Part shown: positions 1 to 64,000 of the stretch, in pieces
Layout of the letters: each line of letters begins with the position of its first letter
Numbering within the stretch: position 1 is the first letter of the stretch
Assembly (NCBI GenBank): GCA_018857735.1
Contig: JABMCL010002815.1
Span: 769,501-833,500, forward strand
Direction of reading: 5' to 3'
From: Alviniconcha marisindica
Lineage: Eukaryota; Mollusca; Gastropoda; Provannidae
Length of the DNA stretch: 64,000 nt
Made by a program: the position numbers and the translations under genes
Notes under the pieces: generated by a model
What the model was told of the DNA's origin: nothing
The model's database searches: none
Seen by the model: only the letters and a program-made list of their open reading frames with translations

Positions 1-685
1 TTGCCAAGCAGAAATCATTTACGGGGTGTCTGGCATTTGTGCTTTATATTATGGGAAAGCAATACAAACAGAGAGAGCAGTTTAGGGTCTGCTGTGCATG
101 AATTATTTTTTCCATAATGTTATATGTTTGCACCATTGGTTATGCCACTTTTAACTGAAAATGTTTGATGGTCAAAATTGTGGCTCGTAATCCCCTTAAA
201 GGTAAAACAGCATTTGAGTGCTTTTAAAATGTCAAGAAGAAAAAAAGTGCACAGCTAACAGCATCATAATATAAAGTGTTTGAAAATTTTCGGATGTGAC
301 CATAGTTTTGCCCATTACCAGCCCTGGTATCATAGTTAAAGGATTTTACTGACCAGAACCACTTCAGATGAGATGTGTTGTGTTCAGTTTGTGATGACTG
401 TTAAGCAAGGACTAAGTAAAGAGCCCTTGTACTATCATAGTTAAGGGATTTTACCAATGTGACATCAGAACCACTTCAGACAGGACGTTGGGTTACATTT
501 TTGATTCATGTTATTTTGACATTGATAAGGACAAGCACAACTAACAGAGTAATTTTTTTAATATTTTTTTTAAAGCACCTCTAACAGCATAAAGTGTTTG
601 AAAATGTCCCAAGTGTGACCATAGTTTTTACCCATTGCGGCATGCAGAGTGCTGAGACACTGGTGAAACTGGCTGTGTCATGCAG
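1..685. repeat. ATAD2 intron with a divergent duplicated segment
   Basis: The stretch before the first recognised exon contains two diverged copies of a segment. One is near 247-330 and one near 574-640; both read gcac..ctaacagcat, then aagtgtttgaaaat, then tgtgaccatagtttt and cccatt. A second pair (ggtatcatagttaaaggattttac near 329 and actatcatagttaagggattttac near 431) lies between them. I see no coding sequence here. Confidence 0.4.
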
Positions 686-3600
686 GTGTTCCACGAGGCC
701 AAGCGCACAGCTCCCAGCGTGATCTACATGCCCTACATCAACGAGCTGTGGGGTGTGGTCAGCGACTCGTTGCGGGTGACCTTTCTGACCTTGGTGCGCA
801 GCATGAACCCTTCCACCCCTGTCTTGCTGTTGGCGACAAGCGAGACGGTCTACGGGGACCTGGATGATCAGGTGCGGTGTTCTTGTCATTGTTGTCCTAA
901 CCAGGTTTCTGATGGTCTTGAAAAGTTTGTGGGTGAGTTTAGGAGAACTGAGGTGCCTTTTTTTTTCTTCTGCAGTCCTGGAAAGTTTGAAAAAGATGGC
1001 ATTTTGGGCTACGGTCATTGAAAGTTTGTGGGAATTATATAAAACTAGCCAACAGATCATCTGCAGAAGGAGGATTCGGGGAAAGAAATGGGAGACCAAA
1101 TGATGGATAATAACTGGAAAATACCAGCCAAGAAATTTAAACTTGAGTGTTCAAATTGTGTGTGGTAAGCCCGTTCTTAACTGGGCGAATGTTTGTTCGC
1201 CGAACATATCTTCGGACAGTTTGACAAACTATGATTCATTTTTCAATTGAACTTTTAGTTCGCCAAACATGCAGACAGTTTGACGAACTTTACTTCGTTC
1301 TCAACTGGCTTGTATTGAGATGCAAGCTTCAGCCCAAATTTGCGGCAACTGCGCAGCAGACAACATGATCAAAAATGTAGGCTAAAGTCAAGTCAAGTCA
1401 ATATACTTTTATCATCCCTCATGGGGTAATTCAACTAACTACTATCTCATTCTGGGCCCCAGAGACAAGGCTGCGCCTCCCACAAGTCAACAAATAAACA
1501 AATTCCCTCTGAAGCGAGTGAAGAACCTAGCGACACTGTCATCCATTTTTATTTTTATTTCTTCCTCATCCAGAGGAGAGCTCTGCTCTCAGCCAATCAG
1601 AGGCAATGTTCGTCAAATAGGGCGAATGTTCCTAGAACATGTTATAGCTTTGTCGCAGCTTGACGAATATTCCAAACTAGGTATGCGAAGCAAAAGTTTG
1701 CCCAATTAAGAACCAACTAGGTTCGCCAAATACTCCCAACTAGGTTTCGTGAAGAAACATTCGCCTAATTAAGAACGGGCTTAAGTGAGTTATACTCTAA
1801 TGGCCTTGTAAGTTTAGGAACAATGAGAAGCCTGTCCACAGCTCACTCGGGGTTGCACTGTCGGGGCTTTTCACTGGTGTGCACCAGCTTCAAACCCCAA
1901 CAACAACTCTGCTCAGATTTAGTCCAAGCCATCGTTCTTTCTTTGTTTTGGTTTACTGGCTTGTCGATTGAAAGTAATGAAATATTCACTGTATGGATGT
2001 TGAGTGGCAAGACACTCAGTTGTAACTCTTTGATGGTAACGCCAACAGGCTCTGATGCAGCATTCTGAGCAGGTCACAAGAATCGCAAAATAAGAAAATG
2101 TTTACCACCAGAGCTTTGGAATTTGTGGTTCTAGTATGCCTGCAAAGCCGTTGATTATGTCACCGTATGGAACAATACATGGTCAAAAGAGCTGATAGGT
2201 GTAATACAATGCAAAACCTTTGTGTTCAGTGCCTGCTATGTGTGTAGACCTGTGGTGCATATCTTTGGGAGCACCTTTGTTCCTTGACCACAACAGGGAA
2301 TCATTGGCGGAAAAAAGTCTGTTCCTGAATAATGACGTATCGCTCTGATTTTGTTTCATTTATCTGCAGGCTTACAAATGGGGTGTTGTGTCACCGTGGT
2401 CATCACTTGAACCGTGTTTCTGTTTATGTCTGTCAACAGCTGAAGATGCTGTTCAGGCTGTCAGGAGGAGAGGTGGTGGAGGTGCATGGCCCCTCCGCAG
2501 AGGAGCGACGCCAGTTCTTTGCCGATCTCATTTTATGCCACGCTATCCGACCGCCGCCTACTCACAAACAAGCTGGTAAGACACGGGTCCTGTGCACAGG
2601 TGTGTGGGAGAAAGGAGACTGTTGTTGTAGCTTTTTGTGAGAGCCAGCTACATAATCCATCCCACCACCATCACCACCACCACCTGCTCCCCTCCATTGC
2701 AAACATAAATCACAAAAAACTTCAGAAATATGTGGGTTCGGGAGATTCTTTTTCTTTTTTCTTTACTAACCTTTTGACTGCTATCAAATAGATTTTTTTT
2801 TTTTTACTAACATTTAACACACTTCACTGTTTTTTGTATTTCTTCATGATTTTTTTTCTAGCATATAGCATACTTTATTGTTTATTGCTGTTATGTGTTC
2901 TAATCTATGTAGTCCAGGTACTGAGCTGAAGAAGCACAAGGGCCACCGCTCACACGCACGACAGCAAAGCAACATTGTGGTATTGTCCTTTGTATGAGCT
3001 CAAAGCCACAGCACATGTCATTGTATGGCTTTGGCATGGCCATGGGCAACACATGTGAAAAGTATAGGAAGGGTTCTGTTCTGTGTGAGGTGCTATTGCA
3101 GCCAGTCACAATGCAGACAGTTGTTATTGTCAAACAGAATGGTAGAGCTTTCTGATTCAGAGACAGCAAGATTGAGCCACTTGTATCAAAAACCAGAAAA
3201 GTAACACTGCATCTCCCTGTATACCATGATAAGGGCAATTGCTGTAGTGATGGGAAAGGGCTGGAGGGTGAGGTTGCGGGTCCATGGTTAATTTACGTTG
3301 CTGAAGGGCTGCCGCCTGAGCGCTGTCACTTGAAAACGCAAAAATGCTGTGGCTAGGCCTCAGCAACACGGACACCATGATGCCTGTGGCCTGGCTTGCG
3401 TGTTGCTCAATGTGTGCACTGGGTGTGAATTTTTGCAGAGAGGTGTCATGCCACTCAGGATTCTTTCCATTTCTTCCCGCAAGAGTCGAGCCCGAGGAAA
3501 AGCAGCAGCACTTATTACGAGCAGGTTGAAGGCTTTCCACCTGGCAGCATCACAGAATTGTACCAGGCTGAGGACTGTAAAGTGAAAGGCCACAGCATTA

Positions 3601-6600
3601 ATCCACGAAGCAAGCAGACTAGAGAGGACTGTAAAGTGAAAGGCCACAGCATTAGTCCACGAAGCAAGCAGACTAGAGAGGACTGTAAAGTGAAAGGCCA
3701 CAGCATTAATCCACGAAGCAAGCAGACTAGAGTGTTGGGGGTCTGTGGAACTAGGTCCGTCAGAGACATGCAAGGCTCGGGGGGAGAAGGTGCCATGGTG
3801 ACGAGAGCCCCACATAGCGTCAGGGTGGTGCAGCGGTGCCAGGGCACCACTGCACCGTTAAATATTGCACCGTGTTTCGTACCCATGCCTCGTGTGCTGG
3901 CCTCCAAAACCAGTACCAGCAGTCATTGTAAAGTCAACCAGTTTTGTTCCTCCCGCATCATTGCCACTACCACGCCAACCCTGTTGCCAATGCCATCAAC
4001 AAGCAGGGCTGAACATCTTCTGTTCAAAATGACCCCTCAGAGTCGAGTGTCTTCGCACAGTCAGTATAATAGCACCGATCCAAGAAAATTACCTTGTGAG
4101 CAAAAGAAAAAATCGGCGGCCCTAAAGACGCCAGCCCGACGAAGAGGTGGAGCAAAGTGCACAGCAGTGAAAGGAAAACGCAAAAACAATTTGAACTATA
4201 ACCACTCGGCCTGCAGCACTCATGCCACTAATTCACGTACTTCGACCTGGATTGTGTACGTCAAGCGCTACCCGTCGATAAAATCGCCATACAACAAGAA
4301 GAAGGCGGCACTCGATGAAAAAACAGATGTGTATGCAAACATGCTGGTTTTAAATGCCTCACCCCATTGGTTGAGGTCCTCAGGTATTGAGTTTGTTTGC
4401 ACGTCAATGGTTCAGAAAACTTGAGGTGTTTCAGTTGCAGCATGATATTTGGGGGGGCGGGGTTTCTTCTTTTTTTCCGCTTGTAAACTTTCCAGTCAAT
4501 GCACTGACCCCCCGTAAAGGCTTCAATCCGCTATCAGGCTCTGTTGTATGATCCAGTCAGTTGGTACAGCAGCAGACTTTGATGTTACTGTCAGGAATTC
4601 AGCAGGTACTGCCTGAATGTGTGGCAGAGCAGGCCCCAAGACATTGGTGCCAAACAACAGGCCCTCAGCATCGTGGTACAACGGTGCCGGATAATGGATT
4701 GGGGCCTGAAAAGTCTAACTGGCCATGGCACAAAACTTTGGGGATTCGGATTTGACAGATTCTGTGACCTTTTTACAGAATTTTCATAAACTTAAAAGTA
4801 AATGCAGATGGCAAGTACGCTTATGGTGCAAACTTTGCCTTTGGTGGTGTGTCAGTTTGAGGATTTGTCATGTGTTCCATATTTTATGTTTGTGAATGGG
4901 CCGCATGTTTGCATGTTAACAGTGGAGTCATATTCCCAGAGACATAACGAGACGACCAGCATTAGGCTCAGGGTGTGTTGGTCCGGACCACTCTACCACT
5001 ACCAGATTGTGTATTAATAACTATTTTTTGTCCTGAATTTACTCTTTTTTTCTTTTTCTTTTTCTCTCTTTTTTAAATTTGAAAGGAAGTGCATCTTACT
5101 GTTCAGTATTAATAATGGTTTTGTCAGATATGGGATTATAATTGTTCATTGATAACATTTGGTTTGTGACTGACATTGGTGATATTGACAAGAGGGTGAA
5201 TTTTATGCACTCGGAGAATCAGACCTGTTGGAATTATGTTGAGGTAATTTGGAGGAAAGTGGATTGGTGTGACATATTTCTCACCCTGCCCTTATTCAGA
5301 TCATCTTTAGGGGTATATTTTTGTTGCCTGTGACACGATGTGCTAGAATAAAAAATTGAACTTCATGAAATTGGTAGCTTGATTGCATGATTGTGAATGA
5401 TATGTTTTTGCCTTTTGTGAACAGTTTTTAATTGATGGGCTGAAGATTTTATATTTTTGTTAATTCATTATTATTTTTCCTTCTGGAAATTTTGATTTGT
5501 ATAAATGAAAATGCTGTGTGGGTGGATTAATACAAATTTATTGTCCTGTGTTGGTATTTGATGTACTGTCTTCCTGTGCTGGTAATTTATGTACTGTCTT
5601 GACACGCTTCAGTACTGCCACGTTATTTTGTGGCATCAAAGACAATGAAAGGAGAAGTGATGCAGGTGAAATGATTTAGCTGAGACCGTGTGTAATTAGG
5701 AATAGAAATGTGTGCATGCAAAGAGATTATTGTAAACGTAAAGTTAGGTTGAATAAATTTATTTTTTATTTTTAAACTTGCAGTTAGCTTGTTCTATTAC
5801 TATTTATTTATCATGCGTTATCTGTGTATTTGTGATCTTGAATTACATCTTCTTTCATTAGGAGTCATCACCACAGTTATAACCTTGATTGTTCTATTAC
5901 TATTTATCTCTCACGCATTATCTGTGTATTTCCATACTAACAGCTGCCTTCTACTACCTTCTCCTGTTGAAAGGTGGACATGGGATTTTTAATGTGTGGC
6001 ACAACCTCGGTGCATGCTGTGTCAGTAGGTGAGAAGGCGAGATAGGCACTGATGACTGACAAGTGCTCAAGTATTGACTCAGAACCTTTGAAAAACTGTC
6101 TGTTCACCCTGTCACATCTAGGAGTTGAACTGCGGCCTCGGGAGTTGCAGTCCAGCTCGTCAGCCAGCCAGCTGTGAATCCTAGCGCATGATTGATTTGT
6201 GTTTGCAGCTCGCCGTGTGTTGGAGCCTTTGGCCAAAGCCCCGCCTCCTGAGCCACGCAAGCTGACTGACAAGGAGCAGAGGAAACTGATTGAGCAAGAG
6301 GATGACACATTGCGAGAGCTGCGCATTTTCCTGAGGGACATCCTCTCCAAACTGGGGCGGGAGAAGAAGTTTGGCATCTTCACAAAGCCGGTTGATATAG
6401 AGGAGGTGGGTGTGTCATTCTTCAGTTCATGCGTCGTAGCACCACGCATCCCATGGCAAATGAAATCTGCATCACACCCTTTTTCTGATTTAAGAATTGC
6501 TGTGCTTACTGCCGATTCCCCCAAAAGAATAATAGGTAGGTTTTTGATTTGTGTGAGAGAAATTTTTTTTATCAGATCTACAAGATGAAAGGTGGTAGCC

Positions 6601-9600
6601 TAGGTATGATTGCCATTTTCTGTGACTGGCCGTTGCCATTTTCTGGGACTGTCCATTGCCATTTTCTGGGACTGTATGGCCATTTTCTGGAACTGTCCAT
6701 TGCCATTTTTGGGGACTGTCCACCTCTCAGCACTCACTTCACTGCTGCCAAACTATGAATTATGAGGAAGAAACAGTTTACCCAGTCACAAGACAGTAAT
6801 ATTAAAGATTTGATCAAGCAATGGGCTGTGCAGTCTGCATGGCCTATTTGAAGGATCTGTCTCAGAATTGTATGTTTAAGATGCCGGACTGCGCCAAAAG
6901 CTGTTTGTTATTGTTGGGGAAATGAGGTAATTATGTAAAATTGTGCAGTTGATTATTTTATGCTTTCTAATTTTAGGTAACTCTTTTTTGTTGTTTTTCA
7001 AGCAGGTTAACTGTGTAATTTCAGTGGGTTACGAAGGTGCTGCCTGTGAGTGACACTACTTACACCGATGCATGCTACATTTCCACAGGTTCCAGATTAT
7101 TATGAGATTATCAAGAATCCTATGGATCTGAGTACCATGATGTCCAACATTGACCTGCACAAGTACAGCACCGCCAGTGCCTTCCTTGATGACATCTTCC
7201 TCATCTGCAGCAACGCCTTGGAGTACAACCCAGACCGAGGTCCCACAGGTAGAGGAACTGTCAGGCCTGAACTGTGTCAGTGATTGCATTAGACAGTTTT
7301 CAAACCAGTATGACATCTGTAAAAGTGGCATGGGAATTGTCCGCAAAAACAGATTTCCACAGCATGAAACTGACTTTCCATTGGGGGAAAGAACTGTTGG
7401 AGGGAGGGGGGGTGGGGTTACAGTTTTTTAACTCCATTTCAAACATGTGATGAATGCCAGATTTTGCATGGTGGTAGTACCAACTGAGCTTTATTCGCTT
7501 GTTCCCTCTTTCAATGGCCTTGGGGGTATCTTGAAGTCCGAGCCGGATTTGAATGAGTTAAAATGCTGTTTACCATCTGTAACTCATCGAACTGCAGTTG
7601 AAATGTTGGTAGTCCATGGGCTTCGTCAGTGAAATGCGCATGTGTTGCCAGTGACGGCTGAATGTGTGTTTTTCTTTTCATGCAGATCGTGCAATTCGTC
7701 ACCGTGCATGTTCTTTGCGAGACATGGCTCAGGCATTACTGAAGGCAGAGTTGGACCCAGAGTTTGAGAGGCTTTGTCATGAGATCACACAGTCCAGAAA
7801 ACTCCGGGGTGAGTGTCTTTGTTGGCATGTGCACAGTCCAGAAAACCCAGGGTTAAGTGTCTTTGTTGCTACATGGACAGTCCAAAACTGAGGGGTGTCT
7901 TTGTAGAACTCACGGTAAGTGTCTTTGTTGCCATGTGCACAGTCCAGAAAACTGAGGGGTACATGTCTTTGTTACCACATGCAGTTGTTGCCAGTTTTTG
8001 TAGTCATTTGAGTGGCAGGGTCATCCTTGAGGACAAAACTGTATGAGTACTTTTCAAGTGCATTTTTGTGGTCACAGATTTGTGCATTTCCATCAAAAAC
8101 TGGTCATTTTGGAATCTGATGTCTGCACGTGGCAAATAAGAATGCACATGGAATGAGGCCAGGTTCAGGTCATTTATTGCACATTTTATACTTTATATGA
8201 AACAAATTCTAAGACAGGACAAACGGGTAGTTTAAAGAGTAGACTCTTTTTTTCTTTTCTTTTTTAAGGCTGATGAAGGACTACAGTACCACATGTAGAT
8301 ATTATGTTTTAAGAATAAGAAATTTCTAGTTAAAATATTAGTGGGTCTCATGGTCTCTATCATTTCCAGAGCAAAATGAAAATAACTAACTTGGTGTTTT
8401 ATGCCCAGTCATCCAGCAGGGTTATATCAGGGCAAGAACAAAATGAAAACTGGCCCAGCATACATGTATATTGTCTTAATAATAATAATGATTATTATTG
8501 TCTTGTTCCATAAACCCCCTCCAGCCACCCTTTAAACATTTTCCGCATTGTTCTCCCTAGGCATCGATTCTTCAAAAAGTGCTCCTGCCTTCTACCGCAC
8601 CCGCCCACTGGATGCCATAAACGGTGCATCGTGCCCTCGGCTGCCTTCAGAACAGTCTGCCGTTCACGCCAACGTGGTCCCTGAGGGGTGCCGCTACAGC
8701 CGTCGTGTGCGAGGCCTGGAGGCGGACCGCACCCTGCCGCTGGAAGCTGTGGAGAGGACGGCGCAGGTGGAGAAAACTCTCCTGGCAAAGTCCCCGGAAA
8801 AAGAGCAGGCCAGTGCAGCTGAGGAGGCTCCGGAGCCAGCGGCTGGTGACACGGTCATCAGCACCGGTGATGAGCCTGCGGACAGCAGCAGCAGTAAAGT
8901 GGACGGTGCGGACCACCGTCAATCTCAGGACGATTCTGTGGAAGTGGAGAACCGCAAGGAGGCCGCTGCTGCTGCTGATCTGTCTGACTGCAAGTGCCCT
9001 GGCTCCACCACCAAAAGCCTTAGTCCCATCCACTCCAAGAGCACCCCTAAAGGCAGCAGCAGCGGCTACGGCAAGCACTCGTCCTCCTCCGCAGCCGCCA
9101 AGAAAGCCAAGCAGCGCAACAAGTGCCCCTGGCTTTCCACCCGGCGCCGCCGCCGTCCATACAGCCACTCCCGCGGGAACGAGAACACAAGCCCCCGCTC
9201 GGACGTGGGTGAGCACTCCTGCGAGGAGCCCATGGACATTGTGCACAGCCCCACCACAACAGGTGACGACGGCTGGGCCCGAGCTCCGAGGAGCTGTCGT
9301 GAGCACTCCCCTGTGTCTGCGGCAAACCCTGCCAACGTGAACGTCCCCTCCAGTGCCCGGACACGCAGCTGCAGCAGCAGCAATGACAACATTCCCATTT
9401 CCCAGCAGCATGAGGCCAGTTCCGCCGCCGAGGGCGGCAAGCAGAAGGGCTCCTTCAACAGCCCGGCCGGGGGGGACGTGGGCGCCAAGCCCCTCAAAGC
9501 TGGCGCCGCCCGCAGCCTTGACATGGATTTGATGATTGTGGCTACGGACAGCGGCCTGGGCAGCGAGAGCAACGGGGACTCCAGGGACAGTCTGGACCAC

Positions 9601-12313
9601 AACAACAGCAACCGCTCTCATGGCAATGTGAGTCAGGACAGTTGGACATTTCCGCGGCATTTCTAGCCAGTCTGATTTCATGATTGGCCAGCTGCCTGTT
9701 GTTGAAAAAGATTTTTGTTAGCCTTGGCATGTATGACCAACAAGAGAAAGTCCTGCATTCTAGTTTGAATACAAGTCAGCTAAGTGTTTGCACTGCTTGT
9801 TTTTTTTTTCTTCTCCAATACATGTTTGCGCTGATTTCATTAGGGTTGTGCTCTCAGTGGTATGCTTTTGGGGTTTAGTTTGCATTTTTATTACCTCCTC
9901 AGTTTCAATTAAGAGAACATACATGCTGATCTTTCTGTGTTGCTGTGGAACTTTGAGCTTCACACTTGTTCAGTCATAGACTAATACTAGTAATAGAGGG
10001 ATTCGGCATGTTAGAAATGCATTTTTATTATTTTTTATTTTCACCATCATGCAGAAAAGACAAGAGAAAACATTTTACAGCAGGGATGTGTTGCAGCATC
10101 TGCAGTCTTGCATGTGTTTTAAATGTTCTATTTGCTGCAAAAGTTGATAGAGGTCTGTTTGTACACAGCGTGATTTGTACCCACTCCTTGCATGGTGCTA
10201 ATGTTATGTACATGTGTGCACCTCATTCACAGGTTGATGGTCAAACCAGAGAAAGTGGTGAAGAGGAGACAGCAGCAACCGCATCACCAGGTCTGTCTTT
10301 CCTTTTTGTTTTTGTTATGCTGTTGGTGGTGGTTACATTTGAGTGGTTGGATGTAGCTAATGAAATGAGTTCTATAATGCCTCGTGTTTCATATAAAGTG
10401 GGAGCTCAGTGCACTCTACAGTAACAGTTAACACCATCAACAAACAGGCGCAGATGCATGCATGTGTGCACACACATTTGGAAGCATGCATGCATGCACT
10501 CTCCCTGTGTGTATGTCTGTCTTTTTGTCTCGCTTGTGAATGGTTGGAATAGAGACACAACCGTGAAAAGACTGACCTCAGTGCAGAAATAGTTTTTTTG
10601 AGCAGATACGTTTTGAGCCCAGTTTTATCACAGGGTCTGAATTGTGCTTTTATGTATTTACACCACAAAGTGGAGGGGTGGGGTGGAGATTAATTTTTTT
10701 TTTAATTTAGAAAAAAAATCATGAATCCTAGGTTGATGTAGGCAATGCATTTTATTGGGCTGCTCGTTTCTGTCCCCCACCTCTGCAGGACCCTCTTTTG
10801 CCCGCACACGGTCTCGCACCCAGAACCCCCTTCAGCTCAGTGCCTTGGCCGCTCTGGAGGCCGAAGCGCGCAGTGTGCAGGTGGACAAGGAGCGACTCGG
10901 TCAGCTGTTGAGTACAGTGGTGGCCCACACCAAGGGCTTCACTGTGGAGAGGCTGCAGCACCTGTACAGTGTGCTCAGCTGCGCCATCTACAACCACCGA
11001 CATCACTTCGACAAGACGCAGCTTGTTCAGGTGAGAGTGGGGCTTTCCCGCCTGGGAGTCTGCATTCAGATGCCTGGGTTGGTATCGTCTCGTACAGCGG
11101 GGTCCGACTCTGTGCAGGTAGTCGAATCAGACTGGGGAGCGGGAATAGCCCAGTGGTTGGAGCACCGGACTCATGATAAGGTCTTGGGTTCGAGTCCTGG
11201 CAGGAGCAGCAGGAGAATTTTCTTCTTCAGGATCAACTTTCTGTGCCATCTCTTATTCTGGTATCCGTTCCACCCCCGTGTTACCACAGTTGCACGTAAA
11301 AGATCCGAGTCATTCAGCCAAAAAGTACAGGTGGCAGGTTACAGCTAAACACGCATGCACCCCACATATGTGGCTTTGCATGAAGCAACATGACCTGGTG
11401 CATGGTTGTATGGGGTCCACAATGCACCGAGACTTGCAGCAATTTCATGTGGCACCAGCCATGTAACAACCGAACGGTGCTGTGAGTACACCACTTAGGT
11501 GGATATTCAAAACACATTGTAAGCTAATCACTCATTCAGAATCACATGAACAAGAGCACAGTGAGTCTGCTCAAGGGCAGAGAATAGCGCTATATAAAAG
11601 CGATCATCATCAACAACCTGTTTAATCATTTGCAACCATGGTGGTGCATTTTGTCATCAGCCAGAGTGCCCATGCACTGGATCTAGTCTTGTACGTTTTG
11701 TATTTTTATGTATTTGCCTGTTTTATCTTGGTACCCATGCATAAACTTATTAGCATGAATATGCATGCAAATGTTCTCAACGCCATGCCTTGATGCATGT
11801 TCACTTTGATTCAATTTGACATGTGGCAATGATGGATTGAACTGAATGCAAGAAAACAAGAGTTGCTACCTTCAAGGTCATTTGGAAGCTTGCATTCAGC
11901 AAGAAGCTTCATCTGGAAGCTTGCTTGCTTTTTGCTGTTAGATCTCTTCTTTCGCTAGTACTGGGCTAATATTCTCTCTCACCATGACTATGTGCTGGAG
12001 GTCACAGTTGAGCATTGTAGGCCAAAATCAGATTCAGCTGGGGAAGGGGGGTAGGGTGTGGGGGTGCTGATAACCCAATGGGCTCTTTTTGAAGGAAGTA
12101 GGACTCTTTTTCTTCTTTGTTTTTCTCTTTCTGTCAGAGTTACTCTGTTTAAGGTCTTCCAGATCTAAACATAATGCCTCAGTAATTAATTATTGGCTTT
12201 TTTTTTTCTTTCCCTTCTACACTTGGACCTAGAATCAAGTTTCAAATTGTCTGATGTTGCAGGAGATGGAAGACATTGTGGAGAACTTCTGCCAAGAGAT
12301 AGAGTGTCATTGA
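686..12313 (+). CDS. ATAD2: ATAD2-type AAA+ ATPase / bromodomain chromatin regulator (3' part of gene)
   Basis: Nine coding exons join in phase: 686-871, 2440-2575, 6209-6405, 7089-7248, 7686-7808, 8561-9627, 10233-10290, 10789-11030, 12263-12313 (TGA at 12311). They give 739 residues; the 5' part of the gene lies left of the window. Order of parts: a second AAA module with a degenerate Walker B region (SVIYMPYINELW, no DE pair), its lid (AEERRQFFADLIL), then a bromodomain read from exons 6209-7808, with VDIEEVPDYYEIIKNPMDLS and the acetyl-lysine pocket CSNALEYNPD. The 1067-nt exon 8561-9627 codes for a Ser/Ala/acidic, probably disordered tail with a basic patch (NKCPWLSTRRRRRP) that resembles the K/R-W patch of vertebrate ATAD2. 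The last exons give the conserved C-terminal helices (LLSTVVAHTKGFTVERLQHL, then YNHRHHFDKTQLVQEME). The family is known to bind acetylated histones at replicating and active chromatin. ATAD2 and ATAD2B are not separated here, since invertebrates usually have one ancestor gene. Confidence 0.93.
1166..1783. mobile_element. MITE-like DNA element with terminal inverted repeats and TA target duplication
   Basis: The element runs from 1168 to 1781 in the ATAD2 intron 872-2439. Its ends are inverted copies: AGCCCGTTCTTAACTGGGCG on the left, AGCCCGTTCTTAATTAGGCG on the right read in reverse, and similarity continues inward (GAATGTT..TTC). TA flanks both ends (1166-1167 and 1782-1783), the duplication expected of Tc1/mariner-type insertion. 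The interior has sub-repeats of ttcgcc(g/a)aaca and gacagtttgac(a/g)aact. It has no transposase, so it would be a non-autonomous copy. Confidence 0.75.
3439..4383 (+). CDS. ATAD2: Candidate in-frame cassette exon of the ATAD2 gene with three 18-residue repeats
   Basis: This stretch lies in the 3.6-kb intron between ATAD2 exons 2440-2575 and 6209-6405. It has an acceptor (tttttgcag|ag) and a donor (cctcag|gtattg), and is open for 945 nt. Both edges are phase 1, the same phase as the exon junction it would interrupt, so its inclusion would add exactly 315 residues without a frame change. It starts ERCHATQDSFHFFPQESSPR. Three 54-bp tandem repeats (about 3573-3734) encode the 18-residue unit EDCKVKGHSINPRSKQTR. 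A Ser/Lys/Arg-rich basic stretch follows (KTPARRRGGAKCTAVKGKRK). I recognise no domain. Direct splicing 2575 to 6209 aligns without a gap to vertebrate ATAD2, so this is probably alternative or lineage-specific. A chance open frame is possible, but the length, phase match and basic composition argue against it. Confidence 0.6.
4384..6208. other. ATAD2 intron remainder, no feature recognised
   Basis: AT-rich intron sequence between the candidate cassette and the next conserved exon. It contains only short ORFs with no recognisable similarity and a short internal similarity near 5785 and 5890 (ttgttctattactattta). I see nothing functional in it. Confidence 0.6.
6604..6722. repeat. Short minisatellite, about 24-bp unit, 5 copies
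   Basis: The unit is close to ccattgccattttctgggactgt and repeats five times with small changes, inside the ATAD2 intron 6406-7088. It does not touch a splice junction. Confidence 0.8.
7788..7990. repeat. Tandem repeat spanning an ATAD2 exon end and donor
   Basis: The unit of about 44 bp begins in the last 21 nt of exon 7686-7808 (cacagtccagaaaactccgg), crosses the donor g|gtgagtgtctttgttg, and is repeated about three more times downstream (starts near 7832, 7876 and 7938). The copies keep cagtccagaaaac and gtgtctttgtt. One copy keeps a good donor-like string (ggtaagtgtctttg near 7914). Confidence 0.8.
11135..11613 (+). mobile_element. tRNA-derived SINE in the last ATAD2 intron
   Basis: The left part is a tRNA-like head with an A-box-like tagcccagtggtt (near 11146) and a B box gggttcgagtcc (near 11187). 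The body follows, and the 3' end reads agggcagagaatagcgctat then ataaaagcgatcatcatc. This is the usual structure of a mollusc-type SINE. It lies in sense orientation between exons 10789-11030 and 12263-12313. It is not a functional tRNA gene, because the acceptor stem does not close. Confidence 0.7.
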
Positions 12314-13404
12314 CGAAGCCAATCCTGGGCAGAGCCCCAGCTTGATAACAGTGCATCTGATCTCGTGGTGCTTGCCAACTACTGCCACCAGCCATCAGGG
12401 TTCCCCCCCCCCCAACTTCCCCCCCAACCCCCTCCCTGGTTTTTTCACTCTCCCATTCTCTATTCATGTTTGTCTTCACTCAATCAGGCCTTTTAGTGCC
12501 AGACTGTCAGGGACGCTTTTCCCTTCGGACAAACCGAATTTAGAGTTTATAATTTTGTATCCATTTTGTCTATAGTGTGTGTTCTATTTATTACATGGAC
12601 TCTCTTTTTTGCGCACATTTTCATGTCCTTATATTTATTCAACCTTTATACATATGGAAGTGAGGTTTTGTGCACTTGTCATCAACCTGCCGTTGTATTG
12701 TCATGTATGTAGGTAGAGAAGAGTTTTGTGTGCGTGTGTGTGTGCTTTGAATGGCACTTTGGTTGTTGTTGTTTTTGCAGTGTTTTAAACAATACAACGG
12801 TTACTGTTGGTGACAGCGTTGGTGCCCAGGCCAGTTTTTGTGTCTGTTTGTTGCTGTGTTTGTTATGTCTGCGTGAAGAGATTGTGTGTGTACATACTTG
12901 CTTGGTGTGCACCAAGCACCCTCTTTGCCTGCAGCTGGATGCGTTTAGATGTAAGACGGTGGCTTTACAGACAAAAAGCGAAAAGGCAGACTGCCAAACA
13001 ACTCACCAGCATGAAGATATTGGGTGTTAGAACTTGGGTAGCGTTGCTTCCTCAGATTATGTTTCACACCTGGGGACCTGCAGCGGATAGTCTGAACTGG
13101 CACTTCTGCCTCTCACTCCAAAATGTGTGTGTAATCATCAGTGTCAGGCTGTTCAGCCAACTGTGGCCAGCTACGAGTTGCGCCTGTGGTAGGTTCTTCT
13201 CCGATCATGGGCAAGCCATATATGAATGTGAGGTACATAGACTGGATCATGCCTGTGTGATGTTGTTTTGGACTTTGGCGTGCATTTGAGGCTGATAGTG
13301 GACATGATTGATGCATTCCTCAGGCTCTGTAAAATGTTGGTCTTGGAAACACCGGGGTTGCAAATGAAATGCACAGAAAAGGAAAACAAATTGTGCAAAA
13401 TAAA
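12314..13404 (+). other. ATAD2 3' untranslated region (probable extent)
   Basis: Sequence after the ATAD2 stop. It has no conserved coding signal. An AATAAA signal on the + strand at 13399-13404 is one candidate end; another AATAAA lies at 15505-15510. The true end cannot be fixed from sequence alone. Confidence 0.35.
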
Positions 13405-14639
13405 CCCCTCCCATGCAAGTGTGCAAACCCCATGCATTGTCTATATATGCAAAAAAAGTCCAGGTCTGTACGACAGAATGAGGTTTAATTAAAGGCTTTA
13501 AGCAGTCTCACTCTCACTCGGTCTCTGACGTCAGGGTGTGAAGTGGGTTATCAGAACATACCAAATAAATCTGATAGCTGCCAGACCAAGGTGGATGACA
13601 TTGAATGAGGTCAGTGGTACTGGTAGTTCACTGCCTCCGTCAGTTTCTGCCGGCATTATTAGTTTCCGTTTTGTTCATTTGCATGTGGGATTGACCACAA
13701 TTTGGAGGTCGGCATGATGTCGTGAAAGCAAATGCAGAAAACTCTTCCCTTTTTTCCCCTTCATAGTCATGACTTCCACTATCTCTGAGCTGAACATTTG
13801 TTTTGAACGTGAGTTGTCTTTAGTATTTGCTCCTCTTGTGCAAGTAAAAGTCTGCAAAATTCCAGAAACGGGGGAATTTTGTGGGAGTCCAGACTGTTCC
13901 TTACCATTACATTCTCATGCCTGATGTATGTGTTATTACTGAACTCATTATGGGCTGCAAAATATGCTGTCTTTGATGGCAATTTTTGCAATTATGATAA
14001 AAGAAAAAGTGGGGTGTGTCCCTAGGTGCCACACATTTATGAAAGTGAAGAGGTTCCATGTGTGTACAGTCCATATGCATGTGTGTGGGCTGTTGTATGG
14101 ACGTAACATAAACGCACTTGTTCATTCATTGGACAGTAGTCTGTGCAACACCTTGCACACGGCCTTGATGCAGCCAGAGAGAGGTGTTTGATTTAGAAAG
14201 CACCATCTCGAAATTGTGTACTGTGATGCAGAACTGCACTCAAAATGTATTTATTCATGTTTTTTAACAACAACAAATGCAGAATGTTCCCAAACTTTTG
14301 CCGTTAGTGCAAACCTTGTGCAATATTTCAAACAAGGATTATACTCGAGGTGATGGGCTGTTAAAATCCAAGATACTTGCCTGAAAACTTGGCCATCGTT
14401 GCGATCACCCTGACACACAGGCAGTGTTGGCTTGTCGAGATCTGGGTGGATGGCCGGGGTGCATCGCGGAGAACCAGTCATGGTTAGTATCGCAGTGTAC
14501 TGGATGTGGGCACGCCTGGCATCAAACTTGCACCTTCTAGCAACTGCTGATGTAAAGCACGAAACGTGTAGGTGGAGGAAGCGTTAAGCATTAGTGACGG
14601 CTTCTTCACCGCATTGAATCCAGTACATGTAATGTAGTG

Positions 14640-14900
14640 TTGTTTCTTGGCATTTGGGCATTATAAATCCTCTGGTATTGTTTGTTGGTTGATTGTATTC
14701 TCTGGTATTGTTTGTTGGTTGATTGTATTGTAAATCATCTTGGTTGTATCATAAATCCTGTTCTTGGTGGAATGTCTGGTGGGGTTGTATCATAAGCCCT
14801 CTCCTTGGTAGATTGTGGTGGAGTTGTATCATAGATCCTATTGCCTGGTGGGGTTGCATCATAAATCCACTTGTTGGTGGATTGTCTGGTGGGACTGTGT
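14640..14900. repeat. Degenerate minisatellite in the ATAD2-HADHB spacer
   Basis: A loose tandem repeat built on ggttgtatcataaatcc and cttggtggattgtctggtgg, about 44 bp per unit. A 38-bp exact-type doublet (ctctggtattgtttgttggttgattgtatt) lies at its start near 14669 and 14699. Confidence 0.65.
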
Positions 14901-14974
14901 CAGTCAGTCCCCTTGTAAAGCATTGCTCTCACTCTGAGCATTGCAAATGGAGTTGCCTGTTGCCTTGATTTTAG

Positions 14975-15510
14975 GTTGGCTTTTGCTGAGTGTAAGGCTG
15001 AGAATTGTTCTGACGGCAGTGCTGGTGCCAGTCTCTTGGCGACCCTGAACAACCGCGCTCTCAGCTGGAGTTTTGAAACAGAGGGGGAAGTGGAGGTCAT
15101 TTTTAGCATCATGCAGACAGCTAGAACATATGTGTGGCCAACAGCAGTCCAGCTACACACCAAACTCTATGGCAGCAAGGAGGAACTGGAGAAGACGGCC
15201 ACAGTCATTTTGTAGACTGGACTGTCAGTGTAGCAGCAGTCAAGAAGAAGAAAGAAGCATCATGTGACTCGGTCCAGACACAGCTAAACTCCTGGACAGA
15301 GTCCTTGGTAGGAAAGCGGACCGCCAGGAATTTGGCGCAAGCATTCCATCCTGTTGGTGGTCATTTTTCGAACAGGACCCTTCACAGCATCTCACCCCCC
15401 CCCCCCATAAGCTGCTTGCTGGAGAGCGGTTGTGTACATTCTGTGCAACGACATTCCTCTGAGCAGTTCTGGAGAGTCGATGTCCTGTGTAAAAAAAGGA
15501 AACCAATAAA
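14975..15510 (+). other. Unrecognised candidate terminal exon
   Basis: After an acceptor-like string (cttgattttag at 14964-14974) the + strand is open to a TAG at 15213-15215. It encodes about 80 residues with coding-like codon use, including ALSWSFETEGEVEVIFSIMQ and AVQLHTKLYGSKEELEKTAT. An AATAAA follows at 15505. I do not recognise the protein. Its entry phase does not fit ATAD2 exon 10789-11030, so it is not an ATAD2 alternative end by that route. It could be a relic of a mobile element or the end of an unannotated gene. Confidence 0.2.
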
Positions 15511-17948
15511 GTGGACATTTTTGCTCATACTGAGCCTTTTTCGCATTCATGTGTTGCATTATAGCGTCTAGGAATTTGCACAGATTTATATCTTGATGTC
15601 TGTCGTTTACGTTTGAAAAATGTGTTGTTATTATTAATACGGCAACACCTAATTTCCTCATGCCGGTGAGCTCATTATTGGGGGGTGCTCTTCTTCTTTT
15701 TCACTTTGAGATTTTGTCCTTGACTTGAAACCTGGTTACCACAACATATGATTGATATGGAGAGAATCGGATCATGCATTAGCAGCAAAACCTTCCAGAA
15801 AGAATGATTGTTAACCCCTATGCCCTTAACCCCCCCCCCATTCTGTTTTAACACCTGACAAGTCAGCAATTTTGGGGGAACTGTATATTCACTGTTGGTT
15901 GTACTCATTTGTACCCAATGAGCAAACCATCTCATCCACAGCCATAATGTAACAACTTAACACCATACACATTTGTGTATCCAAAACTGCTCAAAAGATC
16001 TGTGGCCAGTGAACATTGTTATGCGTAAGCTAATACAACGAATAATCCACTCATGCTGTGTGATGATTATGAAGTGATAGTACATGGCATCGCCTGACTC
16101 ATCACTGCATTAATTAATGTTAGACTTGCACAATCCAGTGCCGGGTTGTTTAATTACAGGGAACCATCAAAAAGTGCTGTTGTTTTTGTGTTCAGCATAC
16201 CTCCAAGTGAGCCATCTTAAAACAATCCATTGCTGCTCCACCTTAACCTCCGTTTTCATTCACGCACATTAGGTCAAAGACGGGGAACATGATTTTGTCC
16301 CTAATGTGTCAGCCCAACATCTGGGGACCTTAAGCCCCACATCATCATGAGAATGTAACATTTGAGTTTTCTGTTGTGCGTACATTTAGCTTACATGTCT
16401 TGCCCGTAGCCATCAGCAGGTTCCCTAGAGCTTGTGGTAGAGTGTAAAAGATGATGGGGACCAACCTTGCTCAAATTGTCCAATGTCTTACAGTAAGATG
16501 AATGGCGATGATTTTTAAATGACTGTATACCCCCACCACCCCTCTCCCAAATCATTAGTGATATGTTGCCAGAAAAGAAAAAAAGAGATGAAGTTATATG
16601 CCTCTAGTGTAATTGACTGCAGATAAAAATGTAATCAAAGTTATAACTCAGATAAATTTCACAGTGAATCACTGAATGTGTTTATACAATGCATTCCGTT
16701 GTATAAACACTGTTTATCAACTGTCCATAAAGCCATGAATCAAATGCCCATTACAACTGCCAGAGCCACAAGCCTAGCTTATATTGTAATTGTTTCAGAA
16801 AGCAAAGGACAAGTCAATCAACTTATTTATTATCAGATGTAATAATTCAACATCGTTATACTCAGGGCAGTCCTTTTATACACTGGTAATGTATTTTCAG
16901 TGTCGTCTTTGTCATCCTGTTGTTATGGTGTAGATAATTTTGCAGTTGATATTCTTGTGTGGGTGTGCGGCGCGTGTTGTTTCTGTGCACGAAGAAAGGG
17001 TTGATGTTAATTGTAGACCTGTGCATGTTTCGCGTTTCTTGCTGGTCATCCCAAGTACCTCGGGTTGTCTTCAGGCTTCCTTATTCCACAATCCAAGTGA
17101 AGGAGAAAGCTGCTGCCTGCCCAGATGTGGCTACTGGTTGATAGCATGTTGCGACTAGCCATTCATCTCAACATCCCGTTGTTGTTTTTTGCTTTCATTG
17201 ATCCATGACATTGACAAGCGTGTCTGCACAAGATTCTTAATGGGTCTAGAGTCGTCATCTGTGCCAGAGAGAGCATCACTGGTACAGAGAGTTGGATTCT
17301 GATTCTGAAGGGTGTAGGCCGAATAACGATAACACATGAAAGACCATCCGGGCATGAATGTTCAGATGTGTGCGATATTTTGATTGCTCCTCAACTTTGT
17401 TTTTGCTGCATCAGTGATTACAAGTGATAACGAGGGTTTTTTCCCCCAAATCAACAGCCTTTATCACTTTCGTCTATTATGGCAGCAGCATCCTATGTGC
17501 ATAACTAATACAGCTAAGTTGATGCTCAGGTATCTTTACGACCAATACCAAAACATTGCAGCATAATTATTTATGCTCATCATCAGGCACCAAGCAGCCA
17601 GTGAGAACTACTCCAATCCCAGAAGTGGCTGTCTACCACCTATGCACTTGGATCACAAAATTAATGGCATAACAGCTTGGATCACAAGTGGTGTTAACAC
17701 TTTAACTCAGTTTTCTCTGGGAAATGAATTGCACACTGGAATATTGTCTGTTTAATTCATGTTTATGAATATAATATTTGTACAAGTCTATATGGCTGAG
17801 GTTTGTAATTTGAAATATATGTGCTAAACAGTGGTGATGGTCTTTGTAGTGTGGGTGTGTGCGTGTGAGCTCACTCGTCCATTATGGTGTTTTGAGTGCG
17901 TGCGTGCGTGCGTGAGCTCACTCATCCATTACTGAAGCAGAAACTCAG
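15511..17948. other. Intergenic spacer
   Basis: AT-rich sequence with no coding signal. Near 16205-16350 lies one copy of a dispersed element: gctccaccttaacctcc, then tgtccctaatgtgtcagccc, then catctggggaccttaagc and a cat-rich end. A short (TGCG)n tract is near 17900. Confidence 0.5.
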
Positions 17949-18269
17949 GCTGTGGATTATGTAACGCCGTCAACATGCACAGGTTCTTTTTCCCCAACAG
18001 TCATAAGACACTGCTTTTGCAAATGTCCAAACCACAGACGTCACCATAAGAAAATATTCATTCTTCACCCTGACTCGCCACTGCTATGCTGGCCTGGGCT
18101 TGCCATCATGCTGTGGATTATGTAATGCCGTCAACATGCACAGGTTCTTTTTCCCCAAGTCATAAGACACTGCTTTTGCAAATGTCCAAACTACAGACAT
18201 CACCATAAGAAAATATTCATTCTTCACCCTGACTCGCCACTGCTATGCTGGCCTGGGCTTGCCATCATG
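17949..18269. repeat. 161-bp tandem duplication
   Basis: A segment starting gctgtggattatgtaa at 17949 is repeated at 18110 with about 161-bp spacing and only a few differences. It ends in ctgggcttgccatcat in both copies. It is intergenic. Confidence 0.85.
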
Positions 18270-18759
18270 AAATCACAGAAAACGGATAATTTTTCTGTTT
18301 TTGTTGCAAACACAAAAAAACTTCAATTTGCACAAACAGAAATAGCCCCCCCCCCCCCCCCCCCCTGCCTTCCACACACTGAGAACTGCAGGGTATCAAG
18401 TATTGCCAGAAGAGAAACAACTCAAACTATTTAAACACTGGGAGGTATACCCTTAATCAGCTGTTGCTACAGTTCCCTTTGTTATATAATTTTGTCCCCC
18501 ACTGTGCAATATTACAATACAATTTTTTCTGTCAATTGATAGGCAGGGGTTATTCTTCAGAAGAGAGAAATGTACAAGACTATAGAGTACTTTTCTGGGC
18601 AGATTTTTTGGTAAGAGGTTATATTTTCAAATATTTTCAAATCTGAAATGTATTCTGCACAGTTGCCTCATCTGTTGCTGAACTCTTTAATATGGTGGGC
18701 CATCAATCAGTCCAACCACTTCCAATGATTTAGCACTAATACCAACACTGTACACCTGT

Positions 18760-19010
18760 GCTGGAAAAAAACCCAAACCCAACTCCACTGGCTACCCACT
18801 GAATAAGGAACCAAGTGCTCATCTTTGCTACAAAATCATTTGTGGTTCAGCCCCTGGGTAGCCATCTAAACTTGATCAGCTCTATATTCCCTAAAGATCT
18901 TTGTTTTGCCTCAGACAATCACGTGTCGCATGCCAACATTTAAAAGAAAATGCAGGCCGTGAGCTTCCTTTTACATTGTAGCTAAATCTCCCACTGTTGT
19001 TTTTATTACT
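18760..19010 (+). mobile_element. Decayed LINE fragment (CR1/L2-like C-terminal region)
   Basis: In the + direction the translation, with frame breaks, gives LHWLPTE, a region ending in Leu-rich text, then ALYSLKIFVLPQTITCRMPT. This is the pattern (HWLP..R..Y..SL) seen at the C-terminal end of CR1/L2-type non-LTR retrotransposon ORF2. It carries several stops, so it is a dead copy. Confidence 0.5.
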
Positions 19011-19269
19011 GCTGTGGAAGACTTGCTGTCAGTTCAGGCTTTTAGTTGAAACAAAGACACTAATTATAAATATTATAAAATGTCTTTGGTAGAACACAAC
19101 TCAAGTCAATGTGAAGAGAAAGCATTTCTTTTTTAAAGTGACCCAGTTCAACCTCTGCCAAGACTTTTAGTCAAACCAAAGATTGAGGTAAAACTGTTCA
19201 GAAAATAAAAACAATACAAACACACATGAACACCGCAGCATTCTGAAAGTGTCATAGACACATACATTC

Positions 19270-19275
19270 TTTATT
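19270..19275 (-). terminator. Candidate HADHB polyadenylation signal
   Basis: TTTATT on the + strand is AATAAA on the gene strand, about 480 nt past the HADHB stop, in plausible range for a 3' end. Confidence 0.45.
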
Positions 19276-19753
19276 TACACATCTGCTGAAAGTTTCACAT
19301 GCAAAAATTGACACACACTTCAATATTAAGCAGACATTCTTTTGTTCTCGCATCAAATACACACTTTTCTAACATGTGATGACAGTATTAAACTAAAGTT
19401 CACAAACCGTCGCATATATAACACATTCATGAATGTATCTTGGACAAGTCAAAAGTTTAGAAGAGAACACTATATTTAGACAACAACACCATGACAGTAA
19501 ATTACACTAAAACTTTTCTCTCAAAATCAACGGCATACATCAGTACAGACTGGCGCTCCTGGCAGTTCTACTTGTGTTTTGCAATACGAACATTTTCCTG
19601 AAAGATGGCCATCTGCACTCAAAGTGACTGATTGTGAAAGAGTTGGGTCTGCACCTTCATCAGGTGCTCGGAAAATCTCAAAGCACAGTGGTTGAACTGG
19701 TCATGGTAGACGAACTTTCATTGGGATCAGTTGTCTGCTAGAGGGCATGGCTT

Positions 19754-19789
19754 TCACCTTGGGTATCGTTCCACAATCATCGCATGCCC
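19754..19789 (-). CDS. HADHB: HADHB last coding exon (36 nt), parent of the adjacent repeat array
   Basis: After the acceptor ttttacag the exon reads GGG CAT GCG ATG ATT GTG and ends in TGA, encoding [11 protein letters not shown]. The preceding exon ends GGCGGTTTG|gtaagc. The exon's first 20 nt and its acceptor are the template of the minisatellite filling the intron just upstream in transcript direction. Confidence 0.93.
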   Translation of the reverse strand, partial: GHAMIVERYPR

Positions 19790-22700
19790 CTGTAAAACAA
19801 ACATTGTTCCAGTCTTTACATGCCCCTGTAAAACAAGCATTGCTCCACAGTCATGGCGTGCCCCTGTAAAATAACATTGTTCCACAGTCATTACATGCCC
19901 CTGTAAAACAAGCATTGCTCCACAGTCATGGCGTGCCCCTGTAAAATAACATTGTTCCACAGTCATTACATGCCCCTGTAAAACAAGCATTGCTCCACAG
20001 TCATGGGTGCCCCTGTAAAATAACATTGTTCCACAGTCATTTTCATGCCCCTGTAAAACAAGCATTGCTCCACAGTCATGGCGTGCCCCTGTAAAATAAC
20101 ATTGTTCCACAGTCATTACATGCCCCTGTAAAACAAGCACTTTCTCCACAGTCATGGGTGCCCCTGTAAAATAACATTGTTCCACAGTCTTTACATGCCC
20201 CTGTAAAACAAGCATTGCTCCACAGTCATGGCGTGCCCCTGTAAATAACATTGTTCCACAGTCTTACATGCCCCTGTAAAACAAGCATTGCTCCACAGTC
20301 ATGGCGTGCCCCTGTAAAATAACATTGTTCCACAGTCATTACATGCCCCTGTAAAACAAGCATTGCTCCACAGTCATGGCGTGCCCCTGTAAAATAACAT
20401 TGTTCCACAGTCATTACATGCCCCTGTAAAACAAGCATTGCTCCACAGTCATGGCGTGCCCCTGTAAAATAACATTGTTCCACAGTCATTACATGCCCCT
20501 GTAAAACAAGCATTGCTCCACAGTCATGGCGTGCCCCTGTAAAACAAGCATTGCTCCACAGTCATGGCATGCCCCTGTAAAATAAACATTTTTCCACAGT
20601 CATGGCGTGCCCCTGTAAAATAAACATTTTTCCACAGTCATGGCGTGCCCCTGTAAAATAAACAGATTATTGCACAGTCACGGCATGTCCCTGTAAAATA
20701 AATGGACTGTTCCACAGTCATGGTGTGCCCCTGTAAAATAAATAGTGTTCCACAGTCATGGTGTGCCCCTGTCAAATAAAGTGTTCCACAGTCATGGTGT
20801 GACCCTATAAAGACTGTTCCACAGTCATGGTGTGCCCCCATGGTTCAGGAGCTGTGTGGGAGTCGAGGTGGATGTCCTGGACTGTCTGTCCTAACGAGCC
20901 TTCTGGTTTCCGTGGACGTAAAGATTTATTGCACCGTGCTTTGGCATTGGTCACAACTTGTCCCTAATATGTCAACTGACATCTGAGGACATAAAGCATC
21001 ACTTCATCATCATCATCATCATGGTGTGCCCCTATAAAACAAACAGATTGTTCCACAGTTATGGTGTGCCCCAGTAAAATAGTGTTCCACAGTCACGGTG
21101 TGCCTCTGTAAAATAAACAGTGTTCCACAGTCATGGCGTGCCTCTGCAAAATAAACAGATTGTTCCAGTCACGGTGTGCCCCCGTGAAATAAACAGCTTA
21201 TTCCATAGTGTGCCCCCATAAAATAAACAGCTTATTCCGTAGTCATGGCGTGCCCTAGTAAAATAGATTGCTCCAGTCTTGGTGTGTGCCCCCATATAAT
21301 AAACAGATTGTTCCACAGTCATGGCGTGCCTCTGTAAAACAAACTTCCACAATTACATGCCCCTGTAACAATAAACAAACTGCTCCACAATCAAAGAGGG
21401 TAGTATTTGCACAGAAGCACGTCGTGCAGAAAAGCTTTGTTTCAATGCTTACCAAACCGCCAGCAGCACAGGCTGCCACCAGCGCAAACTGTCCGTCTTC
21501 TCTGTGTAGTCGGTTGGCTGCTGTTGTCACAAGGCGTACACCGGTGGCGCCAAACGGGTGTCCAAGAGAAAGCGACCCACCCCACAGATTCAGCTTGTCC
21601 ATTGAGGGGGCACCAGCCTTCATGCGATGAAACAGAAGGGAGAAGGAGGGGAGGGACAGATGTCGAATCAAATTTGTGCATGAAAGAGACAGGTGTCAAA
21701 TCAAATTTGTTCATGAAAGAGAAGTGCAATCTATAAAATTCCATGTTTTACGGTGCTGCATCTCTCCCAACTATGGTGAGTACATTGCACTTTTACAAGC
21801 ACTTCTGTCTGTCACCGTAATGCTAGAATCACAAACCTGTAAAAGTGTAACGGTTTTAACACTATGACCTGAACACATTTGAACAAACAAACAAAACCAC
21901 CAAAAAAGACCCACAGACCTGTAAAAGTTTAACAGTTTTAACACTATGACCTGAACACATTTGAACGAACAAAACCACAGGAAAAAAAAAAACCCACAAA
22001 CATTTAACATAATATTCTGCCTGGTAGTGATAATCACTAAGAGTTCCACATCAAGCTTTGTCTAGAACTTTTGCAAAGCACCAAAGCAGGCACTGCTCAC
22101 AAGCAAACAAAAAATGCTTTGCCATGAGATGAGAGTTGGCTGCTTAGGCAGGTGAATCTGTCAGAGCTAGTATTCCCAAGGGAAAATAACTGGCATGTCA
22201 TACAGGCTGTTTAAGAGTACATGTCTGATTTTTGCACCCACGAAAAAGAAAAAGTAATTGTTTTTTGCATTAATTTTATTTTATTTTTTAGATTAACTTT
22301 CTATCAGTTTTATTATTTTCATGCTGTGGTTTGAGCTCAACTGAAGCAAAAATGAACGTGTTCACCAACAGAAACGAACAATTTACATCGCCCCAGAAAC
22401 GCTGATGTCAAATCAAACATACATCTGGGACAAGTTACTGCAAAATGCACTGAATGGCAAAACAGCCCCAAACACAATAAATAATCAAGCCCTGAAATAA
22501 ACACCCCAGAATTTGTGGATTTGTCTTGTTGATCATACGGGAATTTCAACTGTACGGACAAAACGTACAGCATGCAAAAATAAATTTGACAGTAAGCTGC
22601 ACCCTTTCAACTTTTTCTTTGCAACATAGGATGTACAACAACAAAAAACAAAGGCTTAAAAACAAAAAACAAAGTTAACAGCAACTTTTTCTTCTCTGAA

Positions 22701-25700
22701 GCTACATTGATAGTTGATGCTCATTTCTTCTCTGAAGCTGCATTGATAGTTGATACTCACCTTGCCTTTGCGTCCCATCATGTTGATTCCAAACCAGTCT
22801 GAGTCCAAGGCTTTCATGTTGGCCAGAATTTGTCCCTGCATCATGTACACACACAATGTTATCTCTCTCTCTCTGTGAGGGCTGCTGACATGGGCGACCC
22901 ACCACAGACACAAGCCACGCAACATCGAAGCGTTAAAATTTACCTGGAGTGGCTCCACATGTTAAATCAGTCATGCCATGTAACATTGCTACATTGTGAT
23001 GATTGTAATTACCATGCAGTGGTATCAGCTGAATGTTTTGTTGAAAAGACTGCCATGATTATGCATGCAAACGTTTTGTAGAACAGACTGCCATGATTAT
23101 GCATGCACTAATGGCTTTATTGGAAGGTTCAGTGCCTTAAATTCTCATAATCAGTATTATGACTAGCTAACATGACTGAAAGACCATAGCTATACATGCT
23201 TCTCTTCTTAATCACCCTTTGTAGTGTGTAACGTACAAAGCAAAGACAACTTACAGCAAAAGCCTCATGGTATTCAAAGACACTGATGTCAGAAAGACTC
23301 AGTCCAGCCTTGTGAAGAATGCGAGGAGTAGCATAAGCGGGCCTGTCGAAACAACAATAAACATTCACATGTCTGCTGAAACAACAATGAAACATTCACA
23401 TGTCTGCTGAAACAACAAGGAAACATTCGCACCTCTGCCAAAACAACAATGAAACATACACATGTCTGCTGAAACAACAATGGAAGATTCACATGTCTGC
23501 CAAAACAAGGAAACATTCACATGTCTGCCAAAACAACAATGAAACATGTCTGCCAAAACAACAAGGAAACAATCACATGTCTGCTGAAACAACAAGGAAA
23601 CATTCATGTGTCTGCTGAAACAACAATGAAACATTCGCATGTCTGCCAAAACAAGGAAGAAACACCGACATCTGCCAAAACAGCAATGAAACATCCACAT
23701 GTCTAATGAAACATCTAAATGTCTGCCAAAACAACAATGACACATTCACATGTCTGACAAAACAACAATCAAACATTCACATCTGCCAAAACAATCAAAT
23801 ATTCACGTCTGCTGAGACAACAATTAAACATTTACGTGTCTGCCAAAACAACGACACATTCACGTCTGCTGAAACAACAATGAAACGATTCAGGTCTCTA
23901 TTGTTGTGTTCATGTGACATCTTTCAAGTGCCAACTAACCCTCTTTATTTGTGTATTCTACACAACCTCATTCTGTTTTTGTTGTTGTTTTTTGTTAGCT
24001 AGGCACAGCACTGTGAGGCTCTTGTTCATAAAGCATGTGCATTCATCCAGTTACAATACATTCGCTCACTGATTTGTACATCTTTGCATGGTTCTATCCC
24101 CACAACATCCTCCGCACCCAATGGTACTGGCTAATGAACAGTGCACACAATGGTTACTTATTCTGTTTCTAGATTATTGCCGAGCTGTTTGACATACTAA
24201 CCCCACACCCAATGGTACTGGCTAATGAACCGTGCACACAATGGATACTTATTCTGTTTCTAGATGATTGCCGAGCTGTTTGACATACTAACCCCACACC
24301 CAATGGTACTGGCTAATGAACCGTGCACACAATGGATACTTATTCTGTTTCTCGATGATTGCCGAGCTGTTTGACATACTAACCCCAGTAGCAGCTGGTC
24401 CTTGGGATCCTGGGCAACATAGAGGAAGTCTCGGAGGTAGGCAATTGGCTTGTATCCCATCGCCAGCGCTTTGTCCTCTGCCATGATGAGGCATGCTGAG
24501 GCGCCGTCAGTCTGCAAAACACACCTTCCAAACTGAACACTGAGCGAGTCAGGTGGTGCACCCCCAATTCTGTGGGGGGCTACGCCACACAATCACCTAC
24601 CCTTACCAGTCTAACAGAGATGAGAACAAACGCAATCATCCAACATTTTATTTTCTACAAAAACAGCGCTGCCACATGCATGTGTGGTGTTAACCTTTCC
24701 CGCATCCAAGAACCAAGTTTACTTGTGTCACAATCAGAATCTTAGTCACTTGTGCAAAACCTTAATGAACTTTATCCCATAATAAGTCAACAAGGACCGA
24801 GTTTACTTGTGTCACGATCAGAATCTTGGTCACTTGTGTAAATGAACCTCTTCCCATAAGTCAACAAGGACAACTTCACTTGTGTCACAACTGAGAAAAT
24901 CCTTAATGAACCTCTTCCCATAAGTCAACTCCACTTATCTTTAGCTGTTGTTTTGCTTGCTTTTGTTTTTACCAAAATTCGCCCTGACATAAACATCCTG
25001 GCTGACTGGGCCTAAAAAACTACTATGACAGCTATTTCACCAAAATAAAAACCTCGCCAAGTTTAGCATATGAGCACTCTGCCATAGGCCTGAAGCTCTG
25101 AACACTCACCAGAAAGGAAGCATTGGCGGCAGTTACTGTGCCATGTGGTCTGATAAAGGCCGCTTTCAGTTTGCCCATGGCTTCCAGGGATGAGGGTCGA
25201 ATCCCGTTGTCTCTGTCTACTGGGGCAGCCACTCCTGCGGCAAAACAAAAGACACACAGCACAAGCTGACTTCAACACATTCCAACGGAAATTTTAGAAG
25301 ACACACAGGTTTATTCATTTCCAATGTTGGAGAATGGAAAGGACAGATTGGCAATGCTGTCAAACCCACCTGGCACTTTGTAAGTGAGGCGGTCGGTCAG
25401 CAGGCCTTGTTCTGTTGCCCGATGGGCCAGGGTGTGTGACCGCAGGGCAAACTCATCCTGTAACGTAAGTAAGGAAGTAAACATGGTGCTTAAAGTCCAC
25501 AGAAACCATAAGGCTTATTAGGGACAGGGAGAATAGGGAGGGAAGGGGGGAGAGAGGGGGTATGGAGGTGGGGGGAGAGGGAGAGATTATACACCTATCG
25601 CTACACCGTCACCACCAGAATGACTTCTGCATTAAGGTGGAGCGATGAGAGCCATTTTAATGTTTCATAACTGTGAAAGGCAAAGTCACAAAACAGTGTC

Positions 25701-28700
25701 AACAGACCACAACTTTTGAAAAGAAAGGAGAGCTGAAGCGGATTCGAACCAAAGTCCCTCTGCTTACCAGCCTAATGCCTTACCGCTAGGCCAAACTGGC
25801 TCACAATCCTGTAATGACAGACATCATACTTATACCAGACTGACCATTTTAGTTCTTGGCTTTGTAATGAGCTATGTGCTCCACTGGAGAAACTGCACAT
25901 CAGCACATAAAAAAGTACATTATCTATTATAATTATTACTTATCCACTCCCATAAACTGCAGGCTATCTTGTCACAGTCCTATTATTTTCCTCCTGCTTT
26001 CCATTTCTGAATGGATGCAAAATATCTGCTTAAAACTTTACTTTAAGCCAGATTATAAAAACAACACCACCACCACCAAAACAATTATCTTAAGACAGCT
26101 GATATTCATCTCTATCTTTGCAAGAACCACACACTGCATACAACTAAGTCATTTCTTCATTTTCATCACTTTCCCATAAAATAACTTCAACACATTCAAA
26201 TGGGAATTTTGGAAGACACAAACACCATAACTACTCCACTGATGCTGTACCCAAAAGCAGCAATAGCCAACGCACATTCTCAGAATCACTGCAAAAAAGT
26301 TGTTCTGCTAAAAAGCATTCCATCTTAACCTTTTGAGAATTTTAATGTGAAGAAAACACACCCAAACAAACAGCAAGAAACTGCGACTTCAACAAAAATT
26401 CTACCTGTTCTTGGCGGGAGACCTTGAAAGCGGCAGCCAGCCTGTCGCCAGAGTGCCCCATGGTCTCATTGGTGGAGAACTCAGCAACTGCTGGCAACTG
26501 AGAGAGAGAGCAAGATACACTGTAACCACTCCTCTCATGCTGTACCCGAAAGCTACAATAACCAACGCACATTCTCAGAATAACTGTAAAAAAAGTCTGG
26601 AACTGCTTAGCCAGCCAGAGCGCCCGTATTGCACTGCTGCTAACCAATTTGTACACCAGCTTCTTCAGCACCTCAAACTCAAAGAATACATGTACAAATG
26701 TATGTCTGCTTTTGTGAAGGTAAACCATGTTTTTCGGTGTTCTTTTTGTAACTTTTGTTTTTGCCGTAACTTGTCGACGTATCACTTATGTGAAAAGACA
26801 TTAAATAAAAAGGAAGAAGAAACTCAAAGAATAACTGAGAGGTGTGCTGGGTTTTTTAAATTTTTATTATCTTGTTTTTATTTTTTCCCTCCTCCTTGTC
26901 AGTTTCATTTTGCTAAAATTGTGCTCATCATTTTTTTTCATTCTTATACATTCTTCTTCTTTCATAATTATCGATCTACCTTCTTGCACCTGGCGAAGAC
27001 AATTTTCTGTTGAAAGTGCCTGTGTTTCATTATTTCCTTGTTTCCTTGTGTTTCATCATTTAGGTGAGTACGTTTCCCTAGATCTGTTCCATTTTTTTTT
27101 AAACTGTGCATTCCCGAATCTGCTAAGGAGTACATTTTATGGGCCAAACACCGCACAAATTCATCAACCGCAAGGACAGGCTCTCAGAACTGTGCTCAGT
27201 GAAAAAGAAGAAAAAGCAGAACTGAAAACCAGCACCAACCACTATGCCATTCTCAGGACACAGGACAAGCAACTCAAATAAACAGCAGCCAAGACCGCAC
27301 CCACCTCTGGCGTGAGAGCAGCAGGCGACAACATCTGACTGACAATCTGCAGGCGAGCAGGCACAGTCTTGGCCTTGTTTAATGACAGCATCAGCGAGCG
27401 CATCTTGCGGCTGTGACGGATGGGCACGTCAGACATGAACTCCACCCCTCCAGCAATCACTGTATCGCACTGACCGCTAGCGATCAGACCAATCCCTGTA
27501 AACAATGAGGATGAATTGGACCAATGGCTAAAGTATGAAGGACAAGGCTTTTGCAATTTGAGCATGCGTGTGCTTGAGTGTTAGAGTCAAACAGAGAGCA
27601 AGCAAGCAAGCTCTTGGATTTTAACGTCAGGTCAACCACACAGAGTCAAACAGAGAGATTCACAAACAGGAAAAGTTTAGGACACACACATACACCAAAG
27701 TGCATTGGAAGACACTAAAATGCAGAAAGCGTGTGAAAAGAGACAACTGCTCAGATGATAAGCAAGAGCAGAAAACATTTAACACAAACACTTCCCATTA
27801 AAAAAGAAAAACAGAACGAAAGAACCTCCCAAGAAAGTTAATTTGCATTTCATCTTTCTGACATCCCTGTGACCTTCAATTACGTTAAAGTTGCAAAAAA
27901 AAGGGTAACGGAAGTCATCATCTTACAAAGTTCAAAAGACGTCTCTCAGGTAGAAGCCCAAAACAAAACTCAAACATTTACATTACTGCCATGGCTGGAC
28001 GTGCTGAGTGAGTGAGCAATGCAGCAGATTACAACAAAATTACATTGTTCTTTCCCCCCCCCCCCCCCCAAGCAAATGGAGAATTCGCCCTTTTTGTTTG
28101 ACATATTTACAACTGTTTTTCTGACCTGTCGTAATGGCTTGATTGGAGGAGATGCAGGCCTGCGTGACAGTGTGAGATGGGACACGGTCTGAAATCCCAG
28201 CACCCAGCGCCGCCTGGCAAAAAGAAGTTCACAATATACAGGCAAGTCAGTTTTACATCAACGCTAAAACTGTATGTTTGGTTTAAACAAAAATTTATTC
28301 GAGACGAAATAAAGATACAAAAAAATCATTATGTGCTCATCAACAAGCTATATGTATGTTTGACTCCTTCTTGTTCTTCCTTTTTATTCAAGGTCTTTTC
28401 ATGTAAGTGACAGACTGAAACATGCAAATCAGTTTTAAATCAATACTAAAACCATATATTGGACTGCATAATAATAACAGTCATTTCTATCTCACCGACA
28501 AGGGTGAGCACACCATGCTTTACAAGACCTACAAAAATGTATACATATAATCTCAAAAATAATATCTATATATACAATCATAATTATTGCATTCCTCACA
28601 CACCACAGGCACAAATACTGGAACACTCTTTATACAATGAGGATGGGACACTGAGACATCACTCGTTTTGCATATAAATGGGAAGGGGAAAAAATCATGA

Positions 28701-30635
28701 AACAGAATCGAGTAGCAGCATTCTGAAAAAAGTGAAGAAAAAAAATCCAAAAAATCCAAATGCTGATTTTTGACAGGACACTACAAAGCATGCACAAATT
28801 TTCAGACTTTAACCCTTTTGCAAGCAACAGTTGATATCTGAATGAAAATGAAGAAAATGAAACGACTTAGCCACAGAAAGGTGTCTTGAAAGAACAAAAA
28901 TATGCCGGCAGAATACAAAAAAGAGAGCAAAAAAACACAACAACAAATGAAGGTAGGGGTCCCACCTCTCGAGCAACGTTGCTTGTCTTGACTTCCTGAA
29001 TTACTGTTCCATAGATGATGTACTCCACGGCATCTGCAGCAAAAACATATTAACCAAACCTGACTTCAGAGCACCTTTAAAGCGAGAGAAACCCCTTAAA
29101 AAACAAAACAAAAAAACAACAACTTTTTATTGCTCTGCTGAAAACAGCAAAATAAGACATGAATCAACATTGTCCCGGGCCCAGAAATAAGCAAGTGAAA
29201 AATAAAATACTAATTGTATGCACAATCATTAAATGAAACTGTACCAGGTGAGGACTGAGAACAGCATGTTTTCCTGTGATTGTGAGTATTGTGGCCACAA
29301 ACATGTTTTTAGTGTGTGTGTGTGTGTGTGTGTGTGCATGTATGTGCGTGTGTGTATGCATGGGGGGGGCAGATGTTTGATGACAAATTTGTGTGCAATA
29401 ATATTGTGTATTTTAATGTCAGCTGTTTTAGGCTTGATTATGAAATGTACATGCCTTAGGCTCACTTGAGAAAGGGCGTTCTAAGACCCACCCATTAGTA
29501 TTATTGTTATTTTTGTAGGACCTTTTTTTGATCCACACTTTCTGAAAGAAAACTAAGACACCTTACCTTTGGGCAAACCAGTTCTTTTCAGCAACCCTCT
29601 GTGGAAAGAATTTGTAAACCAATCACAAATTTATTCCATGCAAAATACTGTATATTCTTTTAGACTTTTACTAGCTTTAGAGCCCCTTGGTTAGAAACCT
29701 CTCTAATACTTTACATTCAAATCTGAAGTGTGCACTGGGACACCAGAAATACACTAATATATTTATAGACAATTACACTGATCACATTGCTACCAGGATT
29801 TAGTTTCTCCTAAATTGCAAGGTGTACACCTCTACATATATCACTCAATAAAAACATATCTGTTGGTACATGACCAGAAGCAGAACAGCTACAAAATGGC
29901 AAAACCATATAATGCACTTTCATTGTTTAAAGCATTAAAAAAAAAAAAAAAAAAAAATCAACCACAGAAAATTGTACACCTGGTTATTTGCCAATGTTTT
30001 GGTGTCCAAATCATTTTGCTCAAATTCTTTTTACTTTATAAAAAAGAAAAAAAAGAAAAAAGAAGAAGGAAAAGATATATATATATATATATGCACAAAG
30101 ATAAAAAGACTTCAAATAAAACAATTAAAAAACACAAATGACAACAACAGGAGAGGCAGAGGCAGGAAAGGAAAGCGCATGGAGAGCCGAGGCTGGGGGA
30201 GGAGAGGGAAGGGGAGGGATGGTAGAGAGAGAGGAGAACAGAGAGAAGAGAGAGAGGAAGTAGGGAGGGGGGATAGGGGAGGAAGCAGAGAGAAGAAGAG
30301 CAGGGAAGGAGAAGAAAGGAGACAGAGACAGACACAAAGACTAAAATGGGGGTGGGGGATGGGGGGTCGGGGTGGGGGTGGAGTGAAAGAAAAGAGAAAA
30401 GGAGGAGAGGGAGAGAGACAGAAACCGGCAGACAATGAGACACAATGAGACAGACAGAAACAAGCAGACAGAAAGAAAGACAGACAGAAATTGGATTTTA
30501 AGGTCCCGACAACCACACAAGGTCATCTCAGATGAGCAGAGACGGACACATGGAGACAGAGAAGGCAGGAGAGAGAGAGAGAGAGAGCAGAGACGGACAC
30601 ATGGAGACAGAGAAGGCAGAAGACAGAGAGAGAGG

Positions 30636-30713
<78 letters not shown>

Positions 30714-32611
30714 ACTGACAGTAATGCTGTGCGGGCCAAGTCATGTGGCATCAGGTTCTTATAGGTAGTTCCAGACTGCAGGAATGGTGTGCGCACCCCT
30801 TCCACCAGCACAATATTCCGAACATTTGGTTTGTTCAGCGTCTTCTTGCCTGGCTGACCTATGTAAACACAGAGACAACATGATGTGTGAGTTACCTCTG
30901 AAAAATGCAAGCCACACTTGCTAAAAACAAACAATACCAACTAAACAAGAGCGGTTATATCAGGGCGATCCAGCTAAACAAATTAAATCTATAATAACTA
31001 AAGTCACACTTGCAAAAAGAAACAAACAAAAAATTATAATAAGATTATTTTTTTTAAGAGCAGCTGATCCCATATTTTTGTCACAATAATACGCTGCAAA
31101 TGTTTGCTTTTATATGGTAAGCCACCTCAAAAGATACCATCCAGACACTAAGAGAGAGAGAGAGAGGGTAGTCGGGGGAATAACTAACAGTGATTCCAGA
31201 GTGTATACCACCTCCACCAACTTTAAAGGCCCCGAAAGTGAAACCAATTTACCTGGCTGTACATTTGCATTGTGAACAGAGGATGCGCTGATGCATCTGA
31301 CACCATCTGAAAAACAAAAGAGACAGAACACTGAGCATGCAAACATAAAAAAGATACAAATATACACAAAACAAAAATATAATCTGCTCACAATTAAAAG
31401 TAACCCCCCCCACCTCATTTTGTTCTAAACCAATACTAAACCCCTCCCAAGACAACCTTATCATGGAAGTCAGAAAGGTTATGGTGTAAACCTGCAGGCC
31501 ACTCTAAAGAACACAAATCTCAACTAAGGTAACTTACCTGATGGAATACTTGGGTCCTTTTGAGAGCCTAATTTGAGGTAAGGTGTTATAACCAGTAGTC
31601 ATAGTTATATCACACTTTTGATGCAGTAACTAAGTCAGTCCAGAGAAGGCAAAATGATAACACCAGGCACAGGGTTCGACACACCTCGTCGCCAAATGTT
31701 ATGTCCTCTCATTCCATTACTAGACAAGAATCACACACAGTGAGTTTCTGAGGTATTTATTGTGTACCAAAAGACAATGCTAGGGAGGGAAGGATGTCCA
31801 GCGCAGAGTAAGCAGGGATCAGGGAAGAAACAAAGGGGCGCCGCGCGCGGGGCCAGGGAAAAAAGGCTGGAGCTTATCTACACACCTCAAGGGTTCCAGA
31901 CTAGAACAGGCCCATGAAATCAGGCCTAACTGCTATATCTATGACTACTGGTTATAACACTTCCTGCCCTTACTTCACATAATAAACTAAAGTTTACTTC
32001 ACATACCACAGACCATGTCTGGAGTGCATGTGGCCACTTCTTCCACATATATTTAATGAAAGAGTTTTCTCAGTATATGCAGATCTATATATCTCAGTGC
32101 AGGAATCTGGTACTCAAACTGCTTAACCTACTGACCGAATATTGGAGATTGTGAAAGCAAAACTCTGAAAGAGTCTGATTAGTATGAACAAAAGGCAGGG
32201 TGTGAATGTAAGCTCAAATATGATTATAAACCTTTGTCACTGGGTAGCTCCAAGGTGTAATGACTATAACTCTGGACTCTCACATCAATGATCCATGTTT
32301 GAATCTTGGTGGGATTAAAATTAAGTGCTTTTTTAAAAATATATAATTATATTTATAAATGGGGTTTTCCTAGTGCAGAGATACCATCTTGAATTAAATG
32401 ACTGTCTTTTTTAATTCAGCTTTTGTAACACCAATCCTTAAAAATAGCTTCAGTGGTTCTGTCCAGGGGGTTAATCACTTAATGCCAGACAACCAAGTCA
32501 GGAGAGCTCAGAGAGTAACCACGATCCAAATTCAGTCCCTGGTCAATTTTAAAAAAATGAATTAAAATCAGCTTTACAATGCTGTGGAACTAAAAAAAAA
32601 AGTTTTTTGTT

Positions 32612-32644
<33 letters not shown>

Positions 32645-32690
32645 ATGTGTGTGTGTCTGTGTGTATGCATGCATGCCTGCATGTGTATGT

Positions 32691-32721
<31 letters not shown>

Positions 32722-33716
32722 TGTGTGCTTGTTTGTAATTGCCAAACTTCTTTTCCAGTGCTTTATTTTATTCTCCATAATATGAGGCACAACCAGACCA
32801 TATCACAATTTCTGTAGAAGAGCTGTCCGAAGAAGGTATATTTCTAACTAGCTGATTACTTAATAGTAATACAATTGTTATGTTATATGTACGTATCTGA
32901 CTCACTGAAAAATGTGTATTTAAAATTAAATTGTTATATTTGTATAATGTATTTAAGACGGCCACTACCAGATGACTGACATCACTTCACCAATAATTAC
33001 CTTAGTGAGCCCAGTCATTAGAAGGCAGAAGATGGAGACATTACATTAATAATTCAACATTATTTGTAAAATTATTGGTTATATAATATGCTATTCATGT
33101 ATCATTTTGTATGTAACTGACTCACACATAATTATACTGTAAAAAGTGTAATACCTATGACACAGGTACATGGTGACCCTGTAAGGCAAAAACACATATG
33201 ATCTTGTTCAAGGGTGTGGACTTTGAACCCACCTGTTTTATATGTACTCCAGGTATAAGAAAGGATAATATTGCTGGTGCCACACCGAAGTGGGTTCAAA
33301 GTCCAATTAAAACAGCTAGTTACCTTTCCCTTCTAAAGGAACTTTGGGGTAATATTATTATTTCAAACACTAAGCATGTCCCATAGACACAACAAAAACA
33401 GAAAACTGTTGTGAGTTCAATTCAGAAAACCCGATAGGAAAATATAATTAGCTCTAACATGCCGATTCAGACAGCACACGCATTATTTGTAAGTTATCGT
33501 CTGCTGCGTCAGTCACTCAGCGTCACTGTGACAGAGCCTAGTTTGCAACTCAAACACGAATCACGTAAACATATTTTTTTCCATACAATCCAGACCATGC
33601 GTAAATCTATTCGGTTCCTAAAGCTAGGTACTAACGTATCAAGTATGCGTATTCAACTTACGGCTAAAAACCGGTGAACGGGACAAGAACAGGCTTCTGC
33701 AGACAAGGGCAGCCAT
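19754..33716 (-). CDS. HADHB: Mitochondrial trifunctional protein beta subunit (3-ketoacyl-CoA thiolase)
   Basis: Fifteen coding exons in transcript order: 33716-33662, 31306-31253, 30858-30720, 29598-29567, 29033-28966, 28213-28126, 27495-27305, 26497-26405, 25457-25370, 25234-25110, 24511-24384, 23342-23255, 22835-22761, 21617-21453, 19789-19754. All join in phase and give 474 residues, the same length as the human protein. The enzyme does the last step of long-chain beta-oxidation, thiolytic cleavage of 3-ketoacyl-CoA, at the inner mitochondrial membrane in complex with HADHA. The start [17 protein letters not shown] is Arg/Ser-rich without acids, fitting a mitochondrial presequence, and has A at -3. 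Seen catalytic residues: Cys136 (TQACISSNQ), His379 (YHEAF), His428 (GHPFGATG) and Cys458 (ACAAGG). The C-terminus [11 protein letters not shown] comes from a 36-nt last exon. The 32-nt exon 29598-29567 is near micro-exon size. Every key residue is present, so the gene looks intact. Confidence 0.97.
19776..21390. repeat. Minisatellite of 37/38-bp units that copy the HADHB last-exon acceptor
   Basis: On the gene strand each unit reads ttttacag|ggg-cay-g, then atgactgtggarcaatg, matching the real acceptor plus exon start (ttttacag|GGGCATGCGATGATTGTGGA). Two unit types alternate (A with aagcattgctcc, B with aacattgttcc, + strand), making a dimer of about 75 bp. The array is regular from the exon to about 20838, about 27 units. 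It is interrupted by an unrelated dispersed element (about 20840-21020), and continues in degenerate form to about 21390. It occupies most of the last HADHB intron. Confidence 0.93.
20850..21020 (+). mobile_element. Dispersed element inserted in the HADHB array
   Basis: It reads ctaacgagccttctggtttc, cgtggacgtaaag, then tgtccctaatatgtcaactg and a (cat)n end. Related text occurs near 16205-16350, 25480-25660 (reverse) and 58877-58910 (reverse), so this is a family. No coding capacity is visible; it is probably a SINE-like element. Confidence 0.45.
21660..21980. repeat. Two short tandem duplications in a HADHB intron
   Basis: A doublet of about 32 bp (gtcgaatcaaatttgtgcat / gtcaaatcaaatttgttcat) is at 21662-21722, next to the exon 14 acceptor side. 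A doublet of about 80 bp (cctgtaaaagtgtaacggtt / cctgtaaaagtttaacagtt, each followed by ttaacactatgacctgaaca) is at 21835-21975. Confidence 0.75.
22686..22775. repeat. Duplication spanning the HADHB exon 13 donor
   Basis: On the gene strand the donor region aag|gtgagtatcaactatcaatg and the following cagcttcagagaag are repeated once directly downstream (gaaatgagcatcaactatca), with a period of about 36 bp. The second copy has lost the GT. Confidence 0.8.
23343..23890. repeat. 31-bp minisatellite abutting the HADHB exon 12 acceptor
   Basis: On the gene strand the unit is catgtgaatgtttcattgtt then gtttcagcag|a. The last unit becomes the real acceptor tgtttcgacag|GCCCGC of exon 12. About 17 copies with variable length; many carry pyrimidine-rich text followed by CAG, as a 3' splice site would. 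Confidence 0.88.
24110..24400. repeat. 91-bp triplet repeat ending in the HADHB exon 11 donor
   Basis: Three copies start at about 24120, 24211 and 24302 (aatggtactggctaatgaac). Each carries tttgacatactaaccccac, which on the gene strand is the donor string ggggttagtatgtcaaa found at the true exon 11 boundary (24384|24383). Confidence 0.85.
24700..24930. repeat. Degenerate repeat, about 75-85-bp unit, near 2.5 copies
   Basis: The core acttgtgtcac(a/g)atcagaat recurs near 24720 and 24803, with partial copies near 24876 and 24900, together with cccataagtcaacaaggac. It lies inside the HADHB intron between exons 10 and 11. Confidence 0.7.
25480..25815 (-). mobile_element. tRNA-derived SINE-like element in a HADHB intron
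   Basis: On the - strand the head reads ttggcctagcggtaaggcat (A box), then tttggttcgaatccgcttca (B box), near 25735-25800. The body then contains gctccaccttaatgcag and ends near ggcttattagggacaggg (+ strand). The cloverleaf does not close, so it is not a tRNA gene. Confidence 0.55.
26225..26610. repeat. Direct repeats of about 70 bp flanking HADHB exon 8
   Basis: The copies at about 26229-26300 and 26525-26597 share actcc, atgctgtaccc(a/g)aaagc, and ccaacgcacattctcagaat. They lie on opposite sides of exon 8 (26405-26497). Confidence 0.8.
29310..29360. repeat. (GT)n microsatellite
   Basis: A GT-rich run in the HADHB intron between exons 3 and 5. No other signal. Confidence 0.85.
30150..30712. 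repeat. Purine-rich (GA)n tract next to the HADHB exon 3 donor
   Basis: A long AG-rich stretch on the + strand (pyrimidine-rich on the gene strand). It contains a 50-bp doublet (gcagagacggacacatggag near 30537 and 30587) and a pure (GA)n run at about 30640-30710. It begins only a few bases past the exon 3 donor act|gtcagt. Confidence 0.85.
31584..31959 (-). mobile_element. LTR-like fragment with an inverted LTR start at its far end
   Basis: On the - strand 31959-31697 looks like a 263-bp LTR. It begins tgttataaccagtagtcata, has a cacaataaatacctc signal, and ends ggacataaca. It is followed by tttggcgacgagg, a typical leader or primer-site region of Ty3/gypsy-like elements. About 90 bp further on, the + strand again has tgttataaccagtagtcata (31584), so the whole 376-bp piece is bounded by inverted copies of the LTR start. 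No coding region and no clear target duplication. It lies in HADHB intron 1. Confidence 0.5.
32245..32410 (+). mobile_element. Degenerate tRNA-derived SINE with a LINE-like tail
   Basis: The head has an A-box-like gggtagctccaaggtg and a B-box-like tgtttgaatcttggtgg. The 3' end reads ggggttttcctagtgcagag then ataccatcttgaa, closely matching the 3' end of the LINE relic at 57594-57970 in this window. Confidence 0.55.
32613..32730. repeat. (GT)n microsatellite
   Basis: Two GT runs separated by tgcatgcatgcctgcatg, in HADHB intron 1. Confidence 0.9.
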
Positions 33717-34038
33717 TTTTGTTGCTTGATGCTTGGTCTCACGTCAAGTCATGTGACACATAGGCAAGTAAAATGACATGTTCAGTTTAAGGTATCGTTC
33801 TTATTCTGAATCAATGGTTTTCTCGAAAGACATAAACCGTCGGTGAGCACAGTGAGTGAAACAAATTACTCAAATTCAAAGTACATAATTTTCACATGAT
33901 TAATTAGTTCTGTACTTGCTTTTGAATGTTCTCTGATTTCTAATTAAACTAAACATGTATTATTTTTGGCCTAAAATCCCAGGAAGTCTCGGAAGCTCAA
34001 CGAGAGATCAAAGTTCAGCCGGCACCACATCCAGCAAC
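33717..34038. promoter_or_regulatory. Bidirectional promoter between HADHB and HADHA
   Basis: Only 322 bp separate the two start codons (HADHB ATG at 33716-33714 on -, HADHA ATG at 34039). I see no clear TATA box facing either gene. An M-box/E-box-like tcatgtgaca lies at 33749-33758, near an acgtca string at 33741. ETS/GABP-like caggaagt and cggaag occur near 33980-33992; such sites are common in promoters of nuclear genes for mitochondrial proteins. Vertebrate HADHA and HADHB are known to share a head-to-head promoter. The role of each motif is inference. Confidence 0.75.
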
Positions 34039-35896
34039 ATGGCTTGCGTGAGATTTGCTTGGGTGGCACGGAACTCTTACAGAGCAACAATACTCAACAG
34101 AAGATGTGAGTGTGTGTAGTCTACAACCACAAACTGAAGTCATATAGCATATTTTTATATTCGTTTTTGCATTGTGTTTTGTTTTATCACGGAGGTCATT
34201 ACCCTTCCAAATCATAGAGGGCAACCCTCAGTGCTGTTTCTGCAGACATGCACAGCAGTATGAAATTAATGCTGTGTACTGTATTATTACTGTATAACAA
34301 TGTATAAGTTGTTACCAATGTAAAAAAAAAAAAACTGCTGCTATAATTAGATGCAAATTATTATGCTGTTCTGATGCTTGTGGCCGAGTTAAAACTTCCT
34401 CTTTTTAGATTTATTTTTTATTAAGTTGAACCATAACATTCTCAAGAATTGAGCTCTTAACCCAGCACTAACTCATTAACTGAAACCAGATAAGAAGACA
34501 GATTTTAATTTATACATGTATACAATATTACTATTAGTTTGGATTTACACCTCTCATGTGTTCCACTTCCAAGCAAAGTTGGGATTTGTGTGATTCCAGA
34601 ACTGAACTGCTCGAAGTTGGAAAATTCCAAAAATGACTCTTAATCTTATAAATTCTGTTAATCAGGTTAATGGGTGCCAGTTCCTAAGTTGCCCATATCT
34701 CCTGCACAGTTCTGGAATTGTGTTGCACTCAAAGTCAAAGTTGGAATGTTGCTCATTGTTATTGTTAAACTTCTAGTTCTACATTATTTTTCCCAGTTCA
34801 GCAGTTGTATGATACAAATCATACATTCATTGATTCAGCAACAATAACTGTAATTTGAAGTGGGGGAAATGGCTGACACTGTTAGTTTTGGAGATGCACA
34901 TGAGTTTTGTCAAAGAAATAAAGTTACGATTAGCGCTCATACCAGATCATAACATCATTGGACATTGCTTTGGCACCTCTAAAATGATGCAGTATGGATT
35001 GATACATTAGAAGTGTTACTGGATTCCACTCCATGCATGAATGCTCCAAAGCAGCAAAACACCAGCTTTGCGTTAATCATGTCACAGCTGCCCACTTAGA
35101 ATACGGGTGATTCAGGAATGAGGCAGTTCAGTTCTGGAATAAGGGTGCATTTGAAATATTCCCAGTTTGAGAAGCTCAGTTCCAGAATTGAGCAAATTCC
35201 TATGTTTCTCAGAACATGTGTGTGTTCAGGGCTGCACTGATAGTGATATGCTCAACCAGTTACCTGGGGTGGGTTGCCTCCAAGCAAGTGAGAAACCCGC
35301 AAACCGCTTAGAAACTGGGTGAATCATAACTAAATTGTTTTTCATGATGATGATTTCTCTGACTGGTCTGAATTGTGATTCACCCAATGAATACACTAGA
35401 ACTTTTACCTGTGTCACGAAAACACTGTTTTGGTTGTAATGATCAACTTGTGATGTTACTTTTATTGGTTTTAATTTGTTAAAAGAAACAACCAGAGAAG
35501 AAATATTTTAGGCTCATTTGGTTTTATTAAATGTATGAATACCTGTTTAAGTGACTCGCCCATTTTCAGTGTCATAGGAGAGATGCTTTGTTGTTTATTT
35601 TTGTTTAATGATTTATTTATTTTTATTTATTTTTAATAGTTTAATGACTTAAAATATTAGCCTGTTATGTGTGTGGGTGGACAGTGTTATTTTTCTCATT
35701 GTTAATGTTGTCATGGGAGAAGGTGATGATGATAACAGTTTATGAAGCAAATTGCATGTATTAGATTGAACAGAGTAATTTTTATGTTTGCGTTTTATTT
35801 TTATGTTTCAGTTGAATGTCTCAATCGGCAGATATCAACATCATCAGCAATGGCAGGTCAGAACTTTGAACCATGTGTGTTACACATGTGTGCATG

Positions 35897-35932
<36 letters not shown>

Positions 35933-38145
35933 GGGGGGGGGGGGGGAATTAAAAAGGACAACAATTGTCATAAGTCTGATTTGGACATTTTTACTTGAGT
36001 GTCAACCAGGGTTTGTGATATCTGACATTGGTGTTTTCTCATCGCGTGCCAGTCATATTATATAACTTTCTAAGGCGACGAGCTGTTTATGTACCTTAGT
36101 TTTATGCACATGTACAAATTTATGCATTCTACTTCTAGAGAAGAAGAAAAAAATCTTTGAGCAAATTACTGAATGCTCTTATAATGGGCATTTGATGACT
36201 TGAACACAAATGCTGTTTATAATTATAGAGAAATAACTTGTCTGTTAACTTTTAAGTCTTTTAAAATTTTGATTTTTATACTTTTCAGTAGGTCCTTAAC
36301 ATGTCAATTACTTTGATCCACTGGAGGTAATTAAATTGGATGAACTTAGTGATGGTTATAATGAAAATTACGTGTGAAGAAAAAAATATTTCTTTTCTTT
36401 TCCTTGCTGCAGCTAAATATTTGAAGCTGGACAAAAGCCATGGAGATGTGGCCGTTGTTCGCTTTGACAATCCAGATGCAAAGGTACACTTCCTCCCACC
36501 CCAACCCCCACCCCTGACTGTCTCCAGTGATGCATTTTTAGGGTTGACACCTAGAACTAGGTATCTTTACCGAAAATAAGGAGGGAAGTGCTGGGTTCTA
36601 GCCAGTGATCATGCTAGTGATTTTTCAAACAGATGTGACATCTATAAGGTATTGAAGATGGTTCACGGAAAGTGGATAATCACTGCAACCAGTCAGAAGA
36701 CTCAGATCCATGGCCATCCTACTAATAGAGCTGTACTAGCAAACACCCAGCTGCCTTCCCAGTCCCGAACACACACGCACACACACACACACACACACAC
36801 GCACACACACACATACACACACACACACTCTCTCTCTCTCTCTCTCTCTCATCTCTCTCGTGCAATGCATTTCAACAGTTCGCACAGGTGGGGGTGCCAG
36901 CAACCTGCAAATCCAACTTTTGAACCGTGCAAACTAAAACAAGCCACTCAGAGTAACAGTAAACCACACACAAAAAAAAGAGAAAAAAAGAAGAACGGAA
37001 ATACTGGGTTCTAGTGGTCAACCCTCCAGTTATTTCTGTTGCTAGGCAGTCTTCTTTAGAGGGATTAAACAGAGAGACTGCTTCTTGTTCAGGCTATTTT
37101 GCATGGAGTGGAAAGACTACCTGACCGTTACAAGCGTTGTGTATTAACCATCGCGATGAATTGTACAGTGGTCAACAGAGTTACAGATTGCCTCGCTAGG
37201 TGGTGCCAGGTGTGTTTGGGGCTTTGGCACAGCTCATGTCAGCAGCAGGTTATCTCCCCTACATTATAGCAAGGTGGGGCTGGGCATATCTGGGAAGAGC
37301 AGTGCCCAAGCCGGCAGAGTTGCTCATTGTTTTGCCCAAAGGACTTTTGTAGAGTCTGCGCAGAATTTGACTGCAGGGAAATATCGGGGTGGGCGCAATG
37401 CTCAGCACATGGGCTAACACTGTGGATGTAGTGGTGTAACACTCTGCCTTCCATGTGGTGACCGTACTCAATTGTGCTTGACTTGGTTTTCTAGAATGAG
37501 TGCTCCTGTGCCTGTGACACTTTGGAGTGTTTTGTACATCCAGCCTCGCTAATTGTCACAAAAGTCGTTTTCTAAATTTGATTTAAAATTATTATTCCAT
37601 TATTTATTGTTGTTGTGTGATTAATGCGTATGAAATCTTGTTGTAAGGGAACATGTTTCTGTGTAGGTGAACACTTTGTCTCGAGAGATGCAGGCAGAGT
37701 TCATGGAAGTATTACATCAAACTCAGATAGATCCGGCCATCAGGGCCTTGGTTCTGATCTCAGGCAAACCTGGCAGTTTCATCGCTGGTGCTGACATCAG
37801 GTCAGTGGATTTTGTGTATGTGTGAGTGTGTGTATGTGTGAGTGTGTGTGTGTGGGGATGAGTTAGTGTGCATGTATAAGTGTGTGGGCGTGTGTGTAGG
37901 TAGGTATGGAGGTGTGTGTTTGGATGTGTAAGTATGTGTTCTTCACAGTTTTACCTCAGGCTGCTCTGTCTGCAGGCTTACACTATGATCCATGCACACA
38001 CGCACGTGCACACACAAACACTCACGCATCACTACACACGCACGCACGCACATGCAAGCACACACACACAACGCACCACACCACACACACAGACGCACAC
38101 ACATGCATGTACACACACACACATGCATGTACACACACACATGCA

Positions 38146-38193
<48 letters not shown>

Positions 38194-38683
38194 CATTACA
38201 GGTGTACACACACAGGCATGCTTGCGGGGGGGGGGGGGGGGGGGGGACAACTGACTGACCATCCAACTAAGATGGACGCCGAGAGACAGGTAACAAATAA
38301 CTGTAACACTAACAGTGTAAAAACAAAACAAACACAAAACAGAAGAAGAAGAGAAACAATGAACTGCTCTGTATTTCCACAGCATGATTGAGTCCTGCAA
38401 GACGAAGGAGGAGATCGTGGATCTGTCCCAGAAAGGTCAGCTCGCCTTCACCAAGCTGGCGCACAGTCCCAAGCCTGTGGTGGCTGCCATCATGGGGCCC
38501 TGTCTGGGTGGAGGCTTGGAGGTGAGGCCCAGGTTCAGCTAACGTACCGTAATAATAGTAATAATAGCAGGTACTTAGAGCACCTAACCCACTAAGCGCT
38601 TACGCATTTCTTAAATGTATTTTTTTGGGAAGATTAAATGCGTTCAGCACACACATGTACGCACACACGTGTGCACACATGCA

Positions 38684-38742
<59 letters not shown>

Positions 38743-38860
38743 TCACACGTACACACACTCTCTCACTCACACACATACACACACACACATGCACACACTC
38801 ACACTCTCTCTCTCTCACTCACACACCTATACAGTCTCTCACTCACTCACTCACTCACCA

Positions 38861-38924
<64 letters not shown>

Positions 38925-39688
38925 CACACACACACACACATATTTCAGGGCAATGGGACTGAGAAAAAGGGTTTTGAAAAGAGAATGGTTTTTAAGGTAA
39001 GATTTGTATCCCTGATTTGTAAAAGGGCTCTTTCTGATTCACCTTCTTGATTTGTGGGTGTGTGTGTTTGCCAGCTGCATCATGGTGGCTTCACCTTTTT
39101 GGTCACCCATCTGTGTTTCAGGTAGCGCTGGCATGCCATTATCGCATTGCGGTTGATGACAAGAAGACAGGCCTCGGTGTGCCAGAGGTCATGCTGGGAC
39201 TGTTGCCAGGGGCTGGCGGCACCCAGCGGTTGCCGCGCCTGCTGCCCATCCCCACCGCCCTGGACATGATGCTGACGGGCAAGACCATCAAAGCTGCCAA
39301 AGCTAAGAAGATGGGGCTGGTGGATCAGGTTGTTCAGCCCCTGGGTAAGCGGTGTGCAACAGGCTCGGATCTCATTTCGCGTGTCCGCTGTTTCACAGTT
39401 TTTGTGTCAGGCAGCTTGTTCGTTGCATTTCAAAAAGGGCGTCCTGGCCAGAAACTGATCCATATTTTTGTTGGAGTCTTGTGGGAAACGGTATTTGTTC
39501 TTAGCTGGCTGGAGATGATAAGATGCCGAAGATTAATGACATTCAGGGTGCACGTTAACTGATAATTTCCTGTATTTAACTGGTCAAGATCAGCATATGC
39601 CAGAGATAACAAATCAGCAGTCAGACAGACATACTGGCTGTTATTTTGTTTCACCAGTTCTCAACAGCAGAGTGAGAGTGTGCATGTG

Positions 39689-39755
<67 letters not shown>

Positions 39756-42700
39756 GACAGGGAAGAGATCTGAGTGTTTGCTGGTACAGTCTTAGTAGTA
39801 GTATGGACGGCTGTGAGTTTGACCAGTTCCCCTTACAGTGATTATTTGACCAGTTTCCTATGAACCACTTTCCCCTCCTTATAGATGTTACACAGTTTGA
39901 AAAATGTCCAATGTGATCGCTGGACAGCATCTTGAAAGTTTGAAAAATATAATGAAAGTTTGAAAAATGTCCAGCCTGATCACTGGACAGCATCATGAAA
40001 GTTTGAAAAATGTCTAGCCGTTAAGTGGGAACCAATGATTCTGTTTTCAGGGCCTGGATTGGAAGAGCCACAGCAGAACACCCTCAAGTACCTGGAAGAA
40101 GTTGCAGTAAAGTCGGCCAGGTAAAGTCGTCAGTTTTACACACCCTCCCGTACTCTCCTTTCTACTTCTGACACTCTCGGCCTCCAGATCCCTCATGCCA
40201 GACTTTCCACTGATGGTTCCCTGCGCCCTTTCTGTCTTCGGTCCCACTGCGCGGAATGACCTTCCCCTTCCTCTCCAAAAGAAACCATCTCTTGACTCCT
40301 TTAAATCAAGCATCATGCTTACCATCCTGTGCTGCTGTCTTCAACCATCTTTTCATCCCTCCCAAGTCTCTGTTTGCTGTCCGTTCTAAGTTGCGTGTAA
40401 ATTAAGTTTTGTATAGTTGGTATGCTCGTGTGTGCAGGTGCTGGTGTATGTGTGCGTGAATGTGCTTAGAATAGTCTCTGTGGACAAGAGTTTGCGCTCT
40501 GTAAATGCTTTAATTATTGTCACTGTGTGTGTGTGTGTGTGATCAGAGAAGCAGACAGTACATTTTTGTTTGTTTTTAAGAGTGAAGAATTGTGGGGCAG
40601 GGGACGGGATGGAGTCTTCCAGGGGAACTGAACCAAGGCCCACAAGTCACAGGCTCTTATCAATAGGAATGGAATGAAACATGCACATGGCAATGTTGCA
40701 CTCGATTTGTCATCTTATTTTTGTTAAAATCCACATTAGAGACAACAGCAAAAAAAACATGATTGACTGCTAGTTTTCTCAGACAAGATTGAAACACAGA
40801 AAAGGTTAAAAAAAAAAAAAAAAGGTATTTATTATGACGAAACACAACATGCTAATTTTCAGGGTAACCCCCTTTTCAAGCTATAAAACAACATTTAACC
40901 AACAATTAAATGGTGAAAAATGAGATGTAGGATATTTGGTTGTTTTGGTGTCCAAACTGTTATCCTCTGAATGAGACGATGTGTGTGTGTGTTTTGCAGG
41001 GACCTTGCTGATGGCACGTTGAAGAGAACCCCGAAGAAGAAAGGCATACAGGACAGTAAGTTTCACTATCATTTTTGTCTCCCATGATTCCATGAGGAAT
41101 CTGATCACATGAAAGAGAGCTTTGCGTACGTAATCATTTTTGCCATGAGGTTTGTCATCACTCCTGGACGTGCTGGTGCATTGGTGTTCAGTTTGGGATG
41201 ATTTTTAAGATGGAAGAAAGGTGTATTTGTAATCAGACCTTGCTGTCTTCATCTAGTTCTATGTGCGATGTAGGCCATTTTGGATCCTCAGTCCGATGGC
41301 TGCCAGGAAGTCTGCTGTCACTGTCAGTGAGAGTCCATTAGCCAGCACCCAGAGCTTGGTGCCCAAGCTGGCGTCGGTCGGCCAGTCGGCCAAAAGGCTT
41401 GGCGGGCTGTCTCGTAACGTTGGAAAGTTGTGCAGAATATGCTCTGCTTGGGGGTCCGCTTTTTTTTCTGAGTCACATTCACAGCGGGCTGAATCAACAA
41501 GACCCAGTGTCTTGAGATGTTTCTTGAGCCCGCAGCGTCCAGTGTGTGGACGGAAGATTATGGTTCGGCGCCTCCTGCCTGGCATCCTGTCCTGGTCTTG
41601 CTGAGGGCTGTAGCCATCATTTCTGGTCTTCCACTCAGTTTTCTGCTTCTGAGTGGTGTCCTGGCGTTTCTGTAGGAGGTGATGATGATGAAGAAGAAAT
41701 GGTGCTTGCGGACTCTTTGTTACTGCAGGTGCTGGAATGTGTCTTTCACAGATGATGGACTTTGTCCTGGCCTACAGGCTCTTTGTTATTGCTGGTGCTG
41801 GAATGTGGCTTTCACAGATGATGGACTTTGTCCTGTCCTACAGACTTTGTTACTGCAGGTGCTGGAATGTGTCTTTCACAGATGATGGACTTTGTCCTGG
41901 CCTACAGACTTTTTGTTACTGCAGGTGCTGGAATGTGTCTTTCACAGATGATGGACTTTGTCCTATCCTTCAGACTCTTTGTTACTGCAGCAGTTGGAAT
42001 GTTTCTTTCACAGATGATGGACTTTGTCCTGGCCTACAGACTCTTTGTTACTGCAGGAGTTGGAATGTTTCTTTCACAGATGATGGACTTCATCCTGTCC
42101 TACAGACTCTTTGTTACTGCAGGTGCTGGAATGTTTCTTTCACAGATGATGGACTTTGTCCTGTCCTTCAGACTATTTGTTACTGAATAAATCAGAATGT
42201 TTCTTTCAGAGGTGGACTTCATTCTGTCCAGTAGACTCTTTGTTACTGAATGAACTGGAATGTTTCTTTCAGAGATGATGGACTTTGTCTTGCCCTACAG
42301 ACTCTTTGTTACTGCAGGAGTTGGAATGTTTCTTTCGGAGATGATGGGCTTTGTCCTGTCCTACAGATTCTTTGTTACTGCAGGAGTTGGAATGTTTCTT
42401 TCGGAGATGATGGACTTCGTCCTGTCCTACAGACTCTTTGTTACTGCAGGAGTTGGAATGTTTCTTTCGGAGATGATGGACTTCGTCCTGTCCTACAGAC
42501 TCTTTGTTACTGAATAAATCAGAATGTTTCTTTCAGAGGTGGACTTCATTCTGTCCAGTAGACTCTTTGTTACTGAATGAACTGGAATGTTTCTTTCAGA
42601 GGTGATGGACTTCGTCCTGTCCTATGACGTGGGGAAGAATTTTGTATTCAACAAAGCCAGGAGCCAGGTGATGAAGATGACCAGTGGACTGTACCCGGCT

Positions 42701-42858
42701 CCGCTCAAAATTCTGGAGGTTGGTACAATGAAATATCCCGTAATTGTATCTGTCCTCTACTGTACTGTGCTGCTTTCTGGTCCCACCCATCCACTTTTAT
42801 GTGGCTTTTTTTTCTTCTTCATCGTGTCCTATGTTTTACTAAAGAATTTGTGCAGTTA

Positions 42859-42927
<69 letters not shown>

Positions 42928-45900
42928 CTCACCTTTATTAATTTTTAACATAGGTGAGAGAGAGAGAGTATGTGTTTGTGAGCTCACACCTTTATTAATT
43001 TGTAATGTGCACAGGTGTGTGGTACGTGCATATATGTGGTTGTGTGTGTGCGCGCGCGTGCATCCACTGTATATATATATTAAGTGTGTGTGTGAGTTCA
43101 TTGTTGAGTTTGTCTTTACTTTGTTATGCGTGAATGTGTCTGTCTGTTTTTTTTGCACATCTGCATGAGAGTGCCTGACTGTGTCTGTGTTGACACCCTT
43201 ACTTGTTACAATGCTAGTACTCACAGTGAGTGTCCTGTACACAACAGGTGGTGCGAACTGGTCTGGACAAGGGGCTGGACGCTGGCTACAAAGCAGAGTC
43301 TGAGGTCAGTGACGCTTGCACATTGAGGTGTTTGTGACACTTGCACAGTGAGGTGTTTGTGACACTTGCACAGTGAAGTGTTTGTGACACTTGCAGTGAG
43401 GTGTTTGTGACACTAGCACAGTGAGGTGTTTGTGACACTTGCACATTGAGGTGTTTGTGACAATTGCACAGCGAGTTGTTTGTGACACTTGCACAGCGAG
43501 GTGTTTGTGACACTTGCACAGTGAGGTGTTTGTGACACTTGTACTGTGAGGTGTTTGTGACACTTGCACTGTGAGGTATTTGTGACATTTGCACAGAGAG
43601 GTGTTTGTAACACTTGCACATTGAGGTATTTGTGACGCTTGCACAGCAAGTTGTTTGTGATGCTTGCACAGCGAGTTGTTTGTGACACTTGCACATCAAG
43701 GTATTTGTGTCACTTGCACATCAAGGTGTTTGTGTCATTTGCACAGTGAGGTGTTTGTGACACTTGCACAGTGAGGTATCAGTGACACTTGCACAGTGAG
43801 GTGTTTGTGACACTTGCACAGTGAGTTGTTTGTGATGATCATAGAGGGGTTCTGTACGGTGGTGGTCATAACTGAGGGGTTCCATAGGGTGGTGGTCATA
43901 ATAGAGGGGTTCTGTAGGGTGGTCATAGAGGGGTTCCATAGGATGGTCATCAAAGAGGGGTTTTGTAGTGAGGTAATCATAGAGGGGTTCCATAGGATGG
44001 TCATCAAAGAGGGGTTTTGTAGTGAGGTAATCATAGAGGGGTTCTGTAGGGTGGTGGTCATAATAGAGGGGTTCCATAGGATGGTCATCAAAGAGGGGTT
44101 TTATAGGGAGGTAATCATAGAAGGGTTCTGTAGGGTGGTCATCATAGAGGGGTTCCATAGGATCGTCATCAAAGGGGTTTTTTGTAGGGAGGTAATCATA
44201 GAGGGGTTCTGTAGGGTGGTGGTCATAATAGAGGGGTTCTGTAGGGTGGTCATCATAGAGGGGTTCCATAGGATGGTCATCAAAGAGGGGTTTTGTAGGG
44301 AGGTAATCATAGAGGGGTTCCATAGGATGGTCATCAAAGGGGGGTTTTGTAGGGAGGTAATCATAGAGGGGTTCTGTAGGGTGGTGGTCATAATAGAGGG
44401 GTTCTGTAGGGTGGTCATAATAAAGGGGTCCTGTAAAGTGTAAGGTGGTCATAATAGAGGAGTTCTCTAATGTGGTCATAAGAGAGGGGTTCTCTGAGGT
44501 GGCCATACGAGAGGGGTTCTGTAAGGTGGCCATAAGAGAGGGGTTGTCTAAGGTGGCCATAAGAGAGGGGTTCTGTAGTTGGTCATAAGAGAGGAGTTCT
44601 GTAGGGTGGTGGTCATCATAGAGGGGTTCCGTAGGGTGGTCATCATAGAGGGGTTCTGTAGGGTGGTCATCATAGAGGGGTTCCACCACAGCATGCATCC
44701 TTGGGACGTCTCTTCAGAGCTTGTGGTTTTATGAACACTCCCTCTTCCCGTTAGGCGAAGTCTCCCTCCCTCTCCCCACCTCCTGGGAACTTGGGGGGCC
44801 CCCTGCCAGTGCCTCTTCAGAGACCAACTCCGCGTTTATTAGACGAGTTTAACCAACTGACCAAACAAGCGTGCGTGCATGCTCAGCCGTGATGAGTGTG
44901 CGGGTGTTTTTGCAGGGGTTCGGTGAGCTGGGGATGACCCCAGAGTCCAAGGCTCTCATCGGGCTGTACTACGGGCAGACTGCCTGCAAAAAGAACCGCT
45001 TTGGAAAGCCTCAGCGACCGGTCAAGTGAGTGCGCCACAGCTGTAACCATGCTATCTAGCGCATTTGGCAAAGTTGGGTCTGTCGCTTTTTTTTCTCAGG
45101 CTTCCGACAAAGACCAAAAGCGACTGCCTTGGCGTTAATTGTGAAAATGGAGTGGCAGTAGTATGGCGTCTGAACTGTGAAGTGATGGGTGTGGATATAT
45201 CACATGTGAATGTAAGATGAGTAGGTGAATGATCTAATCTGTGTTTAAATGGTGAGATAAAAAAAAAAAAAAAAAAGTGCCTTGAAAGCTTCTGAAAAGT
45301 TGGTGAATTGTGGATTGAAATATTTGGACAAATCCTGGTGCAGGTATGATTAAAAAAATCAATAAAAAAAAATCAGTGGTTTATTTTCTGTCTGTTCACA
45401 GCAATTAGACCAAAAAACTAAAATGACAAAAATCTGATTTTTTCATCATCTTCAGTATGTATTACTAACTTAAGTTATATCAACTTACCCACATGATCAC
45501 AAACAATCAATTTGGCAACATAAATTATGACATTGGCATTATACAAAATGTCTCTTACATTGTTACATGCAACAAAGTTGAACCCATCTTTCCTAAACAA
45601 CTCTTGTATTAGGATGCAGCATGACTGAAAAATAACGGCGACATTTGCAGGACACTGGGTGTGCTTGGCGCTGGCCTGATGGGGGCGGGGATTGCTCAGG
45701 TGAGCATCGACAAGGGCATCCAGGTCCTACTGAAGGACATGAACGCCCAGGCTGTGGGCCGCGGGCAGGAGCAGATCTTCAAGGGGCTGAACGAGCAGGT
45801 CAAGCGCAGGAAGATCACCAGGTAGGCCTGTCCCGGAGAGCTGCTCACTTGTCCGTTTGCGTATGCCAGCATTGCCAGCGTTAACCCTTTCGGTCCCTGG

Positions 45901-48900
45901 CAGAAATCTTCTACGTTTTTGCTTTCATGGCCCAGCATTGGTTCAGCAAGGAATAGTGCTGTAGAAAACTGATTTATTATTATTGGTATTGTAGAGAGGT
46001 GTCGGTGGTTATCTTGGGTACTTTGAGAGGAAAGTGTCACCAATTGGGAGACAAACAGTTTTTCACATTAAGATTCAGAGTTTTTATTCACCCAGTTTAA
46101 CGGCTAGAAAGTGTTGCTTGGGAGAAACAGATTTTCAGATTCAGATTTTTTTTATTCACCATGTTTAACAGTAGGAAAGTGTCTTGAAAAGCAGTGAGCA
46201 TACAAACGTAAACAAACGACAACACTGACGTACGTCAGCTACACCTGTCCACACCAACAACAACACACACCAACACACATACACGTCCATGCATGCACCC
46301 ACATACACACACACACATATGCACACATGCAACGTCCCCACCCCCACCCAGCCACACCCTTATAGGTAATGGTCCAATTTGTAAAATATAGTCCTAGGTC
46401 TAAGTCTAACACAAAGCAAAGTAGAAGTTCAACACACACACACACACACACACACATGCTCATGCAATGTTGTCTGCAACTTCCAGTCAATAATTTGGAT
46501 GAGGTTAGGTAGTAGATTTTAATGTCCTGTCAAACGCATGACAGGCCGTTCTGGGTCACCCCAGGACAAAACAGTTTTATGAGGCATGGTTCATGTCAGA
46601 AGAATATGTTCATAAGAGTGGGAGGATAATAATCAGGACTTGAAAACACTGTTCATAAGGGTGTATGAGGAAATAGGGGCTCAGAGATGTTCATAAGAGC
46701 TGATAGTGAAATATTAGAAATATTAACGCGTGATGGTGTTCATAGTGTCAATAGTTATAGCTTGAAGAAAATGTTCATAAGAGAGGATAGTGAAATGGGC
46801 TTGACAGTATTTATAGTGTCGATAGTTATGGCTGGAAGAAAATGTTCATAAGAGTGGATAGTGAAATGTCAGGGCTTGAAGGTGTTCATAAGAGTGGATT
46901 GTGAAATATGGGGGCTTGAAGATGTTCATATGAGTGGAAAGTTAAATCCCAGGGCTTGAAGATGTTCATACGAGTGAATAATGAAATATCAGGGCTTACA
47001 TATTAAGATAAATGTGGTGGGAGATGTTGCAGTGCTGCAGATATATTTCATGATAAACGTGACTAACTGTTTTGCCGTTGATGTTTCTGTGCCCTAGCTT
47101 TGAGCGCGACCACATCTTGTCCAACCTGGACCCCACCATCACGTACGACCGCTTCGGCAGCTGCGACATGGTGGTGGAGGCCGTCTTTGAGGACATCAGC
47201 ATCAAGCACAAAGTCATCAAGGAAGTTGAACCTGTAAGTTCTCAGCTGGTAACCTGCTGCCACCCTCGTTGACGTTACTTTCAACTGTCGCCCCTTTTTG
47301 TGCTGTCGGGGGATCTGTAATTGTCACTTGCAGGGAACAGATTTTTGAACATGTTGGTAGGGTGAGGGGTGGGGGGAACGGGGAAGAAGTGAGCTCTGTT
47401 TATTCTCATGTTTCCTGACCAGTGACATTCTGTGTGTGTGTGTGTGTGTGTGTGTTTTCCAGGTCATTCCAGAGCACTGCATTTTTGCTTCCAACACATC
47501 AGCTCTGCCCATCACACGGATTGCTGAGGCCAGCATGAGACCCGAAAAGGTACTGTGATTCTCCAGGGTTCTGTCTACGTTCTTGGAAATAGATGAGGAC
47601 CCAGATCTGAGTTCTGATGTCATGTTCTGTGTGTGGTGGTTATGTTAGAGAGAGAGATAGGAGAGAGAGAGAGAGAGAAAGTGTTGCTGTCATGTTCTCT
47701 GTGTGGTGGTTGTGCGGGGGTGGGGCAGTAAGTGTTGCTGTCATGCTCTGTTGTGTGGTGGTTGTGCGAGAGAGGGGGGGGGGGGGGGGGGAAGAGAGAT
47801 CGTTTGATGTCATGTTCTGTGTGTGGTGATTGTGCGGGTGTGGGGGTGGGGCAGTAAGTGTTGCTGTCATGTTCTGTGTGTGGTGATGGGGCAGGGGTGG
47901 GGGTGGTGCAGTAAGTGTTGCTGTCATGTTCTGTGTGTGGTGATTGTGCGGGGGTTGGGGTGGGGCAGTAAGTGTTGCTGTCATGTTCTGTGTGTGGTGT
48001 GGGGGGGGGGTGGGGCAGTAAGTGTTGCTGTCATGTTCTGTGTGTGGTGATTGTGTGGGGGTGGGGCAGTAAGTGTTGCTGTCATGTTCTGTGTGTAGTG
48101 ATTGTGCGGGGGTGGGGCAGTAAGTGTTGCTGTCATGTTCTGTGTGTGGTGGTTATGTTTGAGAGAGAGATAGGGGAGAGAGAGAGAGAGAGAAAGTGTT
48201 GTCATGTTCCGTGTGGTGATTGTGTGGGGGTGAGGCAGTAAGTGTTGCTGTCATGTTCTGTGTGGTGATTGTGCGGGGATGGGGGTGGGGCCGTAAGTGT
48301 TGCTGTCATGTTCTGGGTGTGGTGGTTGTGCGAGAGAGAGGGGGGAAGAGAGATCATTTTGATGTCGTGTTCTGTGTGTGATGGTTGTGTGAGAGTGAGA
48401 GAGAGAGAGAGAGAGGCAGTATTGATGTCACATTTTGTGTGGTGGTTGTGTGAGAGAGGGAGAGAGAGAGGAGGGGAGAGAGAGATAGTAAGTGTTGATG
48501 TCACGTTCTGTATGTGGTTGTGAGAGAGAGGGTAAGCATTGATATCACATTCTGTGTGTGCTGGTTGTGCGAGAGAGAGGGGAGGAGAGAGAGAGAGAAA
48601 AGTGTTCATGTTGTGTTCTGTGTGTGGTGGTTGTGTGAGAGAGAGAGTGGGAATGAGAGATAGTAAGTGTTGATTGGCATGCACTATGTGGTGGTTGTGT
48701 GAGAGAGAGGAGAGAGTAAGTGTTGACGTTGCATGCTGTGGTTGTGCAGGTGATTGGCATGCACTATGTGGTGGTTGTGTGAGAGAGAGTGGGGAATGAG
48801 AGAGAGAAAGTGTTGACGTTGCGTGCTGTGGTTGTGCAGGTGATTGGCATGCACTGTGCGCTGGTTGTATGTGAGAGAGAGAGAGAGAGATAGACAGTGA

Positions 48901-51900
48901 CAGTGTTGACGTTGCGTGCTGTGGTTGTGCAGGTGATAGGCATGCACTGTGCGCTGGTTGTATGTGAGAGAGAGAGAGATAGACGGTGACAGTGTTGACG
49001 TTGCATGCTGTGGTGTGTGCAGGTGATAGGCATGCACTGTGCGCTGGTTGTATGTGAGAGAGAGAGAGATGAGACGTGACAGTGTTGACGTTGCATGCTG
49101 TGGTGTGTGCAGGTGATAGGCATGCACTGTGCGCTGGTTGTATGTGAGAGAGAGAGAGAGAGAGAGACGACAGTGTTGACGTTGCATGCTGTGGTGTGTG
49201 CAGGTGATAGGCATGCACTGTGCGCTGGTTGTATGTGAGAGAGAGAGAGAGAGACGGTGACAGTGTTGACGTTGCATGCTGTGGTGTGTGCAGGTGATAG
49301 GCATGCACTGTGCGCTGGTTGTATGTGAGAGAGAAAAGAGGAGAGACGGTGACAGTGTTGACGTTGCATGCTGTGGTGTGTGCAGGTGATAGGCATGCAC
49401 TGTGCGCTGGTTGTATGTGAGAGAGAAAAAGAGGAGAGAGAGACAGACAGTAAGAGTTGACGTTGCATGCTGTGGTGTGTGCAGGTGATAGGCATGCGCT
49501 GTGCTGCGGTTGTATGTGAGAGAGAAAAGAGGAGAGGAGAGATCAGACAGTAAGCAGTTGACGTTGCATGCTGTGGTGTGATGCAGGTGATAGGCATGCG
49601 CTAGTGCCGCTGGTTGTATGTGAGAGAAAAAAAGGGACCGGAGACAGACAGTAAGAGTTGACGTTGCATGCTGTAGTGTGTGCAGGTGATAGGCATGCGC
49701 TGTGCGCTGGTTGTATGTGAGAGAGAAAAAGAGGAGAGAGAGACAGACAGTAAGAGTTGACGTTGCATGCTGTGGTGTGTGCAGGTGATTGGCATGCACT
49801 ACTTCTCCCCTGTGGACAAGATGCAGCTGCTGGAGATCATCACCACCAAGCAAACATCCACGGACACCGCAGGTGAGATGAAGAGGCGTTCGCTGGAAGC
49901 TCCCAGAAAGATGTTGGGACGCCAAAATTAGGTCCCTTAACCCCTTCACTGCCCCAGCATGTAAAATTTCTGGGCAGAAAAGTGCACATATGCGCCTGAA
50001 AACAGTACATTTCCTGGTCCTGTAATGAATCTGATTTCACTAGTGTGGGTTTTGATGAAAATCCTCTCACATGCGAAAAACACATAAAAGTTAATGATTT
50101 CAAATTTCCTACTTCTATTGGGTTTTTTTTTAAAGTGACACCACGGCAGTGAAGGGGTTAAAAGTAGCTGCTTTAACAACAGTGATATGAGAGTAATAAA
50201 GAATGAGTGGTTTTACTGTTTAGTTAATCAGCCATCTCAACGACTGGCTGAAGCGTCTCGCCACTAATGATGTTGAGAAAAAAATTAATCCACCTGGGTA
50301 TTCTGTTACCAGAAATGTATTTACCTCTGCCCCAACTTCCCCCTTAACGAAGTGGGAGTGCGGGAGCTTGCATCACTTTGTCCAGCTGTCTGTCACTGTC
50401 CATCTCAGATCTGTGTGTGTCCATGTTTGAGCTGATGAGCGTACAAGGGTGACTGAAGCGAGCTTTGCTGTATGTTCACAGCTTCAGCAGTGGATGTGGG
50501 ACTTCGACAAGGCAAGGTGGTCATCACCGTCGGGGACGGACCGGGCTTCTACACGACCCGCATCCTGGGACCCATGCTGGCTGAGGCCATCCGGCTCCTG
50601 CAGGTACGTTCCTGTTTCCGTGGTGTGTCTTGGAACCTCTGCAGGTATGTTCCTGTCTCCGTGATGTATCTTGGAACCTCAACAGGTATGTTCCTGTCTC
50701 CGTGGTGCGTCTTGGAACCTAGACAGGTATGTTCCTGTCTCCGTGGTGCGTCTTGGAACCTCGACAGGTATGTTCCTGTCTCTGTGATGTGTCTTGGAAC
50801 CTCTACAGATATGTTCCTGTCTCTGTGATGTGTCTTGGAACCTCTGCAGGTATGTACCTGTCTCCATGATGCATCTTGGAACCGCTACAGGTATGTTCCT
50901 GACTCCGTGATGTGTCTTGGAACCTCGACAGGTATGTTCCCGTCTCCGTGATGCATCTTGGAACTGCTACAGGTATGTTCCTGTCTCCATGATGCATCTT
51001 GGAACCTCCTGCAGGTACGTTCCTGTCTCTGTGATGCGTCTTGGAACCTCCGCAGGTCAGTTTCTGTCTCAGTGATGCGGCTTAAAAACCTCTGCAGGTC
51101 CGTCTGTCGCAGTGGTATGTCTTGGAACCTCTGCAGGTTGCTAGTGCATCTTTCAAGACTGCTTTTTCTAATACCTTTCTATGTAAGTGAACACCTTGAC
51201 CAAGGGCCACCCTTCTTTTAGCACCACTTTTTCTCCACTCTCAGTCTCTCTTATTGTATTGGGCATGACCCTGGGAGTAGCGCAGTAGAAGTGATCAGGA
51301 TATTATACAGATACCACACAACAGTCTTGCACCGTAGCATGGAGAGAAAAAAATTCTGGAAATACCTTATAGTGCAGGATTAACCCAAACCTGCATTCTA
51401 GCCGTGATGACTGTCAGGCAAGCGGCCCGCGCTGCCCATCATGGAAATGCATTTGCATTGACGTAGAGAGCTGCTGCTCTTTGTCCAACCTGCCTGTACA
51501 CGTGTGTGTGTGTGTTTTCTGTTTTTTTCTTCATCAGGAGGGTGTGTCTCCGAAACAGCTGGACAAGCTGACCCGAAAAGGAGGCCTGCCTGTGGGAGTC
51601 GCCACCCTTGCTGACGAAGTTGGTGTGGATGTGGCAGCGCACGTGGCGGAGGATCTTGGGAAGGCGTTCGGAGAGAGGTTTGGGGGTGGCGACATCAACT
51701 TGCTGAAGGAGATGGTTGGCAGTGGATTGCTTGGTGAGTTGGGTTTTTTTTCTTCCAGAAATGTTTTCATTAACATTTGTTGAGTGATTTGTACTAAAAT
51801 GTATCGAAAAGAGTTATCAGTGCTCACCAGACTAAGGGATACATGACTGGGTTTTTTTCTTCATTTTTTTCATCTGCCACTGGCCTCAACATGCAGTTCA

Positions 51901-54596
51901 GGTAAATGGTGTAGACAGAGGATTTAAAAAAATGTTTTATGGCTCGGTTTACGGCGAGCATTGGTTGCATAACTCACTGGTTGTGACTGTTCTCTGGTTT
52001 CAGGCAGGAAAGCTGGCAAAGGATTCTACACATATGAAAAGAACAGCAAAAACAAGTCCGAGAATGATGAAGCCTTGAAGCTGTTGGAGAAATACCGCCT
52101 AGAATCCAAAACAGAGTAAGTTCTGGGTGAATCAGTTGTTGTTTTTACTTCTTTTTTGTTGTTGCATGTGGCAACTTCTTAGTGCAATGTTGAGTTTGAC
52201 GGATGTTAAAACCAGGTTAGCAGACGCCCCCCCCCCCTCCCCCCACCCCACCCCATGCGTTAAGCTTCCTGGTGTAAAAAAGAAAATTAAAAATTAAAAA
52301 AATTATGGAACACTTGCAGCAAGATTTCACTTTTTGAGGTGTTTATCATCAACTTGTGCTTTGTTTGGTATCGTTATTATACTAACCTGGTTTCAAACAA
52401 AATATGTTCAGTGAAATGAGCATCTGTTGTAATTTCTAAGCTGACGTGCACTTCAGAATTGTTTCTCTGATAGCTTCATGATCTTAGAGGTGGGAAAAAT
52501 CCAAGTACTGATGGGAGGGGAAAAAAATACTGAAAGTTTTTGTTCCTGTTTTTCCTTTTGTAGGTGGCAGGTAAACCAGGGTCCAAACCTCACGCATGAA
52601 CTTTTTTTTCTTTTTCAGACTGTCTGATGATGAAATCTGGTACCGCCTCTTCTCACGCTTTGTCAACGAGGCTGTCTACTGTTTGCAGGACGGAATCCTC
52701 GCCAGCCCTGTGAGTACAATGTGTACAGCATTGGCTTTCTTTCTGGCTGATCAACAGAACTCTTGCCTGACTTGTTTTACCTGGAGAGCATCTGTCTGAA
52801 CAAATAATGCAACATGCGGATATTATAGTCCACTGTTTGTTCTTGAGATGAAGCAATCCTGTCCTTCCAGAATCCGTGTCACAAAACCAAACTTATTTTT
52901 ATCTACTTCAGTCACAGTTCATGCAGAAATGGACTCACTTTATTGGCAAATGATCGGAAATGTATGTAGTTTTTAGATGTTGCATTCCCAAGCCGTGTCA
53001 TTATACAGCGAGTCCATTTTCAGAGAGATTATGGCTTTGATTGTATTTTGCAGGTTGATGGCGACATCGGTGCGGTCTTTGGACTCGGCTTCCCCCCATT
53101 CTACGGTGGTGAGTGGTGCAGGTTTCTTTGCTGGCGGATCTGTTAAAGTTGTGAGCCCTCTTGAAGGGGCTGTACTTGCCTCTGCCATAATTGGTTATGC
53201 TGTTGAAGGGACTGTACTTAACTCTGTCATAACTGGTTATGTTGGTGAAGGGGCTGTACTTGTCTCTGCCGTAATTGGTTACACCATTAAAGGGATTGTA
53301 CTTACCTCTGCCATAATTGGTTACACCATTGAAGGGACTGTACTTAACTCTGCTGTAATTGGTTATGCTGTTGAAGGGGCTGTGCTTAACTCTGCCATAA
53401 TTGGTTAAGCAGTTGAAGGTGGCTTCCAATTAACTTTGGTGTAATTGGTTATGCTGCTGAAGGGGCTGTACTTGACTCTGCCGTAATTTGTTACGCTATT
53501 GAAGGGGCTCTACTCAGCTGTTTGTATCTGTCTACGAAAATGTGTCCTTTGTCTCAAACTGTCGGCACTCTTTATAAAATTTGAACACCAAGACTGGAAT
53601 CACCATAGTGTCGGAATGTGCACTTAAACATTGGGCATGTCTGTCCCGAGTAAAAAATCTGTTCTGGCTCAGTTTAAATAATATTGTTTTTTTTTGTGCT
53701 GGGGTACTGGTAGGCATTGTGAGCAGCTAAAACAGAAGTGCCCGATATAAATCTGAGTTGCCTGTTGCAAACATACTGCCATTTGAGCACCGATGAAACA
53801 CTATCAGCAGACCGGTTTTGTTGTTTGTTTTTGTTTTGGTGTTTGTTTGTTTTTAAACCTTTAGCATAATCAGTTATGGCAGTGGTTGAAGGACAGATAT
53901 TATAAACTGATGCTTGGCATTTCCAATGAGAACAGGCAGTAGCAGGTGAGATGTGCAACTTTGTCATTGTTATCAGAAACGATAGACTACCAATCAAAAA
54001 AGAATGTAAAAATAGAAGAAGCACAGATTAGGGTGCAGATGACGACTGCCTCCTGGAAAAGAAACCTGGGTTTGCTTTGAAGGGGTACCCAGCTGAAATT
54101 GATTATTTGTTGTTGTTTTTGAGGTGTATGAGTTCTGTATACATGTGCAAGAAAAGCATATCTGCTGGTTATGTGAAGAAAGAGTGTGTGTGTGTGTGTG
54201 AGAGAAAGAGAGCATAGTGTGAGGAATACATTTTTTTTAAATTTGGCTTCCAGGAGAACATTTTGTGCAGTGAAACCCCAGACGATCCCATTTCAAGACC
54301 ATTTTTCTCAGACCTTTCCCATCATACTTTCATGCAAATAAATTCCTAACCCAAAAGAGATGTTCCACAGTATTACAAAAAGTGAACCCATCATGTCGGT
54401 CTTTTTTTTTCTCTCCCTTTTTAAAAAACCCATGTTTCCATCACTGTCAGGTCCTTTCCGCTACCTTGACCTTCACGGCGCTGGGCAGCTTGTGACCCGG
54501 ATGGAGCGGTACCAGGCGCTGTACGGAGACCAGTTCAAACCCTGCCAGCTACTGGCAGACCACGCCAAAGACAGCAGCAAGCGTTTCCACACCTAA
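34039..54596 (+). CDS. HADHA: Mitochondrial trifunctional protein alpha subunit (long-chain enoyl-CoA hydratase / 3-hydroxyacyl-CoA dehydrogenase)
   Basis: Twenty-one coding exons: 34039-34105, 35812-35856, 36413-36483, 37667-37800, 38383-38521, 39122-39344, 40051-40120, 41000-41055, 42600-42718, 43248-43304, 44916-45025, 45651-45821, 47098-47233, 47463-47549, 49785-49872, 50482-50603, 51538-51733, 52004-52115, 52619-52709, 53054-53108, 54451-54596 (TAA). All phases join, giving 764 residues (human 763). The N-terminus [20 protein letters not shown] is Arg-rich and fits a mitochondrial presequence. The hydratase part has both catalytic glutamates, Glu152 (GGGLE) and Glu174 (GVPEV). The dehydrogenase part has the NAD fold GAGLMGAG (370-377) and the dyad His500 (GMHYFSP) / Glu512 (MQLLEII). 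Glu512 aligns with human Glu510, the common LCHAD-deficiency site. The C-terminal dehydrogenase lobes follow, ending [17 protein letters not shown]. It works with HADHB in one inner-membrane complex. Intact by every visible residue. Confidence 0.97.
36650..36850 (-). mobile_element. Dispersed (GT)n-linked repeat, copy A
   Basis: Reversed, it reads (GT)n, then cagctgggtgtttgctagta, cagctc, and ccgtgaaccatctt. The same order occurs at 39686-39890 and 62225-63050. It lies in HADHA intron 3. Confidence 0.65.
37810..38250. repeat. (CA)n/(GT)n microsatellites and a G run in HADHA intron 4
   Basis: The intron 37801-38382 is mostly GT-rich (37810-37930) then CA-rich text (37985-38205), with a pure (CA)n tract near 38145-38190 and a run of about 20 G at 38225-38246. 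Confidence 0.9.
38640..38945. repeat. (CA)n microsatellite in HADHA intron 5
   Basis: Two long (CA)n runs (about 38690-38740 and 38865-38925) with (CACT)n between them. Open frames of His-Thr repeats here are artefacts. Confidence 0.92.
39686..39890 (+). mobile_element. Dispersed (GT)n-linked repeat, copy B
   Basis: (GT)n, then gagtgtttgctggtacagtc, tatggacggctgtgagtttg, and tatgaaccactttcccc. It is followed by a small minisatellite (gaaagtttgaaaaatgtc, near 39895-40012). It lies in HADHA intron 6. Confidence 0.65.
40138..40520 (+). mobile_element. LINE 3' end (CR1/L2-like) in HADHA intron 7
   Basis: The + strand translation contains [20 protein letters not shown] then SLDSFKSSI, the conserved C-terminal end (FG...WN.LP..LR...SL..FKS) of CR1/L2-type ORF2. 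The tail reads ttgcgctctgtaaatgcttt then aattattg, as in other mollusc LINE ends. A dead, 5'-truncated copy. Confidence 0.7.
41255..41590 (-). mobile_element. LINE ORF2 C-terminal fragment, antisense in HADHA intron 8
   Basis: The - strand frame 41585-41259 encodes [15 protein letters not shown], then a Cys/His region [16 protein letters not shown]. This matches the C-terminal zinc-knuckle region of non-LTR retrotransposon proteins; the usual last Cys is an Asn here. The ends are truncated. Confidence 0.7.
41690..42640. repeat. Minisatellite of about 64 bp copying the HADHA exon 9 acceptor
   Basis: The unit is gactctttgttactgcagg, ctggaatgtttctttcac, ag, then atgatggactttgtcctgtc and ctac. 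The last unit is the real junction tttctttcag|AGGTGATGGACTTCGTCC of exon 9 (42600). About 13 copies precede it. Each carries about 25 nt of exon-like text, and most keep an AG at the acceptor position. Confidence 0.93.
42860..43100. repeat. (GT)n and (GA)n microsatellite in HADHA intron 9
   Basis: A pure (GT)n tract at 42861-42906 runs into (GA)n; a weaker GT-rich part follows to about 43100. Confidence 0.9.
43300..43830. repeat. 27-bp minisatellite starting at the HADHA exon 10 donor
   Basis: The exon end ctgag|gtcagtgacgcttgcac leads straight into about 19 copies of tgag|gtgtttgtgacacttgcacag. The exon-intron text GAG|GT sits at the same place in each unit. Confidence 0.9.
43831..44690. 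repeat. Second minisatellite in HADHA intron 10 (about 33-36-bp unit)
   Basis: The units are built on tcatagaggggttctgtagg and gtggtcatcaa. About 26 copies follow directly on the 27-bp array, with an edge near 43830. It stops about 220 bp before exon 11. Long open frames (PLYDDHPTE repeats on -, VIIEGFCR on +) are artefacts. Confidence 0.9.
46590..46995. repeat. Degenerate minisatellite in HADHA intron 12
   Basis: The core gttcataagagtggatagtg and aaat..cagggcttgaagat recurs about nine times with variable spacing, ending about 100 bp before the exon 13 acceptor. Confidence 0.8.
47615..48660. repeat. Minisatellite in HADHA intron 14, 5' part
   Basis: The units of about 45-55 bp read gtaagtgttgctgtcatgtt, ctgtgtgtggtgattgtg and then G- or GA-rich text. 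Each carries gtaagtg, a good donor-like string. It grades into the next array. Confidence 0.88.
48660..49800. repeat. Minisatellite of about 90 bp copying the HADHA exon 15 acceptor
   Basis: The unit reads gttgacgttgcatgctgtgg, tgtgtgcag|gtgataggcatgcac, then ggttgtatgtgagagaga. The real junction is tgtgtgcag|GTGATTGGCATGCAC at 49785. About 11 upstream copies hold the acceptor and 15-18 nt of exon text, the first with gtgattggcatgcacta unchanged near 48750. Confidence 0.93.
49937..50161. mobile_element. piggyBac-type MITE (TTAA-flanked) in HADHA intron 15
   Basis: The ends are perfect inverted repeats: ttaaccccttcactgcc at 49937-49953 and its reverse complement at 50145-50161. TTAA at both outer edges is the target duplication typical of piggyBac elements, giving a core of 217 bp (49941-50157) with terminal CCCCTTCACTGCC. 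No coding capacity. Confidence 0.8.
50592..51140. repeat. 41-bp minisatellite copying the HADHA exon 16 donor
   Basis: The exon end ctcctgcag|gtacgttcctg is followed by about 13 units reading cctctgcag|gtatgttcctg then tctccgtgatgtgtcttgga. Almost every unit has a consensus-quality CAG|GTATGT donor and a CTGCAG acceptor-like string. Confidence 0.93.
53145..53515. repeat. 42-bp minisatellite in HADHA intron 20
   Basis: The unit is gaaggggctgtacttaactc then tgccataattggttatgctg. About eight copies, starting some 40 bp past the exon 20 donor; the unit does not include the junction. Confidence 0.88.
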
Positions 54597-55580
54597 GGCG
54601 TTGGGGCTCACGGCGGAAAGCGATTCCATGCCTTGGAGGGTGGGGGGGGTTCCACAGCTCACGCTGCCTGGTTGTGTGTGGCGTGCACTGCGCACTTGCC
54701 CGTGCCTCGTCCGTGTGTGGTCGCACAACCTGAGATTTTCTGGTGTGTGTCAGAGAGAGATATTTATGAACAAATTAATTGCCATGACCCACGTATGCAA
54801 CAGCGTTGATGAGGAACAGCGAAGATGCGAAACGGTTTACGCTTTTGTTCTGATTTTGTTCGTTTAGATGATGTACGAGCTGCATTGCGTAGAAAGGCGT
54901 CACTCTTTTGAAAGTTGTTTTTGCGTCTGTGTGTGTGTTGTGTGTGTGTGTGTGTGTGTGTGTTTATAGTTTAGAATTGTCACTGTTTTATGGGTTGGTT
55001 TTGTGTGCGTATGTTCGTAGTTTATTGTTCTGCTCAGCCGCCTTGCTGCAGCTTGTATGGCAGCAACTGAGTAGGCTTTTTGTGATAACGGCATGCATAA
55101 CCTGATGAAAGAAAGGGGTACGGATGTTGCATAGGAAGGGTGGGTAGTCTGCCTTCTGTGTTTTGGACGAAGAATAGACTGTTCGTCACCACAGCCATCC
55201 TAAAAAAACGTTTAGGAAGAAGAATAGTCGACATCATCACAGCCTTCCCGGAAAACGTTCAGGAAGAAGCTGTTCATTTTTCATTGCCGTATTTTCAACT
55301 GCAGTAAACATTAAAAACCTGTTGAATAATTTAGCATTGCAGCTGCCTTTCAGAAGTGCGATAGGCCAGTATTTCTGGGCTGAATGTGTTTACAATTTTC
55401 TACACAGCGACATAGAATGAAACACGACCATAAAACTAGGCAGAAAACCGATAAATCTGTGACAATGCAGCACACAGTCATGTTGAACGACAAAAGAATG
55501 ACATCTGAATTCTGCGGAGCCAGTGCGACTGTGAGTTAAATTACGTCCGTCAGCTAATACTCTGAGCACTGAAAACTATC
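54597..55580 (+). other. HADHA 3' untranslated region and downstream sequence
   Basis: Sequence after the HADHA stop contains a (GT)n run near 54933-54962 and an ATTAAA at 55310-55315 that could serve as a poly(A) signal. No gene is visible. Confidence 0.35.
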
Positions 55581-56269
55581 TTAACCCACTTGGCCCCAGA
55601 CCAGCCGCTGCCCTTTTCGCTACGAAATCCCATGTGAAGGGAAGTAACTGTGTCAAATGATCCCGGTATACAACTTTAAAAATCAATAATGAACACCAAA
55701 CAAAAGTTTCAGCTCACTTCGTATTTTTCCCAGTTTGCGAATACAGTGTTCTTGTATATCCACTAAAAAATAAAAGCATAAAAAAATGAAATCCCAAGTC
55801 AGAAATGTACACATCTGAATATCAGGTTTTGGGGGGCCTACGGGGTAACCGACTTTGCAAAATTTCCAGTTTGAATCTCCAAAGATGAAGCTCTGTGAGT
55901 TTGTTAGGGTGCCCACGGTAAGCACTGAGCCAAATTTGCAGTTTAAATCTCAAAGGATGAAGCTCCGATGCCATTGCTAACAGTAGGGCTTTTGTTTATT
56001 TTTGGCATCTATCGCGCGTCCACCTCGCAACTTTGAAAATTCACAGCGTCTCTCAAACTTCGCCGAACTTCGAACAAATGACATCGCTGGAAGTAGTAAA
56101 CAATAGCGGAAATGAGGCTACAAGTCTCGCGACGAATCCTGTTCCTATTTGCATAAGCCGAGATGCTAGTATGGAGCGTCTGTTAGCCGGCCACTACCGG
56201 GTGGTCTGGGGTTTCGCGGTAAGGAAAAAGAGCAGGCGGTGACGGGCGGTCTGGGGCCAGGTGGGTTAA
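55581..56269. mobile_element. Second TTAA-flanked MITE-like element
   Basis: Inverted ends cccacttggccccagacc (55585) and, read in reverse from 56265, cccacctggccccagacc, are each bounded by TTAA (55581-55584 and 56266-56269). The core is 681 bp. The ends differ in sequence from those at 49937-50161, so it is another piggyBac-like family. I recognise no transposase. Confidence 0.75.
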
Positions 56270-57593
56270 ATACCAACAGTGTGAACATTAACAAGGAAAA
56301 AAATTCAACTTTTAGTTTTTTTTTGATTGAGGTGTTGGGGGCAGACATCAACTGGACATAGCAATAGATTGGCATGGAGGCGAGTGGGTGGGTTGTGTGG
56401 AGGGGATAGTTGTGGAGGGTACACAGGAGGGGGGGGGGGAGTCAGGGGAATAAAATGAGACAGCAACGTAAAGAAAGGCTTAGAAAGGTTGTGGATATGA
56501 ATTTATTTGCACTTTTTTGTGTGTCTTGAAGTTAGTGTGTTTTCCGGGGAGAGGCTGGAGATGGAGACTTAAGAGCAGGTAGGGGTTGCCAGCAAGGGCA
56601 GGGGTACACATGACTTAAGGGGCGAGTGATGTGTGGATACGCGATGACCAATGAGCAGCTGAAATGTTTGTGTGTTACGGTTGTGCAACCAAATGTGCAC
56701 AAGAATCCACTAGTCGCCGTTGCGTTGCTCTTCAGTTATTGTGAAGTGAATGAATGATATGCGGGTGACATTTATTCTATGAAAATTTAGTTGACGAGTT
56801 CTGTTTGTTTAAGAGATCAGTGAAGCCAATGTTTATATATTAATTGTGAATGACAATGAACGAACTTGTCATGGGCATTATACAGCAGAACCCACGTGAT
56901 GGCTCCTCTAATATAAAAAACAACACCTCTGCTTTGGACAAACTGGTTCAGATGTCCGCTGTACATGCTATCCTTGTATTCCAAGTTGATGACAAATTTC
57001 TGTGTTAAGAAGTAATTTCAGTATCTGCAGCCATTTTGTGTTTAATGGGTTCCGCTGTGTATGCTGTATGTTTACATGAATTAAGTGAATGTAACTTTCC
57101 AACCTGAAAAATATATTGACCCGTTTCTTTGTGTTTGACATTGCGCTTTTAAAAGGAAGAAAATCTTGTGTTTGAAATTCACACCCACAACTACACATAT
57201 GCATGTATGCACAAATATATACAACACAAGGGTGTGCACACACACACACACACACATGATAGCATGCCAAACACATGCATGTATACACATACAACAAATG
57301 CACACACACTCATGTACACACATATATATGTACACCACAAACGTACACATACACACATGCATTCATTCACATTCTGGTGAGTAATATCAACAGTTAAGTT
57401 TACCGACACAGTTTCGTATTTATACCAGTCTCAGCGTACAAACGTTTTAGCACCCAACATGTTCCAAAACACCAGTCTCTTTAAAAAAAGAAGAAGTGTT
57501 TGACGGCAAAAGAGGACTGACTCCATTCCCTGCTGAAGAATATGCACAGCTGAGGTAATTTCCATTCTTAGTTATCCTTGAAAACGGGGGGCC
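56270..57593. other. Intergenic spacer
   Basis: No coding signal. It contains G-rich text near 56400-56450 and a (CA)n-rich stretch at about 57180-57370. Confidence 0.6.
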
Positions 57594-57970
57594 ATGCTAA
57601 GCAGAACTGTTTGCTGTTTATTGTGCTGCCCGGGTCAAGCCGGAGTGAAGGGAAATGATCAAGCAGGTAGACTGGCAGGCAAAGCAACCATCACAGGTGG
57701 CTCGCTTCTCAGGAGATCTAAAGTGTTGAGGAACTTGAGACACTACCTGCAGGCAGAAGGCCAAGGACATCACACCATTGACCGCCTGGAGCAAAGAGGC
57801 GTGGAAAGAGGAAGCGCTAGACGATCCGCTACGGAAGGATGAGCGAGGGCAATCAGATGAACAATGGAACTGTTTCAAAGACAACATTTGGGAAACTTCT
57901 GAGACGGGGTGGAGCTTATATGGGCTTTTCCAAGCGCATAGATACCATCTTGAACTGAACTGAACTGTTT
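57594..57970 (+). mobile_element. LINE 3' end with RNase H-like remnant
   Basis: The + strand translation gives CPGQAGVKGNDQAGRLAGKA, the RNase H motif (H.GV.GN..AD.LA) of a non-LTR retrotransposon with the usual Asp changed to Gly, then VLRNLRHYLQAEGQGHHTID. The 3' end is gggcttttccaagcgcatag then ataccatcttgaactgaact. A frame break near 57840 marks it as dead. Confidence 0.8.
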
Positions 57971-59520
57971 GTTTTAAGAACTTGGCTAAACATAAGAATG
58001 TATGAAGAGTTGGATTTCAAATGGAGGTGATGTGACAGAGGCAAGGAAACTTTCAGATATATACATTTAAAAAAATTCACATCACAGCATTGCATTGTTG
58101 TTCACCAATGCAACAAGTAAAGTAAACACTCTGTCACCAACTTGTTCTGCAGTACTTCCAAAATCGGGCCCACTGCATCTAGGCAAGCAAATGGCTGTAC
58201 TGTGTTCCAGAACCAGCTTTCATTTCTAATGAGGTGTCCTCAAAGAGAGGAAAAAAAGAGAAAGATTGGCTCGTGATGCAGCGGATATTGGTGGTCCCAC
58301 ACACGCTGGTTTTGTTTACAAGGTCACCAACTGCCACACTTGCTTCAGTGTTGCTTTATTGGGTGATTCAGGCAGGGTTGTTAACTCCTTTGACTTTTGC
58401 CCGGCATCGCTTAAATCCCTTGGCTGCTTTTACTTCCGGTGTGTACTTTCTTCACAATGGAAAGTGGTGACAGTGAATTTGCGAATTTACACTGCCAACT
58501 TTAAAGGCATTTTTGGAGGCCCGTCGTCCTAATGTGTGGAAATAAGCAATAACTTGTTGCCCATGCTATAGGATGCCCCAAAACAAAAAAATTCTATGAA
58601 CTTGCAATCGTCTGGTCAGCCAAAAAACAATGCAAAGACACTTTTTTCCCACCCTTCATCCCCTTTCCATGGTAATTTTTGCAACTGCAACAGTATTGCC
58701 ATTTGTTCTGCTTCGCAATTCTAGGTTCAACTTCCACTGTTATACACAGCGTGAAGCAACGCCTACTCAGAAATCGGCCCGGAAGTGCGCTGCGACCTCT
58801 CGCGACTTCTTGCGTGAAAGATTACAGAGCGCATTCACTCTAGCAAACCAGCTTCGCTGAATCGGCCAATACGTCCACAGAAACCATCTGGCTTATTAGG
58901 GATGGGGAGCCCGGGAAAGCCACCTCAACTTTCACACAGCTCCGGAGCTCTGTGGCCATACACAAAATGGGCCCTGTTTTTGAGACTTTCAAATGTCAGT
59001 TTTTAAAAACAGGACGATAAATCGACTGAAAAACATGTGTCTGTCAATTTTTTAAAATTCCATTCCTTTGAAAGAGCCTGTGAAGTTTCTCTGGATTGGG
59101 GCGCATGCACGTAGCACAAATTTGTAATTTCAGACTGAATGCAGCACCGGAAGTTAATTTACAAACTCCTTGAAATTCTCCACATAATCACAAGCACCGA
59201 TTTTTACACAATAATACAGTTCACACGTGACATTCTCCACATAATCATCACCGCAGATTCATACGCAATTCACACCCTAATCATAATTAAAGTACAATTT
59301 TATAAAGCACAAATTCTTGCCCACAGAGATTATTCTAAGCACGTGCATGTACGCATACACGCACATACACACACTCACAGAAGCATCCACACACATGAGT
59401 ATACTGACTGTACATGGCAGGTCTATTGTTTTGGAACAAGAAATGAGGTTAGATATGAATAATAAACACCAGCACATGTGTGTCGTTCAGCAAGCACAGA
59501 TTTACATACAGTTCACACAT
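57971..59520. other. Intergenic spacer
   Basis: No recognised gene. A reverse copy of the dispersed element seen at 20850-21020 is near 58877-58910 (cgtccacagaaaccatctgg, cttattagggatggg). Short ORFs near 58234-58532 have no recognisable similarity. Confidence 0.5.
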
Positions 59521-59525
59521 TACAT

Positions 59526-59531
59526 TTTATT
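59526..59531 (-). terminator. Candidate TM2D1 polyadenylation signal
   Basis: TTTATT on + is AATAAA on the gene strand, about 415 nt past the TM2D1 stop. Confidence 0.3.
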
Positions 59532-59945
59532 ACTGGCACAGAATCATTAAAAAAATCACACCCACCTAATCACTCAACATTTTTATCCACAGTTCCCACA
59601 TGACATTCCGCACATAACCACCAGCACAGACTCCTGCAAAGTTCAGACCTAACGTTCTCTCCACATAGGCGCATCACGTTCTCCGTATGCACACGCGCAC
59701 AACATCTTACACACTGTAAATGTGTTCAAGTGCGACAGGGCACTGTAAATGTAGGATGGACACGGCAACGTCTCCACAATCACCACAATGCTTTTCATAC
59801 AATGCATGCTCACCTTGTTCATATAACTTCAACCCAAGGCCTTCTGTTTCTTCCATTCCTTTGCAACTCACTCCTACCTCACAGCGCAAACGTTTTGTCA
59901 TCAGCGCACGCAACTGCCAGATCGTCCGTTGAACTTTCATCAACG

Positions 59946-60314
59946 CTAGCCATAATCTGGAGGCTTCAGGTATGTGTAGTTGTCTCTCACGATTCGTTGC
60001 GTGGCTGCTCCGTAATAGTCGATGACATATTCCGAGCCATCTGATGGTTTCACCACCTGATGGACGGAAAGGTGATGATGAGTCGCAGGTTTCTGAATAC
60101 TCCAAACATTTCAGTTTTTTGCTGAGAAGCAGGGTGTAAACAACAAGACGTAACATGTACCACATATGTTAATACCACTTTAATTAATACTAATGAAAAG
60201 GGGTTTGTGGCTGGTCGGTGTACCGCTCCAGACTGTAAATCCAGTGGGAAGAGTTCAATTTCATTAACAAAACCCACTTTATTACTCTTCCTTATTTGTT
60301 GTTTCCTGCTCAGA

Positions 60315-60349
<35 letters not shown>

Positions 60350-62223
60350 CACAGGAGTATGCACACACATATGTACTCATGCACACATACACATTTCGTC
60401 AACATTGTAGATCAGGAAAACTGAATAAGAACCTGATTGCATGGAAACTAAGAGAATGTATAAACTATAATGATCAAAACTTATCCCTGTGGTTACTCCC
60501 AGTGATGAAGGGAGAAGACAGTGAAGTGCTAAATGTCCACCAACCGAAGAAGAAGAAAACAGTGGTGCGTTGTGTGTCCACCAACTGAAGAAGAAAAGGA
60601 TGTGCTAAATGTCCACCAACCGAAGAAGAAGACAGTGCTGTGCTACATGTCCACCAATCAAAGAAGAAGACAGTGATGTGCTAAATGTTCACCAACTGAA
60701 GAAGTAGTGATGTGCTAAATGTTCACCATCTGAAGAAGATAGTGATGTGCTAAATGTTCACCAACCGAAGAAGTGATGCACTAAATGTCCACCAACTGCA
60801 GAAGACAATAGTGATGCACTAAATGTCCACCAACCGAAGAAAAAAACAGTGATGCACTAAATATTAAATGTCCAACAACTGAAGAAGAAGACAATAATGT
60901 GCTAAATGTCCACCAACCGAAGAAGACAGTGATGCACTAAATGTCCACCAACTGAAGAAGAAGACAGTGGTGCGCTAAATGTTCACCAACCGAAGAATAA
61001 GAAAACAGTGATGCGCCAAACGTCCACCGACTGAAGAAGAAGAAGACAGTGATGCACCAAATGTCCACTAACCGAAGAAGAAAACAGTGACACACTAAAT
61101 GTCCTGCCACTGAAGAAGAAGACAGCGATGCGCTAAAGGCCCCCCAACCGAAGAAAAAAACAGTGGTGCACTAAATGTCCACCAACTGAAGATGAAGAAA
61201 ACAGAGTGGCACTAAATGTCCACCCAAAAACCAAAGAAGAAGAAGTGATGTGCTAAATGTTCACCAGCTGAAGAAGAAGAAGTGATGCACTAAATGTCCA
61301 CTAACTGAAGAAGAATAGGGTGATATGCTAAATGTTCACCAACAGAAGAAGAAGAAAACAGTGACGCACTAAATGTCCACCAACTGAAGAAGAAGAGGGT
61401 GATATGCTAAATGTTCACCAACTGAAGAAGAAGACAGTGATGCGCTAAATGTCCACCAACTGGAGCAGAAGACAGTGATGTGCTCATTGTTCACCAACAG
61501 AAGAAGAAGGAGAGAACAGTGAGGCACTAAACGTCCACCAACTAAAGAAGACGACTAAACAGTGATGCACTAAAACGTCCACCCACCTGAGTAGCAATGA
61601 GCAGAATATCCACAAGCTGACCCAGGAACATGAAACCCAGCGTCGCAAACTTCACCAGTCCTGCCGGCAATAGAAACGTTCTGCCAGCGTTAAGCAGTGA
61701 TGACAAACAAACACTGACCTACGCTGCTGATTCATGCTCAAGAAAACCTGAAAACTAGTCCTGGGAACCCAGGGGTGGCCGAGGTTCTGACCATGTGCAA
61801 AGAAAGCGATGCAGAGAAATTGCATCTCTGTACAGAATTCAAACCAGGATCTGGCTAACCCCCCCCCCCCCCCCCCCCCAACCCACCCCATCCTCTTTTT
61901 CTCTCTCTAAAAATAAATCAAAAACTCGAATTTCAGGTTTCAGATCTATTTGAATTTGTTTTTTATTTCCTGCCCAAAAACTGAAGCATAAGGCTTACTA
62001 TACATTCCAGCTGGTATTTCATCCATCTATATCATCACCAACAGCAACAGAACTTGTAGAACATCATTCACTAGTTGGGTGTTGTTGTTTTTTTGGGTGG
62101 GTGGGTGGTGGTGGGGGTGGGGTATGGGGTTGGGGAGTTGGAGGGGGAAGTTCAGTGAGCATGTTGTTGCAGCATAGACGATGACTGCAACTGAATATGT
62201 CCACCAACCTGGCTGCTCTGTAA

Positions 62224-62272
<49 letters not shown>

Positions 62273-62394
62273 TGTGTGTGTGTGTTTGTAGGTGTGGTGT
62301 GTGTGTGTGGTGTGTGTGTGTGTGTATGTGTGTGTGTGTGTGTGTGTGTGTAGGTGTGTGTGTGTGAGTGTGTGGTGTGTGTGTGTGTGTGTGT

Positions 62395-62453
<59 letters not shown>

Positions 62454-62516
62454 TGTGTTGTTGTGTGTGTGTAGTGTGTGTGTGTGTGTGTGATGTGTGT
62501 GTGGTGTGTGTGTATT

Positions 62517-62547
<31 letters not shown>

Positions 62548-62608
62548 TGTGTGTGTGTGTGTGTGTGTTGTGTGTGTGTGTGTGTAGGTGTGTATGTTTG
62601 TGCGTGTG

Positions 62609-62656
<48 letters not shown>

Positions 62657-63257
62657 TTGTGTTGTATGTGTTGTGCATGTGTTGTGTGTGGATGGGTGTG
62701 TGTGTGTGGGTGTGTGTGTGTTGTAGTTGTGTGTGTGTGTGGTTGTGTGTGTGTGTAGGTTGTGTGTGTGTGTGTAGGTAGTGTGTGTGTGTGTGTGTGT
62801 GTGTGTAGGTATGTGTAGGTATGTGTGTGTGTGTGTGTGTGTATGTGTAGGTATGTGTGTGTGTGTGTTGGTCTGTGTATGTGTTCTAGATAGGGAAGGG
62901 AGCTGGGTGTTTGCTAGTACAGCTCCAGAAGTAACATGGACGGCCATGCATCTGACCGGTTACAGTAATGATCTGACCGGTTTCCGTGAACCACTTTCGC
63001 AAACCACACTGATGTCACTCTGGTTTGTAAAAATGTCTAGCGTGATCATTTCATTAAACAAATGTTGTTTTATCAGTCACTGCTCTGTAACTGAACTATT
63101 CAAACAGAAATCCAAAGACACCTTGATGGCATACGAGCAAATACAGCACCGTAATGTGTCCTTACCAATGGCTGGGTATCCCAGGTAGAAGCGGTCCACG
63201 CCAAACATTCCCAGGAAGACGGACAACAGCAGGGCCTTCTCAAAGGAATGGCCATTG
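59946..63257 (-). CDS. TM2D1: TM2 domain-containing protein 1 (3' part of gene)
   Basis: Three exons in transcript order: 63257-63166, 61660-61587, 60056-59946 (TAG at 59948-59946). They join in phase; upstream exons lie right of the window. The first exon has the start of the TM2 domain: a hydrophobic segment then DRF motif, LLLSVFLGMFGVDRFYLGYP. The second holds the second membrane segment, LVKFATLGFMFLGQLVDILL. The last gives VVKPSDGSEYVIDYYGAATQ and ends KPPDYG. The YPA.G, PSDGS.Y.IDYYG signature fits TM2D1 better than TM2D2 or TM2D3. The family consists of two-pass membrane proteins linked to Notch signalling in flies (almondex, amaretto, biscotti); TM2D1 was first described as an amyloid-beta-binding protein. 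The part seen is intact. Confidence 0.92.
60200..60265 (+). mobile_element. Degenerate tRNA-like SINE head
   Basis: gtggctggtcggtgtaccgc (A-box-like), ctgtaaatccag, and gaagagttcaatttc (B-box-like) in TM2D1 intron. A short (CA)n tract follows at 60316-60346. Confidence 0.35.
60490..61600. repeat. Minisatellite of about 35-45 bp running up to a TM2D1 donor
   Basis: On the gene strand the unit is ttggtggacatttagtgcat then cactgtcttcttcttcag. The real boundary reads ctcag|gtgggtggacgttttagtg, so the donor and the next 20 nt are the first unit of the array. About 27 variable copies fill most of the intron. Confidence 0.9.
62225..63050 (+). mobile_element. Long (GT)n tract with dispersed repeat, copy C
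   Basis: About 650 bp of GT-rich text (62228-62880) followed by gagctgggtgtttgctagta, cagctc, catggacggccatgcatctg and ccgtgaaccactttcg, the same unit as at 36650 and 39686. His-Thr and Val-Cys open frames here are artefacts. Confidence 0.8.
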
Positions 63258-63259
63258 CT

Positions 63260-64000
63260 GGGAAGGAGATGAGATCATTTCAGTCACTCACTTCAATGAA
63301 TATGAACAGCATACGAGGTAATATTAATCACTCACTTAAATGAATATGAACAGATCATATTAATCACTTAAACGAATATTAACAGCATATGAGATCACAT
63401 TATTCACTCACTTCAATGAATATGAACAGCATACAAGATCATATTAATCACTCACTTCAATGAATATTAACAGCATACGAGATCATGTTAATCACTCACT
63501 TCAATGAATATTAACAGCAAACGAGATCATGTTAATCACTCACTTCTATGAATATTAACAGCATACAAGATCATATTAATCAATCACTTCGATGAATATT
63601 AACATATATATTCATTGAAGTGAGTGATTAATATGATCTCGTATGCTGTTCATATTAACCACTTACTTCAATGAATATTAACAGCAAACAAGATCATGTT
63701 AATCACTCACTTCAATGAATATTAACAGCATACGAGATCATGTTAATCACTCACTTCAATGAATATTAACAGCAAACGAGATCATATTATTCACTCACTT
63801 CAATGAATATTAACATATATATTCATTGAGGTGAGTGATTAATATGATCTCATATGCTGTTCATATTAATCACTCACTTCAATGAATATTAACAGCATAT
63901 GAGATCATATTAATCACTCACTTCAATGAATATTAACAGCATGCGAGATTATATTAATCACTCACTTCAAAGAATGTTAACAGTATATGAGATCATATTA
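63260..64000. repeat. 44-bp minisatellite next to a TM2D1 acceptor, with two inverted modules
   Basis: The unit tattaatcactcacttcaat, gaatattaacagcatacgag, atca repeats to the window edge, beginning about 14 bp from the acceptor ttcccag|C of exon 63257-63166. Two segments (about 63606-63655 and 63814-63870) are unit copies in reverse, joined by acatatatattcattga, so they can form hairpins. Confidence 0.9.

Follow-up and report, generated by a model that had tools for sequence, protein, structure and literature searches.

Eleven tandem arrays located at exon-intron boundaries of four genes in a 64-kb window of snail DNA (the window being the whole stretch analyzed here) are probably mirage-type minisatellites, that is, duplications across or beside a junction which would have expanded within the intron and which need no function for the organism. 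An earlier sequence-only reading had placed arrays at these boundaries, and all 11 were recovered by TRF at the same positions. Their units measured 25-91 bp, which corrects the range of 27-91 bp given before.

Four animal genes were identified in the window, an ATAD2-like gene (+ strand), HADHB (-), HADHA (+) and a TM2-domain gene (-), the last of which was called TM2D1 in the sequence-only reading. The conceptual proteins of the ATAD2-like and TM2-domain genes matched the Pfam families Bromodomain and TM2, respectively. The HADHB draft (367 aa) aligned over its full length with a solved trifunctional enzyme subunit, and residues 9-188 and 193-675 of the HADHA draft (676 aa) aligned likewise. 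The nearest named proteins among the matches listed were all from caenogastropods. For HADHA the closest named matches listed were from Pomacea canaliculata (80% identity), Batillaria (79%), and Nucella and Babylonia (78%), one further listed match reaching 84%; for HADHB they were from Babylonia (91%), and Nucella and Littorina saxatilis (90%). No named amphioxus protein occurred among the 120 matches listed in the HADHA or HADHB searches, and amphioxus was rejected as the source of the DNA on this ground.

Exons were placed by spliced alignment, splice motif and reading frame, which resulted in 41 exons and 79 junctions. The HADHB gene (19754..30858, -) was represented by 12 placed exons with one or more missing, and the HADHA gene (36413..54593, +) by 19 placed exons in a single open frame, its 5' end not being placed. 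The frames of the HADHA and TM2-domain exons were open throughout and that of HADHB from 29028 onward. The ATAD2 frame was broken, a short exon being missing between 9627 and 10789, and one HADHB exon is missing between 30716 and 29033. The placement omits the outer exons of the genes and one or more exons of both ATAD2 and HADHB, so that a few junctions are absent from all counts given below. HADHB and HADHA are arranged head to head, with their first placed exons (30858 and 36413) about 5.5 kb apart; the vertebrate genes are arranged head to head too. The Batillaria HADHA model is without the ten residues that start the 50482 exon here, reflecting either a gene-model error or an altered acceptor.

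In the ATAD2-like gene, the exon at 7686..7808 (+), with its donor at 7808/7809 placed by motif and frame, is followed by a donor array (7788..7990, +) whose 44-bp unit includes 21 nt of exon. Four arrays belong to HADHB, all on the minus strand. The acceptor array of HADHB-15 (19768..21344), at the last coding exon (19754..19789, its protein end agreeing with relatives), has 38- and 75-bp units containing 22 nt of exon and has a break of about 180 bp that does not belong to the repeat. The acceptor array of HADHB-12 (23332..23892, acceptor 23342) has 31-bp units with an exon part of at most 11 nt, seen in gapped alignment only. The donor array of HADHB-11 (24115..24387, donor 24384) consists of three 91-bp copies at 97% identity with 4 nt of exon. 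The fourth array, HADHB-13 (22688..22759), consists of two 36-bp copies that begin at the second intron base, adjoining the donor at 22761, and the copy reads AT for GT; it had been listed as a donor-type array before, and it adjoins the junction only.

The HADHA arrays, all on the plus strand, comprise the acceptor array of HADHA-9 (41711..42624, acceptor 42600; 66-bp unit with 25 nt of exon), the donor array of HADHA-10 (43293..43835, donor 43304; 25-bp unit, gapped alignment showing an exon part of at most 12 nt), the acceptor complex of HADHA-15 (47679..49800, acceptor 49785) and the donor array of HADHA-16 (50595..51138, donor 50603; 41-bp unit with 6-9 nt of exon). The HADHA-15 complex ranges from 57-bp to 90-bp units, the latter (48722 onward) carrying 13 nt of exon; the complex was treated as one array, its units being of putative common origin. 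TM2D1 (minus strand) contributes a donor array (60513..61600, donor 61587; 38-bp unit, gapped alignment showing an exon part of at most 14 nt) and an acceptor array at exon 63257 (63271..64000; 44-bp unit), which runs off the window. This last array ends 13 nt from the acceptor, in agreement with its earlier description as abutting only. Of its cores, 14 share one orientation and two (63607 and 63818) are inverted, so parts of it could form hairpins.

The presence of the junction within the unit was examined at two levels. In a strict test (ungapped, with a minimum of 6 nt both in the exon and in the intron, 79 junctions), five junctions lay in a tandem duplication: ATAD2 7808, HADHA 42599, 49784 and 50603, and HADHB 19789. 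In a gapped test, 32-nt junction probes were compared with the adjacent intron, other introns serving as control, for the 75 of the 79 junctions with a known intron. Thirteen of the 75 reached the floor p of 1/151, for about 0.5 expected, and 10 of the 13 belonged to the named arrays. The other three were not counted: TM2D1 63166 and TM2D1 60056 scored barely above control, and HADHB 30716 lies beside a CT repeat. TM2D1 63257 was outside the best 26 junctions (p at least 0.35), and the probe match of HADHB 22761 was confined to the intron side. The claim that the arrays contain the splice site plus a piece of exon was therefore borne out for nine of the 11 arrays (five in the strict test, four through gapped alignment or an overlap of 4 nt), while those at the HADHB 22761 donor and the TM2D1 63257 acceptor adjoin the junction only. 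Unit-by-unit alignments displayed the splice signal within the unit, most clearly at HADHB-15, HADHA 42600, HADHA 49785, ATAD2 7808 and HADHA 50603. At HADHB-15, nearly every copy has TTTTACAG and then some 20 nt similar to the exon coding for GHAM...

The units of different arrays had been said to share no sequence, and they do look unrelated. Among all 55 array pairs compared by shuffling, of which the best 8 were listed, six gave p<0.05, the lowest value (0/100) being that of ATAD2 with HADHA-10. Shared ancestry of these six pairs was rejected, their similarity being putatively splice-like or T-rich.

The arrays might simply be random intronic duplications in a repeat-rich genome, seen in an eye-catching window, and we regard this as unlikely. 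Tandem units occupied 17% of all positions in the window and 18.8% of the non-exonic ones, and the five junctions of 79 (6%) inside tandem duplications are below the latter value, so that coverage gives no excess at junctions, as expected by chance. Coverage overstates the expectation, because a founding unit multiplies into many copies while the junction stays single; as expanded arrays inflate this measure, it did not serve as the main test. Arrays were instead counted. Every array was reduced to a single copy within its intron, single units were given random positions in the shortened introns, and touching was defined as lying across a junction or within 14 nt of it. Eleven of the 20 intronic arrays touched a junction against an expectation of 2.1-4.3; P was 2.5e-6 to 4e-4 in this post hoc comparison from one window, and a second calculation agreed. 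Arrays with at least 8 nt of exon numbered eight, gapped overlaps included, against 0.95-2.7 expected (P from 0/400,000 draws to 1.5e-3); the five strict arrays alone gave P = 0.002-0.11, a range that leaves more room for chance. The same eight gapped-inclusive arrays were compared with a null in which entire arrays were randomly positioned in the same introns, as the sequence-only reading had proposed for overlaps of at least 8 nt, and within this window 1.3-1.9 were expected (19 arrays; P = 5e-6 to 1.2e-4).

The definition of the 20 arrays has a bearing on these values. Three arrays (14670, 14743 and 17945) fell outside annotated introns and were excluded, and this exclusion, like the post hoc choice of the window, favors chance. 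Microsatellites and simple-sequence rows (e.g., 29317, 30275 and 30412) were also outside the 20. The rows at 19768-21344 (19765 in the scripts) and 47679-49800 were each merged as one array. The TM2D1 63258 intron leaves the window; it was set to 3 kb in the 'own' single-unit nulls and excluded from whole-array placement. The sequence-only reading had named overlap equal to that expected from array density as the outcome that would speak against it; plain coverage agrees with such an outcome (18.8% against 6%), while the array counts do not, and its claim of an excess at junctions is upheld by the latter within this one window, post hoc. A putative duplication hot spot at junctions is favored over chance.

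The junction arrays were longer than the others (median 550 vs 163 bp, P = 0.012). This is what arrays would show if they started within introns and spread outward until exon constraint stopped their growth, an explanation that we consider improbable. Such growth would not put exon sequence into the unit, yet exon sequence was detected in five arrays by the strict test and in nine by the looser one. A pair of young arrays, with 2 and 3 copies at 94-97% identity, already begin at the donor. It also predicts edges at both junctions of an intron, but the far ends of HADHB-15, HADHA-15, HADHA-16, the TM2D1 donor array and HADHA-9 lie 108 to 655 nt away from the opposite junction. The explanations weighed here overlap, and their probabilities are not meant to sum to one.

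In polar minisatellites, turnover is concentrated at one end. Polarity was measured as the identity of each copy to the array consensus against its distance from the exon in eight testable junction arrays, with HADHB-15 represented by its block A only and HADHA-15 by its 90-bp part only; ATAD2, HADHB-11 and HADHB-13 had too few copies. With both end copies dropped, identity fell away from the exon in seven of the eight arrays, with p<0.05 in four; among the remaining slopes two were near zero and one was slightly rising. The sign count of 7/8 alone gave p=0.07. With all copies kept, six of eight slopes were negative and one had p<0.05, and the removal of end copies was decided after this result had been seen. 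No polarity trend was detected in the non-junction arrays a24 (both analyses) and a18 (all copies kept). These slopes suggest the greatest turnover at the exon end and growth from the junction, as in polar minisatellites.

The conceptual HADHA and HADHB proteins displayed no insertion or deletion at array-bearing junctions when compared with six relatives each, an alignment that covers these two genes and thereby eight of the 11 arrays, the ATAD2-like and TM2-domain genes being outside it. The exon-proximal copy therefore gives the conserved protein and is probably the working one there, the exon sequence being the source and the decoys its copies. The decoy consensus of the TM2D1 donor array has TT where GT is expected, and the HADHB-13 copy has AT. 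Splice sites were scored with a position matrix built from array-free junctions (32 donors and 36 acceptors), and every GT or AG in the array regions was scored, homologous or not, with the TM2D1 63257 array outside the scoring. The GTs of the donor arrays rarely equaled or exceeded the working donor (0/28, 4/30, 0/3, 0/75, 1/66 and 0/91), one ATAD2 decoy (7914) coming close with 8.7 vs 8.9 for the working site. For the AGs of the acceptor arrays the corresponding values were 16/70, 0/29, 27/48 and 10/241.

The rows of spare sites could have been selected to regulate or buffer splicing, through alternative ends, retention or intron size, which appears very improbable. The acceptor decoys do remain strong, and AG letters were kept at 36/36 in HADHB-12 (18/18 scored decoys), 22/22 in HADHA-15 (11/11 scored decoys), 26/26 at the consensus AG of HADHA-9, which lies two bases off the working acceptor, and 55/56 in block A of HADHB-15. 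Block B of HADHB-15, however, retained 12/18, below its surroundings. When the dinucleotides were compared with other bases, only one of eight rows (seven arrays; ATAD2 without result) was significant, namely HADHB-12 (36/36 vs 84%, P = 0.003 uncorrected). Many copies retained AG or GT in the acceptor arrays, HADHA-16, HADHA-10 and HADHB-11, whereas retention was absent from the TM2D1 donor array and HADHB-13 and mixed in ATAD2. Within the arrays, conservation of the decoy dinucleotides is close to that of other bases and not convincingly better. Amphioxus mirages, moreover, are reported not to disturb regular splicing (PMC3087553). There is no good evidence for a selected function of the arrays. 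In the frame that closes with the genuine stop codon, positions 19757-20263 of the HADHB array stay open for 169 codons, and a decoy acceptor, if used, could thereby append a repetitive tail.

Mirages were reportedly first described in amphioxus Adh3. In two reports, their repeat unit spans the exon-intron boundary and includes the splice signal and a piece of exon, donor and acceptor types occur, many copies retain AG or GT, the authentic section adjoins the copies, and copy number is unstable between haplotypes and somatically (PMC3087553, PMC3902484). The units given there are 150-160 for the globins, 60 and 108 for PGBD5 and 10-72 for Adh3 (PMC3087553, PMC3902484); the PGBD5 repeats abut or overlap splice sites, and TnC is mentioned too (PMC3902484). 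The snail arrays resemble the amphioxus globin and PGBD5 cases so described in anatomy, with the junction in the unit, both types, AG/GT copies and some abutting arrays. The host differs, cephalochordate in the reported cases and caenogastropod here, which concerns range and not structure. The snail window also differs in that nine boundaries are spanned and two abutted within 64 kb, by units of 25-91 bp as against the amphioxus sizes given above, and the snail arrays are known from the DNA of one haplotype. In the structural features open to comparison at the level of DNA, the snail arrays fit mirages, the mollusc host and the high density setting them apart.

In human segmental duplications, variable internal tandem repeats with a mean unit of about 30 bp occur at exon-intron boundaries and are reported to alter transcripts and create new introns (PMC2812944). 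They are likewise minisatellites at exon-intron boundaries, with transcript effects reported for them and DNA alone for the snail arrays. Intron gain by tandem duplication places a new intron inside an old exon. The duplication carries splice signals in such gains, as summarized in one report (PMC4974935). The snail duplications likewise carry splice signals, but would lengthen an existing intron instead of making a new one. Intron minisatellites occur in an abalone gene (PMC6905558) and in earthworm metallothionein genes (PMC12783039), junction spanning not being stated in the parts of these reports consulted. The literature matches listed, taken at the level of titles and abstract beginnings, included no molluscan or other non-amphioxus mirage, and the mirage reports among them were from amphioxus only.

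A mirage-type origin of the snail arrays would begin when some tens of bases, lying over or immediately beside an exon-intron boundary, were duplicated in tandem. Splicing would go on using the copy attached to the complete exon, and the others would become intron, where units could be gained and lost through slippage and unequal exchange. Exon definition may keep the exon-proximal site in use, decoy donors persisting mainly in weakened form, and junctions may have some tendency to duplicate, the arrays growing at their exon end. The junction in the unit, enrichment at the level of arrays, the indel-free HADHA and HADHB proteins, the weaker donor decoys, polarity and the amphioxus parallel all argue for such an origin. 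Against it stand the lack of excess by coverage, the four of nine spanning cases resting on gapped low-scoring alignments or 4 nt, and the weaker polarity with all copies kept. The AGs of acceptor arrays, moreover, often match the working acceptor in strength, which does not account for their putative silence.

The sequence-only reading had proposed a directed or selected process. Selection is not borne out, since decoy dinucleotides are not convincingly better kept and hardly any GT of the donor arrays scores as high as the working one, and a directed process in the form of a duplication hot spot at junctions is weakly favored by polarity. The high density of arrays in the window likewise hints that splice junctions are duplication-prone. 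It is possible, though we hold it only tentatively, that junctions in the snail lineage are hot spots where a transcription- or splicing-linked process seeds minisatellites, the exon end being the growth point from which introns lengthen outward, and that this is shared with amphioxus. If so, mirages would recur among animals and would continually supply decoy sites and new introns. Mollusc mirages at about one in nine annotated junctions (9/79) would make boundary duplication a broader route of intron growth. They would provide natural test sets for how the spliceosome chooses one among many nearly identical sites, and might account for wrongly annotated exons in snail genomes.

Comparison of an ATAD2 exon with plasmids gave no match, and no tRNA (ARAGORN, bacterial code) or Rfam family was found in the window. 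The segment at 11100-11220 resembles a tRNA-derived SINE by eye, with no tRNA found there by ARAGORN. A young array of three 54-bp copies (98% identity) is located at 3570-3732 in an ATAD2 intron, inside a long open frame.
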